In this document: positions 1-64,000 of the stretch, piece after piece
Position numbering within the stretch: the stretch's first letter is position 1
Layout of the letters: each line of letters opens with the position of its first letter
DNA from: Henricia sp. BOLD:AAB3569
Lineage: Eukaryota > Echinodermata > Asteroidea > Spinulosida > Echinasteridae
Length of the DNA stretch: 64,000 nt
Direction of reading: 5' to 3'
Assembly (NCBI GenBank): GCA_037783545.1
Contig: JBBELK010000636.1
Location: forward strand, 372,001 to 436,000
Translations under genes and position numbers: made by a program
Notes under the pieces: generated by a model
The model's input: the letters and a program-made list of their open reading frames with translations, nothing else
Told to the model about the DNA's origin: nothing
Database searches by the model: none

Positions 1-87
1 TTGACACGTTGAGCAAATTCACCAAAAATCCCACCCATATTCCACCATCTTCGTACAAATCACATGACACTTGACAGGAGTACGAGC

Positions 88-193
88 ACACTCCCCATTT
101 GTTGGGGAGTAGTGAGAGCATACTCTCACTGACCCGAGTTTCGTTATTCTTGCCGTTCACGCGCGCAAGAGTATAACTCGTGTTAACACGAGT
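88..193. other. cluster of three short perfect inverted repeats
   Basis: Three small hairpins lie close together. The first is at 90-110 (ACTCCCC/GGGGAGT around ATTTGTT), the second at 112-129 (GTGAGAG/CTCTCAC), and the third is an 18-bp perfect palindrome at 176-193 (ACTCGTGTTAACACGAGT). They sit just upstream of the decayed DIRS coding traces. They could be remnants of another element's end; no function is visible. Confidence 0.5.
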
Positions 194-349
194 ACACGCC
201 CGAACGCAGCCTTCTAGTGTACAGTTCGCCTTCATCGTTAATTCTTCAGTGGATTTTCAACGGTTTCTCCTCCGGCCTTCGTGCACCTATAATTCGCCAA
301 ACCCACGTTCCTATACGAGACGGAAATCCGGTCTCTCCTCTCCAAGAAC

Positions 350-840
350 ACTATCCGCGTAGAATGGAGAACCGTCCGGTGGACTCTGCAACCTAGTGTG
401 GTCGAACAGATACTCTTGACAGTCGATCGATCGTGCACACATAGATCTGTTTGCGTCGGGAGCCAACAGCATCTCCCGGTATTTTGCTCCAGGCATCCCG
501 ACCCTCGAGCGTGGCAAGTCGATTCCTTGGTCGGAAATGTTTGCCTACGCGTTTCTCCCGATATCCTTAATTCCTCGGGTTCTCTCCAAGGTTCTTCTTG
601 TGGTCCCGTTCTGGCCTCGGCAAGCTTGGTTCCCGCGTCTGGTCAACCTGTTGATTCACAACCCAACAGTTTTCCCTCATCGACCGGACATTCTGTTCCA
701 ACCGGGCTCGAACATTCTTTACCCAGCATCCAAGAATCTTCACCTGGCAATCTGGGTATTGTCGAACAGTCCTTCCGCGCAGCAGTTCATTCGTCAGAGG
801 CTGCCTCGTTCGCGGCACAACAGCCGACTTCGACATTTCT
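350..840 (+). pseudogene. DIRS RNase H tail and RNase H-recombinase linker
   Basis: Near 440-475 one frame reads the conserved IDLFASGAN stretch. The next frame (from 537) gives AYAFLPISLIPRVLSKVL, then VPFWPRQAWFPRLVNLL, then LHLAIWVLS. These are the characteristic blocks between RNase H and the recombinase in DIRS-type pol proteins ('DLFAS', 'YAFPP', 'PxWPxQxWxPxLxxL'). A similar block occurs on the minus strand in the second DIRS copy at 11.6-12.1 kb, which supports the call. The frame breaks near 500, so this is a pseudogene. RNase H catalytic residues are not recognisable upstream. Confidence 0.75.
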
Positions 841-1832
841 ATAAATTGTGCCGACAGAAAGCTGTTAATCAGGCCCACTTTTCTCTGACAGACAATGGCA
901 ATTTTCTAGTCTATTTATTTAATTTTGGCCTCACGGTAGCCACCATCAAGAACTACCGGTCAGCTATTGCCGCCATCCACGCGGGCTTCCCCGACGGCTC
1001 TTCTGCCTTGGGTCATATCCTCCGGGGATGTTCATTGCGAAGCCTCCCACTCGTGAGCTACTTCCCTCCTGGGACCTTCCGCTTGTTCTTGAGAGCCTTT
1101 CGCGTCCCCCGTTTGAACCCATGTTACAGACGTCCTTGCTCAACCTCAAGTTGGCCTTCCTCCTAGCAGTCGCGAACTCTCGACGCCAAAGCGAACTTCA
1201 GGCCTTGTCCATCGAACCCGGCCATATTCGCTGGGAGTCCCATGGAGTTCGTCTGGTTCTCCGGACCTCCTTCCTCACGAAGAACCAATCGGACGCCTTC
1301 TCTCCTCCTTCTGGAAGATAGGAAGTGGTGCCCGGTCCGAGCCCTCAAATGGTACCTCAATAGGACCGAACTAAACAGAGGTTCTACGACGAGTCTCTTC
1401 ATCACGTCGACGACTTATCATCGTCCAGCTTCACAAGAAACTATCGCTCCCTGGATTGTTACAGCCATTTGGTCCACCGAACTAAACTGGCCGACGGCTT
1501 CAGAGCAGAACTCCCGAGTCAAAGCGCATGACGTCAGAGCCGCTTCGACCTCGTGGGCCTTCTTCAATGGAGTTCCGCTTCCTGACGTTATGCAGGCTGC
1601 GTGCTGGAAGTCCTCCAACACTTTCACATCCTGCTACCTCCGGGACATCCTCCAATCCGAGGGCCGCACCGGCACCGCAGATCAGCGTTGCTGTCAGCAA
1701 CACATCCGTTCTTTTCTTTTTTGCCTAGAACGCATGGTGCCTCTCCTTAACCCACATATTGGTTTTGGTCTATTCCAGCTTCAACAGCATCTCACACCCA
1801 CCCCCTGCATCGGTGCTAGTCTGCACAGGTAG
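840..1832 (+). pseudogene. DIRS-type tyrosine recombinase, frameshifted but with catalytic motifs visible
   Basis: The N-terminal SAM-like helical part is visible as TIKNYRSAIAAIHAGF (about 940-990). The first catalytic arginine lies in the box LAFLLAVANSRRQSELQAL (about 1150-1207). After a frame change, the second box AHDVRAASTSWAFF (about 1525-1565) gives the H-x-x-R pair. The tyrosine follows in TSCYLRDI (about 1627-1650). The order R...HxxR...Y is that of tyrosine recombinases, which cut and rejoin DNA through a 3'-phosphotyrosine and in DIRS elements integrate a circular cDNA. Frame changes near 1040 and 1310 break the gene. All four motifs survive, so the copy may be fairly young. The last frame runs on to 1832, past the expected end of the domain. 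Confidence 0.8.
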
Positions 1833-1862
1833 TGTCTCTACCTGTAAGATGAGCGCTGTAGA

Positions 1863-2057
1863 CTCCCTCCCCACAGAAGTGTGGGAAGGGTCTACTAGCG
1901 AATACTTACCCGTAGAGCATCCCGCCCTCCTCCCCACTCGGGAGCTCGATGCATTCTCCTCTTATCTCGCCGCTTCGAGAAAAAGGGCATGGTGGGTAGT
2001 GGCTCTACGGGTAAGTATTCGCCAGTAGACCCTTCCCACACTTCTGTTGGGAGGGAG
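1863..2057. repeat. 56-bp-arm inverted repeat downstream of the recombinase
   Basis: The arm at 1863-1918 (starts CTCCCTCCCC, ends CCCGTAGAGC) is matched by its reverse complement at 2002-2057 with only two mismatches, around an 83-bp loop. It begins about 30 bp after the recombinase frame ends. It may be a DIRS terminal or internal complementary region. It could equally be an independent palindrome, because a TTAA-flanked MITE starts at its right edge. Confidence 0.85.
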
Positions 2058-2368
2058 TTAAAGGCACAGACTCGTCAGCAACGCGCGCGCCAAATTCGTG
2101 CCACGAAATACGCAGCTCTATTGCTATATGGAGCTGCGTATTTCGTGGTCCAAATTTGGCGCGCGCGCATTGCTGACAGGCCTGCAGCCGATTTCACAAA
2201 AGAGTGCGCAGCTTGCGCAACTTTTGAAAAATGGCGCAAGCCTCATAGCTTGCGTGTTATCATCGCTAAATTGTTGCGCAAATTACGCAATAAAATGTTG
2301 CACAAGTACAAGTGCATGGGCTTACGCAACTGCGTAAGTTTCGTGAAATCGGCTGCTGTGCCTTTTAA
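2058..2368. mobile_element. TTAA-flanked foldback MITE
   Basis: The ends are TTAA-AGGCACAG (2058-2069) and CTGTGCCTT-TTAA (2356-2368), an inverted pair with one extra base. Inside is a nearly perfect hairpin at 2074-2177 (arms of about 45 bp starting GTCAGCAA). A second inverted pair follows, GCAGCCGATTTCAC near 2184 and GTGAAATCGGCTGC at 2343-2356. The remainder is full of TTGCGCAA-like motifs. There is no coding capacity. The TTAA flanks suggest TTAA-specific (piggyBac-like) transposition; the superfamily is an inference. Confidence 0.7.
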
Positions 2369-2524
2369 CAGCTAGTTACTATAAACGTCATTCTGGCAAC
2401 TCACTTGCATTCTAATAATATACGAGTGTGAATGTCTTCGGATAGTTACTCCTTAGTTCCTTGCGAAACGTTGCATCAACTCAACCAGACAGGACTAACA
2501 ATCGTTGGCTACACTAGATCCATT

Positions 2525-2909
2525 CGGGTGAAAACAGTGTAACCTCTTGTATTCAAGATTCTGCATGGCCGTGCCCCTCAATACTTACGTGAACTTATTT
2601 CTCCTAGGAGTACCACTCGTTTTCTCAGATCTACAGGCTCGAACTTGCTAGCCGAACCAAGAACTCGAACTGTCCGTTATGGTCAGCGTGCGTTTGCCAA
2701 TGCAGCCCCCTCCATCTGGAATAAACTCCCAGCAACACTCCGTCTAATGACGTCCTGGAAAATTTCAAACCGGAACTTAAATCCCATTTGTTTCAATTCA
2801 CTAGACATTTTCATGCATTTTCATACAATATGTCCATATTGTTGACGCCTTGATTGGTTTTCAAGTTCCGGATTTAAGTGCCTTATAAATCTTATTATTA
2901 TTATTATTA
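2525..2909 (+). mobile_element. 3' end of an L2/CR1-like LINE with a (TTA)n tail
   Basis: A forward frame reads FKILHGRAPQYLREL, then NLLAEPRTRTVRYG, then QRAFANAAPSIWNKLPATLR. After a frame change near 2760 it continues with KPELKSHLFQF and a stop. This is the short conserved domain after the reverse transcriptase in L2/CR1-group non-LTR retrotransposons, which end in a short tandem repeat instead of poly(A). The tail here is (TTA)6 at about 2892-2909. The copy is 5'-truncated (no RT or endonuclease), as expected from incomplete target-primed reverse transcription. An in-frame stop near 2540 also shows decay. Confidence 0.8.
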
Positions 2910-3023
2910 CTGAGGAGCGTGTTCAGAGTTTTCCAGAAAATGGATGTTGTGTTAAGTGTAACCAGGCTAGCTTGTACTTTGTCTGCATGGTCACGGTAAT
3001 CTTTAAAAGCTATGCATCTGCAT

Positions 3024-3091
3024 GGGGAGCGGTGGGGGGCGGGGGAGGGGGGCGGGTGGAGGGGGCTGGGCTTGGTGGGGGCAGGTGGGGT
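3024..3091 (+). other. G-rich tract with quadruplex-forming potential
   Basis: At least eight runs of three or more G occur within about 70 bp, including GGGGGAGGGGGGCGGG. This satisfies the usual G3+ four-run rule for G-quadruplexes several times. No gene lies next to it. Confidence 0.7.
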
Positions 3092-3308
3092 GCCACTTTG
3101 TGCAATTGTTCTTTGGAATTCCCGGAATTCTTTTGTAAGGAGGGTCCCCTGGCTGCAGGTGGAAGGAGCTATATTCTTTCGTTTTTGTATTCTGGCATAC
3201 TTGGGATTCTAGGTTATCAGTCTGTGTTCCTATATAAGGGAGTGCAGGCCAGGTTTCTGCAGTTCTTCTGTTGGTGGAACACAGGCTGTGCACTGCGTGT
3301 GCATGGGC

Positions 3309-3335
3309 CGTGGTGGTGGTGGTGGTGCTGCTGCT
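3309..3335 (+). repeat. (TGG)n(TGC)n microsatellite
   Basis: A run of about six GTG/TGG triplets is followed by three TGC triplets. It is short and lies outside any recognised gene. Confidence 0.85.
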
Positions 3336-3427
3336 ATAATCTGCGTCATTTATCAAGATTTTGAATACACCGATACTTGGAGAGTTATCAAAATCAAACT
3401 ATAAGTAATCATCACCTACCAGATATA

Positions 3428-3884
3428 CACTCCTCAAAAAAAGTTCGGAAAGTCAAGTTTGACTGAAGATTTCTCTCTTGTTACTAAATCATCTTCCTTT
3501 GCATTTGGTATCATTGGAAAGCGCTGTTATTCCTCTTTGCATTGCAGTGATGTGCCATTTGTTATGATTAATCAATTGGGGGATGTGCAGTATAGCGGAA
3601 TACAGGGGTGGGTGGAAAGTGAAATGTCACAAAATTCACTGCTATTGTCATGCAGTGCATTCCCCTTTTGCTTGGAGGATGGGAATGTGTCGATGCACTT
3701 TTTGACAATGGCAATGCATTTTGTGACATTTCACTTTACACCCGCCCCCGTATTCAGCTGTGCTGCACATCCCCCAATTGATTAATCATAACAAATGACA
3801 CATCATCGTAAAGAGGAATAACAGGGCTTTCCAATGATATAAAATTCAGTAAAACTTGACTTTTCGAACTCTTTTTGAGGAGTT
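3428..3884. mobile_element. 457-bp foldback MITE with TA target duplication
   Basis: The whole element is two arms of about 220 bp in inverted orientation, meeting near 3657. The left end is CACTCCTCAAAAAAAGTTCG; the right end is its imperfect reverse complement ending GAGGAGTT. Both are bordered by TA (3426-3427 and 3885-3886). Matched internal blocks include CATTTGTTATGATTAATCA on the left and its complement near 3780. TA flanks and short conserved ends fit a non-autonomous Tc1/mariner-type element. There is no coding capacity. A transcript through it would form a long hairpin. Confidence 0.8.
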
Positions 3885-4543
3885 TATAAACCGAGGGGTG
3901 AATATGACCGGCACGAAATGCGTATACATGTACTGTACTGGAGGCACGTCACTGACTGCAAAAATAAATTAAACCAAGTTTCATCAAAAAATGTAACGGC
4001 ACTTTGTTTTCAGATTATGCCAAATCATATTTAATATTATTTTGTAAAGTTAAGGTACTAGCTAACAGTAGCACTTAAAATTACATGTCTTTAAGTTTAG
4101 GCCCATATATGTATAAGGATATGCATGAATAATGTAGCATCCGAAATTAAATATAGAACCTTTGACATATTTGGATTATTAGAAAAATTAATCTTTACAA
4201 TTAAAAAATAATTGAGCAAGAACTACCTGTCCTCGACGTTCATAGGCAACTTTACTATGCATACATAGACTTGAGGTCCGTGGTATGTAACTCGGAAATG
4301 TAAACTCGCAACAGGGTTTAGCCTATAGTAAATGTTCATATTGGTGAAAGTACTATAAATCCAGTATAGAAGTACACGTACTTATAAAATGCATAATTAA
4401 AAGTAAAATAATAAAATGAATTACTTATCATGCAGTTGTCCCACGACTTGCCAATGTTTGAGTAGGAATATGTAGAGCCACATACACAATATATTTTAAA
4501 CATGTTGTCACAGAAGTTTTGTCATGAGTGGCTCTAGCTATTA
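3885..4543. other. AT-rich intergenic sequence, nothing recognised
   Basis: About 660 bp of AT-rich sequence between two TA-flanked MITEs. No open frame, repeat end or RNA gene could be supported. Confidence 0.6.
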
Positions 4544-5149
4544 CACTCGACCAAAAAAGTTCTGTCGCCAGTAAGACATTTATATATATTTATTATTAAA
4601 TTGGATTTAATGTAGGAAAATAATATATCAAATTTTAGCTGAACATATCCCTCAAAGGAATAGAGCTCGAGAGAGATCATGATGGCAAGCTTCACTGAAC
4701 AGGAATGCAACAAAGGAGTGTGGGGTCAGAATGAAAAACACCAAAGAACAATGCAACTTGTGATTTGGGCAATTTGTGTGTAGACAATAAGGGCATTTTA
4801 AAGTGAGTTTGGATTTATCAATGTCTTGTCAAAAACATTCAAATCAAAATGGTTAAATTGTCCAATCTGAATCGTGCCATTGCATTAATAGGTATGGTGG
4901 AAGCAAAATACTGAGCTGTAACTCCCCTTGCTTGAGTGCAATAAAGTTGACATTGTTGTTTTTTGGTGTTTTTCATTCTGACCTCACACTCCTTTGTTGC
5001 ATTTCTGTTCCGTGATGCTTGCCATCATGCTGGAGTCCGTTGAGCTCTATTCCTTTGAGTGATATGTTCAGCTAAAATTTGATATATTATTTTCCTACAT
5101 TAAATATCTACAAATGTCTTACTGGTGACAGAACTTTTTTGGTCGAGTG
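4544..5149. mobile_element. 606-bp foldback MITE with TA target duplication
   Basis: Perfect inverted ends CACTCGACCAAAAAAGTTC... are at 4544 and, complemented, at 5149, bordered by TA at 4542-4543 and 5150-5151. The arms extend about 210 bp (to about 4755 and from about 4945) with small differences, around a unique centre of about 190 bp. The end sequence shares CACTC and AAAAAAGTTC with the element at 3428-3884, so both probably used related Tc1/mariner-type transposases. It is non-coding. Confidence 0.85.
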
Positions 5150-5772
5150 TAGGATCTTGTTTCCAAAACCCAATCCACACCCAAAAAGGTGGGGGTCATG
5201 TGAATAAAAGTGCTATGCCCAACTGGCTCCTATTTAAAAAAAAAGTTCTTAAAAGTCCCTAAAATGCTAGAAAGTTCTACTTAAACAAAAAGCAATATAA
5301 CAAAAGGCTGGAATGCAGTACAAGTTAGCAAGGGACAATACAATGGGATACTGACCTGGGTGAATGTATTGACTGGGTATAGTGCATTCCAATGTATTCG
5401 CTGGAGATAAGCTGCAACTAAAATAGCCCTGGGTAGGAATTGTGAATAGACTAGAACAGGCAACTGCAAAGCTGGAAGGAAAGTTTGTGTAGAGGTCAGA
5501 GGAGGAGAACAAGTTTGCGAGGTCAGGGAGCAGGTGACCCAAAGGTAGACTGGTCACACTCGACACTGGGATTTTTGTTATAAAATGTTTTTACTTAGGC
5601 ATGTGTAGACAAGGTTTTTCCAAAATTTATCAAAAATAGACTTAATTACAAATGTGGAGAATATAATATTACAAGACTGCAGAAATTCATGCTTGCTTGT
5701 CGATCTTTACTATAGATTTTCAGAATATCTATCAAGGAATAGATATCGAGCAAGATCCTTACTCGCCGACTT
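5150..5772. other. unassigned sequence
   Basis: No gene, repeat end or RNA is supported. A lone CACTCGACA near 5557 resembles the end of the preceding MITE but has no partner. Confidence 0.5.
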
Positions 5773-6505
5773 ATGGCCCAGTCACAATGTCGGCGATCTG
5801 TCGGGGATTAGTTTTGGCGGGGGGTCGTCGTAGAAAATAAAGAAGCCTTGAACAATCCTAGCAATAATCCTAATAAAAGTGGAGCAGTTACATTGTCTGA
5901 GATTTTTTCAAGGATTTTGACCCGGTTTTGTCGAAAAATCGTGGGATTAGCCTCCGATCGCCTCCGATTGCATCGGAGACGATATCTGCGAGCATCTTTT
6001 CTTTTAATTTCTTTTAGCGATCCGATCGGAGGCGCCCTTATATACACGGCGATTTACTACGATTCCACCGTACGATTCGTCGGAGACGATCACAGAAAGC
6101 GTACGAATCGTCGCAGGGCGCCTCCGATTCAGTCGGAGGGCGCCGGAGACCACTCGCAGACATTGAATCTCAACCTGAATTTCCAATCCCACACAGAATC
6201 TTGCGACTAGTCTCAGATTATTCGGAGGACGCCTCCGATTAATCGGAGGGCATCGTAGGTCATCAGAGATTGTGTCTGGGATGCCCAAAATGGGTGAAAA
6301 ATCTTGCGAGCAATCTTAAAATTTTAAGTTCAAAGTTGGGGACCGCGACGGGTGTGGCGATGCCAAAAAAATCTGCGACAAGCCGCAGGCGTCCGGAGAG
6401 CGCCTCCGACGGGTGCAAAATCGTGAGATCTGTCTCAAGATTTTGTTCAAATTTCCCGGTTTTACCCATCGCCGACGCATCGCAACTGATTTGTGACTGG
6501 CCCAT
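5773..6505. mobile_element. about 730-bp non-autonomous element rich in CCTCCGAT palindromes
   Basis: The outer ends ATGGCCCAGTCACAA (5773-5787) and, complemented, TTGTGACTGGCCCAT (6491-6505) form a 15-bp inverted pair with one mismatch. The interior between 5945 and 6412 contains many copies of CCTCCGAT and its complement. One is the perfect palindrome CCTCCGATTAATCGGAGG near 6231; another is the near-palindrome CCTCCGATTCAGTCGGAGG near 6121. No coding capacity is visible. The superfamily cannot be assigned from the ends alone. Confidence 0.6.
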
Positions 6506-6599
6506 TAGTGCCTCGCTCCAATTAATGTATCATTGAAGATGGTACGTAATACCCTTCGAGCTCAGGCATATTAGGATAGATTATGCAGAAAACAAGGAC

Positions 6600-6940
6600 A
6601 ATTAAAAGATTAATCAGTCTGTCCCTAACAATCAAATGCAACATCCCCAAAATATACTATCCATTGGAATTGGCCGGAAGAAAAAAAAGAAATGTACAAT
6701 CCCTATTTTGGATGTGGAAGCAAAAAGGTTGGTGAAATTACACTGCATGCACTGCTTTATTTAACTGGATAAATTAGTTTACTATAAACTTTGGTGGTTT
6801 TTTGACAATACCCGCGGAAACATGCCGATTGAGAATGCGAAATTTCAAAATGGTATATGATACATGTAAGGTATTAAAATCTCAACACCCGTACCCATGG
6901 GAAAAATTGGGTGATCAAAATGTTCAAATTTGACAAGTCG
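6600..6940 (+). repeat. diverged, internally deleted copy of the MITE at 20326-20816
   Basis: It shares several blocks with the reverse complement of 20326-20816: CCCTAACAAT, the 20-bp block starting GATGTGGAAGCAAAA, GGATAAATTAGTTTA, ACATGCCG, AATCTCAACACCC, and CCCATGGGAAAAA. The blocks are in the same order but lie closer together, so this copy has internal deletions. Its left end (ATTAAAAGATT) is a degenerate form of the intact end ATTAAAGGAGC. Confidence 0.75.
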
Positions 6941-7313
6941 TAGGACGCCCTCACTTCGAAAAAAAAGTAGTATGGTGCTTGAAAAATGGCACGCATACGC
7001 ACAGTTTATCAACATTGGGAAAGTAGAAGCCATACTGACGAAAATGGCTTTGGGAAAAAGTAGAATTTCGCTGCAGTTTCATCAATTTATCGCTGGAATT
7101 CTCCGAAGAGAAAGAGGCCAAACAGTAGATCGGCTTGTCGCATTGCGTCTGTTTGTAATTAAGGTGAGTGAAAACACTACTGGGTAACTTTCACCTTGCA
7201 TATTACTAAATTGCAGAATACGCCGCCGGCCGCCTCTCTTCACTGCACTTACCGTAAGTTAAGTTCGGACAGTCGACAGGCAGGCGCTAGAACCGCGTAG
7301 GCCATCGTATACC
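6941..7313. other. unassigned sequence
   Basis: No supported gene. The stretch TTACCGTAAGTTAAG near 7249 loosely mirrors sequence near 9155-9172, so a larger nested element spanning 7.25-9.17 kb is possible but not demonstrated. Confidence 0.4.
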
Positions 7314-7552
7314 CCTTTCCCACTACAAAATCTCCGGGTTGACTCGGGGGTAACGGCAATCCTTAACCCCGAGATACCCCGGGGCAGCAAAATATCGCGC
7401 GAGCGTTCCCACTACTCTTTTGCTGGCCCGGGTTAAGACGAAAAAATCGGCCGTTAGCCCGGGGCAAGTTAACCCTGCCAGCGACCAGGGTTAAGGATGG
7501 CAATCTCGGGGTTAACGGCCAAACTCCGGGGTAAGCATTGTAGTGGGAAACC
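7314..7552. mobile_element. MITE with TTTCCCACTACAA inverted ends, GTTAACCCGGGG-rich
   Basis: The ends TTTCCCACTACAA and TTGTAGTGGGAAA are exact inverted copies 239 bp apart. The inside is built from variants of CCCGGGGTTAAC in both orientations (for example near 7365, 7425, 7460 and 7508). No coding capacity. Further copies of the internal motif continue to about 7600. Confidence 0.7.
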
Positions 7553-8925
7553 AAGCAGGGTTAAGTGTTCCCCAAGCAATCTCGGGGTTAAGACGCATGA
7601 GTCATTGCGCAATACGGTGTTCAAAGGTTAAACTCGTGGCGCGAAAATGCGTGTTCGGTGCGCTATAAATCCTGCTGGTGTATTGCCTCAAGCAACATCT
7701 GCCTTCTTCCCCTTTTGAGAACGCTGGCGTTGACGTTTCCTTCGCAATTTTTGTAAAATTACCATCAGGACCGCAACCGATATTGCTTCCGTGTCTGGCG
7801 CCATTTTGAGCGATGTACTAGCAGTACTTTGCCCCCAAATCACTTCGCCCTCGGCTGGACCACTTCTCCCAATCATGGAGGTAGGAATACATCGCCCAAA
7901 CTCTACTTTACGCAAGTGGCACTCTGCAAACGTAACCTACGTACGTCCCCGCTCACGGCTGACAGACATGCAGCTACTTAGTTTTATGCCGTTTGATGAA
8001 ATAATTTTTAAAAGAAGATTTAGGACTGGCTGAGAAAACACCGTCTTAATACACCCCTATTTTAATGGTATAGGCCTATGCGTGATGCCTCTTGCTTGCC
8101 ACGTGGGTCTTGGATGTTTGGACGATATGTTATTTGCACGAGTGGTGTCATCCTGAGATATCAGGGAATTTCCACTCTGCAAAGCGACTTGACAATACCC
8201 TGAGGAAATACACGCAAATCTGTGGAGCGAGCCGGCTGTTGTCTTGAGCCAACTCACGCCCGAGTCATTTTGATGTAATTTAATCAATTCGGTCATGTTA
8301 TGCCGAAAAAAAACAATTTCTATACTTTCCAGAAATTGTATTGGGTTCCGTTCCTTATGACTGTCCCATTCCTACCAAACTTTCAAACGGCGAACCTTAT
8401 TTACTCCGCAGTTTTTCAAATTAATAACAGGGATGCATGCTGACGAATGTAATGGAACGGATTCCCCAGTATGCTTTAAATAGCAGCCAATCGCCGACGC
8501 GGACAACGGCCAGCATTACCGAGTACATGTATCACATGCGTGCACGGTGTTTACAATCTGCGTGACATTTGAATGCTTGCAATCGTGCTACAATGCACTG
8601 CAAGCGTCCTGATTGGTCCATCAGAGGCGACAGGATTTCTGTCGCTAGTCCCACCGCCAAATGCATGGGGCCTTTTTCAACAGGGCCACTGTACACAGGA
8701 GTTGGGGAGTGCGTTAAAGGGGCACTGTTGCAAGAGGATGGAGTGGTGTGTGGCCAAAGTGGTTTGGGGGCGAAGTGACTGTAAAGGGCAGTACGGCGAA
8801 ACGAACGCATGTGTCGAATGGTGGGATCATATTTACCGAAAAAGGACCCGTTGCTTGGCGACAAGCCAGTGCAAAACAATTGCGGGACCAGCTCACGCAC
8901 TCCGTCATTTCCAGTCCACGTGTAG
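7553..8925. other. unassigned sequence between two related repeats
   Basis: Nothing is firmly supported. A TTTAAATAG/CCAAT-like pair near 8475-8495 and an ATTGG near 8611 could be promoter-like by chance. A minus-strand frame (7688-7915) begins with a short hydrophobic and arginine-rich stretch but has no recognisable domain. A TTAAAGGGGCAC near 8714 resembles one end of the TTAA-flanked MITEs, without a partner. Confidence 0.4.
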
Positions 8926-9091
8926 TGGGAAATCGCACCGCGTTAACCCGGGGCAAGCTCGCCCCGGATTTGCCGAAACTCCGGGTTAACGAAACAAGTG
9001 GGAACAAAACTCGGGGTTAACGAACCCCGGGGTAAGAAAAGCTTAACCCGGGGCGGCAAATCTCCGGGTTAAGCAGTTTGTAGTGGGAAAA
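8926..9091. repeat. second copy of the GTAGTGGGAAA / GTTAACCCGGGG repeat
   Basis: GTAGTGGGAAA occurs at both sides (about 8926 and 9080) in direct orientation, with at least six GTTAACCCGGG variants between. The same motif vocabulary as 7314-7552 shows one family. The right end GTAGTGGGAAA could also pair with the left end at 7314, enclosing 7.3-9.1 kb. Confidence 0.6.
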
Positions 9092-9167
9092 GGGTAGTAG
9101 AGTAGTGGCTAACCCCTCTGGGCACCCGGTCTACAGAGACGTCTGCGCAGTAGTTTACGGACCGTAA

Positions 9168-9741
9168 CTTAAAGGGCCTGTGACATGCTAAACAACTTTG
9201 TGCCTTTAAGCTTTGCTTCATAATGACGGATTACTTGTTCAGCAAGACATACCGGTACTATTGTTCGTTTAGATGTAAAATCCATAACTTTGAAGATTTC
9301 ATTGCAATAAATCACAGACAGAGGGTGCTGTTTTGAGTGCATCACGTAAGGAAGACAGAAGGGAAAAGTTAAGAAAAAACATAAGACTTCAAGTTGGACT
9401 TGTGGCAAATTGCTGCAGTTTTTACCCCCAGTTTTGTCATGGCTTACAGTAAGCAACATGTAAAACAAACTCAAACAGCCATGGATTACAAATGTTTCAG
9501 GAAAATTTAGAAAAAAGTGTAATCTTTTGTGCACAGTTGAATGTGATTTTCCTGTGTTTGCCTCTTGTGACATCGTGACCTTGGTCATGAATATACATAT
9601 TCGCATTAGCATAAAAACTAAAAACCTTTGTTTTAACCCCCAAAGCAAGTTCCAAATAGGATTTTTATGACTTTAACTGAGTAGAGTGGTTTTAAAGCAT
9701 AGATTTCATTGATAAAAATCCTAAATAAGGGGCCCTTTAAG
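9168..9741. mobile_element. TTAA-flanked MITE with CTTAAAGGGCC inverted ends
   Basis: CTTAAAGGGCC (9168-9178) and GGCCCTTTAAG (9731-9741) are exact inverted copies. With TTAA as target, the element starts AGGGCC. The right part contains a second inverted pair (AGGATTTTTAT / ATAAAAATCCT near 9658-9722). A 159-codon minus-strand open frame inside has no recognisable domain and is probably fortuitous. Confidence 0.65.
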
Positions 9742-9756
9742 CGGGCCTTCCACTGT

Positions 9757-9873
9757 GCGATTTTGGCCACGAATTGGGTAGGATTAGCTACGATTGGGTA
9801 CGATTGTGTGTAGAGTCTATAGTCAGTCTCTGGTAATCGTACCAATTCGTAGGAAATTCGTGGCAAAAATCGC
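9757..9873. repeat. 117-bp hairpin (MITE-like)
   Basis: The outer arms GCGATTTTGGCCACGAATT and, complemented, AATTCGTGGCAAAAATCGC match with one mismatch. The inner arms ATTGGGTACGATT and AATCGTACCAATT also pair. It lies immediately right of the TTAA MITE. No coding capacity. Confidence 0.75.
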
Positions 9874-9906
9874 TATATCATGTACACACCTACATGTACA
9901 TACAAT

Positions 9907-10562
9907 GTAGTCCAGGTTGGACTCCGTACCGCATACTACATGTGGATACGGAGTCCAGGGTATGAAGTTCCAAAAACAGGGGGAAAATTTTTGTAAAGAA
10001 AAATATCAATATTTCTACCTTGTGCTGGAAGCCGGTAATGTGCTAACAAAGTTCCATGTGTCCTAATCTTTGGGATTGCCGGGTTTAGAAATCCACTACA
10101 CATCACCGAACTGCATATTCCGGAGGAAAACGGCAAAAAGCCACGCTAATTTGCTATATATTTGTGCACAAAAATCCCTACAATACAGACAACCAACTGA
10201 ACTAGGCCATGGCCTCGGCGCATTGCGTGCCTGGAATTGTGGCGCTGCATGCGCAAGCCTATCTAAACTTCACGAAGCGTGACGCGACGGCAGCTGTAAT
10301 TTATTTCTCTGAACTTTAACGTTAGGTTGTGCCTTGGATTTCACTATTTTTTTCATCAAATTTGGTAAAAATGACATTTAAACCTCCCGTTCCTGTAAAT
10401 GAAGACGTCAAGCATATATGGACATAAATTCGACGTCCATTAAAAGGTAATATACATGTAGCTTAAAAATGATGTGGAAGTTTCAGTCCCCCTGTTTAAA
10501 GACATCGTAACCTGGACGTCATTCGTAATGCAATGAAGACGACGTCCAACCTGGGCTAGTAC
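9907..10562. mobile_element. possible MITE with GTAGTCCAGGTTGGAC-like ends
   Basis: GTAGTCCAGGTTGGAC at 9907-9922 has an imperfect inverted partner near 10544-10562 (GTCCAACCTGGGCTAGTAC). A perfect 10-bp-arm hairpin (GGACTCCGTA / TACGGAGTCC, 9919-9956) overlaps the left end. The ends are short and imperfect, so the assignment is tentative. Confidence 0.35.
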
Positions 10563-11016
10563 ACACCACACCATGCCATGCCAGGTTATGTATAGGAGAG
10601 GCCGAGGAAGAAAACACAGACTAGTTTGAAATATTACATGAACCATGCACCATGTGCACGGACAGGTATTTTTTTAGTTTATATGTCACAACTCGAATTT
10701 AAGGAAAATAATTATTGGAATTGATAGCTTGGACGATTTTAAAATAGGAACAGGCCTACTTACAAACATTTGTTGGAAATGCTTCGTTTTCGAGAAAAAT
10801 CACGACAAAGACTGCATATTTTATTGCACATTTTGTACTACATGTAGTATCTGGGGCCCAGGCAGGGGGCACACTTCGCAGACGACAACCTTGCGCGTGT
10901 GCGTGCAACCTTAACGCGCTCAGAACATCCAGCATGCAAAGAGCAGCACCAAACGGATCATTTTCTCAAGAGCACGCTGAAACTTCACGCGTGCGCTTCA
11001 CACACTGCCCTTGGCG
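10563..11016. other. unassigned sequence
   Basis: No gene or repeat end is supported. The right part joins the truncated 3' end of the DIRS recombinase. Confidence 0.5.
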
Positions 11017-11577
11017 CTATACAGGGCCTATTGTAACTGCAGTTCTCCGTTTCGCACACTTTTGTATGCAAGCGGGTGTGACAAAAACACAATTTTCTTG
11101 AAAATGCAACATTTGCGACGGAAATGTCAATGGTAAAGACATCTCAACAGACACTCGCTTGGAAGGCTTAAGGTAGAATATAACTTTCCCATCAGCACAG
11201 GTGGACATGTGCCTAATGTCGATCACTGTAAGAGATGAACATCTGCTTGCTGTAACCAAAGCCAGTACATGTAGCATAGTCAGTTTCAGCGAAAGCATGT
11301 GAATAGACAGGCGCCTGTTATCTGGTAGAGACTGAAGAAAATCCAGTACCTTCCGAATGTTCCACGTACACGAATACCGGGGACGAGGAGATTTCAAGTT
11401 TAACACACCTCTGAAAAAACGTTTGACAAGGTGATAGTGGTTCGATAGGATAACCATTAACAAATTCATGAGCAGAGGAAATCGCAGAACGATAAACGTT
11501 AAGAGTTCTATATAAGAGTCCAGTAGTTCTTGTAAAAAGGCTAGAACATGCTTTACAGGTGAACGAACGGGATCCAC
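11017..11577 (-). pseudogene. DIRS tyrosine recombinase, C-terminally truncated
   Basis: The 186-codon frame contains the DIRS block PRPRYSCTWNIRKVLDFL and the first catalytic box ALVTASRCSSLTVIDI, which carries the first arginine. The second box (H-x-x-R) and the nucleophilic tyrosine seen in the copy at 1.5-1.65 kb are absent. The frame ends at 11017 soon after the first box, so the catalytic half is missing. A +1-type frame change near 11.42 kb separates an N-terminal piece, NVYRSAISSAHEFVNGYPI (within 11318-11584), from this one. An extra His-Val encoded by TACATGTA interrupts the block just before the arginine box. Confidence 0.8.
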
Positions 11578-12086
11578 GTTCCACCGATTACTCCAGCAAG
11601 ACTATTTTCTTCATGCCAAGTCGTACTGCTTATTTTATTGATCACGCCAGGATGATAGAATTGTGGACACGACTGGTTCCGAAAAACCTTCTGCTGAGAA
11701 ATGCATCCTGAGAGTTTCCAAGCGGCTAACTGGAGATCCTTTCTCATAGAATGCATTGCCTCGGGGTCGTGAACTAGTTGAAGGAGATCGTGTCTCTTGG
11801 GTAGCAGAACTGGAACTGCAACCAACAGTTGTAACAGACGGGGATACCACGGTTGGGTTGGCCATACCGGAGCAATGAGAACCAGCGAAGCAGCTTCCTC
11901 GGAAACTTTCTGCAGACATTTCCCCAGAAGAGCAAAAGGAGGAAATGCGTATTCCTTGATGTCTTTCCAGTTGAGCAGCAGTGCGTCCACTTTCCATGCA
12001 GATGGATCTGGCTTCCAGGAAACAAACTTTGGAAGTTGGGTATTCAGACGTGTTGCAAAAAGGTCTACAGATGGCTCCCATTCCAA
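11553..12086 (-). pseudogene. DIRS RNase H-recombinase linker
   Basis: The frame opens with EWEPSVDLFATRLNTQLPKF and continues FVSWKPDPSAWKVDALLL, then YAFPPFALLGKCLQKV, then LIAPVWPTQPWYPRLLQLL. These blocks recur in all DIRS-type pol proteins and match the forward copy at 0.4-0.75 kb in kind. The stretch is 177 codons with no internal stop and overlaps the recombinase frame by a few codons in another phase. It is expected to be part of one polyprotein in the intact element. Confidence 0.85.
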
Positions 12087-12091
12087 CTTGA

Positions 12092-12460
12092 TTATGGCTG
12101 ATCGGAAGACGCGAGGGAGAAGTCACCACTCTGCACTGTCTGGGAAGTCCCTTGACAAATGATCTGCTGTGATGCTGTGGGTTCCCGGTAGATATTCTGC
12201 CGATAGAAGAAGATCTCTCTGAAGACACCAAGTCCAGAGGCTGGCAGCCAACTGAGCCAGATGATGGGAATGAGTTCCCCTTTGTGGCTGATGTATGCTA
12301 CTGCCGCTGCATTGTCTGATTGGATGCGAACGTGCAGGTTGCGGCGATTCTGTAGGAGAGTTTGAAGTCCATACCAGACTGCAAGGAGCTCCAGGTAATT
12401 TATGTGATGTTGTTTTCGAAGGGCGTCCATCGTCCCCCTGCATGCTTGAGATTGAGGCAA
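12092..12460 (-). pseudogene. DIRS RNase H domain
   Basis: The sequence HHINYLELLAVWYGLQTLL includes the catalytic-glutamate block (E in YLELLAV). It is followed by VRIQSDNAAAVAYISHKGE, with the aspartate of the third motif (SDN). In an adjacent phase PGTHSITADHLSR supplies the C-terminal H..D motif. RNase H degrades the RNA of the RNA-DNA hybrid during reverse transcription. The domain spans at least two phases (12092-12460 and 12123-12560), so there is a frameshift inside it near 12.25 kb. The start of the domain (RLGWGACLN...GGRW) lies in a third phase directly joined to RT remnants. Confidence 0.85.
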
Positions 12461-12462
12461 GC

Positions 12463-12790
12463 ACCCCAGCCGAGACGTGATGATTTCTTAGGAATAACAA
12501 ACAATGAAGATAGAAACTGGTTATTAATAGGATGAACTTCAGTATTAAATACATGTACATGTAGCTCCTTTGTTCAGCATTTTTTGCACCTCCAAATCTA
12601 AAATATCAGCCTGACTGGAAGACTGAGCACGAGTAATTGGGGCAGACGATTGAGCTGGTTCTTCGAAAAATTCAATCCGATACCGGAAATGGATGAAAGA
12701 ACCCAGGGATCTTGAGTGATGTAGAACCATTGGTGCACAAAATGCTGAAGACAGCCTGCTACAGCAATATTTACACAATGACTCAATGAG
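12463..12790 (-). pseudogene. DIRS reverse transcriptase remnant: fingers joined directly to RNase H
   Basis: Upstream of RT the frame shows the DIRS lead-in (ITQDPWVLSSISG in one phase, then DILDLEVQKMLNKGA in another). After a 13-bp ACATGTACATGTA tract and a frame change it reads NQFLSSLFVIPKKS, the first RT block. The next residues are RLGWGACLN, the beginning of RNase H. Everything between, including the YxDD catalytic block, is absent. An RT palm and thumb would need roughly 500-600 bp. The join is near 12.48 kb. This indicates a large internal deletion, not gradual decay. Confidence 0.8.
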
Positions 12791-12800
12791 CATCCAACTT

Positions 12801-13415
12801 CTAAAACTTTTTTGAACTACCTGGATCCGCTGTAGCCCGATGTCTTCCAGAATAGCCGGAACTCTTGAACCCCGAAGAACGTGGATTAAAATTCCGACGT
12901 GAAGGCCGGAATGATCCACGACGCATTCTAGAGGCTCGTGAGACTGCCTGATAAGGTGTGTATCGCTTGTTTATTGAAGAAGTAGCAGAAAACTTGGTGC
13001 TTGTCACCTTAGCGGCAAGCTTGTTGGTTTTTTCTGCATCTTCTACATGTATGTCCTTCATAAGGGAAGATCCAAACAAAGCTCCTAATGAAGGAGTGTC
13101 AAATTTCTTATCAAGAACGTCATCAAAACAATGTTGTCTAGCCAAAGAAAGGCCCTGACTAGCGGATCCCAAGACGATAAGTCCGGAACTCAGAAGATCA
13201 AGGACGAAATCTTTTCCTACTTCCTCGGGGCACTCAGGATCAGCCAAAGCATCAAAAAGATGCAGTAAAGGTAAAGCAGCCTTCAACACGTGGTTATGTG
13301 CCAACTTTACCTTGTCGTCAGCAGACACTAGGTAGGAATTTGCCTGTTTGAAGACTTTACAGAGGCCATCAGGAAGCTCCGGGGCAGAAAATAATTTTTC
13401 TTGCTCTGTGGGCAC
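12801..13415 (-). pseudogene. DIRS gag-like protein, C-terminal part
   Basis: A 204-codon uninterrupted frame. Its first 130 residues are mostly helix-forming and acidic (LPDGLCKVF, DKVKLAHNHVLKAALPLLHL, GLSLARQHCFDDVL). Its last 60 are strongly basic and rich in R, S and G (RRGSFRPSRRNFNPRSSG), as in nucleic-acid-binding tails. Position, just upstream of RT on the same strand, and composition fit the gag-like ORF1 of DIRS elements, whose product packages the RNA. The stop is followed within 60 bp by the RT lead-in in another phase. Confidence 0.7.
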
Positions 13416-13446
13416 CTCGTGTGTGCTTAATTCCTCTTTGAGATCA

Positions 13447-14282
13447 TCACCTGTTTATGGGTGCGGAGCTCCTCTCACCATTGAATAATCTTCTCAGACA
13501 CAAGATTTCCGGATTCTTTCCTGTGTGGATTGCGCATAAAATCCCGAGTAGATGGAGCACGTGAGACCGCAGAATGTGAAGAAACAACCAAATTTTTATC
13601 ACTACTGTTGTCTTTAGTCGAAGCTTTCGTCTGGGATTCAGTAGCTTCGTCAGCAACGGTAGCTTGCTGGCCTGACGAAATGTTAACGCCAGAAGACGAC
13701 TGACCAGGCCATTGCATTCTGTATTGAGGCGTAAATGGAAACCACTGGCCCAGTTGGGGCTGTTATCGGGGCCGACATCGCGCCCGGCATACCTGGCCAA
13801 GAAGGAAAGCAGTATGGTTGCACCGCCGGCATTGCTGAAAAAGCATTCCAGGTTGGAAGATTCTGTGCTTGCGAAACCGGATGGCCAGCAAAATATTGAT
13901 TCCAACTGGGGGTGTGAACGGTAGACGAAGCCCCGTGAGCAGAACGACTAGACGATGACTCGCTTGTCGATGGAGGGTCAAACGCTTCGTTGTCGTAGTC
14001 TTAGACTTAGACTTAACCGACGAGGCAGCAGTTGTAGCGGGCTGTGGATATGGCGGCCCGGTGCCCGGGAGGTTTGAACATGGCGACCCGTGACCCCCAA
14101 AACCGCCTGCCCATGATGGGCCAGGCGGTGGCTGCCGATCTTGAGCCTCCGCTTGTAGATCCCGGTCGGTAGAAATTTCTTTAGCGGCCAACATAATTTT
14201 CCGAGTACGGAGCTGAAGGAATACTCGCCGAGACCGTGGAAACTCTGTGCCGTGGACGTGAGCTTTCTTTGGGCATGGTTAC
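13447..14282 (-). pseudogene. DIRS gag-like protein, N-terminal part in several frames
   Basis: Three overlapping minus-strand frames cover this stretch: 14181-14372 containing MPKESSRPRHR, 13763-14194 with a proline/glycine-rich segment, and 13475-13717 rich in S, Q and K. Low-complexity N-terminal regions are usual for DIRS ORF1. No conserved domain is visible, so the call rests on position. The several phases indicate at least two frameshifts, or that only part of each frame is real. Confidence 0.45.
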
Positions 14283-14372
14283 CACGTAAAAAACCTGTTG
14301 AAAAAAACAGCAAAAAACTACACCACAAAGAAAAAATCGAGTCGTGAAAAAACACGTCCGATCAGACTGCAC

Positions 14373-14509
14373 ACAAATGACAAAAGATACTGGAAGATGC
14401 AGGCTATTATTCCTTGGAGTCGCTCTTGCGTGAATTCTTGAATGTCTAATGAGGCACGTACATTAGCTTTCAAGAGTGGATCAGATTGCAACATATGGAC
14501 AATCTACAG
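14373..14509. other. junction between the DIRS and BEL copies
   Basis: A short stretch with a small inverted pair (CTAATG/CATTAG near 14440-14466). It may hold the 5' end of the DIRS copy. Nothing else is visible. Confidence 0.35.
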
Positions 14510-14897
14510 TGTGAGTCTCTCCGGAATTGGCGATATATAATCCAAATCTATCCACAAATTTCTTTCTTCAAATCCAATAAATTCTCCAATACAATTATTA
14601 AAGAAATTAAATATCAGTAAACTTACTTTTGCTGAGCTTCCAAGGGATGTCAAGTCCATGTGATGTCAAGTTGTGTTGACTGATGAGTACAAGAAATGGC
14701 AATGTCTGTACATGTACTGACTAGTACCATACATGTCTGCAGGAATGTGCCACACCCATTGCCAAGTATTCAAATTAAAATAACGGCGCCCTCAAGTTAC
14801 TCACAAAATATAGTGCCCTCTGGCAGTTTAAATGATATAGCGCCTTCTACCAACCAAAGTTAAATAATTGGCCCCATATCAAATTCTGTCTATTACA
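14510..14897 (-). repeat. probable 3' LTR of the BEL/Pao copy
   Basis: Read on the minus strand it starts TGTAATAGACAG directly after a purine-rich tract and ends ...GAGACTCACA at 14510, giving TG...CA ends and a length of 388 bp. The left edge (14510) is chosen only from the TG..CA rule; there is no second LTR in the window to confirm it. Confidence 0.5.
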
Positions 14898-14910
14898 TTC
14901 CGGCCCCTAA
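14898..14910 (-). other. polypurine tract of the BEL/Pao copy
   Basis: TTAGGGGCCGGAA on the minus strand lies immediately upstream of the TGTAATAG LTR start. This is the expected site of plus-strand priming. Confidence 0.6.
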
Positions 14911-15125
14911 TGCTCTTGACCAGTCAAAGCATTACCTAAACATAAAGGACAGAATCCAACATCAGGGTCATCAAAATTCATACTATTTATATCTAGCGCA
15001 AAAGTCTTTACAGTCCAAGACATCCGGGGTGTTAAAGTCACTGAATCCTTTATGATTTTTTGAGTTGTCATCCAGTGCAATCCTCTGTGATTGTACAGCT
15101 CTCTGGTCAAATCAAGAACAGTTCC

Positions 15126-15560
15126 TCAGACCATATCCCCTTCCAAGAAGACAAGTTTGTCAATGGGACGAAGATAGACTCCAGTCTGTGTTCTCACTTG
15201 TGCAGATCTCACACCGCCCCCCGCCCCCCCCCCCCCCCCCCCCATTTTGCCTGGGTAAGTATCAACCACGAGTCCCAAGGGCCACTGATATCGATGACTG
15301 TTTTCGTTCTTGACCAATACAAGATCTCCAGTGCACACATTGCGCTTTGGGTTGATCCATTTCTGTCGTTCTTGTAGTGATGGAAGATATTCTTTCAGCC
15401 ATCGTTTCCAGAAGATATCGGCTACCGGTAGGTATTGTATTTGACGCCATCTTCGTCTGTAGACATCCTGCTCTACAAAACGTCCGGGAGGCAGGTTGGG
15501 TCCGGAGCGAAGGAGAAGTAGATGATTTGGTGTCAAAGGGAGCAGGATCTTATGGGTCAT
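15126..15560 (-). pseudogene. BEL integrase C-terminal region (DUF5641-like)
   Basis: The frame reads [12 protein letters not shown], then [17 protein letters not shown], then [21 protein letters not shown], then [23 protein letters not shown] and [15 protein letters not shown]. This is the conserved domain at the C-terminus of BEL/Pao integrases. A run of 20 C (15224-15243) replaces what is normally a short loop after YPGK and translates as a glycine run without breaking the frame. The N-terminal part continues in a shifted phase upstream. Confidence 0.9.
15224..15243 (+). repeat. C20 homopolymer inside the integrase frame
   Basis: Twenty consecutive C, preceded by CCGCCCCCCG. On the coding (minus) strand it is a G-run encoding glycines. 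It may be length-variable or mis-called in the assembly. Confidence 0.85.
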
Positions 15561-16096
15561 CAGAAAGTCGCGTAATCGGTCTTCCATTGACAATGCCCTC
15601 AACGATGTCAGCAGCAAGGTCGGCGTTGCCTAGTCTTCTTCCAACCTGGATAAGACCATGGCCCGATGTTGAAGGTGCTAACCTTTGGAAGCAACGCAAC
15701 ATCAGAGTAGCATCGTCAAAACTTGTCTGTTGGATGTGGCATACTATGGCTCTCTCCGCAGAAGAAACTTCATCTACTGTGACAGGTTGACTCATCACTG
15801 AAACTGCATTTCCTTTACCAATCCGGTGAAGGAGAAAGGCCTTTACACGTAGCATCCAAGCAACCGCCTTGCGCATCTTTGGATATGCTGGTTCTATAGG
15901 TGATGGGGTCTTTTTTGACTTCCAAAACATCTGGTGACATAGGTGCATCAAAGTCAGGTTGAAGTGGCCACTGAGATTCATCAAAGAGCAGAAATCGTGG
16001 ACCTTGCACCCAATGGGCATTGGCGATTAAATCTTGTGCTGTTTGACCTCTAGAGACCTCATCTGCTGGGTTAGCAAGCTGTCCACATATTGCCAT
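15550..16096 (-). pseudogene. BEL RNase H end / integrase N-terminus fused to the end of the catalytic core
   Basis: The frame at 15815-16096 has NPADEVSRGQTAQDL and WVQGPRFLL, the tail of the BEL RNase H region. The frame at 15550-16020 has VDEVSSAERAIVCHIQ and [14 protein letters not shown], the block before the integrase zinc finger. The next residues are [18 protein letters not shown], which in BEL/Pao proteins lie at the far end of the integrase catalytic domain. The zinc finger and the DDE core are therefore absent, joined near 15.61-15.63 kb. Integrase inserts the cDNA; this copy could not supply it. Confidence 0.8.
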
Positions 16097-16291
16097 TGTG
16101 ATGCCTTCGAGAACTCTAGTATTCTTGAGATGTGGTTGGCCACGAAGGTCTGGTTTCTTGAAGTGGCAGCAATACCCGGTAGCTCCTTGTGGACCATTTC
16201 ATCGAGTTTGATGAAGAGAACCCCTCCAGCGAGTTCTAGACGAGGAATGGTGGTTTTCTTCAGAGGTGCTAACTTGGCTTTGGTAGTTTTA

Positions 16292-16530
16292 CTACCAGTA
16301 TCCTGCAGAGGCAGGTACAGTAAGTAACTGCACCATATCCTCTATTTCTGAAGCGTCGCAGAAATGATGCAACTGAATGGTAGCATTAGAGCCAAACCCT
16401 TGTGGCTTGATGCATCGGGGAACTGATAAATGTCTGAGCTGAGGTAAGTCCACCAACCATCTCTCCCACTGTCTAGCAATCTCCTCCAACCAATCTTCTT
16501 TCTACAAAGCTCCTGAAACAGCATCTTGGC
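16292..16530 (-). pseudogene. BEL RNase H start, frameshifted
   Basis: Two overlapping phases give LFQELCRKKIGW (end of RT thumb) and IARQWERWLVDLPQL, then HLSVPRCI and QLHHFCDASE. The FCDASE block holds the first RNase H aspartate. These are adjacent in intact BEL proteins but here alternate between phases, so at least one indel lies near 16.45 kb. Confidence 0.8.
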
Positions 16531-17080
16531 GGTATTAGTATAAATGGACTGGCAAATCCCAAAGGATCATATATAGAGCTGACTGAACTAAGTAGTCCTC
16601 TGAGTGTGTGTGGCTTTCTGCTCACATGAACGTCGAATGTAAAGTTGTCTCCTTCTACGTCCCAAAGAACACCCAAGGCTCGTTCAGTAGGTAAGAGCTC
16701 CTTGTACAGATCTAGTGAAGCAACTGCCTTTGTTCTCTCGGAATCTGGGATTGCTTGCAAGACGTCACGAGAATTACTAATCCATTTCCTGAGCTTGAAA
16801 CCTCCGAGTGCCAACATGCTGCACAACTAGTTGATGAGTCTGATGGCTTCATCACTGGTACATGTAGCAACCGACTTTAGACAATCGTCTACATACAAAT
16901 TTTGGTCAACAGTCCTGACGGTTTCTGTGTCATATTGCTGATGTTTTCTTGTGCAGTCCATTTCAGAGCGAAATTAGCACAACTGGGTGACCACACTCCT
17001 CCAAATAGGTGAGCTGTTATGCGATACATCTTCGGTGAGCAAGATGAGCTGTCATTGAACCACCACAGAAAGCGCAACAC
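16473..17080 (-). pseudogene. BEL reverse transcriptase with YVDD visible
   Basis: From upstream: LRFLWW and HLFGGVWSPSCANFAL (16889-17080). Next the catalytic block NLYVDDCLKSVA in another phase, with YVDD encoded at 16884-16895. After a stop region come LGGFKLRKWISNSRDVL, TERALGVLWDVEGDNF and LLSSVSSIYDPLGFASPF (16473-16826). These are the RT palm and thumb blocks of BEL/Pao. Directly after KSVA an ACATGT hexamer adds two residues (Thr-Cys) to a conserved stretch without shifting phase. Frames are broken near 16.83 and 16.89 kb. Confidence 0.9.
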
Positions 17081-17087
17081 ATCTCTT

Positions 17088-17654
17088 TCATGCCTGCAGC
17101 GTATTTGTCTTTAAAGACTGGATCCTTCGCCAATTTTCTCCCGAGCAGACGCAAGCGTTGTTCCGCTGCTGGGTGGTCGTGACTTGAATGGGATGTCCAT
17201 CAAGTAATGCCCATTCCGAAGATGAATAGACTTCCCATATAGCTGCTGCCTTTCTATCACTCACAGACATGCTGGTGTCACTACCTCCAAGATCTTCTAG
17301 TAGCCAAAACCTCTCAACCTGTCGCTGTAGGCTAATACATGGACATGCATCAGTACTAATAAATTGCGAAGTTACCTGGTTCCTGGCCCCTGACTTAATT
17401 GGTCCATTAAGTGTCCATCCCAAAAAGGTCTTCGTGACATAAGGTGTCCCAAATTCACCTTCGCAAACATCTTTAGGGGTCATCACTGATGGCTTATCTT
17501 GCCCAATTATTAGATGTACATCTGTGGGGTTGACGTCAGGCAGCATTACATGTACATGTATGTCTCGCAAATTTGGCCATGCATTGATGTCCTCCTGTGT
17601 TACCAGACATTCTGGGTTGACACATATTTTGGGCATGGTTAGAACATTAGTCAT
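17088..17654 (-). pseudogene. BEL protease-RT connecting region
   Basis: A 188-codon frame with WPNLRDI, then VHLIIGQDKPSVMTP and GTPYVTKTFLGWTLNGPI, the typical linker between protease and RT in BEL/Pao (the 'LIGxD...GWTLxGP' blocks). It ends with RT lead-in residues (WEVYSSSEWALLDG diverges from the family). Between LRDI and MLPDV four extra residues, His-Val-His-Val, are encoded by TACATGTACATG, an insertion relative to the usual 'LRDIxLPxV'. Confidence 0.85.
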
Positions 17655-17935
17655 GACAACAAGATTTTCATCATCGATGCCGCGACTTCCAAGTCGACGA
17701 CAAAGACATCAGTGACATTGTTGTGGTTGTCCAATGTTGTAAGCTTCACTGTGTCACGACGGCCAGAAATTCCAAGCTGTTCCATCAAAGCCTCGGAGCA
17801 AAATGTCTGCGTCGATCCACTGTCAAGTAGTGCATAGGTAGTGAGAACATCTATGGACCCTTTACCCTTCACAATACATGTACCGTAGGTAGAGCAACTT
17901 TCCCAACTCCGGCTCCAGTGATGGTACATGTACAT
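17651..17935 (-). pseudogene. BEL aspartic protease
   Basis: The frame contains TTYALLDSGSTQTFCSEAL, in which D-S-G-S-T is the retropepsin active-site loop, followed by LGISGRRDTVKLTTLDN. It would cleave the gag-pol polyprotein as a dimer. The start of the frame overlaps the gag frame (17869-17935) in another phase, so there is a frameshift, natural or decay, between gag and protease. ACATGT sits at 17877 upstream of the active-site loop. Confidence 0.85.
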
Positions 17936-18255
17936 GTCACATTACCTGAAGCACCTGGTTGTACTGAACTTGTGCTGACAAATGGAGGTGCATTAACCGA
18001 TAAAGATGGAAAAGTGCAGTGCCTGTTGATGTGAAGTCCTTGGTACGAGGTAGATGCAGAAACTTGGTGTGCTTTAAAGCACAGCCTGGCACAGTACACA
18101 CTGGTTCTTTTGCAGTCACGCGCCCAGTGTCCAGGCCGAAGACAGTTGACACAAAGCTGGTGGCTCTGAACGAACTTTAGACGATCTGTCACCTTAAGTG
18201 CCTTCCAACCATTACAACCGAACAAGCTGTGGTCTTGCGTGCAATATGGACACAA
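17869..18255 (-). pseudogene. BEL gag C-terminal zinc-knuckle region
   Basis: The 128-codon frame starts with CPYCTQDHSLFGC (a C-x2-C-x3-H-x4-C finger). About 20 residues later comes CVNCLRPGHWARDC (C-x2-C-x4-H-x4-C). Paired knuckles of this kind mark the end of BEL/Pao gag, where they bind the element's RNA. Most of gag (capsid-like part) is missing beyond about 18.3 kb. Near the C-terminal end a CTCT insertion encoded by tandem ACATGT interrupts the sequence. Confidence 0.85.
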
Positions 18256-18297
18256 GACAGTGCTTCGCTCAGGACGAGTACCGCCACTCTTGTATCA

Positions 18298-20325
18298 TAC
18301 AAAAAGTGTTGAAAGGTTGATTCTTGAACTCTTTTTGGTTTTCTTGAAAATGAGTGAAAAAGTTGCAGATCGAGTTGGTGTCCGCCTCATGTTTACGCAC
18401 ACTTCGCTGGCAATTTTTGTCATCCAATCCCATAATGCATTGAGAACGTCAATAAGGTTTATTTACCCAGATTAGCCTCACCTTGATCTAGGAACGTGAC
18501 AAAAACATTTAATTATTCTGTCGGTCGCACATCCTGGCACTTTTATGACCTGGTGTCGTTAGCTTCGTTACATCTTTTATGAAAATTTGCGAATGCCTAT
18601 TTCTTCTTAAAACGCGTGCAACTCCATCTACTTTATCGTCCTACTGAATACCTTAGTGAGTCGTCTGTCGTATCTCCAGTAGTCAACTTTGAAAAAGGAA
18701 ATATTTCCTAAAAAAGGCCTAAAATGTACATGTAAAACAAATGTCCGTCCCGGTTACGAGCGTATATTTGAAATTTGTACACGGGGTTTTTAGAAAGACA
18801 TGTTACACTATTTGTAACCCTTTTTGGGCCTAAGTTATCTTTTCAGAACAACTTAAACTTATTTTGAGACCAGACAAAAGCAAAGGTATTTTCTCGAAAA
18901 TAGTCCGTGTTGCCAAAATGCCCCCTTTACTGTGTACCCATGTACCGGTATGTTGTTTTTAGATATCATAAATGGGGAAATAATTACAAAAGTTGTTCTT
19001 TTTGATGTCCAAATCATTTGTTCACTTTCCTGTTGTGTGAACCCACAGCCTTCACGGCGTAATCATCTAGCATCGGTTGTCAGACGGATTCGAGTAGGAT
19101 TTGGCACACTCATAACATCGTCACTCATTGCATCACGGGGCATTGGATTTTGGTCAAGTTCGGCCGATAATCAGACAGGTATATTTCTTCTTTTTGGTTC
19201 TGCCTTGTGTTTTACTGTTGTTTTTAGAAAGCTAGTTGAAACTTGAAACGGTTCGTTATACTTGCCACAAAATGCAACAATTTTCTCAAAATCTGAAGTC
19301 TTGACCAGAGCCAAAGTATGTTGAATACAGTAAACATGGCCCTAGAAGTGCAGGAGCTCAGGGAGGCACATTAGCCAGAGTGTCGCACCCTGCCTCAGTG
19401 GCTCTCAGTGCAGTCAGCCTGGCCAGAAGAAATGTTCACAGGTAATGTATCGTCGGTGACACCACGAACTGACACGCAATGGCACTTCGGTGCTCGTCTA
19501 AGGTACAAAATGACGTCAGCTCGTAAATTGTGTTTTCACAAACTGACACCCAACATTTTTGTTTTCACGAACTGACACAGGTCTATTTAATGCTGTAACC
19601 GAACAGACGAACCGAACAGGGATTTTACCGAACTTGGCACTTCCGAACCAGACCGAACCGAACATTTCACTTAGTTCGGCTGTTCAGGAGTGTTTCACTT
19701 TGGATTTCACATATTTTTTTTAATTTTATTTTTTTAAAATTCAATGACTGCTTATGCTTGCTAAAGCGCTTCATGTTTTTAAAACCGGCGAACTTCATAT
19801 GCACTGTAAAAAGCAATTCCTGTGCCAAATCAGATTCGACATGCATGAATCCGTACCGACATGACTTCACGATCGATATCTACACAGACGTCGCTAGATC
19901 GATGCTCCATCGCCGCAACATGCCAGAGCCATAGAGTTACCGTGCAGTACCCATCTGCACAGTGTGCTGATAATTATCGTTTAATCGGAACGGTTTGATT
20001 GCAGAATTTTCTTGGACAGAATTTTTCGCACAACAATTGTGAAAAGTATTTTGACGGAAATCAATGAAGCCCTCTTACAGAAACACAGCGGGTACCGTAC
20101 TACAAACAATCGTCAGAAAATAAACACCGAAGGCTAGGAAAAAATACTATCACGATGGTTTGTACGTGGTACAAATCACAAAATACATGCACACCGCAAG
20201 TTCCGACAGTAGCGCCAAGCCCCGGCCGCAGATTCCGTTCAGTTTTCTAGGTCAAGTCTGAACCTAGTGCACATTTAGCAGGGAGACTTAATTTGTTTAT
20301 TCTTGACTGGAGCGGAAAGTTCAGC
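18298..20325. other. 2-kb unassigned region with small local repeats
   Basis: No gene or known element is supported. Two local patterns are visible. Three copies of CAC(G/A)AACTGACAC lie at 19463, 19537 and 19566. A cluster of ACCGAAC/CCGAAC motifs lies at about 19598-19665. The rest is ordinary AT-leaning sequence. Confidence 0.5.
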
Positions 20326-20816
20326 ATTAAAGGAGCATGTCCAGATCGCATTTTTGGACCCTCCCATTTTTCCCATGGGTGTTGAGATTTGTTGAGGTTT
20401 GTTCTCATTAGGCCCCAAAAAAAACTGTTTAGCGTAAGTTGAAGTGGATTGCAAGCAATAAAGTCAAGTTGACATGAAGCCAACCGGCATGTTTTTAATC
20501 GAAACGCAAAAAATAAAAAACATTTGATGCGCAGGGTTAAAAATGACGCGCGCGCTAACGCTAAACAGAGTTCTTTGCGCTCTCAATCCGTATTTTTAAG
20601 GATATCGTAAAAAAAAACACCAATGTTTTGTAAACTAATTTATCCATTTCTTAACGCAGGCAGTGATTACATGTAGGCTACACCAACCTTTTTGCTTCCA
20701 CATCCAAATTGGAGATTGTAAATTTCCTGTTTTCTTCCCATGGATAGCATTTTTTTATTATTGTTAGGGTCGAACAAAATCCAATTTCTTGAAAAATCTG
20801 AACAAGCTCCTTTAAT
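20326..20816 (-). mobile_element. TTAA-flanked MITE with ATTAAAGGAGC ends
   Basis: ATTAAAGGAGC (20326-20336) and GCTCCTTTAAT (20806-20816) are exact inverted copies; TTAA borders AGGAGC on both sides. The interior matches, in reverse, the degraded copy at 6600-6940. No coding capacity. Its ends resemble those at 2058 (AGGCACAG) and 9168 (AGGGCC). Confidence 0.75.
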
Positions 20817-20881
20817 ATTTGACCGGATAAATTCACCCCGAGGCTGTCCGTCCAAGCCATGGCAAACAGTGATCCTCTACA

Positions 20882-21004
20882 TTTTTCGACTCTTCCGAAA
20901 ATGCCTTAGAAATAATCCTAAATGAAAATTTACCATATCCCCACCTCATTTTGGCAGATTTCAGAACTTTCTTTTTTTCCAGGACCGGGGTCATCGGCGC
21001 CGAC
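20882..21004 (+). repeat. isolated edge monomer of the 149-bp satellite
   Basis: One truncated unit from TCGACTCTTCC to GGCGCCGAC. It has edge variants (TTACCATATCCCCACCTC, CAGAACTTTC) and stands apart from the main array because of the insertion at 21005-21978. Confidence 0.9.
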
Positions 21005-21978
21005 AATACGAAAAGTCATTTTCCCAACGTGTGCGAGGTCACCTCCCTAGGAACTGCGAGAGGTCCCGGGTTCGATTCCCGGACAAGCCCACAATTATGT
21101 TACGTGACGACGGAGTCGGATATACTCGATCCCAAAGTCACGGCAGAAAGTATTTATAAATATTCTCACAGTTTTTGAATTTGACCACTGTACAGAAAAA
21201 AATACGATTTTGAGTTATTTATTAACGAACTTAACATTTACATGCGTTTTAACTTAGCAATTAGCTCGGGTATGTTAAGCTCATTTCTTAATTCAAATAA
21301 TGGCAAAACGTAAATCAAGGCAGAGCTAAACAAGTGTTTGCAAGCAAGGCGAGTAAAGCAATTAAGCAAGATATACATGTAGGTTAATTAAGCTTAGCAA
21401 ATTAAAATGAATAGCAGTACAGGATTAAATCATGATAAAGCGAGACCACCAAAATAGCATGCAATTAGATAAAAGTATAGGGTGGTAAATATTATATCCG
21501 GCCGAATATAATTACCTTACTTTTCACGATGAACAGAAAACAGGATAGGCCCGCCCCGGTTAATGTCCCATAACCGCAGTGCAACCCACGGGCCAACGTC
21601 TCATGCGGCACATCGGGAGGATGCTAGATGACAACCACCAGGTAGGGTCGACCAGGCAGGAGGAAACACGGCCACGACAGCACAAGGTAGAGTGTCAGCA
21701 CGGGTCGTCCGTCCGGTCCCGACACCACACCGGTAGCGATGACAAGGGTAGACTAATGGTGGAGACGTTGGTCCAAAGCTGCACCGCGATTACAGTGTAC
21801 GTTCGCCAGCATCGGATACTGAGGCACTAACCCCGAGGAACGCGATTGCCGGGCCTTATATTGGTTTCACCCACGCGTGCCCAATTGAGCATAACAATGC
21901 ACAGGAAAATTTAAGGAATGTTACCCAAGGTGGGAATGTTGGCAAGATGGTACCATTGTCCAATCTCGCTTTGTAACA
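21005..21978. mobile_element. 974-bp insertion in the satellite, flanked by an 8-bp duplication
   Basis: The monomer reads up to GCGCCGAC (20997-21004), and the array resumes with GCGCCGAC (21979-21986). The consensus monomer holds this octamer once, so it looks like an 8-bp target duplication. The insert has no clear terminal inverted repeats and no long open frame with a domain. It carries a tRNA-like 3' half at 21041-21090 and a GC-rich stretch at 21540-21850. An 8-bp duplication is typical of hAT-type DNA transposons. A SINE- or LTR-type origin is suggested instead by the tRNA part. Unresolved. Confidence 0.6.
21041..21090 (+). pseudogene. tRNA-Pro-like 3' half
   Basis: TGCGAGAGGTC is followed by a perfect T-arm, CCGGG-TTCGATT-CCCGG, and an acceptor strand ACAAGCCC. 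The order and bases resemble the 3' half of tRNA-Pro(AGG), with CTAGG at the anticodon position. The 5' half (acceptor 5' strand, D-arm, A box) is absent and the anticodon stem does not pair. It is therefore a fragment: SINE head, pseudogene, or primer-derived sequence next to an LTR. Confidence 0.6.
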
Positions 21979-24900
21979 GCGCCGACAGGTCCGGTCCTTA
22001 CAAACTTTACAAAAAATCGACTCTTCCGAAAATGCCTTAAAAATACATGTAATCCTAAATGAAAATTTAGCATATCCCCAACTCATTTTGGAAGAATTCA
22101 GGACTTTCTTTTTTTCCAGGACCGGGGTCATCGGCGCCGACAGGTCTGGTCCTTAAAAAATTTACAAAAAATTGACTCTTCCGAAAATGCCTTAGAAATA
22201 ATCCTAAATGAAAAGTTAGCATATACCCACCTCATTTTGGAAAATTTCAGGACTTTCTTTTTTTCCAGGACCGGGGTCATCGGCGCCGACAGGTCCGGTC
22301 CCTACAAAAGTTTTAGAAAATCGACTCTTCCGAAAATGCCTTAGAAATAATCCTAAATGAAAAGTTAGCATATCCACAACTCATTTTGGCAGATTTCAGG
22401 ACTTTCTTTTTTTCCAGGACCGGGGTCATCGGCGCCGACAGGTCCGGTCCTTACAAAATTGACAAAAAATCGACTCTTCCGAAAATGCCTTAGAAATAAT
22501 CCTAAATGAAAATTTAGCATATCCCCACCTCATTTTGGCAGATTTCAGGACTTTCTTTTTTTCCAGGACCGGGGTCATCGGCGCCGACAGGTCCGGTCCT
22601 TACAAAATTGACAAAAAATTGACTCTTCCAAAAATGCCTTAGAAATAATCCTAAATGAAAATTTAGCATATCCCCACCTCATTTTGGCAGATTTCAGGAC
22701 TGTCTTTTTTTCCAGGACCGGGGTCATCGGCGCCGACAGGTCCGGTCCTTAAATTTACAAAAAATCGACTCTTCCGAAAATGCCTTAGAAATAATCCTAA
22801 ATGAAAATTTACCATATCCCCAACTCATTTTGGCAGATTTCAGGACTTTCTTTTTTTCCAGGACCGGGGTCATCGGTGCCGAAAGGTCCGGTCCTTACAA
22901 AATTTACAAAAAATTGACTCTTCCGAAAATGCCTTAGAAATAATCCTAAATGAAAATTTAGCATATATCCACAACTCATTTTGGCAGATTTCAGGACTTT
23001 ATTTTTTTGCAGGACCGGGGTCATCGGCGCCGACAGGTCCGGTCCTTACAAAATTTACAAAAAATTGACTCTTCCGAAAATGCCTTAGAAATAATCCTAA
23101 ATGAAAATTTAGCATATCCACAACTCATTTTGGCAGATTTCAGGACTTTCTTTTTTTCCTGGACCGGGGTCATCGGCGCCGACAGGTACGGTCCTTACAA
23201 AATTTACAAAAAATTGACTCTTTCGAAAATGCCTTAGAAATAATCCTGAATGAAAATTTAGCATATCCACAACTCATTTTGGCAGATTTCAGGACTTTCT
23301 TTTTTTGCAGGACCGGGGTCATCGGCGCCGACAGGTACGGTCCTTACAAAATTTACAAAAAATCGACTCTTCCGAAAATGCCTTAGAAATAATCCTAAAT
23401 AAAAATTTAGCATATCCACAACTCATTTTGGCAGATTTCAGGACTTTCTTTTTTTCCAGGACCAGGATCATCGGCGCCGACAGGTACGGTCCTTACAAAA
23501 TTTCAAAAAAATGGACTCTTCCGAAAATGCCTTAGAAATAATCCTAAATGAAAATTTAGCATATCCACAACTCATTTTGGCAGATTTCAGGACTTTCTTT
23601 TTTTGCAGGACCGGGGTCATCGGCACCGACAGGTCCGGTCCTTACAAAATTTACAAAAAATTGACTTTTCCGAAAATGTCTCAAAAATAATCCTAAATGA
23701 AAATTTAGCGTATCCTCAACTCATTTTGGCAGATTTCAGGACTTTCTTTTTTTGCAGGACCGGGGTCATCGGCGCCGACAGGTACGGTCCTTACAAAATT
23801 TACAAAAAATTGACTCTTCCGAAAATGCCTTAGAAATAATCCTAAATGAAAATTTAGCATATCCACAACTCATTTTGGCAGATTTCAGGACTTTCTTTTT
23901 TTGCAGGACCGGGGTCATCGGCGCCGACAGGTCTGGTCCTTACAAAATTTACAAAAAATCGACTCTTCCGAAAATGTCTCAAAAATGATCCTAAATGAAA
24001 ATTTAGCATATCCCCAACTCATTTTGGCAGATTTCAGGACTTTCTTTTTTTGTAGGACCGGGGTCATCGGCGCCGACAGGTCCGGTCCTTAAAAAATTTA
24101 CAAAAAATCGACTCTTCCGAAAATGTCTCAAAAATAATCCTAAATGAAAATTTAGCATATCCACAACTCATTTTGGCAGATTTCAGGACTTTCTTTTTTT
24201 CCAGGACCGGGATCATCGGCGTCGACAGGTACGGTCCTTACAAAATTTCCAAAAAATTGACTTTTCCGAAAATGTCTCAAAAATAATCCTAAATGAAAAT
24301 TTAGCATATCCCCAACTCATTTTGGCAGATTTCAGGACTTTCTTTTCTTGCAGGACCGGGGTCATCGGCGCCGACAGGTACGGTCCTTACAAAATTTAAA
24401 AAAAATCGACTCTTCCGAAAATGCCTTAGAAATAATCCTAAATGAAAATTTAGCATATATCCACAACTCATTTTGGCAGATTTCAGGACTTTCTTTTTTT
24501 GTAGGACCGGGGTCATCGGCGCCGACAGGTCCGGTCCTTACAAAATTTACAAAAAATCGACTCTTCCGAAAATGTCTCAAAAATGATCCTAAATGAAAAT
24601 TTAGCATATCCCCAACTCATTTTGGCAGATTTCAGGACTTTCTTTTTTTGTAGGACCGGGGTCATCGGCGCCGACAGGTCCGGTCCTTACAAAATTTACA
24701 AAAAATCGACTCTTCCGAAAATGCCTTAGAAATAATCCTAAATGAAAAGTTAGCATATCCCCACCTCATTTTGGCAGATTTCAGGACTTTCTTTTTTTCC
24801 AGGACCGGGGTCATTGGCGCCGACAGGTCCGGTCCTTACAAAATTTACAAAAAATCGACTCTTCCGAAAATGCCTTACAAATAATCCTAAATGAAAAGTC

Positions 24901-25393
24901 AGCATATCCCCAACTCATTTTGGCAGATTTCAGGACTTTCTTTTTTTCCAGGACCGGGGGTCATCGGCGCCGACAGGTCCGGTCCTTACAAAATTGACAA
25001 AAAATCGACTCTTCCGAAAATGCCTTAGAAATAATCCTAAATGAAAATTTAGCATATCCCCACCTCATTTTGGCAGATTTCAGGACTTTCTTTTTTTGCA
25101 GGACCGGGGTCATCGGCGCCGACAGGTCCGGTCCTTAAAAAATTTACAAAAAATCGACTCTTCCGAAAATGTCTCAAAAATAATCCTAAATGAAAATTTA
25201 GCATATCCCCAACTCATTTTGGCAGATTTCAGGACTTTCTTTTTTTGCAGGACCGGGGTCATCGGCGCCGACAGGTACGGTCCTTACAAAATTTCAAAAA
25301 AATGGACTCTTCCGAAAATGCCTTAGAAATAATCCTAAATGAAAATTTAGCATATCCACAACTCATTTTGGCAGATTTCAGGACTTTCTTTTT

Positions 25394-28300
25394 TTGCAGG
25401 ACCGGGGTCATCGGCACCGACAGGTCCGGTCCTTACAAAATTTACAAAAAATTGACTTTTCCGAAAATGTCTCAAAAATAATCCTAAATGAAAATTTAGC
25501 GTATCCTCAACTCATTTTGGCAGATTTCAGGACTTTCTTTTTTTGCAGGACCGGGGTCATCGGCGCCGACAGGTACGGTCCTTACAAAATTTACAAAAAA
25601 TGGACTCTTCCGAAAATGCCTTAGAAATAATCCTAAATGAAAATTTAGCATATCCACAACTCATTTTGGCAGATTTCAGGACTTTCTTTTTTTGCAGGAC
25701 CGGGGTCATCGGCGCCGACAGGTCTGGTCCTTACAAAATTTACAAAAAATCGACTCTTCCGAAAATGTCTCAAAAATGATCCTAAATGAAAATTTAGCAT
25801 ATCCCCAACTCATTTTGGCAGATTTCAGGACTTTCTTTTTTTGTAGGACCGGGGTCATCGGCGCCGACAGGTCCGGTCCTTACAAAATTTACAAAAAATT
25901 GACTTTTCCGAAAATGTCTCAAAAATAATCCTAAATGAAAATTTAGCATATCCCCAACTCATTTTGGCAGATTTCAGGACTTTCTTTTTTTCCAGGACCG
26001 GGGTCATCGGCGCCGACAGGTACGGTCCTTACAAAATTTACAAAAAATTTACTCTTCCGAAAATGCCTTAGAAATAATCCTAAATGAAAATTTAGCATAT
26101 CCCCAACTCATTTTGGCAGATTTCAGGACTTTCTTTTTTTGTAGGACCGGGGTCATCGGCGCCGACAGGTCCGGTCCTTAAAAAATTTACAAAAAATTGA
26201 CTCTTCCGAAAATGTCTCAAAAATAATCCTAAATGAAAATTTAGCATATCCCCAACTCATTTTGGCAGATTTCAGGACTTTCTTTTTTTGCAGGACCGGG
26301 GTCATCGGCGCCGACAGGTACGGTCCTTACAAAATTTCCAAAAAATTGACCTTTCCGAAAATGTCTCAAAAATAATCCTAAATGAAAATTTAGCATATCC
26401 CCAACTCATTTTGGCAGATTTCAGGACTTTCTTTTCTTGCAGGACCGGGGTCATCGGCGCCGACAGGTACGGTCCTTACAAAATTTTAAAAAAATCGACT
26501 CTTCCGAAAATGCCTTAGAAATAATCCTAAATGAAAATTTAGCATATATCCACAACTCATTTTGGCAGATTTCAGGACTTTCTTTTTTTGTAGGACCGGG
26601 GTCATCGGCGCCGACAGGTCCGGTCCTTAAAAAATTTACAAAAAATTGACTCTTCCGAAAATGTCTCAAAAATAATCCTAAATGAAAATTTAGCATATCC
26701 CCAACTCATTTTGGCAGATTTCAGGACTTTCTTTTTTTGCAGGACCGGGGTCATCGGCGCCGACAGGTACGGTCCTTACAAAATTTCCAAAAAATTGACC
26801 TTTCCGAAAATGTCTCAAAAATAATCCTAAATGAAAATTTAGCATATCCCCAACTCATTTTGGCAGATTTCAGGACTTTCTTTTCTTGCAGGACCGGGGT
26901 CATCGGCGCCGACAGGTACGGTCCTTACAAAATTTACAAAAAATTGACTCTTCCGAAAATGCCTTAGAAATAATCCTAAATGAAAATTTAGCATATCCAC
27001 AACTCATTTTGGCAGATTTCAGGACTTTCTTTTTTTCCAGGACCGGGGTCATTGGCGCCGACAGGTCCGGTCCTTACAAAATTTACAAAAAATCGACTCT
27101 TCCGAAAATGCCTTAGAAATAATCCTAAATGAAAAGTTAGCATATCCCCACCTCATTTTGGCAGATTTCAGGACTTTCTTTTTTTGCAGGACCGGGGTCA
27201 TCGGCGCCGACAGGTACGGTCCTTACAAAATTTACAAAAAATTGACTCTTCCGAAAATGCCTTAGAAATAATCCTAAATGAAAATTTAGCATATCCACAA
27301 CTCATTTTGGCAGATTTCAGGACTTTCTTTTTTTGCAGGACCGGGGTCATCGGCGCCGACAGGTCTGGTCCTTACAAAATTTACAAAAAATTGACCTTTC
27401 CGAAAATGTCTCAAAAATAATCCTAAATGAAAATTTAGCATATCCCCAACTCATTTTGGCAGATTTCAGGACTTTCTTTTCTTGCAGGACCGGGGTCATC
27501 GGCGCCGACAGGTACGGTCCTTACAAAATTTTAAAAAAATCGACTCTTCCGAAAATGCCTTAGAAATAATCCTAAATGAAAATTTAGCATATATCCACAA
27601 CTCATTTTGGCAGATTTCAGGACTTTCTTTTTTTGTAGGACCGGGGTCATCGGCGCCGACAGGTCCGGTCCTTAAAAAATTTACAAAAAATTGACTCTTC
27701 CGAAAATGTCTCAAAAATAATCCTAAATGAAAATTTAGCATATCCCCAACTCATTTTGGCAGATTTCAGGACTTTCTTTTTTTGCAGGACCGGGGTCATC
27801 GGCGCCGAAAGGTACGGTCCTTACAAAATTTCCAAAAAATTGACCTTTCCGAAAATGTCTCAAAAATAATCCTAAATGAAAATTTAGCATATCCCCAACT
27901 CATTTTGGCAGATTTCAGGACTTTCTTTTCTTGCAGGACCGGGGTCATCGGCGCCGACAGGTACGGTCCTTACAAAATTTACAAAAAATTGACTCTTCCG
28001 AAAATGCCTTAGAAATAATCCTAAATGAAAATTTAGCATATCCACAACTCATTTTGGCAGATTTCAGGACTTTCTTTTTTTCCAGGACCGGGGTCATTGG
28101 CGCCGACAGGTCCGGTCCTTACAAAATTTACAAAAAATCGACTCTTCCGAAAATGCCTTAGAAATAATCCTAAATGAAAAGTTAGCATATCCCCACCTCA
28201 TTTTGGCAGATTTCAGGACTTTCTTTTTTTGCAGGACCGGGGTCATCGGCGCCGACAGGTACGGTCCTTACAAAATTTACAAAAAATTGACTCTTCCGAA

Positions 28301-31300
28301 AATGCCTTAGAAATAATCCTAAATGAAAATTTAGCATATCCACAACTCATTTTGGCAGATTTCAGGACTTTCTTTTTTTGCAGGACCGGGGTCATCGGCG
28401 CCGACAGGTCTGGTCCTTACAAAATTTACAAAAAATCGACTCTTCCGAAAATGTCTCAAAAATGATCCTAAATGAAAATTTAGCATATCCCCAACTCATT
28501 TTGGCAGATTTCAGGACTTTCTTTTTTTGTAGGACCGGGGTCATCGGCGCCGACAGGTCCGGTCCTTAAAAAATTTACAAAAAATCGACTCTTCCGAAAA
28601 TGTCTCAAAAATAATCCTAAATGAAAATTTAGCATATCCACAACTCATTTTGGCAGATTTCAGGACTTTCTTTTTTTCCAGGACCGGGATCATCGGCGCC
28701 GACAGGTACGGTCCTTACAAAATTTCCAAAAAATTGACTTTTCCGAAAATGTCTCAAAAATAATCCTAAATGAAAATTTAGCATATCCCCAACTCATTTT
28801 GGCAGATTTCAGGACTTTCTTTTCTTGCAGGACCGGGGTCATCGGCGCCGACAGGTACGGTCCTTACAAAATTAAAAAAAAATTGACTCTTCCGAAAATG
28901 CCTTAGAAATAATCCTAAATGAAAATTTAGCATATATCCACAACTCATTTTGGCAGATTTCAGGACTTTCTTTTTTTGTAGGACCGGGGTCATCGGCGCC
29001 GACAGGTCCGGTCCTTACAAAATTTACAAAAAATTGACTCTTCCGAAAATGTCTCAAAAATGATCCTAAATGAAAATTTAGCATATCCCCAACTCATTTT
29101 GGCAGATTTCAGGACTTTCTTTTTTTGTAGGACCGGGGTCATCGGCGCCGACAGGTCCGGTCCTTACAAAATTTACAAAAAATCGACTCTTCCGAAAATG
29201 CCTTAGAAATAATCCTAAATGAAAAGTTAGCATATCCCCACCTCATTTTGGCAGATTTCAGGACTTTCTTTTTTTCCAGGACCAGGGTCATTGGCGCCGA
29301 CAGGTACGGTCCTTACAAAATTTAAAAAAAATCGACTCTTCCGAAAATGCCTTAGAAATAATCCTAAATGAAAATTTAGCATATATCCACAACTCATTTT
29401 GGCAGATTTCAGGATTTTCTTTTTTTGTAGGACCGGGGTCATCGGCGCCGACAGGTCCGGTCCTTACAAAATTTACAAAAAATCGACTCTTCCGAAAATG
29501 TCTCAAAAATGATCCTAAATGAAAATTTAGCATATCCCCAACTCATTTTGGCAGATTTCAGGACTTTCTTTTTTTGTAGGACCGGGGTCATCGGCGCCGA
29601 CAGGTCCGGTCCTTACAAAATTTACAAAAAATCGACTCTTCCGAAAATGCCTTAGAAATAATCCTAAATGAAAAGTTAGCATATCCCCACCTCATTTTGG
29701 CAGATTTCAGGACTTTCTTTTTTTGTAGGACCGGGGTCATCGGCGCCGACAGGTCCGGTCCTTACAAAATTTACAAAAAATCGACTCTTCCGAAAATGCC
29801 TTAGAAATAATCCTAAATGAAAAGTTAGCATATCCCCACCTCATTTTGGCAGATTTCAGGACTTTCTTTTTTTCCAGGACCGGGGTCATTGGCGCCGACA
29901 GGTCCGGTCCTTACAAAATTTACAAAAAATCGACTCTTCCGAAAATGCCTTACAAATAATCCTAAATGAAAAGTCAGCATATCCCCAACTCATTTTGGCA
30001 GATTTCAGGACTTTCTTTTTTTCCAGGACCGGGGTCATCGGCGCCGACAGGTCCGGTCCTTACAAAATTGACAAAAAATCGACTCTTCCGAAAATGCCTT
30101 AGAAATAATCCTAAATGAAAATTTAGCATATCCCCACCTCATTTTGGCAGATTTCAGGACTTTCTTTTTTTGCAGGACCGGGGTCATCGGCGCCGACAGG
30201 TCCGGTCCTTAAAAAATTTACAAAAAATCGACTCTTCCGAAAATGTCTCAAAAATAATCCTAAATGAAAATTTAGCATATCCCCAACTCATTTTGGCAGA
30301 TTTCAGGACTTTCTTTTTTTGCAGGACCGGGGTCATCGGCGCCGACAGGTACGGTCCTTACAAAATTTACAAAAAATTGACTCTTCCGAAAATGCCTTAG
30401 AAATAATCCTAAATGAAAATTTAGCATATCCCCAACTCATTTTGGCAGATTTCAGGACTTTCTTTTTTTGTAGGACCGGGGTCATCGGCGCCGACAGGTC
30501 CGGTCCTTACAAAATTTACAAAAAATCGACTCTTCCGAAAATGTCTCAAAAATGATCCTAAATGAAAATTTAGCATATCCCCAACTCATTTTGGCAGATT
30601 TCAGGACTTTCTTTTTTTGTAGGACCGGGGTCATCGGCGCCGACAGGTCCGGTCCTTAAAAAATTTACAAAAAATTGACTCTTCCGAAAATGTCTCAAAA
30701 ATAATCCTAAATGAAAATTTAGCATATCCCCAACTCATTTTGGCAGATTTCAGGACTTTCTTTTTTTGCAGGACCGGGGTCATCGGCGCCGACAGGTACG
30801 GTCCTTACAAAATTTACAAAAAATCGACTCTTCCGAAAATGCCTTAGAAATAATCCTAAATAAAAATTTAGCATATCCACAACTCATTTTGGCAGATTTC
30901 AGGACTTTCTTTTTTTCCAGGACCGGGATCATCGGCGCCGACAGGTCCGGTCCTTACAAAATTTCAAAAAAATGGACTCTTCCGAAAATGCCTTAGAAAT
31001 AATCCTAAATGAAAATTTAGCATATCCACAACTCATTTTGGCAGATTTCAGGACTTTCTTTTTTTGCAGGACCGGGGTCATCGGCACCGACAGGTCCGGT
31101 CCTTACAAAATTTACAAAAAATTGACTTTTCCGAAAATGTCTCAAAAATAATCCTAAATGAAAATTTAGCGTATCCTCAACTCATTTTGGCAGATTTCAG
31201 GACTTTCTTTTTTTGCAGGACCGGGGTCATCGGCGCCGACAGGTACGGTCCTTACAAAATTTACAAAAAATGGACTCTTCCGAAAATGCCTTAGAAATAA

Positions 31301-34250
31301 TCCTAAATGAAAATTTAGCATATCCACAACTCATTTTGGCAGATTTCAGGACTTTCTTTTTTTGCAGGACCGGGGTCATCGGCGCCGACAGGTCTGGTCC
31401 TTACAAAATTTACAAAAAATCGACTCTTCCGAAAATGTCTCAAAAATGATCCTAAATGAAAATTTAGCATATCCCCAACTCATTTTGGCAGATTTCAGGA
31501 CTTTCTTTTTTTGTAGGACCGGGGTCATCGGCGCCGACAGGTCCGGTCCTTACAAAATTTACAAAAAATTGACTTTTCCGAAAATGTCTCAAAAATAATC
31601 CTAAATGAAAATTTAGCATATCCCCAACTCATTTTGGCAGATTTCAGGACTTTCTTTTTTTCCAGGACCGGGGTCATCGGCGCCGACAGGTACGGTCCTT
31701 ACAAAATTTACAAAAAATTTACTCTTCCGAAAATGCCTTAGAAATAATCCTAAATGAAAATTTAGCATATCCCCAACTCATTTTGGCAGATTTCAGGACT
31801 TTCTTTTTTTGTAGGACCGGGGTCATCGGCGCCGACAGGTCCGGTCCTTAAAAAATTTACAAAAAATTGACTCTTCCGAAAATGTCTCAAAAATAATCCT
31901 AAATGAAAATTTAGCATATCCCCAACTCATTTTGGCAGATTTCAGGACTTTCTTTTTTTGCAGGACCGGGGTCATCGGCGCCGACAGGTACGGTCCTTAC
32001 AAAATTTCCAAAAAATTGACCTTTCCGAAAATGTCTCAAAAATAATCCTAAATGAAAATTTAGCATATCCCCAACTCATTTTGGCAGATTTCAGGACTTT
32101 CTTTTCTTGCAGGACCGGGGTCATCGGCGCCGACAGGTACGGTCCTTACAAAATTTTAAAAAAATCGACTCTTCCGAAAATGCCTTAGAAATAATCCTAA
32201 ATGAAAATTTAGCATATATCCACAACTCATTTTGGCAGATTTCAGGACTTTCTTTTTTTGTAGGACCGGGGTCATCGGCGCCGACAGGTCCGGTCCTTAA
32301 AAAATTTACAAAAAATTGACTCTTCCGAAAATGTCTCAAAAATAATCCTAAATGAAAATTTAGCATATCCCCAACTCATTTTGGCAGATTTCAGGACTTT
32401 CTTTTTTTGCAGGACCGGGGTCATCGGCGCCGACAGGTACGGTCCTTACAAAATTTCCAAAAAATTGACCTTTCCGAAAATGTCTCAAAAATAATCCTAA
32501 ATGAAAATTTAGCATATCCCCAACTCATTTTGGCAGATTTCAGGACTTTCTTTTCTTGCAGGACCGGGGTCATCGGCGCCGACAGGTACGGTCCTTACAA
32601 AATTTACAAAAAATTGACTCTTCCGAAAATGCCTTAGAAATAATCCTAAATGAAAATTTAGCATATCCACAACTCATTTTGGCAGATTTCAGGACTTTCT
32701 TTTTTTCCAGGACCGGGGTCATTGGCGCCGACAGGTCCGGTCCTTACAAAATTTACAAAAAATCGACTCTTCCGAAAATGCCTTAGAAATAATCCTAAAT
32801 GAAAAGTTAGCATATCCCCACCTCATTTTGGCAGATTTCAGGACTTTCTTTTTTTGCAGGACCGGGGTCATCGGCGCCGACAGGTACGGTCCTTACAAAA
32901 TTTACAAAAAATTGACTCTTCCGAAAATGCCTTAGAAATAATCCTAAATGAAAATTTAGCATATCCACAACTCATTTTGGCAGATTTCACGACTTTCTTT
33001 TTTTGCAGGACCGGGGTCATCGGCGCCGACAGGTCTGGTCCTTACAAAATTTACAAAAAATCGACTCTTCCGAAAATGTCTCAAAAATGATCCTAAATGA
33101 AAATTTAGCATATCCCCAACTCATTTTGGCAGATTTCAGGACTTTCTTTTTTTGTAGGACCGGGGTCATCGGCGCCGACAGGTCCGGTCCTTAAAAAATT
33201 TACAAAAAATCGACTCTTCCGAAAATGTCTCAAAAATAATCCTAAATGAAAATTTAGCATATCCACAACTCATTTTGGCAGATTTCAGGACTTTCTTTTT
33301 TTCCAGGACCGGGATCATCGGCGCCGACAGGTACGGTCCTTACAAAATTTCCAAAAAATTGACTTTTCCGAAAATGTCTCAAAAATAATCCTAAATGAAA
33401 ATTTAGCATATCCCCAACTCATTTTGGCAGATTTCAGGACTTTCTTTTCTTGCAGGACCGGGGTCATCGGCGCCGACAGGTACGGTCCTTACAAAATTAA
33501 AAAAAAATTGACTCTTCCGAAAATGCCTTAGAAATAATCCTAAATGAAAATTTAGCATATATCCACAACTCATTTTGGCAGATTTCAGGACTTTCTTTTT
33601 TTGTAGGACCGGGGTCATCGGCGCCGACAGGTCCGGTCCTTACAAAATTTACAAAAAATTGACTCTTCCGAAAATGTCTCAAAAATGATCCTAAATGAAA
33701 ATTTAGCATATCCCCAACTCATTTTGGCAGATTTCAGGACTTTCTTTTTTTGTAGGACCGGGGTCATCGGCGCCGACAGGTCCGGTCCTTACAAAATTTA
33801 CAAAAAATCGACTCTTCCGAAAATGCCTTAGAAATAATCCTAAATGAAAAGTTAGCATATCCCCACCTCATTTTGGCAGATTTCAGGACTTTCTTTTTTT
33901 CCAGGACCAGGGTCATTGGCGCCGACAGGTACGGTCCTTACAAAATTTAAAAAAAATCGACTCTTCCGAAAATGCCTTAGAAATAATCCTAAATGAAAAT
34001 TTAGCATATATCCACAACTCATTTTGGCAGATTTCAGGACTTTCTTTTTTTGTAGGACCGGGGTCATCGGCGCCGACAGGTCCGGTCCTTACAAAATTTA
34101 CAAAAAATCGACTCTTCCGAAAATGTCTCAAAAATGATCCTAAATGAAAATTTAGCATATCCCCAACTCATTTTGGCAGATTTCAGGACTTTCTTTTTTT
34201 GTAGGACCGGGGTCATCGGCGCCGACAGGTACGGTCCTTACAAAATTTAC
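25394..34250 (+). repeat. segmental duplication inside the array, 5,670-bp offset
   Basis: Marker variants at 25.39-28.0 kb recur 5,670 bp later: GGCACCGAC at about 25.41 and 31.08 kb, AATTTACTCTTCC at 26.05 and 31.72 kb, TTGACCTTTCC at 26.35 and 32.02 kb. Markers at 28.8-29.6 kb recur 4,625 bp later (ACCAGGGTCATTGG at 29.28 and 33.91 kb). The difference, 1,045 bp, is exactly the tandem duplication present in the left copy only. Confidence 0.85.
26345..28430 (+). repeat. tandem 7-mer higher-order repeat, period 1,045 bp
   Basis: Variant monomers at 26288, 26437, 26737, 26886 and 27184 reappear at +1,045 bp (27333, 27482, 27782, 27931, 28229). The period is seven units plus two bases because one unit carries the longer CATATATCC. 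The outermost units are hybrids, as expected at unequal-exchange joints. Confidence 0.85.
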
Positions 34251-34930
34251 AAAAAATTGACTCTTCCGAAAATGCCTTAGAAATAATCCTAAATGAAAAT
34301 TTAGCATATCCACAACTCATTTTGGCAGATTTCAGGACTTTCTTTTTTTCCAGGACCGGGGTCATTGGCGCCGACAGGTCCGGTCCTTACAAAATTTACA
34401 AAAAATCGACTCTTCCGAAAATGCCTTAGAAATAATCCTAAATGAAAAGTTAGCATATCCCCACCTCATTTTGGCAGATTTCAGGACTTTCTTTTTTTGC
34501 AGGACCGGGGTCATCGGCGCCGACAGGTACGGTCCTTACAAAATTTACAAAAAATTGACTCTTCCGAAAATGCCTTAGAAATAATCCTAAATGAAAATTT
34601 AGCATATCCACAACTCATTTTGGCAGATTTCACGACTTTCTTTTTTTGCAGGACCGGGGTCATCGGCGCCGACAGGTCTGGTCCTTACAAAATTTACAAA
34701 AAATCGACTCTTCCGAAAATGTCTCAAAAATGATCCTAAATGAAAATTTAGCATATCCCCAACTCATTTTGGCAGATTTCAGGACTTTCTTTTTTTGTAG
34801 GACCGGGGTCATCGGCGCCGACAGGTCCGGTCCTTAAAAAATTTACAAAAAATCGACTCTTCCGAAAATGTCTCAAAAATAATCCTAAATGAAAATTTAG
34901 CATATCCACAACTCATTTTGGCAGATTTCA
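32700..34930 (+). repeat. 11-mer higher-order duplication, offset 1,643 bp
   Basis: The rare variant TTTCACGACTTTC (G to C in CAGG) occurs only near 32.99 and 34.63 kb, in matching monomer context (units at 32854 and 34497, 33003 and 34646). Confidence 0.75.
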
Positions 34931-36275
34931 GGACTTTCTTTTTTTGCAGGACCGGGGTCATCGGCGCCGACAGGTACGGTCCTTACAAAATTTACAAAAA
35001 ATTGACTTTTCCGAAAATGTCTCAAAAATAATCCTAAATGAAAATTTAGCATATCCCCAACTCATTTTGACAGATTTCAGGACTTTCTTTTTTTGCAGGA
35101 CCGGGGTCATCGGCGCCGACAGGTCCGGTCCTTACAAAATTTACAAAAAATTGACTCTTCCGAAAATGCCTTAGAAATAATCCTAAATGAAAATTTAGCA
35201 TATCCACAACTCATTTTGGCAGATTTCAGGACTTTCTTTTTTTGTAGGACCGGCGTCATCGGCGCCGACAGGTCAGGTCCTTACAAAATTTACAAAAAAT
35301 CGACTCTTCGGAAAATGTCTTAGAAATAATCCTAAATGAAAATTTAGCATATCCACAACTAATTTTGGCAGATTTCAGGACTTTCTTTTTTTGTAGGATC
35401 GGCGCCGACAGGTCAGGTCCTTACAAAATTTACAAAAAATCGACTCTTCGGAAAATGTCTTAGAAATAATCCTAAATGAAAATTTAGCATATCCACAACT
35501 AATTTTGGCAGATTTCAGGACTTTCTTTTTTTCCAGGACCGGGGTCATCAGCGCCGACAGGTACGGTCCTTACAAAATTTACAAAAAATCGACTCTTCCG
35601 AAAATGCCTTAGAAATAATCCTAAATGAAAACTTAGCATATCCACAACTCATTTTGACAGATTTCAGGACTTTCTTTTTTTGCAGGACCGGGGTCATCGG
35701 CGCCGACAGGTCCGGTCCTTACAAAATTTACAAAAAATCGACTCTTCCGAAAATGCCTTAGAAATAATCCTAAATGAAAATTTAGCATATCCACAACTCA
35801 TTTTGGCAGATTTCAGGACTTTCTTTTTTTGTAGGACCGGGGTCATCGGCTCCGACAGGTCCGGTCCTTACAAAATGTTAAAAAAATCGACTCTTCCGAA
35901 AATGCCTTAGAAATAATCCTAAATGAAAATTTAGCATATCCACAACTCATTTTGGCAGATTTCAGGACTTTCTTTTTTTCCAGGACCAGGGTCATCGGCG
36001 CCGACAGGTACGGTCCTTACAAAATTTACAAAAAATTGACTCTTCCGAAAATGCCTTAGAAATAATCCTAAATGAAAATTTAGCATATCCACAACTCATT
36101 TTGGCAGATTTCAGGACTTTCTTTTTTTGCAGGACCGGGGTCATCGGCGCCGACAGGTCCGGTCCTTACAAAATTGACAAAAAATCGACTCTTCTGAAAA
36201 TGTCTCAAAAATGATCCTAAATGAAAATTTAGCATATCCCCAATTCATTTTGGCAGATTTCAGGACTTTCTTTTT

Positions 36276-36870
36276 TTGCAGGACCGGGGTCATCGGCGCC
36301 GACAGGTACGGTCCTTACAAAATTTACAACAAATTGACTCTTCCGAAAATGCCTTAGAAATAATCCTAAATGAAAATTTAGCATATCCACAACTCATTTT
36401 GGCCGATTTCAGGACTTTCTTTTTTTGCAGGACCGGGGTCATCGGCGCCGACAGGTACGGTCCTTACAAAATTTAAAAAAAATCGACTCTTCCGAAAATG
36501 CCTTAGAAATAATCCTAAATGAAAATTTAGCATATCCACAACTCATTTTGGCAGATTTCAGGACTTTCTTTTTTTGCAGGACCGGGGTCATCGGCGCCGA
36601 CAGGTACGGTCCTTACAAAATTTACAACAAATTGACTCTTCCGAAAATGCCTTAGAAATAATCCTAAATGAAAATTTAGCATATCCACAACTCATTTTGG
36701 CCGATTTCAGGACTTTCTTTTTTTGCAGGACCGGGGTCATCGGCGCCGACAGGTACGGTCCTTACAAAATTTAAAAAAAATTGACTCTTCCGAAAATGCC
36801 TTAGAAATAATCCTAAATGAAAATTTAGCATATCCACAACTCATTTTGGCAGATTTCAGGACTTTCTTTT
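36276..36870 (+). repeat. dimer higher-order repeat, period 298 bp
   Basis: Two-monomer block (one unit with TTTACAACAAATTG, the next with TTTAAAAAAAAT) repeated twice, at 36276/36425 and 36574/36723. Confidence 0.85.
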
Positions 36871-36989
36871 TTTGCAGGACCGGGGTCATCGGCGCCGACA
36901 GGTCCGGTCTTTACAAAATTGACAAAAAATCGACTCTTCCGAAAATGTCTCAAAAATGATCCTAAATGAAAATTTAGCATATCCCCAAC

Positions 36990-38860
36990 TCATTTTGGCA
37001 GATTTCAGGACTTTCTTTTTTTGTAGGACCGGGGTCATCGGCGCCGACAGGTCCGGTCCTTACAAAATTTACAAAAAATCGACTCTTCTGAAAATGCCTT
37101 AGAAATAATCCTAAATGAAAATTTAGCATATCCACAACTCATTTTGACAGATTTCAGGACTTTCTTTTTTTGCAGGACCGGGGTCATCGGCGCCGACAGG
37201 TCCGGTCCTTACAAAATTTACAAAAAATTGACTCTTCTGAAAATGCCTTAGAAATAATCCTAAATGAAAATTTAGCATATCCACAACTCATTTTGACAGA
37301 TTTCAGGACTTTCTTTTTTTGCAGGACCGGGGTCATCGGCGCCGACAGGTCCGGTCCTTACAAAATTTACAAAAAATTGACTCTTCCGAAAATGCCTTAG
37401 AAATAATCCTAAATGAAAATTTAGCGTATCCACAACTCATTTTGGCAGATTTCAGGACTTTCTTTTTTTGCAGGACCGGGGTCATCGGCGCCGACAGGTA
37501 CGGTCCTTACAAAATTTACAAAAAATTGACTCTTCCGAAAATGCCTTAGAAATAATCCTAAATGAAAATTTAGCATATCCACAACTCATTTTGGCAAATT
37601 TAAGGACTTTCTTTTTTTCCAGGACCGGGGTCATCGGCGCCGACAGGTACGGTCCTTACAAAATTTACAAAAAATTGACTCTTCCGAAAATGCCTTAGAA
37701 ATAATCCTAAATGAAAATTTAGCATATCCACAACTCATTTTGGCAGATTTCAGGACTTTCTTTTTTTGCAGGACCGGGGTCATCGGCGCCGACAGGTCCG
37801 GTCCTTACAAAATTTACAAAAAATCGACTCTTCCGAAAATGTCTCAAAAATGATCCTAAATGAAAATTTAGCATATCCCCAACTCATTTTGGCAGATTTC
37901 AGGACTTTCTTTTTTTGTAGGACCGGGGTCATCGGCGCCGACAGGTCCGGTCCTTACAAAATTTACAAAAAATCGACTCTTCTGAAAATGCCTTAGAAAT
38001 AATCCTAAATGAAAATTTAGCATATCCACAACTCATTTTGACAGATTTCAGGACTTTCTTTTTTTGCAGGACCGGGGTCATCGGCGCCGACAGGTCCGGT
38101 CCTTACAAAATTTACAAAAAATTGACTCTTCTGAAAATGCCTTAGAAATAATCCTAAATGAAAATTTAGCATATCCACAACTCATTTTGACAGATTTCAG
38201 GACTTTCTTTTTTTGCAGGACCGGGGTCATCGGCGCCGACAGGTCCGGTCCTTACAAAATTTACAAAAAATTGACTCTTCCGAAAATGCCTTAGAAATAA
38301 TCCTAAATGAAAATTTAGCGTATCCTCAACTCATTTTGGCAGATTTCAGGACTTTCTTTTTTTGCAGGACCGGGGTCATCGGCGCCGACAGGTACGGTCC
38401 TTACAAAATTTACAAAAAATTGACTCTTCCGAAAATGCCTTAGAAATAATCCTAAATGAAAATTTAGCATATCCACAACTCATTTTGGCAAATTTAAGGA
38501 CTTTCTTTTTTTCCAGGACCGGGGTCATCGGCGCCGACAGGTACGGTCCTTACAAAATTTACAAAAAATTGACTCTTCCGAAAATGCCTTAGAAATAATC
38601 CTAAATGAAAATTTAGCATATCCACAACTCATTTTGGCAGATTTCAGGACTTTCTTTTTTTGCAGGACCGGGGTCATCGGCGCCGACAGGTCCGGTCCTT
38701 ACAAAATTTACAAAAAATCGACTCTTCCGAAAATGTCTCAAAAATGATCCTAAATGAAAATTTAGCATATCCCCAACTCATTTTGGCAGATTTCAGGACT
38801 TTCTTTTTTTGTAGGACCGGGGTCATCGGCGCCGACAGGTCCGGTCCTTACAAAATTTAC
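36990..38860 (+). repeat. tandem 6-mer higher-order repeat, period 894 bp
   Basis: Units at 37170, 37319, 37468 and 37766 recur at 38064, 38213, 38362 and 38660. A distinctive GGCAAATTTAAGGAC marks the fourth unit in each copy (37.59 and 38.49 kb) and appears again in a third, distant copy near 48.17 kb. Confidence 0.85.
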
Positions 38861-39399
38861 AAAAAATCCACTCTTCCGAAAATGTCTCAAAAATGATCCT
38901 AAATGAAAATTTAGCATATCCCCAACTCATTTTGGCAGATTTCAGGACTTTCTTTTTTTGCAGGACCGGGGTCATCGGCGCCGACAGGTCCGGTCCTTAC
39001 AAAATTTACAAAAAATTGACTCTTCCGAAAATGCCTTAGAAATAATCCTAAATGAAAATTTAGCGTATCCTCAACTCATTTTGGCAGATTTCAGGACTTT
39101 CTTTTTTTGCAGGACCGGGGTCATCGGCGCCGACAGGTCCGGTCCTTACAAAATTTACAAAAAATTGACTCTTCCGAAAATGCCTTAGAAATAATCCTAA
39201 ATGAAAATTTAGCATATCCCCAACTCATTTTGGCAGATTTCAGGACTTTCTTTTTTTGTAGGACCGGGGTCATCGGCGCCGACAGGTCCGGTCCTTAAAA
39301 AATTTACAAAAAATCGACTCTTCCGAAAATGTCTCAAAAATAATCCTAAATGAAAATTTAGCATATCCCCAACTCATTTTGGAAGATTTCAGGACTTTC

Positions 39400-42130
39400 T
39401 TTTTTTGCAGGACCGGGGTCATCGGCGCCGACAGGTACGGTCCTTACAAAATTTACAAAGAATCAACTCTTCCGAAAATGCCTTAGAAATAATCCTAAAT
39501 GAAAATTTAGCATATCCACAACTCATTTTGGCAGATTTCAGGACTTTCTTTTTTTCCAGGACCGGGATCATCGGCGCCGACAGGTCCGGTCCTTACAAAA
39601 TTTCCAAAAAATGGACTCTTCCGAAAATGCCTTAGAAATAATCCTAAATGAAAATTTAGCATATCCACAACTCATTTTGGCAGATTTCAGGACTTTCTTT
39701 TTTTGCAGGACCGGGGTCATCGGCACCGACAGGTCCGGTCCTTACAAAATTTACAAAAAATTGACTTTTCCGAAAATGTCTCAAAAATAATCCTAAATGA
39801 AAATTTAGCGTATCCTCAACTCATTTTGGCAGATTTCAGGACTTTCTTTTTTTGCAGGACCGGGGTCATCGGCGCCGACAGGTCCGGTCCTTACAAAATT
39901 TACAAAAAATCAACTCTTCCGAAAATGTCTCAAAAATAATCCTAAATGAAAATTTAGCATATCCCCAACTCATTTTGTCAGATTTCAGGACTTTCTTTTT
40001 TTGCAGGACCGGGGTCATCGGCGCCGACAGGTACGGTCCTTACAAAATTTTAAAAAAATCGACTCTTCCGAAAATGCCTTAGAAATAATCCTAAATGAAA
40101 ATTTAGCATATCCCCAACTCATTTTGTCAGATTTCAGGACTTTCTTTTTTTGCAGGACCGGGGTCATCGGCGCCGACAGGTCCGGTCCTTACAAAATTTA
40201 CAAAAAATTGACTTTTCCGAAAATGTCTCAGAAATAATCCTAAATGAAAATTTAGCATATCCACAACTCATTTTGGCAAATTTTAGGACTTTCTTTTTTT
40301 CCAGGACCGGGGTCATCGGCGCCGACAGGTACGGTCCTTACAAAATTTACAAAAAATTGACTCTTCCGAAAATGCCTTAGAAATAATCCTAAATGAAAAT
40401 TTAGCATATCCACAACTCATTTTGGCAGATTTCAGGACTTTCTTTTTTTGCAGGACCGGGGTCATCGGCGCCGACAGGTCCGGTCCTTACAAAATTTACA
40501 AAAAATCGACTCTTCCGAAAATGTCTCAAAAATGATCCTAAATGAAAATTTAGCATATCCCCAACTCATTTTGGCAGATTTCAGGACTTTCTTTTTTTGT
40601 AGGACCGGGGTCATCGGCGCCGACAGGTCCGGTCCTTACAAAATTTACAAAAAATCGACTCTTCCAAAAATGCCTTAGAAATAATCCTAAATGAAAACTT
40701 AGCATATCCACAACTCATTTTGACAGATTTCAGGACTTTCTTTTTTTGCAGGACCGGGGTCATCGGCGCCGACAGGTCCGGTCCTTAAAAAATTTACAAA
40801 AAATCGACTCTTCCGAAAATGTCTCAAAAATAATCCTAAATGAAAATTTAGCATATCCCCAACTCATTTTGGAAGATTTCAGGACTTTCTTTTTTTGCAG
40901 GACCGGGGTCATCGGCGCCGACAGGTACGGTCCTTACAAAATTTACAAAGAATCAACTCTTCCGAAAATGCCTTAGAAATAATCCTAAATGAAAATTTAG
41001 CATATCCACAACTCATTTTGGCAGATTTCAGGACTTTCTTTTTTTCCAGGACCGGGATCATCGGCGCCGACAGGTCCGGTCCTTACAAAATTTCCAAAAA
41101 ATGGACTCTTCCGAAAATGCCTTAGAAATAATCCTAAATGAAAATTTAGCATATCCACAACTCATTTTGGCAGATTTCAGGACTTTCTTTTTTTGCAGGA
41201 CCGGGGTCATCGGCACCGACAGGTCCAGTCCTTACAAAATTTACAAAAAATTGACTTTTCCGAAAATGTCTCAAAAATAATCCTAAATGAAAATTTAGCG
41301 TATCCTCAACTCATTTTGGCAGATTTCAGGACTTTCTTTTTTTGCAGGACCGGGGTCATCGGCGCCGACAGGTCCGGTCCTTACAAAATTTACAAAAAAT
41401 CAACTCTTCCGAAAATGTCTCAAAAATAATCCTAAATGAAAATTTAGCATATCCCCAACTCATTTTGTCAGATTTCAGGACTTTCTTTTTTTGCAGGACC
41501 GGGGTCATCGGCGCCGACAGGTACGGTCCTTACAAAATTTTAAAAAAATTGAGTCTTCCGAAAATGCCTTAGAAATAATCCTAAATGAAAATTTAGCATA
41601 TCCACAACTCATTTTGGCAGATTTCAGGACTTTCTTTTTTTGCAGGACCGGGGTCATCGGCACCGACAGGTCCGGTCCTTACAAAATTTACAAAAAATTG
41701 ACTTTTCCGAAAATGTCTCAGAAATAATCCTAAATGAAAATTTAGCATATCCACAACTCATTTTGGCAAATTTTAGGACTTTCTTTTTTTCCAGGACCGG
41801 GGTCATCGGCGCCGACAGGTACGGTCCTTACAAAATTTACAAAAAATTGACTCTTCCGAAAATGCCTTAGAAATAATCCTAAATGAAAATTTAGCATATC
41901 CACAACTCATTTTGGCAGATTTCAGGACTTTCTTTTTTTGCAGGACCGGGGTCATCGGCGCCGACAGGTCCGGTCCTTACAAAATTTACAAAAAATCGAC
42001 TCTTCCGAAAATGTCTCAAAAATGATCCTAAATGAAAATTTAGCATATCCCCAACTCATTTTGTCAGATTTCAGGACTTTCTTTTTTTGCAGGACCGGGG
42101 TCATCGGCGCCGACAGGTACGGTCCTTACA
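39400..42130 (+). repeat. tandem 10-mer higher-order repeat, period 1,490 bp
   Basis: The rare TTTACAAAGAATCAACTC occurs at about 39.45 and 40.94 kb (and once more near 48.84 kb). Units at 39703, 39852, 40001, 40150 and 40448 recur at +1,490 bp with the same variant strings, apart from a replaced unit near 40.0/41.6 kb. Confidence 0.85.
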
Positions 42131-42359
42131 AAATTTAAAAAAAATTGACTCTTCCGAAAATGCCTTAGAAATAATCCTAAATGAAAATTTAGCATATCCA
42201 CAACTCATTTTGGCAGATTTCAGGACTTTCTTTTTTTACAGGACCAGGGTCATCGGCGCCGACAGGTACGGTCCTTACAAAATTTACAAAAAATTGACTC
42301 TTCCGAAAATGCCTTAGAAATAATCCTAAATGAAAATTTAGCATATCCACAACTCATTT

Positions 42360-45300
42360 TGGCAGATTTCAGGACTTTCTTTTTTTGTAGGACCGGGGTC
42401 ATCGGCGCCGACAGGTCCGGTCCTTACAAAATTTACAAAAAATCGACTCTTCTGAAAATGCCTTAGAAATAATCCTAAATGAAAATTTAGCATATCCACA
42501 ACTAATTTTGGCAGATTTCAGGACTTTCTTTTTTTCCTGGACCGCGGTCATCGGCGCCGACAGGTATGGTCCTTACAAAATTTACAAAAAATTGACTCTT
42601 CCGAAAATGCCTTAGAAATAATCCTAAATGAAAATTTAGCATATCCACAACTCATTTTGGCAGATTTCAGGACTTTCTTTTTTTGCAGGACCGGGGTCAT
42701 CGGCGCCGACAGGTACGGTCCTTACAAAATTTACAAAAAATCGACTCTTCCGAAAATGCCTTAGAAATAATCCTAAATGAAAATTTAGCATATCCACAAC
42801 TCATTTTGGCAGATTTCAGGACTTTCTTTTTTTCTAGGACCGGGGTCATCGGCGCCGACAGGTACGGTCCTTACAAAATTTACAAAAAATTGACTCTTCC
42901 GAAAATGCCTTAGAAATAATCCTAAATGAAAATTTAGCATATCCACAACTCATTTTGGCAGATTTCAGGACTTTCTTTTTTTGCAGGACCGGGGTCATCG
43001 GCGCCGACAGGTCCGGTCCTTACAAAATTGACAAAAAATCGACTCTTCCGAAAATGTCTCAAAAATGATCCTAAATGAAAATTTAGCATATCCCCAACTC
43101 ATTTTGGCAGATTTCAGGACTTTCTTTTTTTGTAGGACCGGGGTCATCGGCGCCGACAGGTACGGTCCTTACAAAATAAAATAAAAATCGACTCTTCCGA
43201 AAATGCCTTAGAAATAATCCTAAATGAAAATTTAGCATATCCACAACTCATTTTGGCAGATTTCAGGACTTTCTTTTTTTCCAGGACCAGGGTCATCGGC
43301 GCCGACAGGTACGGTCCTTACAAAATTTACAAAAAATTGACTTTTCCGAAAATGTCTCAAAAATAATCCTAAATGAAAATTTAGCATATCCCCAACTCAT
43401 TTTGACAGATTTCAGGACTTTCTTTTTTTGCAGGACCGGGGTCATCGGCGCCGACAGGTACGGTCCTTACAAAATTTACAAAAAATCGACTCTTCCAAAA
43501 ATGCCTTAGAAATAATCCTAAATGAAAACTTAGCATATCCACAACTCATTTTGACAGATTTCAGGACTTTCTTTTTTTGCAGGACCGGGGTCATCGGCGC
43601 CGACAGGTCCGGTCCTTACAAAATTTACAAAAAATTGACTCTTCCGAAAATGCCTTAGAAATAATCCTAAATGAAAATTTAGCATATCCACAACTCATTT
43701 TGGCAGATTTCAGGACTTTCTTTTTTTGTAGGACCGGCGTCATCGGCGCCGACAGGTCAGGTCCTTACAAAATTTACAAAAAATCGACTCTTCGGAAAAT
43801 GTCTTAGAAATAATCCTAAATGAAAATTTAGCATATCCACAACTAATTTTGGCAGATTTCAGGACTTTCTTTTTTTCCAGGACCGGGGTCATCAGCGCCG
43901 ACAGGTACGGTCCTTACAAAATTTAAAAAAAATTGACTCTTCCGAAAATGCCTTAGAAATAATCCTAAATGAAAATTTAGCATATCCACAACTCATTTTG
44001 GCAGATTTCAGGACTTTCTTTTTTTCCAGGACCAGGGTCATCGGCGCCGACAGGTACGGTCCTTACAAAATTTACAAAAAATTGACTCTTCCGAAAATGC
44101 CTTAGAAATAATCCTAAATGAAAATTTAGCATATCCACAACTCATTTTGGCAGATTTCAGGACTTTCTTTTTTTGTAGGACCGGGGTCATCGGCGCCGAC
44201 AGGTCCGGTCCTTACAAAATTTACAAAAAATCGACTCTTCTGAAAATGCCTTAGAAATAATCCTAAATGAAAATTTAGCATATCCACAACTAATTTTGGC
44301 AGATTTCAGGACTTTCTTTTTTTCCTGGACCGCGGTCATCGGCGCCGACAGGTATGGTCCTTACAAAATTTACAAAAAATTGACTCTTCCGAAAATGCCT
44401 TAGAAATAATCCTAAATGAAAATTTAGCATATCCACAACTCATTTTGGCAGATTTCAGGACTTTCTTTTTTTGCAGGACCGGGGTCATCGGCGCCGACAG
44501 GTACGGTCCTTACAAAATTTACAAAAAATCGACTCTTCCGAAAATGCCTTAGAAATAATCCTAAATGAAAATTTAGCATATCCACAACTCATTTTGGCAG
44601 ATTTCAGGACTTTCTTTTTTTCTAGGACCGGGGTCATCGGCGCCGACAGGTACGGTCCTTACAAAATTTACAAAAAATTGACTCTTCCGAAAATGCCTTA
44701 GAAATAATCCTAAATGAAAATTTAGCATATCCACAACTCATTTTGGCAGATTTCAGGACTTTCTTTTTTTGCAGGACCGGGGTCATCGGCGCCGACAGGT
44801 CCGGTCCTTACAAAATTGACAAAAAATCGACTCTTCCGAAAATGTCTCAAAAATGATCCTAAATGAAAATTTAGCATATCCCCAACTCATTTTGGCAGAT
44901 TTCAGGACTTTCTTTTTTTGTAGGACCGGGGTCATCGGCGCCGACAGGTACGGTCCTTACAAAATAAAATAAAAATCGACTCTTCCGAAAATGCCTTAGA
45001 AATAATCCTAAATGAAAATTTAGCATATCCACAACTCATTTTGGCAGATTTCAGGACTTTCTTTTTTTCCAGGACCGGGGTCATCGGCGCCGACAGGTAC
45101 GGTCCTTACAAAATTTACAAAAAATCGACTCTTCCAAAAATGCCTTAGAAATAATCCTAAATGAAAACTTAGCATATCCACAACTCATTTTGACAGATTT
45201 CAGGACTTTCTTTTTTTGCAGGACCGGGGTCATCGGCGCCGACAGGTCCGGTCCTTACAAAATTTACAAAAAATTGACTCTTCCGAAAATGCCTTAGAAA

Positions 45301-45500
45301 TAATCCTAAATGAAAATTTAGCATATCCACAACTCATTTTGGCAGATTTCAGGACTTTCTTTTTTTGTAGGACCGGCGTCATCGGCGCCGACAGGTCAGG
45401 TCCTTACAAAATTTACAAAAAATCGACTCTTCGGAAAATGTCTTAGAAATAATCCTAAATGAAAATTTAGCATATCCACAACTAATTTTGGCAGATTTCA
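42360..45500 (+). repeat. 12-mer higher-order repeat, period 1,788 bp
   Basis: The linked rare variants TTTTTCCTGGACCGCGG and GGTATGGTCC at 42.53-42.57 kb recur at 44.32-44.36 kb, followed by the same order of units, including one with AAAATAAAATAAAAATCG (about 43.17 and 44.96 kb). Confidence 0.85.
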
Positions 45501-45559
45501 GGACTTTCTTTTTTTCCAGGACCGGGGTCATCAGCGCCGACAGGTACGGTCCTTACAAA

Positions 45560-47400
45560 ATTTACAAAAAATCGACTCTTCCGAAAATGCCTTAGAAATA
45601 ATCCTAAATGAAAACTTAGCATATCCACAACTCATTTTGACAGATTTCAGGACTTTCTTTTTTTGCAGGACCGGGGTCATCGGCGCCGACAGGTCCGGTC
45701 CTTACAAAATTTACAAAAAATCGACTCTTCCGAAAATGCCTTAGAAATAATCCTAAATGAAAATTTAGCATATCCACAACTCATTTTGGCAGATTTCAGG
45801 ACTTTCTTTTTTTGTAGGACCGGGGTCATCGGCTCCGACAGGTCCGGTCCTTACAAAATGTTTAAAAAATCGACTCTTCCGAAAATGCCTTAGAAATAAT
45901 CCTAAATGAAAATTTAGCATATCCACAACTCATTTTGGCAGATTTCAGGACTTTCTTCTTTTCCAGGACCAGGGTCATCGGCGCCGACAGGTACGGTCCT
46001 TACAAAATTTACAAAAAATTGACTCTTCCGAAAATGCCTTAGAAATAATCCTAAATGAAAATTTAGCATATCCACAACTCATTTTGGCAGATTTCAGGAC
46101 TTTCTTTTTTTGCAGGACCGGGGTCATCGGCGCCGACAGGTCCGGTCCTTACAAAATTGACAAAAAATCGACTCTTCTGAAAATGTCTCAAAAATGATCC
46201 TAAATGAAAATTTAGCATATCCCCAATTCATTTTGGCAGATTTCAGGACTTTCTTTTTTTGCAGGACCGGGGTCATCGGCGCCGACAGGTACGGTCCTTA
46301 CAAAATTTACAACAAATTGACTCTTCCGAAAATGCCTTAGAAATAATCCTAAATGAAAATTTAGCATATCCACAACTCATTTTGGCCGATTTCAGGACTT
46401 TCTTTTTTTGCAGGACCAGGGTCATCGGCGCCGACAGGTACGGTCCTTACAAAATTTAAAAAAAATCGACTCTTCCGAAAATGCCTTAGAAATAATCCTA
46501 AATGAAAATTTAGCATATCCACAACTCATTTTGGCAGATTTCAGGACTTTCTTTTTTTGCAGGACCGGGGTCATCGGCGCCGACAGGTCCGGTCCTTACA
46601 AAATTTACAAAAAATCGACTCTTCCGAAAATGCCTTAGAAATAATCCTAAATGAAAATTTAGCATATCCACAACTCATTTTGGCAGATTTCAGGACTTTC
46701 TTTTTTTGTAGGACCGGGGTCATCGGCTCCGACAGGTCCGGTCCTTACAAAATGTTTAAAAAATCGACTCTTCCGAAAATGCCTTAGAAATAATCCTAAA
46801 TGAAAATTTAGCATATCCACAACTCATTTTGGCAGATTTCAGGACTTTCTTTTTTTCCAGGACCAGGGTCATCGGCGCCGACAGGTACGGTCCTTACAAA
46901 ATTTACAAAAAATTGACTCTTCCGAAAATGCCTTAGAAATAATCCTAAATGAAAATTTAGCATATCCACAACTCATTTTGGCAGATTTCAGGACTTTCTT
47001 TTTTTGCAGGACCGGGGTCATCGGCGCCGACAGGTCCGGTCCTTACAAAATTGACAAAAAATCGACTCTTCTGAAAATGTCTCAAAAATGATCCTAAATG
47101 AAAATTTAGCATATCCCCAATTCATTTTGGCAGATTTCAGGACTTTCTTTTTTTGCAGGACCGGGGTCATCGGCGCCGACAGGTACGGTCCTTACAAAAT
47201 TTACAACAAATTGACTCTTCCGAAAATGCCTTAGAAATAATCCTAAATGAAAATTTAGCATATCCACAACTCATTTTGGCCGATTTCAGGACTTTCTTTT
47301 TTTGCAGGACCAGGGTCATCGGCGCCGACAGGTACGTTCCTTACAAAATTTAAAAAAAATCGACTCTTCCGAAAATGCCTTAGAAATAATCCTAAATGAA
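45560..47400 (+). repeat. tandem 6-mer higher-order repeat, period 894 bp (second locus)
   Basis: Units with GGCTCCGACAGG, AATGTTTAAAAAATCG and ACAACAAATTG at 45.66-46.45 kb recur 894 bp later. The same series also exists at 35.68-36.6 kb (offset 9,983 bp), so this block was copied over about 10 kb and then duplicated in tandem. Confidence 0.8.
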
Positions 47401-50400
47401 AATTTAGCATATCCACAACTCATTTTGGCAGATTTCAGGACTTTCTTTTTTTGCAGGACCGGGGTCATCGGCGCCGACAGGTCCGGTCCTTACAAAATTG
47501 ACAAAAAATCGACTCTTCCGAAAATGTCTCAAAAATGATCCTAAATGAAAATTTAGCATATCCCCAACTCATTTTGGCAGATTTCAGGACTTTCTTTTTT
47601 TGTAGGACCGGGGTCATCGGCGCCGACAGGTCCGGTCCTTACAAAATTTACAAAAAATCGACTCTTCTGAAAATGCCTTAGAAATAATCCTAAATGAAAA
47701 TTTAGCATATCCACAACTCATTTTGACAGATTTCAGGACTTTCTTTTTTTGCAGGACCGGGGTCATCGGCGCCGACAGGTCCGGTCCTTACAAAATTTAC
47801 AAAAAATTGACTCTTCTGAAAATGCCTTAGAAATAATCCTAAATGAAAATTTAGCATATCCACAACTCATTTTGACAGATTTCAGGACTTTCTTTTTTTG
47901 CAGGACCGGGGTCATCGGCGCCGACAGGTCCGGTCCTTACAAAATTTACAAAAAATTGACTCTTCCGAAAATGCCTTAGAAATAATCCTAAATGAAAATT
48001 TAGCGTATCCTCAACTCATTTTGGCAGATTTCAGGACTTTCTTTTTTTGCAGGACCGGGGTCATCGGCGCCGACAGGTACGGTCCTTACAAAATTTACAA
48101 AAAATTGACTCTTCCGAAAATGCCTTAGAAATAATCCTAAATGAAAATTTAGCATATCCACAACTCATTTTGGCAAATTTAAGGACTTTCTTTTTTTCCA
48201 GGACCGGGGTCATCGGCGCCGACAGGTACGGTCCTTACAAAATTTACAAAAAATTGACTCTTCCGAAAATGCCTTAGAAATAATCCTAAATGAAAATTTA
48301 GCATATCCACAACTCATTTTGGCAGATTTCAGGACTTTCTTTTTTTGCAGGACCGGGGTCATCGGCGCCGACAGGTCCGGTCCTTACAAAATTTACAAAA
48401 AAATCGACTCTTCCGAAAATGTCTCAAAAATGATCCTAAATGAAAATTTAGCATATCCCCAACTCATTTTGGCAGATTTCAGGACTTTCTTTTTTTGTAG
48501 GACCGGGGTCATCGGCGCCGACAGGTCCGGTCCTTACAAAATTTACAAAAAATCAACTCTTCCGAAAATGTCTCAAAAATGATCCTAAATGAAAATTTAG
48601 CATATCCCCAACTCATTTTGGCAGATTTCAGGACTTTCTTTTTTTGTAGGACCGGGGTCATCGGCGCCGACAGGTCCGGTCCTTAAAAAATTTACAAAAA
48701 ATCGACTCTTCCGAAAATGTCTCAAAAATAATCCTAAATGAAAATTTAGCATATCCCCAACTCATTTTGGAAGATTTCAGGACTTTCTTTTTTTGCAGGA
48801 CCGGGGTCATCGGCGCCGACAGGTACGGTCCTTACAAAATTTACAAAGAATCAACTCTTCCGAAAATGCCTTAGAAATAATCCTAAATGAAAATTTAGCA
48901 TATCCACAACTCATTTTGGCAGATTTCAGGACTTTCTTTTTTTCCAGGACCGGGATCATCGGCGCCGACAGGTACGGTCCTTACAAAATTTCCAAAAAAT
49001 GGACTCTTCCGAAAATGCCTTAGAAATAATCCTAAATGAAAATTTAGCATATCCACAACTCATTTTGGCAGATTTCAGGACTTTCTTTTTTTGCAGGACC
49101 GGGGTCATCGGCACCGACAGGTCCGGTCCTTACAAAATTTACAAAAAATTGACTTTTCCGAAAATGTCTCAAAAATAATCCTAAATGAAAATTTAGCGTA
49201 TCCTCAACTCATTTTGGCAGATTTCAGGACTTTCTTTTTTTGCAGGACCGGGGTCATCGGCGCCGACAGGTACGGTCCTTACAAAATTTTAAAAAAATCG
49301 ACTCTTCCGAAAATGCCTTAGAAATAATCCTAAATGAAAATTTAGCATATCCACAACTCATTTTGGCAGATTTCAGGACTTTCTTTTTTTGCAGGACCGG
49401 GGTCATCGGCACCGACAGGTCCGGTCCTTACAAAATTTACAAAAAATTGACTTTTCCGAAAATGTCTCAGAAATAATCCTAAATGAAAATTTAGCATATC
49501 CACAACTCATTTTGGCAAATTTTAGGACTTTCTTTTTTTCCAGGACCGGGGTCATCGGCGCCGACAGGTACGGTCCTTACAAAATTTACAAAAAATTGAC
49601 TCTTCCGAAAATGCCTTAGAAATAATCCTAAATGAAAATTTAGCATATCCACAACTCATTTTGGCAGATTTCAGGACTTTCTTTTTTTGCAGGACCGGGG
49701 TCATCGGCGCCGACAGGTCCGGTCCTTACAAAATTTACAAAAAATCGACTCTTCCGAAAATGTCTAAAAAATGATCTAAATGAAAATTTAGCATATCCCC
49801 AACTCATTTTGGCAGATTTCAGGACTTTCTTTTTTTGTAGGACCGGGGTCATCGGCGCCGACAGGTCCGGTCCTTACAAAATTTACAAAAAATCAACTCT
49901 TCCGAAAATGTCTCAAAAATAATCCTAAATGAAAATTTAGCATATCCCCAACTCATTTTGTCAGATTTCAGGACTTTCTTTTTTTGCAGGACCGGGGTCA
50001 TCGGCGCCGACAGGTACGGTCCTTACAAAATTTAAAAAAAATTGACTCTTCCGAAAATGCCTTAGAAATAATCCTAAATGAAAATTTAGCATATCCACAA
50101 CTCATTTTGGCAGATTTCAGGACTTTCTTTTTTTCCAGGACCAGGGTCATCGGCGCCGACAGGTACGGTCCTTACAAAATTTACAAAAAATTGACTCTTC
50201 CGAAAATGCCTTAGAAATAATCCTAAATGAAAATTTAGCATATCCACAACTCATTTTGGCAGATTTCAGGACTTTCTTTTTTTGCAGGACCGGGGTCAAC
50301 GGCGCCGACAAGTCCGGTCCTTACAAAATTGACAAAAAATCGACTCTTCCGAAAATGTCTCAAAAATGATCCTAAATGAAAATTTAGCATATCCCCAACT

Positions 50401-50999
50401 CATTTTGGCAGATTTCAGGACTTTCTTTTTTTGTAGGACCGGGGTCATCGGCGCCGACAGGTCCGGTCCTTACAAAATTTACAAAAAATCGACTCTTCCG
50501 AAAATGCCTTAGAAATAATCCTAAATGAAAATTTAGCATATCCACAACTCATTTTGACAGATTTCAGGACTTTCTTTTTTTGCAGGACCGGGGTCATCGG
50601 CGCCGACAGGTACGGTCCTTACAAAATTTACAAAAAATCGACTCTTCCGAAAATGCCTTAGAAATAATCCTAAATGAAAATTTAGCATATCCACAACTCA
50701 TTTTGGCAGATTTCAGGACTTTCTTTTTTTGCAGGACCGGGGTCATCGGCGCCGACAGGTCCGGTCCTTACAAAATTGACAAAAAATTGACTCTTCCGAA
50801 AATGTCTCAAAAATGATCCTAAATGAAAATTTAGCATATCCCCAACTCATTTTGGCAGATTTCAGGACTTTCTTTTTTTGTAGGACCGGGGTCATCGGCG
50901 CCGACAGGTCCGGTCCTTACAAAATTTACAAAAAATCAACTCTTCTGAAAATGCCTTAGAAATAATCCTAAATGAAAATTTAGCATATCCACAACTCAT

Positions 51000-53700
51000 T
51001 TTGACAGATTTCAGGACTTTCTTTTTTTGCAGGACCGGGGTCATCGGCGCCGACAGGTACGGTCCTTACAAAATTTACAAAAAATCGACTCTTCCGAAAA
51101 TGCCTTAGAAATAATCCTAAATGAAAATTTAGCATATCCACAACTCATTTTGGCAGATTTCAGGACTTTCTTTTTTTGTAGGACCGGGGTCATCGGCGCC
51201 GACAGGTACGGTCCTTACAAAATTAAAAAAAAATCGACTCTTCCGAAAATGCCTTAGAAATAATCCTAAATGAAAATTTAGCATATCCACAACTCATTTT
51301 GGCAGATTTCAGGACTTTCTTTTTTTCCAGGACCAGGGTCATCGGCGCCGACAGGTACGGTCCTTACAAAATTTACAAAAAATTGACTCTTCCGAAAATG
51401 CCTTAGAAATAATCCTAAATGAAAATTTAGCATATCCACAACTCATTTTGGCAGATTTCAGGACTTTCTTTTTTTGCAGGACCGGGGTCATCGGCGCCGA
51501 CAGGTCCGGTCCTTACAAAATTGACAAAAAATTGACTCTTCCGAAAATGTCTCAAAAATGATCCTAAATGAAAATTTAGCATATCCCCAACTCATTTTGG
51601 CAGATTTCAGGACTTTCTTTTTTTGTAGGACCGGGGTCATCGGCGCCGACAGGTCCGGTCCTTACAAAATTTACAAAAAATCAACTCTTCTGAAAATGCC
51701 TTAGAAATAATCCTAAATGAAAATTTAGCATATCCACAACTAATTTTGGCAGATTTCAGGACTTTCTTTTTTTCCTGGACCGCGGTCATCGGCGCCGACA
51801 GGTATGGTCCTTACAAAATTTACAAAAAATTGACTCTTCCGAAAATGCCTTAGAAATAATCCTAAATGAAAATTTAGCATATCCACAACTCATTTTGGCA
51901 GATTTCAGGACTTTCTTTTTTTGCAGGACCGGGGTCATCGGCGCCGACAGGTACGGTCCTTACAAAATTTACAAAAAATTGACTCTTCCGAAAATGCCTT
52001 AGAAATAATCCTAAATGAAAATTTAGCATATCCACAACTCATTTTGGCAGATTTCAGGACTTTCTTTTTTTGTAGGACCGGGGTCATCGGCGCCGACAGG
52101 TACGGTCCTTACAAAATTTAAAAAAAATCTACTCTTCCGAAAATGCCTTAGAAATAATCCTAAATGAAAATTTAGCATATCCACAACTCATTTTGGCAGA
52201 TTTCAGGACTTTCTTTTTTTCCAGGACCAGGGTCATCGGCGCCGACAGGTACGGTCCTTACAAAATTTACAAAAAATTGACTCTTCCGAAAATGCCTTAG
52301 AAATAATCCTAAATGAAAATTTAGCATATCCACAACTCATTTTGGCAGATTTCAGGACTTTCTTTTTTTGCAGGACCGGGGTCATCGGCGCCGACAGGTC
52401 CGGTCCTTACAAAATTGACAAAAAATTGACTCTTCCGAAAATGTCTCAAAAATGATCCTAAATGAAAATTTAGCATATCCCCAACTCATTTTGGCAGATT
52501 TCAGGACTTTCTTTTTTTGTAGGACCGGGGTCATCGGCGCCGACAGGTCCGGTCCTTACAAAATTTACAAAAAATCAACTCTTCTGAAAATGCCTTAGAA
52601 ATAATCCTAAATGAAAATTTAGCATATCCACAACTCATTTTGACAGATTTCAGGACTTTCTTTTTTTGCAGGACCGGGGTCATCGGCGCCGACAGGTACG
52701 GTCCTTACAAAATTTACAAAAAATCGACTCTTCCGAAAATGCCTTAGAAATAATCCTAAATGAAAATTTAGCATATCCACAACTCATTTTGGCAGATTTC
52801 AGGACTTTCTTTTTTTGTAGGACCGGGGTCATCGGCGCCGACAGGTACGGTCCTTACAAAATTAAAAAAAAATCGACTCTTCCGAAAATGCCTTAGAAAT
52901 AATCCTAAATGAAAATTTAGCATATCCACAACTCATTTTGGCAGATTTCAGGACTTTCTTTTTTTCCAGGACCAGGGTCATCGGCGCCGACAGGTACGGT
53001 CCTTACAAAATTTACAAAAAATTGACTCTTCCGAAAATGCCTTAGAAATAATCCTAAATGAAAATTTAGCATATCCACAACTCATTTTGGCAGATTTCAG
53101 GACTTTCTTTTTTTGCAGGACCGGGGTCATCGGCGCCGACAGGTCCGGTCCTTACAAAATTGACAAAAAATTGACTCTTCCGAAAATGTCTCAAAAATGA
53201 TCCTAAATGAAAATTTAGCATATCCCCAACTCATTTTGGCAGATTTCAGGACTTTCTTTTTTTGTAGGACCGGGGTCATCGGCGCCGACAGGTCCGGTCC
53301 TTACAAAATTTACAAAAAATCAACTCTTCTGAAAATGCCTTAGAAATAATCCTAAATGAAAATTTAGCATATCCACAACTAATTTTGGCAGATTTCAGGA
53401 CTTTCTTTTTTTCCTGGACCGCGGTCATCGGCGCCGACAGGTATGGTCCTTACAAAATTTACAAAAAATTGACTCTTCCGAAAATGCCTTAGAAATAATC
53501 CTAAATGAAAATTTAGCATATCCACAACTCATTTTGGCAGATTTCAGGACTTTCTTTTTTTGCAGGACCGGGGTCATCGGCGCCGACAGGTACGGTCCTT
53601 ACAAAATTTACAAAAAATTGACTCTTCCGAAAATGCCTTAGAAATAATCCTAAATGAAAATTTAGCATATCCACAACTCATTTTGGCAGATTTCAGGACT
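51000..53700 (+). repeat. 11-mer higher-order repeat, period 1,639 bp
   Basis: Units with TTACAAAATTAAAAAAAAAT (51.22, 52.86 kb) and with CCTGGACCGCGG/GTATGG (51.77, 53.41 kb) recur at exactly 1,639 bp. Confidence 0.85.
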
Positions 53701-53999
53701 TTCTTTTTTTGCAGGACCGGGGTCATCGGCGCCGACAGGTCCGGTCCTTACAAAATTTACAAAAAATCGACTCTTCCGAAAATGTCTCAAAAATAATCCT
53801 AAATGAAAATTTAGCATATCCCCAACTCATTTTGGCAGATTTCAGGACTTTCTTTTTTTCCAGGACCTGGGTCATCGGCGCCGACAGGTACGGTCCTTAC
53901 AAAATTTACAAAAAATCGACTCTTCCAAAAATGCCTTAGAAATAATCCTAAATGAAAACTTAGCATATCCACAACTCATTTTGACAGATTTCAGGACTT

Positions 54000-56240
54000 T
54001 CTTTTTTTGCAGGACCGGGGTCATCGGCGCCGACAGGTCCGGTCCTTACAAAATTTACAAAAAATTTACTCTTCCGAAAATGCCTTAGAAATAATCCTAA
54101 ATGAAAATTTAGCATATCCACAACTCATTTTGGCAGATTTCAGGACTTTCTTTTTTTGTAGGACCGGCGTCATCGGCGCCGACAGGTCAGGTCCTTACAA
54201 AATTTACAAAAAATCGACTCTTCGGAAAATGTCTTAGAAATAATCCTAAATGAAAATTTAGCATATCCACAACTAATTTTGGCAGATTTCAGGACTTTCT
54301 TTTTTTCCAGGACCGGGGTCATCAGCGCCGACAGGTACGGTCCTTACAAAATTTACAAAAAATCGACTCTTCCGAAAATGCCTTAGAAATAATCCTAAAT
54401 GAAAATTTAGCATATCCACAACTCATTTTGGCAGATTTCAGGACTTTCTTTTTTTGTAGGACCGGGGTCATCGGCGCCGACAGGTCCGGTCCTTACAAAA
54501 TTTACAAAAAATCGACTCTTCCGAAAATGCCTTAGAAATAGTCCTAAATGAAAATTTAGCATATCCACAACTCATTTTGGCAGATTTCAGGACTTTCTTT
54601 TTTTGCAGGACCGGGGTCATCGGCGCCGACAGGTACGGTCCTTACAAAATTTACAAAAAATTGACTCTTCCGAAAATGTCTTAGAAATAATCCTAAATGA
54701 AAATTTAGCATATCCACAACTCATTTTGGCAGATTTCAGGACTTTCTTTTTTTGCAGGACCGGGGTCATCGGCGCCGACAGGTCCGGTCCTTACAAAATT
54801 TACAAAAAATCGACTCTTCCGAAAATGTCTAAAAAATAATCCTAAATGAAAATTTAGCATATCCCCAACTCATTTTGGCAGATTTCAGGACTTTCTTTTT
54901 TTGCAGGACCGGGGTCATCGGCGCCGACAGGTACGGTCCTTACAAAATTTACAAAAAATCGACTCTTCCGAAAATGTCTAAAAAATAATCCTAAATGAAA
55001 ATTTAGCATATCCCCAACTCATTTTGGCAGATTTCAGGACTTTCTTTTTTTGCAGGACCGGGGTCATCGGCGCCGACAGGTCCGGTCCTTACAAAATTTA
55101 CAAAAAATTTACTCTTCCGAAAATGCCTTAGAAATAATCCTAAATGAAAACTTAGCATATCCACAACTCATTTTGACAGATTTCAGGACTTTCTTTTTTT
55201 GCAGGACCGGGGTCATCGGCGCCGACAGGTCCGGTCCTTACAAAATTTACAAAAAATTTACTCTTCCGAAAATGCCTTAGAAATAATCCTAAATGAAAAT
55301 TTAGCATATCCACAACTCATTTTGGCAGATTTCAGGACTTTCTTTTTTTGTAGGACCGGCGTCATCGGCGCCGACAGGTCAGGTCCTTACAAAATTTACA
55401 AAAAATCGACTCTTCGGAAAATGTCTTAGAAATAATCCTAAATGAAAATTTAGCATATCCACAACTAATTTTGGCAGATTTCAGGACTTTCTTTTTTTCC
55501 AGGACCGGGGTCATCAGCGCCGACAGGTACGGTCCTTACAAAATTTACAAAAAATCGACTCTTCCGAAAATGCCTTAGAAATAATCCTAAATGAAAATTT
55601 AGCATATCCACAACTCATTTTGGCAGATTTCAGGACTTTCTTTTTTTGTAGGACCGGGGTCATCGGCGCCGACAGGTCCGGTCCTTACAAAATTTACAAA
55701 AAATCGACTCTTCCGAAAATGCCTTAGAAATAGTCCTAAATGAAAATTTAGCATATCCACAACTCATTTTGGCAGATTTCAGGACTTTCTTTTTTTGCAG
55801 GACCGGGGTCATCGGCGCCGACAGGTACGGTCCTTACAAAATTTACAAAAAATTGACTCTTCCGAAAATGTCTTAGAAATAATCCTAAATGAAAATTTAG
55901 CATATCCACAACTCATTTTGGCAGATTTCAGGACTTTCTTTTTTTGCAGGACCGGGGTCATCGGCGCCGACAGGTCCGGTCCTTACAAAATTTACAAAAA
56001 ATCGACTCTTCCGAAAATGTCTAAAAAATAATCCTAAATGAAAATTTAGCATATCCCCAACTCATTTTGGCAGATTTCAGGACTTTCTTTTTTTGCAGGA
56101 CCGGGGTCATCGGCGCCGACAGGTACGGTCCTTACAAAATTTACAAAAAATCGACTCTTCCGAAAATGTCTAAAAAATAATCCTAAATGAAAATTTAGCA
56201 TATCCCCAACTCATTTTGGCAGATTTCAGGACTTTCTTTT
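54000..56240 (+). repeat. tandem 8-mer higher-order repeat, period 1,192 bp
   Basis: Units with ACCGGCGTCATCGG and CTCTTCGGAAAATGTCTTAG (54.16 and 55.35 kb) and AAATAGTCCTAAATG (54.54 and 55.73 kb) recur at 1,192 bp. A related block recurs 2,980 bp downstream of 53.7-54.3 kb. Confidence 0.85.
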
Positions 56241-59200
56241 TTTGCAGGACCGGGGTCATCGGCGCCGACAGGTACGGTCCTTACAAAATTTACAAAAAAT
56301 TGACTCTTCCGAAAATGCCTTAGAAATAATCCTAAATGAAAATTTAGCATATCCACAACTCATTTTGGCAGATTTCAGGACTTTCTTTTTTTCTAGGACC
56401 GGGGTCATCGGCGCCGACAGGTACGGTCCTTACAAAATTTACAAAAAATTGACTCTTCCGAAAATGCCTTAGAAATAATCCTAAATGAAAATTTAGCATA
56501 TCCACAACTCATTTTGGCAGATTTCAGGACTTTCTTTTTTTGCAGGACCGGGGTCATCGGCGCCGACAGGTCCGGTCCTTACAAAATTGACAAAAAATCG
56601 ACTCTTCCGAAAATGTCTCAAAAATAATCCTAAATGAAAATTTAGCATATCCCCAACTCATTTTGGCAGATTTCAGGACTTTCTTTTTTTGCAGGACCGG
56701 GGTCATCGGCGCCGACAGGTCCGGTCCTTACAAAATTTACAAAAAATCGACTCTTCCGAAAATGTCTCAAAAATAATCCTAAATGAAAATTTAGCATATC
56801 CCCAACTCATTTTGGCAGATTTCAGGACTTTCTTTTTTTCCAGGACCTGGGTCATCGGCGCCGACAGGTACGGTCCTTACAAAATTTACAAAAAATCGAC
56901 TCTTCCAAAAATGCCTTAGAAATAATCCTAAATGAAAACTTAGCATATCCACAACTCATTTTGACAGATTTCAGGACTTTCTTTTTTTGCAGGACCGGGG
57001 TCATCGGCGCCGACAGGTCCGGTCCTTACAAAATTTACAAAAAATTGACTCTTCCGAAAATGCCTTAGAAATAATCCTAAATGAAAATTTAGCATATCCA
57101 CAACTCATTTTGGCAGATTTCAGGACTTTCTTTTTTTGTAGGACCGGCGTCATCGGCGCCGACAGGTCAGGTCCTTACAAAATTTACAAAAAATCGACTC
57201 TTCGGAAAATGTCTTAGAAATAATCCTAAATGAAAATTTAGCATATCCACAACTAATTTTGGCAGATTTCAGGACTTTCTTTTTTTCCAGGACCGGGGTC
57301 ATCAGCGCCGACAGGTACGGTCCTTACAAAATTTACAAAAAATCGACTCTTCCGAAAATGCCTTAGAAATAATCCTAAATGAAAATTTAGCATATCCACA
57401 ACTCATTTTGGCAGATTTCAGGACTTTCTTTTTTTGTAGGACCGGGGTCATCGGCGCCGACAGGTACGGTCCTTACAAAATTTACAAAAAATTGACTCTT
57501 CCGAAAATGCCTTAGAAATAATCCTAAATGAAAATTTAGCATATCCACAACTCATTTTGGCAGATTTCAGGACTTTCTTTTTTTCTAGGACCGGGGTCAT
57601 CGGCGCCGACAGGTACGGTCCTTACAAAATTTACAAAAAATTGACTCTTCCGAAAATGCCTTAGAAATAATCCTAAATGAAAATTTAGCATATCCACAAC
57701 TCATTTTGGCAGATTTCAGGACTTTCTTTTTTTGCAGGACCGGGGTCATCGGCGCCGACAGGTCCGGTCCTTACAAAATTTACAAAAAATCGACTCTTCC
57801 GAAAATGTCTCAAAAATGATCCTAAATGAAAATTTAGCATATCCCCAACTCATTTTGGCAGATTTCAGGACTTTCTTTTTTTGTAGGACCGGGGTCATCG
57901 GCGCCGACAGGTCCGGTCCTTACAAAATTTACAAAAAATCAACTCTTCCGAAAATGTCTCAAAAATAATCCTAAATGAAAATTTAGCATATCCCCAACTC
58001 ATTTTGTCAGATTTCAGGACTTTCTTTTTTTGCAGGACCGGGGTCATCGGCGCCGACAGGTACGGTCCTTACAAAATTTAAAAAAAATCGACTCTTCCGA
58101 AAATGCCTTAGAAATAATCCTAAATGAAAATTTAGCATATCCACAACTCATTTTGGCAGATTTCAGGACTTTCTTTTTTTGCAGGACCGGGGTCATCGGC
58201 GCCGACAGGTCCGGTCCTTACAAAATTGACAAAAAATCGACTCTTCCGAAAATGTCTCAAAAATGATCCTAAATGAAAATTTAGCATATCCCCAACTCAT
58301 TTTGGCAGATTTCAGGACTTTCTTTTTTTGTAGGACCGGGGTCATCGGCGCCGACAGGTCCGGTCCTTACAAAATTTACAAAAAATCGACTCTTCTGAAA
58401 ATGCCTTAGAAATAATCCTAAATGAAAATTTAGCATATCCACAACTCATTTTGACAGATTTCAGGACTTTCTTTTTTTGCAGGACTGTGGTCATCGGCGC
58501 CGACAGGTCCGGTCCTTACAAAATTTACAAAAAATTGACTCTTCCGAAAATGCCTTAGAAATAATCCTAAATGAAAATTTAGCATATCCACAACTCATTT
58601 TGGCAGATTTCAGGACTTTCTTTTTTTGCAGGACAGGGGTCATCGGCGCCGACAGGTCCGGTCCTTACAAAATTTACAAAAAATCGACTCTTCCGAAAAT
58701 GTCTTAGAAATAATCCTAAATGAAAATTTAGCATATATCCACAACTAATTTTGGCAGATTTCAGGACTTTCTTTTTTTGCAGGACCGGGGTCATCGGCGC
58801 CGACAGGTCCGGTCCTTACAAAATTTACAAAAAAATCGACTCTTCTGAAAATGTCTCAAAAATGATCCTAAATGAAAATTTAGCATATCCCCAACTCATT
58901 TTGGCAAATTTCAGGACTTTCTTTTTTCGCAGGACCGGGGTCACTGGCGCCGACAGGTCCGGTCCTTACAAAATTTACAAAAAATTGACTCTTCCGAAAA
59001 TGCCTTAGAAATAATCCTAAATGAAAATTTAGCATATCCACAACTCATTTTGGCAGATTTCAGGACTTTCTTTTTTTCCAGGACCGGGGTCATCGGCGCC
59101 GACAGGTACGGCCCTTACAAAATGTACATAAAATTGACTCTTCCGAAAATGCCTTAGAAATAATCCTAAATGAAAATTTAGCATATCCACAACTCATTTT

Positions 59201-60718
59201 GGCAGATTTCAGGACTTTCTTTTTTTGCAGGACCGGGGTCATCGGCGCCGACAGGTCCGGTCCTTACAAAATTGACAAAAAATCGACTCTTCCGAAAATG
59301 TCTCAAAAATGATCCTAAATGAAAATTTAGCATATCCCCAACTCATTTTGGCAGATTTCAGGACTTTCTTTTTTTGTAGGACCGGGGTCATCGGCGCCGA
59401 CAGGTCCGGTCCTTACAAAATTTACAAAAAATCGACTCTTCTGAAAATGCCTTAGAAATAATCCTAAATGAAAATTTAGCATATCCACAACTCATTTTGA
59501 CAGATTTCAGGACTTTCTTTTTTTGCAGGACCGGGGTCATCGGCGCCGACAGGTCCGGTCCTTACAAAATTTACAAAAAATTGACTCTTCCGAAAATGCC
59601 TTAGAAATAATCCTAAATGAAAATTTAGCATATCCACAACTCATTTTGGCAGATTTCAGGACTTTCTTTTTTTGCAGGACAGGGGTCATCGGCACCGACA
59701 GGTCCGGTCCTTACAAAATTTACAAAAAATCGACTCTTCCGAAAATGTCTTAGAAATAATCCTAAATGAAAATTTAGCATATATCCACAACTAATTTTGT
59801 GAGATTTCAGGACTTTCTTTTTTTGCAGGACCGGGGTCATCGGCGCCGACAGGTCCGGTCCTTACAAAATTTACAAAAAAATCGACTCTTCTGAAAATGT
59901 CTCAAAAATGATCCTAAATGAAAATTTAGCATATCCCCAACTCATTTTGGCAGATTTCAGGACTTTCTTTTTTTGTAGGACCGGGGTCATCGGCGCCGAC
60001 AGGTCCGGTCCTTACAAAATTTACAAAAAATCGACTCTTCTGAAAATGCCTTAGAAATAATCCTAAATGAAAATTTAGCATATCCACAACTCATTTTGAC
60101 AGATTTCAGGACTTTCTTTTTTTGCAGGACCGGGGTCATCGGCGCCGACAGGTCCGGTCCTTACAAAATTTACAAAAAATTGACTCTTCCGAAAATGCCT
60201 TAGAAATAATCCTAAATGAAAATTTAGCATATCCACAACTCATTTTGGCAGATTTCAGGACTTTCTTTTTTTGCAGGACAGGGGTCATCGGCGCCGACAG
60301 GTCCGGTCCTTACAAAATTTACAAAAAATCGACTCTTCCGAAAATGTCTTAGAAATAATCCTAAATGAAAATTTAGCATATATCCACAACTAATTTTGGC
60401 AGATTTCAGGACTTTCTTTTTTTGCAGGACCGGGGTCACTGGCGCCGACAGGTCCGGTCCTTACAAAATTTACAAAAAATTGACTCTTCCGAAAATGCCT
60501 TAGAAATAATCCTAAATGAAAATTTAGCATATCCACAACTCATTTTGGCAGATTTCAGGACTTTCTTTTTTTCCAGGACCGGGGTCATCGGCGCCGACAG
60601 GTACGGCCCTTACAAAATGTACATAAAATTGACTCTTCCGAAAATGCCTTAGAAATAATCCTAAATGAAAATTTAGCATATCCACAACTCATTTTGGCAG
60701 ATTTCAGGACTTTCTTTT

Positions 60719-61316
60719 TTTGCAGGACCGGGATCATCGGCGCCGACAGGTACGGTCCTTACAAAATTTACAAAAAAATCGACTCTTCCAAAAATGCCTT
60801 AGAAATAATCCTAAATGAAAATTTAGCATATCCACAACTCATTTTGGCAGATTTCAGGACTTTCTTTTTTCCAGGACCGGGGTCATCGGCGCCGACAGGT
60901 CCGGTCCTTACAAAATTTACAAAAAAATTGACTCTTCCGAAAATGTCTCAAAAATGATCCTAAATGAAAATTTAGCATATCCCCAACTCATTTTGGCAAA
61001 TTTCAGGACTTTCTTTTTTCGCAGGACCGGGATCATCGGCGCCGACAGGTACGGTCCTTACAAAATTTACAAAAAAATCGACTCTTCCAAAAATGCCTTA
61101 GAAATAATCCTAAATGAAAATTTAGCATATCCACAACTCATTTTGGCAGATTTCAGGACTTTCTTTTTTCCAGGACCGGGGTCATCGGCGCCGACAGGTC
61201 CGGTCCTTACAAAATTTACAAAAAAATTGACTCTTCCGAAAATGTCTCAAAAATGATCCTAAATGAAAATTTAGCATATCCCCAACTCATTTTGGCAAAT
61301 TTCAGGACTTTCTTTT
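60719..61316 (+). repeat. dimer higher-order repeat near the right edge, period 299 bp
   Basis: Two adjacent copies share ACCGGGATCATCGG, CTCTTCCAAAAATGCC, TTTTTTCCAGG and TTTTTTCGCAGG variants. Extra A residues (A7 after TTTAC) account for the added base. A further block at 61.3-62.5 kb recurs at +1,194 bp (ACTCTTTTTTTTTCCA and AATGTACATAAAATTG markers). Confidence 0.8.
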
Positions 61317-63093
61317 TTCGCAGGACCGGGGTCACTGGCGCCGACAGGTCCGGTCCTTACAAAATTTACAAAAAAATTGACTCTTCCGAAAATGCCTTAG
61401 AAATAATCCTAAATGAAAATTTAGCATATCCACAACTCATTTTGGCAGATTTCAGGACTTTCTGTTTTTGCAGGACCGGGGTCATCGGCGCCGACAGGTA
61501 CGGTCCTTACAAAATGTACATAAAATTGACTCTTCCGAAAATGCCTTAGAAATAATCTTAAATGAAAATTTACCATATCCCCAACTCATTTTGGCAGATT
61601 TCAGGACTCTTTTTTTTTCCAGGACCGGGGTCATCGGCGCCGACAGGTACGGTCCTTACAAAATTTACAAAAAATCGACTCTTCCGAAAATGCCTTAGAA
61701 ATAATCCTAAATGAAAATTTAGCATATCCACAACTCATTTTGGCAGATTTCAGGACTTTCTTTTTTTCCAGGACCGGGATCATCGGCGCCGACAGGTACC
61801 GGTCCTTACAAAATTTACAAAAAATCAACTCTTCCGAAAATGCCTTAGAAATAATCCTAAATGAAAATTTAGCATATCCACAACTCATTTTAGCAGATTT
61901 TAGGACTTTCTTTTTTTCCAGGACCGGGGTCATCGGCGCCAACAGGTCCGGTCCTTACAAAATTTACAAAAAAATTTACTCTTCCGAAAATGCCTTAGAA
62001 ATAATCCTAAATGAAAATTTAGCATATCCACAACTCATTTTGGCAGATTTCAGGACTTTCTGTTTTTGCAGGACCGGGGTCATCGGCGCCGACAGGTCCG
62101 GTCCTTACAAAATTTACAAAAAATTGACTCTTCCGAAAATGTCTCAAAAATAATCCTAAATGAAAATTTAGCATATCCCCAACTCATTTTGGCAGATTTC
62201 AGGACTTTCTTTTTTTCCAGGACCGGGGTCATCGGCGCCGACAGGTACGGTCCTTACAAAATTTACAAAAAATCGACTCTTCTGAAAATGCCTTAGAAAT
62301 AATCCTAAATGAAAATTTAGCATATCCACAACTCATTTTGGCAGATTTCAGGACTTTCTTTTTTCCAGGACCGGGGTCATCGGCGCCGACAGGTCCGGTC
62401 CTTACAAAATTTACAAAAAAATTGACTCTTCCGAAAATGTCTCAAAAATGATCCTAAATGAAAATTTAGCATATCCCCAACTCATTTTGGCAAATTTCAG
62501 GACTTTCTTTTTTCGCAGGACCGGGGTCACTGGCGCCGACAGGTCCGGTCCTTACAAAATTTACAAAAAATTGACTCTTCCGAAAATGCCTTAGAAATAA
62601 TCCTAAATGAAAATTTAGCATATCCACAACTCATTTTGGCAGATTTCAGGACTTTCTGTTTTTGCAGGACCGGGGTCATCGGCGCCGACAGGTACGGTCC
62701 TTACAAAATGTACATAAAATTGACTCTTCCGAAAATGCCTTAGAAATAATCTTAAATGAAAATTTACCATATCCCCAACTCATTTTGGCAGATTTCAGGA
62801 CTCTTTTTTTTTCCAAGACCGGGGTCATCGGCGCCGACAGGTACGGTCCTTACAAAATTTACAAAAAATCTACTCTTCCGAAAATGCCTTAGAAATAATC
62901 CTAAATGAAAATTTAGCATATCCACAACTCATTTTGGCAGATTTCAGGACTTTCTTTTTTTCCAGGACCAGGGTCATCGGCGCCGACAGGTCCGGTCCTT
63001 ACAAAATTTACAAAAAATCGACTCTTCCGGAAATGCCTTAGAAATGATCCTAAATGAAAAGTTAGCATATCCCCAACTTATTTTGGCAGATTT

Positions 63094-63147
63094 CAGGACT
63101 TTCTTTTTTTTCAGGACTTTCTTTTTTTTCAGGACTTTCTTTTTTTT
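63094..63147 (+). repeat. triplicated 18-bp segment inside one monomer
   Basis: CAGGACTTTCTTTTTTTT occurs three times back to back, then the monomer continues CAGGACCGGGG. All other monomers have one copy. This is the last forward monomer before the orientation change. Confidence 0.95.
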
Positions 63148-63196
63148 CAGGACCGGGGTCATCGGCGCCGACAGGTCCGGTCCTTACAAAATTTAC

Positions 63197-64000
63197 AAAA
63201 AAAAGAAAGTCCTGAAATGTGCCAAAATGAGTTGGGGACAAAATGAGGTGGGGATATGGTACATTTTCATTTAGGATCATTTCTAAGGCATTTCCGGAAG
63301 AGTCAATTTTTTGTAAATTTTGTAAGGACCGGACCTGTCGGCGCCGATGACCCCGGTCCTGAAAAAAAAGAAAGTCCTGAAATCTGCCAAAATGAGTTGG
63401 GGACAAAATGAGGTGGGGATATGCTAAATTTTCATTTAGGATTATTTCTAAGGCATTTTCTGAAGAGTCGATTTTTTGTAAATTTTGTAAGGACCAGACC
63501 TGTCGGCGCCGATGACCCCGGTCCTGAAAAAAAAGAAAGTCCTGAAATCTGCCAAAATAAGTTGAGGATATGGTAACTTTTCATTTAGGATCATTTCTAA
63601 GGCATTTCCGGAAGAGTCGATTTTTTGTAAATTTTGTAAGGACCGGACCTGTCGGCGCCGATGACCCCAGTCCTGGAAAAAAAGAAAGTCCTGAAATCTG
63701 CCAAAAATGAGTTGGGGATATGCTACATTTTCATTTAGGATCATTTCTAAGGCATTTCCGGAAGAGTCGATTTTTTGTAAATTTTGTAAGGACCGTACCT
63801 GTCGGCGCCGAAGACCCCGGTCCTGCAAAAAAAGAAAGTCCTGAAATCTGCCAAAATGAGTTGTGGATATGCTAAATTTTCATTTAGGATTATTTCTAAG
63901 GCATTTTCGGAAGAGTCAATTTTTTGTAAATTTTGTAAGGACCGGAACTGTCGGCGCCGATGACCCCGGTCCTGAAAAAAAAGAAAGTCTTGAAAAAAAA
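63197..64000 (-). repeat. inverted segment of the same satellite, about five monomers
   Basis: After TTTACAAAA at 63192-63200 the sequence changes within an A8 run to GAAAGTCCTGAAAT, the reverse complement of the unit. Five units follow, to the window end. The first two inverted units hold both CCCCACCTCATTTTG and CCCCAACTCATTTTG in tandem (a 17-bp internal duplication) and are about 165 bp long. The others are near 149 bp. The segment stops in mid-unit at the window edge. Confidence 0.95.

Follow-up and report, generated by a model that had tools for sequence, protein, structure and literature searches.

How a satellite array gains new copies, by slippage of one or a few units at a time or by the copying of whole blocks, is the question raised by a stretch of the genome of Henricia sp. 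BOLD:AAB3569 that we analysed over 64,000 nucleotides (hereafter the window, corresponding to C636:372001-436000). An initial annotation had described from the letters of this stretch a satellite of about 276 monomers of 149 bp at 21979..63196, in which rare variants recur at many offsets, and had read it as a set of nested higher-order repeats of mixed period.

A head-to-tail array of 149-bp units

TRF, monomer cutting and blastn with the consensus all placed a 149-bp satellite, arranged head-to-tail on the plus strand, between 21979 and 63202. TRF reported it as a single array (21979-63117, period 149, 275.9 copies) and monomer cutting yielded 276 anchors, that is 275 monomers plus partial ends, so that the monomer count of the initial annotation held. 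Its left border was likewise correct as the start of the run, but the forward run ends at 63202 and not at 63196, and the array is larger than had been described: it measures about 44 kb, lies inside a contig of 1,106,055 bp and is flanked by non-satellite sequence on the left and on the right. The features at this locus are as follows.

20886..21005, plus strand: satellite stub, unit positions 50-149 followed by 1-20 (blastn of the consensus, 95-100% identity)
21006..21978, minus strand: insert between stub and array (973 bp, made of an 881-bp LTR-like stretch and 92 bp)
21979..63202, plus strand: forward run of the satellite (275 monomers cut, each about 149 bp long, with partial units at its ends)
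63091..63153, plus strand: 18-bp micro-repeat in 3.5 identical copies, directly left of the inversion (TRF)
63198..64000, minus strand: inverted satellite segment, running past the end of the window to about 64333

The units are uniform in length, 247 of the 275 monomers measuring exactly 149 bp and the others 141-151 bp, with the exception of one of 185 bp; only three fall outside 148-151 bp. The 247 monomers of exact length are on average 96.6% identical to their own consensus, pairwise comparison of all 275 gives a mean identity of 95.0%, and 135 of the 275 are distinct after projection onto the consensus. The 276 units of the window, together with 3,819 exact genome-wide matches of a 30-base piece of the unit (a reversed control pattern gave 0), place the sequence among satellite DNAs. 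The window array is an ordinary satellite with an easily read growth history.

A dispersed family with nearly private arrays

The 149-bp family is dispersed and apparently non-coding. It was detected on at least 10 of the 2,104 contigs of the 740.7-Mb assembly: C636, C308, C194, C7, C54, C60, C777, C365 and C256 were among the matches listed by a genome search, and a pattern search added C3. We analysed seven arrays comprising 1,068 monomers (C636, C308, C194, C7, C54, C60 and C365, of which C60, C365, C7 and C308 are incomplete) and left out C777, C256 and C3. The 30-base piece is carried by 650 of the 1,068 monomers, and the per-array fraction varies from 0.36 to 0.845, so that the genome-wide estimate of about 6,300 monomers (0.93 Mb, 0.13% of the assembly) is only rough. 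More matches to the family were seen at C3:1842440-1854515, where the spacing of exact matches, read by hand, repeats at about 1,328 bp at the start.

Any two arrays have between 0 and 2 exact monomer haplotypes in common and never two consecutive ones. The arrays thus carry nearly private sets of monomer variants, which indicates that recent exchange took place mainly within arrays. This privacy rests on haplotypes and not on mean identity, since only three of the seven arrays (C636, C194 and C7) have a mean internal identity above all of the between-array values.

The arrays sit among unrelated edge sequence and have different edge phases. Nine flanks belonging to six arrays were compared, one of 1.3 kb and the other eight of 4 kb; they share scattered repeats only, and no common element abuts the array in two of them. 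A repeat adjoining the left edge of C54 recurs in inverted orientation 0.8 kb beyond its right edge; in no flank pair do both copies abut the array, and we rejected the idea that the satellite is carried inside a transposon. Going by their descriptions in PMC5844308 and PMC3411249, and not by sequence, the euchromatic satellites of Tribolium castaneum are similar in that one family occupies several sites amid other sequence.

Recent duplications copy whole blocks of monomers

Pairs of monomer runs sharing rare variants were scored as segments, with 100 shuffles of the monomer order as a control. The window array contains 30 segments scoring above 35, compared to a shuffle mean of 0.23, and 22 above 45, compared to 0.01. 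Their offsets (299, 894, 1045, 1192/1195, 1490, 1639/1643 and 1788/1791 bp, and 2,980-13,410 bp) include those at which the initial annotation had rare variants recurring. The shortest of these, the two-monomer period, is present as one dimer pair, but its score of 42.2 is barely over the 95% level of the shuffles (41.0). Gapped chaining joined the matches into 17 chains covering 209 of the 275 monomers. The unweighted mean lag profile is shallow (0.949-0.956 at the lags printed, with a largest z of 5.7 at lag 11), which indicates that no single higher-order period dominates, and identical monomer pairs, which make up 4.0% of the pairs at lags 6-12 in this array, drop to 0.14% beyond lag 200. 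This decay supports the earlier suggestion that the many coexisting periods reflect recent, local block duplication without one fixed unit, as does the same style of duplication in the other arrays, five of six of which carry block duplications above threshold. The shuffled background was high in C54 and C365 (33.97 and 10.23 segments above 35, compared to 70 and 13 observed) and only segments above 69 and 67, respectively, were therefore counted there. The 10-kb piece of C7 gave two segments above 35 and none above its own threshold. In an earlier part of the C7 array (C7:661435-677920) the spacings of exact matches, read by hand, repeat at 6,406, 7,752 and 1,346 bp, again as a large copy with a nested copy of nine monomers.

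Single duplications could be mapped within the window array.

25254..34207, plus strand: nested duplication (monomers 21-34 match 59-72 at lag 38; monomers 35-49 match 66-80 at lag 31)
35540..49248, plus strand: second nested duplication (monomers 90-118 match 157-181, lags 63-73)
42245..45522, plus strand: tandem duplication, about 12 monomers long (135-145 match 147-156, with 10 identical monomer pairs)
50738..53717, plus strand: 11-monomer tandem duplication (192-200 match 203-211; 99.93% identity)
54016..56250, plus strand: 8-monomer tandem duplication (214-220 match 222-228; identical)

The lag difference of 7 within the first nested duplication corresponds to a tandem duplication of seven monomers (28-34 to 35-41) that only one of the copies contains, and in the second each large copy contains a separate tandem duplication of six monomers (98-105/104-111 and 158-163/164-169). 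Since the small tandem duplications differ between the large copies, the large copying came first, or small ones were lost from one copy. Identity within the tandem pairs of 8, 10, 11 and 12 monomers is 99.4-100%. Recent duplications thus copy whole monomer blocks, are nested, and rarely reach three copies.

This last property bears on the term higher-order repeats, which we reserve for arrays in which a multi-monomer unit is iterated at least three times head to tail. With exact monomer matching, the largest tandem run amounts to 2.0 copies in the window array and 2.11 across the seven arrays; once mismatches are tolerated, a dimer in C365 is present in three copies, alone among the 71 segments scored in these arrays. 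We therefore do not regard the array as a true higher-order array, and the term proved too strong in the sense in which it is used for alpha satellite, as the exactly matching blocks are essentially two-copy. Alpha satellite, the model for Smith-type unequal exchange, resembles the present family in its head-to-tail units of approximately nucleosome length, its locally spread variants and its multi-monomer duplications, but its higher-order units are iterated many times, whereas the exactly matching blocks found here come in two copies and many sizes, without a demonstrated link to the centromere. Another system similar in its pattern of duplication is Arabidopsis CEN178, which forms centromeric arrays with small, local, non-fixed higher-order blocks: many small block duplications of mixed period occur in both, as do insertions related to LTR retrotransposons, although the CEN178 arrays are megabase-sized and those described here span tens of kilobases.

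The size of the copying step

The 71 segments above threshold (72 when thresholds are left unrounded) comprise 36 at lags 5-19, 34 at lags of at least 20 and one at lag 2. Where the two copies abut, 17 of 18 duplications across the seven arrays span 5-19 monomers (about 0.75-2.8 kb) and the remaining one is a dimer. Segment scoring takes whole monomers only and is insensitive to single-monomer copies, the evidence on which comes from counts of identical pairs. No identical neighbours were found among the 274 adjacent pairs of the window array, and pooling the seven arrays gave 8 among 1,061, compared to a permutation mean of 20.0 (P 0.0025). Pooled identical pairs are in excess at lags 3, 5-12, 14, 15 and 19 (P 0.002 or less each; a second count found one more pair at lags 8, 12 and 19) and not in excess at lags 2, 4, 13, 16-18, 20-22, 24 and 25. 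The pooled counts are low at lags 13 and 23, and we have no explanation for either.

We compared these values with simulated arrays grown under various step sizes and mutation settings (25 runs per setting). With steps of one monomer, no fewer than 16 identical neighbours arose and the median ratio of lag 1-5 to lag 6-12 was 23-53. The window array, with a ratio of 0.19 and no identical neighbours, lies within the range obtained with steps of 6-12 monomers (0.10-0.39 at a mutation setting of 0.01), and steps of 6-12 or 5-20 monomers could be fitted to it at some mutation settings. Steps drawn uniformly from 1-12 fitted poorly (5-95% range 0.25-0.65 at the highest mutation setting) and are disfavoured by these models. 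The ratios of the seven arrays are 0.19, 0.35, 0.21, 0.40, 0.75, 0.33 and 5.50; C365 is intermediate and the C308 piece, of 35 monomers, opposite, and neither shows a deficit at short lags. It would be tempting, though we consider it rather doubtful, to read in these arrays a preferred copying step of about 0.7-3 kb that avoids one-unit steps and is common to independent arrays: half of the segments have lags of 20 or more, some of them being copies of copies, which blurs any preferred step.

The edges of the array

The stub measures 120 bp and forms the left limit of the array within the window, no satellite being detected within the window to the left of 20886 by blastn of the consensus. The LTR-like stretch of the insert that follows it (21098-21978, 881 bp, minus strand) has the ends TGTTAC...GTAACA and contains TATAA and AATAAA. 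Part of the remaining 92 bp looks like a tRNA 3' end in complement, and the weak tmRNA T-arm match obtained at 21065-21082 corresponds to the insert's tRNA-like stem. Going by general hallmarks and by eye, not by a database match, we take these features for an LTR and a primer site. The 973 bp are flanked on both sides by satellite sequence that forms a 9-bp direct repeat. Because these nine unit bases are repeated at both flanks and the unit phase continues uninterrupted across them, the insert is most simply understood as having entered the array's first unit (the chance of such a repeat by phase alone being about 1/16, a rough estimate). LTR elements usually duplicate 4-6 bp of their target, and 9 bp is longer than usual. 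The window holds no second copy of the LTR-like stretch. With one such stretch, 92 bp and the 9-bp repeat, a full LTR retrotransposon, which would have two LTRs and internal genes, was rejected, and the insert is at most an incomplete derivative of one.

The left third of the window contains transposon remnants. Broken frames at 15126-18294 (minus strand), which we assume to be a BEL/Pao-like retrotransposon, gave one match to DUF5641 (E 4e-26) and one to a zinc knuckle (E 1e-4) among four sent to Pfam. Frames at 537-1832 (plus strand) and 11017-13415 (minus strand) resemble by eye DIRS-type tyrosine-recombinase elements, and six of them had no match in Pfam. Three fold-back stretches (1862-2058, 2074-2177 and 3500-3848; about 100-360 bp long, matching their own reverse complement at 72-85% identity) and a 160-bp repeat in opposite orientations (6676-6834 and 20581-20738, 76% identical) were also observed.

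At its right edge the array flips to the minus strand at about 63200, runs inverted for 1,136 bp, returns to the plus strand near 64333 and, after a last forward piece of 538 bp, gives way to non-satellite DNA at 64873 (window numbering). The first strand switch sits in an A-rich stretch common to both orientations and is adjoined by local repeats of 16-18 bp. The C60 array also carries an inverted edge piece, of 869 bp and with a different junction. Inverted pieces were thus found at two of the nine array edges seen (the right edge of C636 and C60) and not at the left edge of C636, either edge of C194 or C54, the left edge of C365 or one edge of C308. The inverted pieces of the right edge were probably formed by template switching at A-rich microhomology. 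Switches of orientation inside arrays also characterise the macro-dyad satellites of Tribolium madens, in which, according to PMC13081366, the arms tend towards symmetry and measure kilobases to tens of kilobases, whereas the pieces seen here are of about 1.1 and 0.9 kb and lie at array edges.

Models for the growth of the arrays

Taking these observations together, we consider that the best explanation, to which we would assign a probability of roughly 0.72, is a locally evolving satellite array that grew by homology-driven copying of blocks within the array, later received an LTR-like insertion, underwent template switching at an edge and probably has no sequence-specific function. The scarcity of identical neighbours and the span of 5-19 monomers in nearly all abutting duplications speak against slippage by single units and favour out-of-register exchange or break-induced copying, and the near absence of partial units is what in-register copying would leave. 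Copying would proceed by out-of-register exchange between sister chromatids or by break-induced replication, with re-entry into the array several to about twenty units away, and would be balanced by deletions; the insert would be a later, transposon-derived insertion at the array edge. Both homologous sister-chromatid exchange and break-induced replication are standing proposals for satellites in PMC8122249, and our data do not separate them.

Among the alternatives, blocks could also be generated, and dispersed arrays seeded, by the re-insertion of rolling-circle copies of extrachromosomal DNA, as proposed for other satellites in PMC13081366 and PMC8122249. The unrelated edge sequences and different edge phases of the arrays would suit such an origin, but rolling-circle copying predicts at least three tandem copies, which no exact run reaches and only the mismatched C365 dimer attains, and also predicts blocks common to several arrays, of which none of even two monomers was seen. 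We therefore regard it as an unlikely source of the blocks, although circles may have seeded arrays in the ancient past.

Slippage of one or a few units during replication is a general mechanism for tandem repeats, named among others in PMC8122249, and both the very short repeats of 16-18 bp beside the inversion and the pooled excess at lag 3 would be in keeping with it. As the main source of new copies it is nevertheless highly improbable: identical neighbours are absent from the window array and rarer than expected in the pooled arrays, and simulations with single steps do not reproduce the pattern, the lowest mean in looser runs still being 12.5 identical neighbours. It is very unlikely that the perfect block pairs are duplications made by the assembly, for although several are 100% identical over about 1.0-1.9 kb, many others differ (99.4-99.9%) and are consistently nested, the same pattern recurs in other contigs, and non-satellite DNA bounds the window array on both sides.

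A centromeric or pericentromeric satellite under functional constraint would account for a unit near nucleosome length, for the structure of the array and for a 36-bp imperfect dyad noticed by eye in the GC-rich part of the unit. We give this possibility very little weight: the array pieces lie inside large contigs in all seven cases fetched, the family makes up only about 0.13% of the assembly, the only two matches to the CENP-B box in the window are at 5.9 and 9.0 kb with none in the array, conservation beyond chance is seen in no 20-bp stretch of the unit, and the consensus does not fold unusually (fold z-score -0.55). This evidence is indirect as regards location. Nothing points to a centromere link, and the centromeric or large heterochromatic setting suggested by the initial annotation is not borne out by a 44-kb block with non-satellite DNA on both sides. 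The same conservation and folding results led us to reject a conserved protein-binding box and a hairpin. Long frames are present in the array, but a unit of 149 bp is not divisible by 3 and a coding function was discarded; a functional RNA was rejected on finding no Rfam match at gathering score in the window. The array is probably without sequence-specific function.

The satellite sequence was not found in viral contigs or plasmids, nor was a 15-base string from it found in papers, the search lying outside eukaryotic collections, and no paper joining '149 bp', 'satDNA' and 'monomer' was retrieved; the family may already be known from eukaryotic sequences.

Many satellite arrays cannot be read as a history because of their length or their uniformity. 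The arrays of this family are short, bounded in the assembly where both ends were covered, and variable enough for single block duplications to be seen, ordered and sized. The availability of several independent arrays allows growth models, one-unit slippage on the one hand and block exchange on the other, to be compared directly. If a preferred step common to the arrays were indeed real, the sequence of an array alone would give the step-size distribution of one repair pathway in this organism, for example break-induced re-entry.
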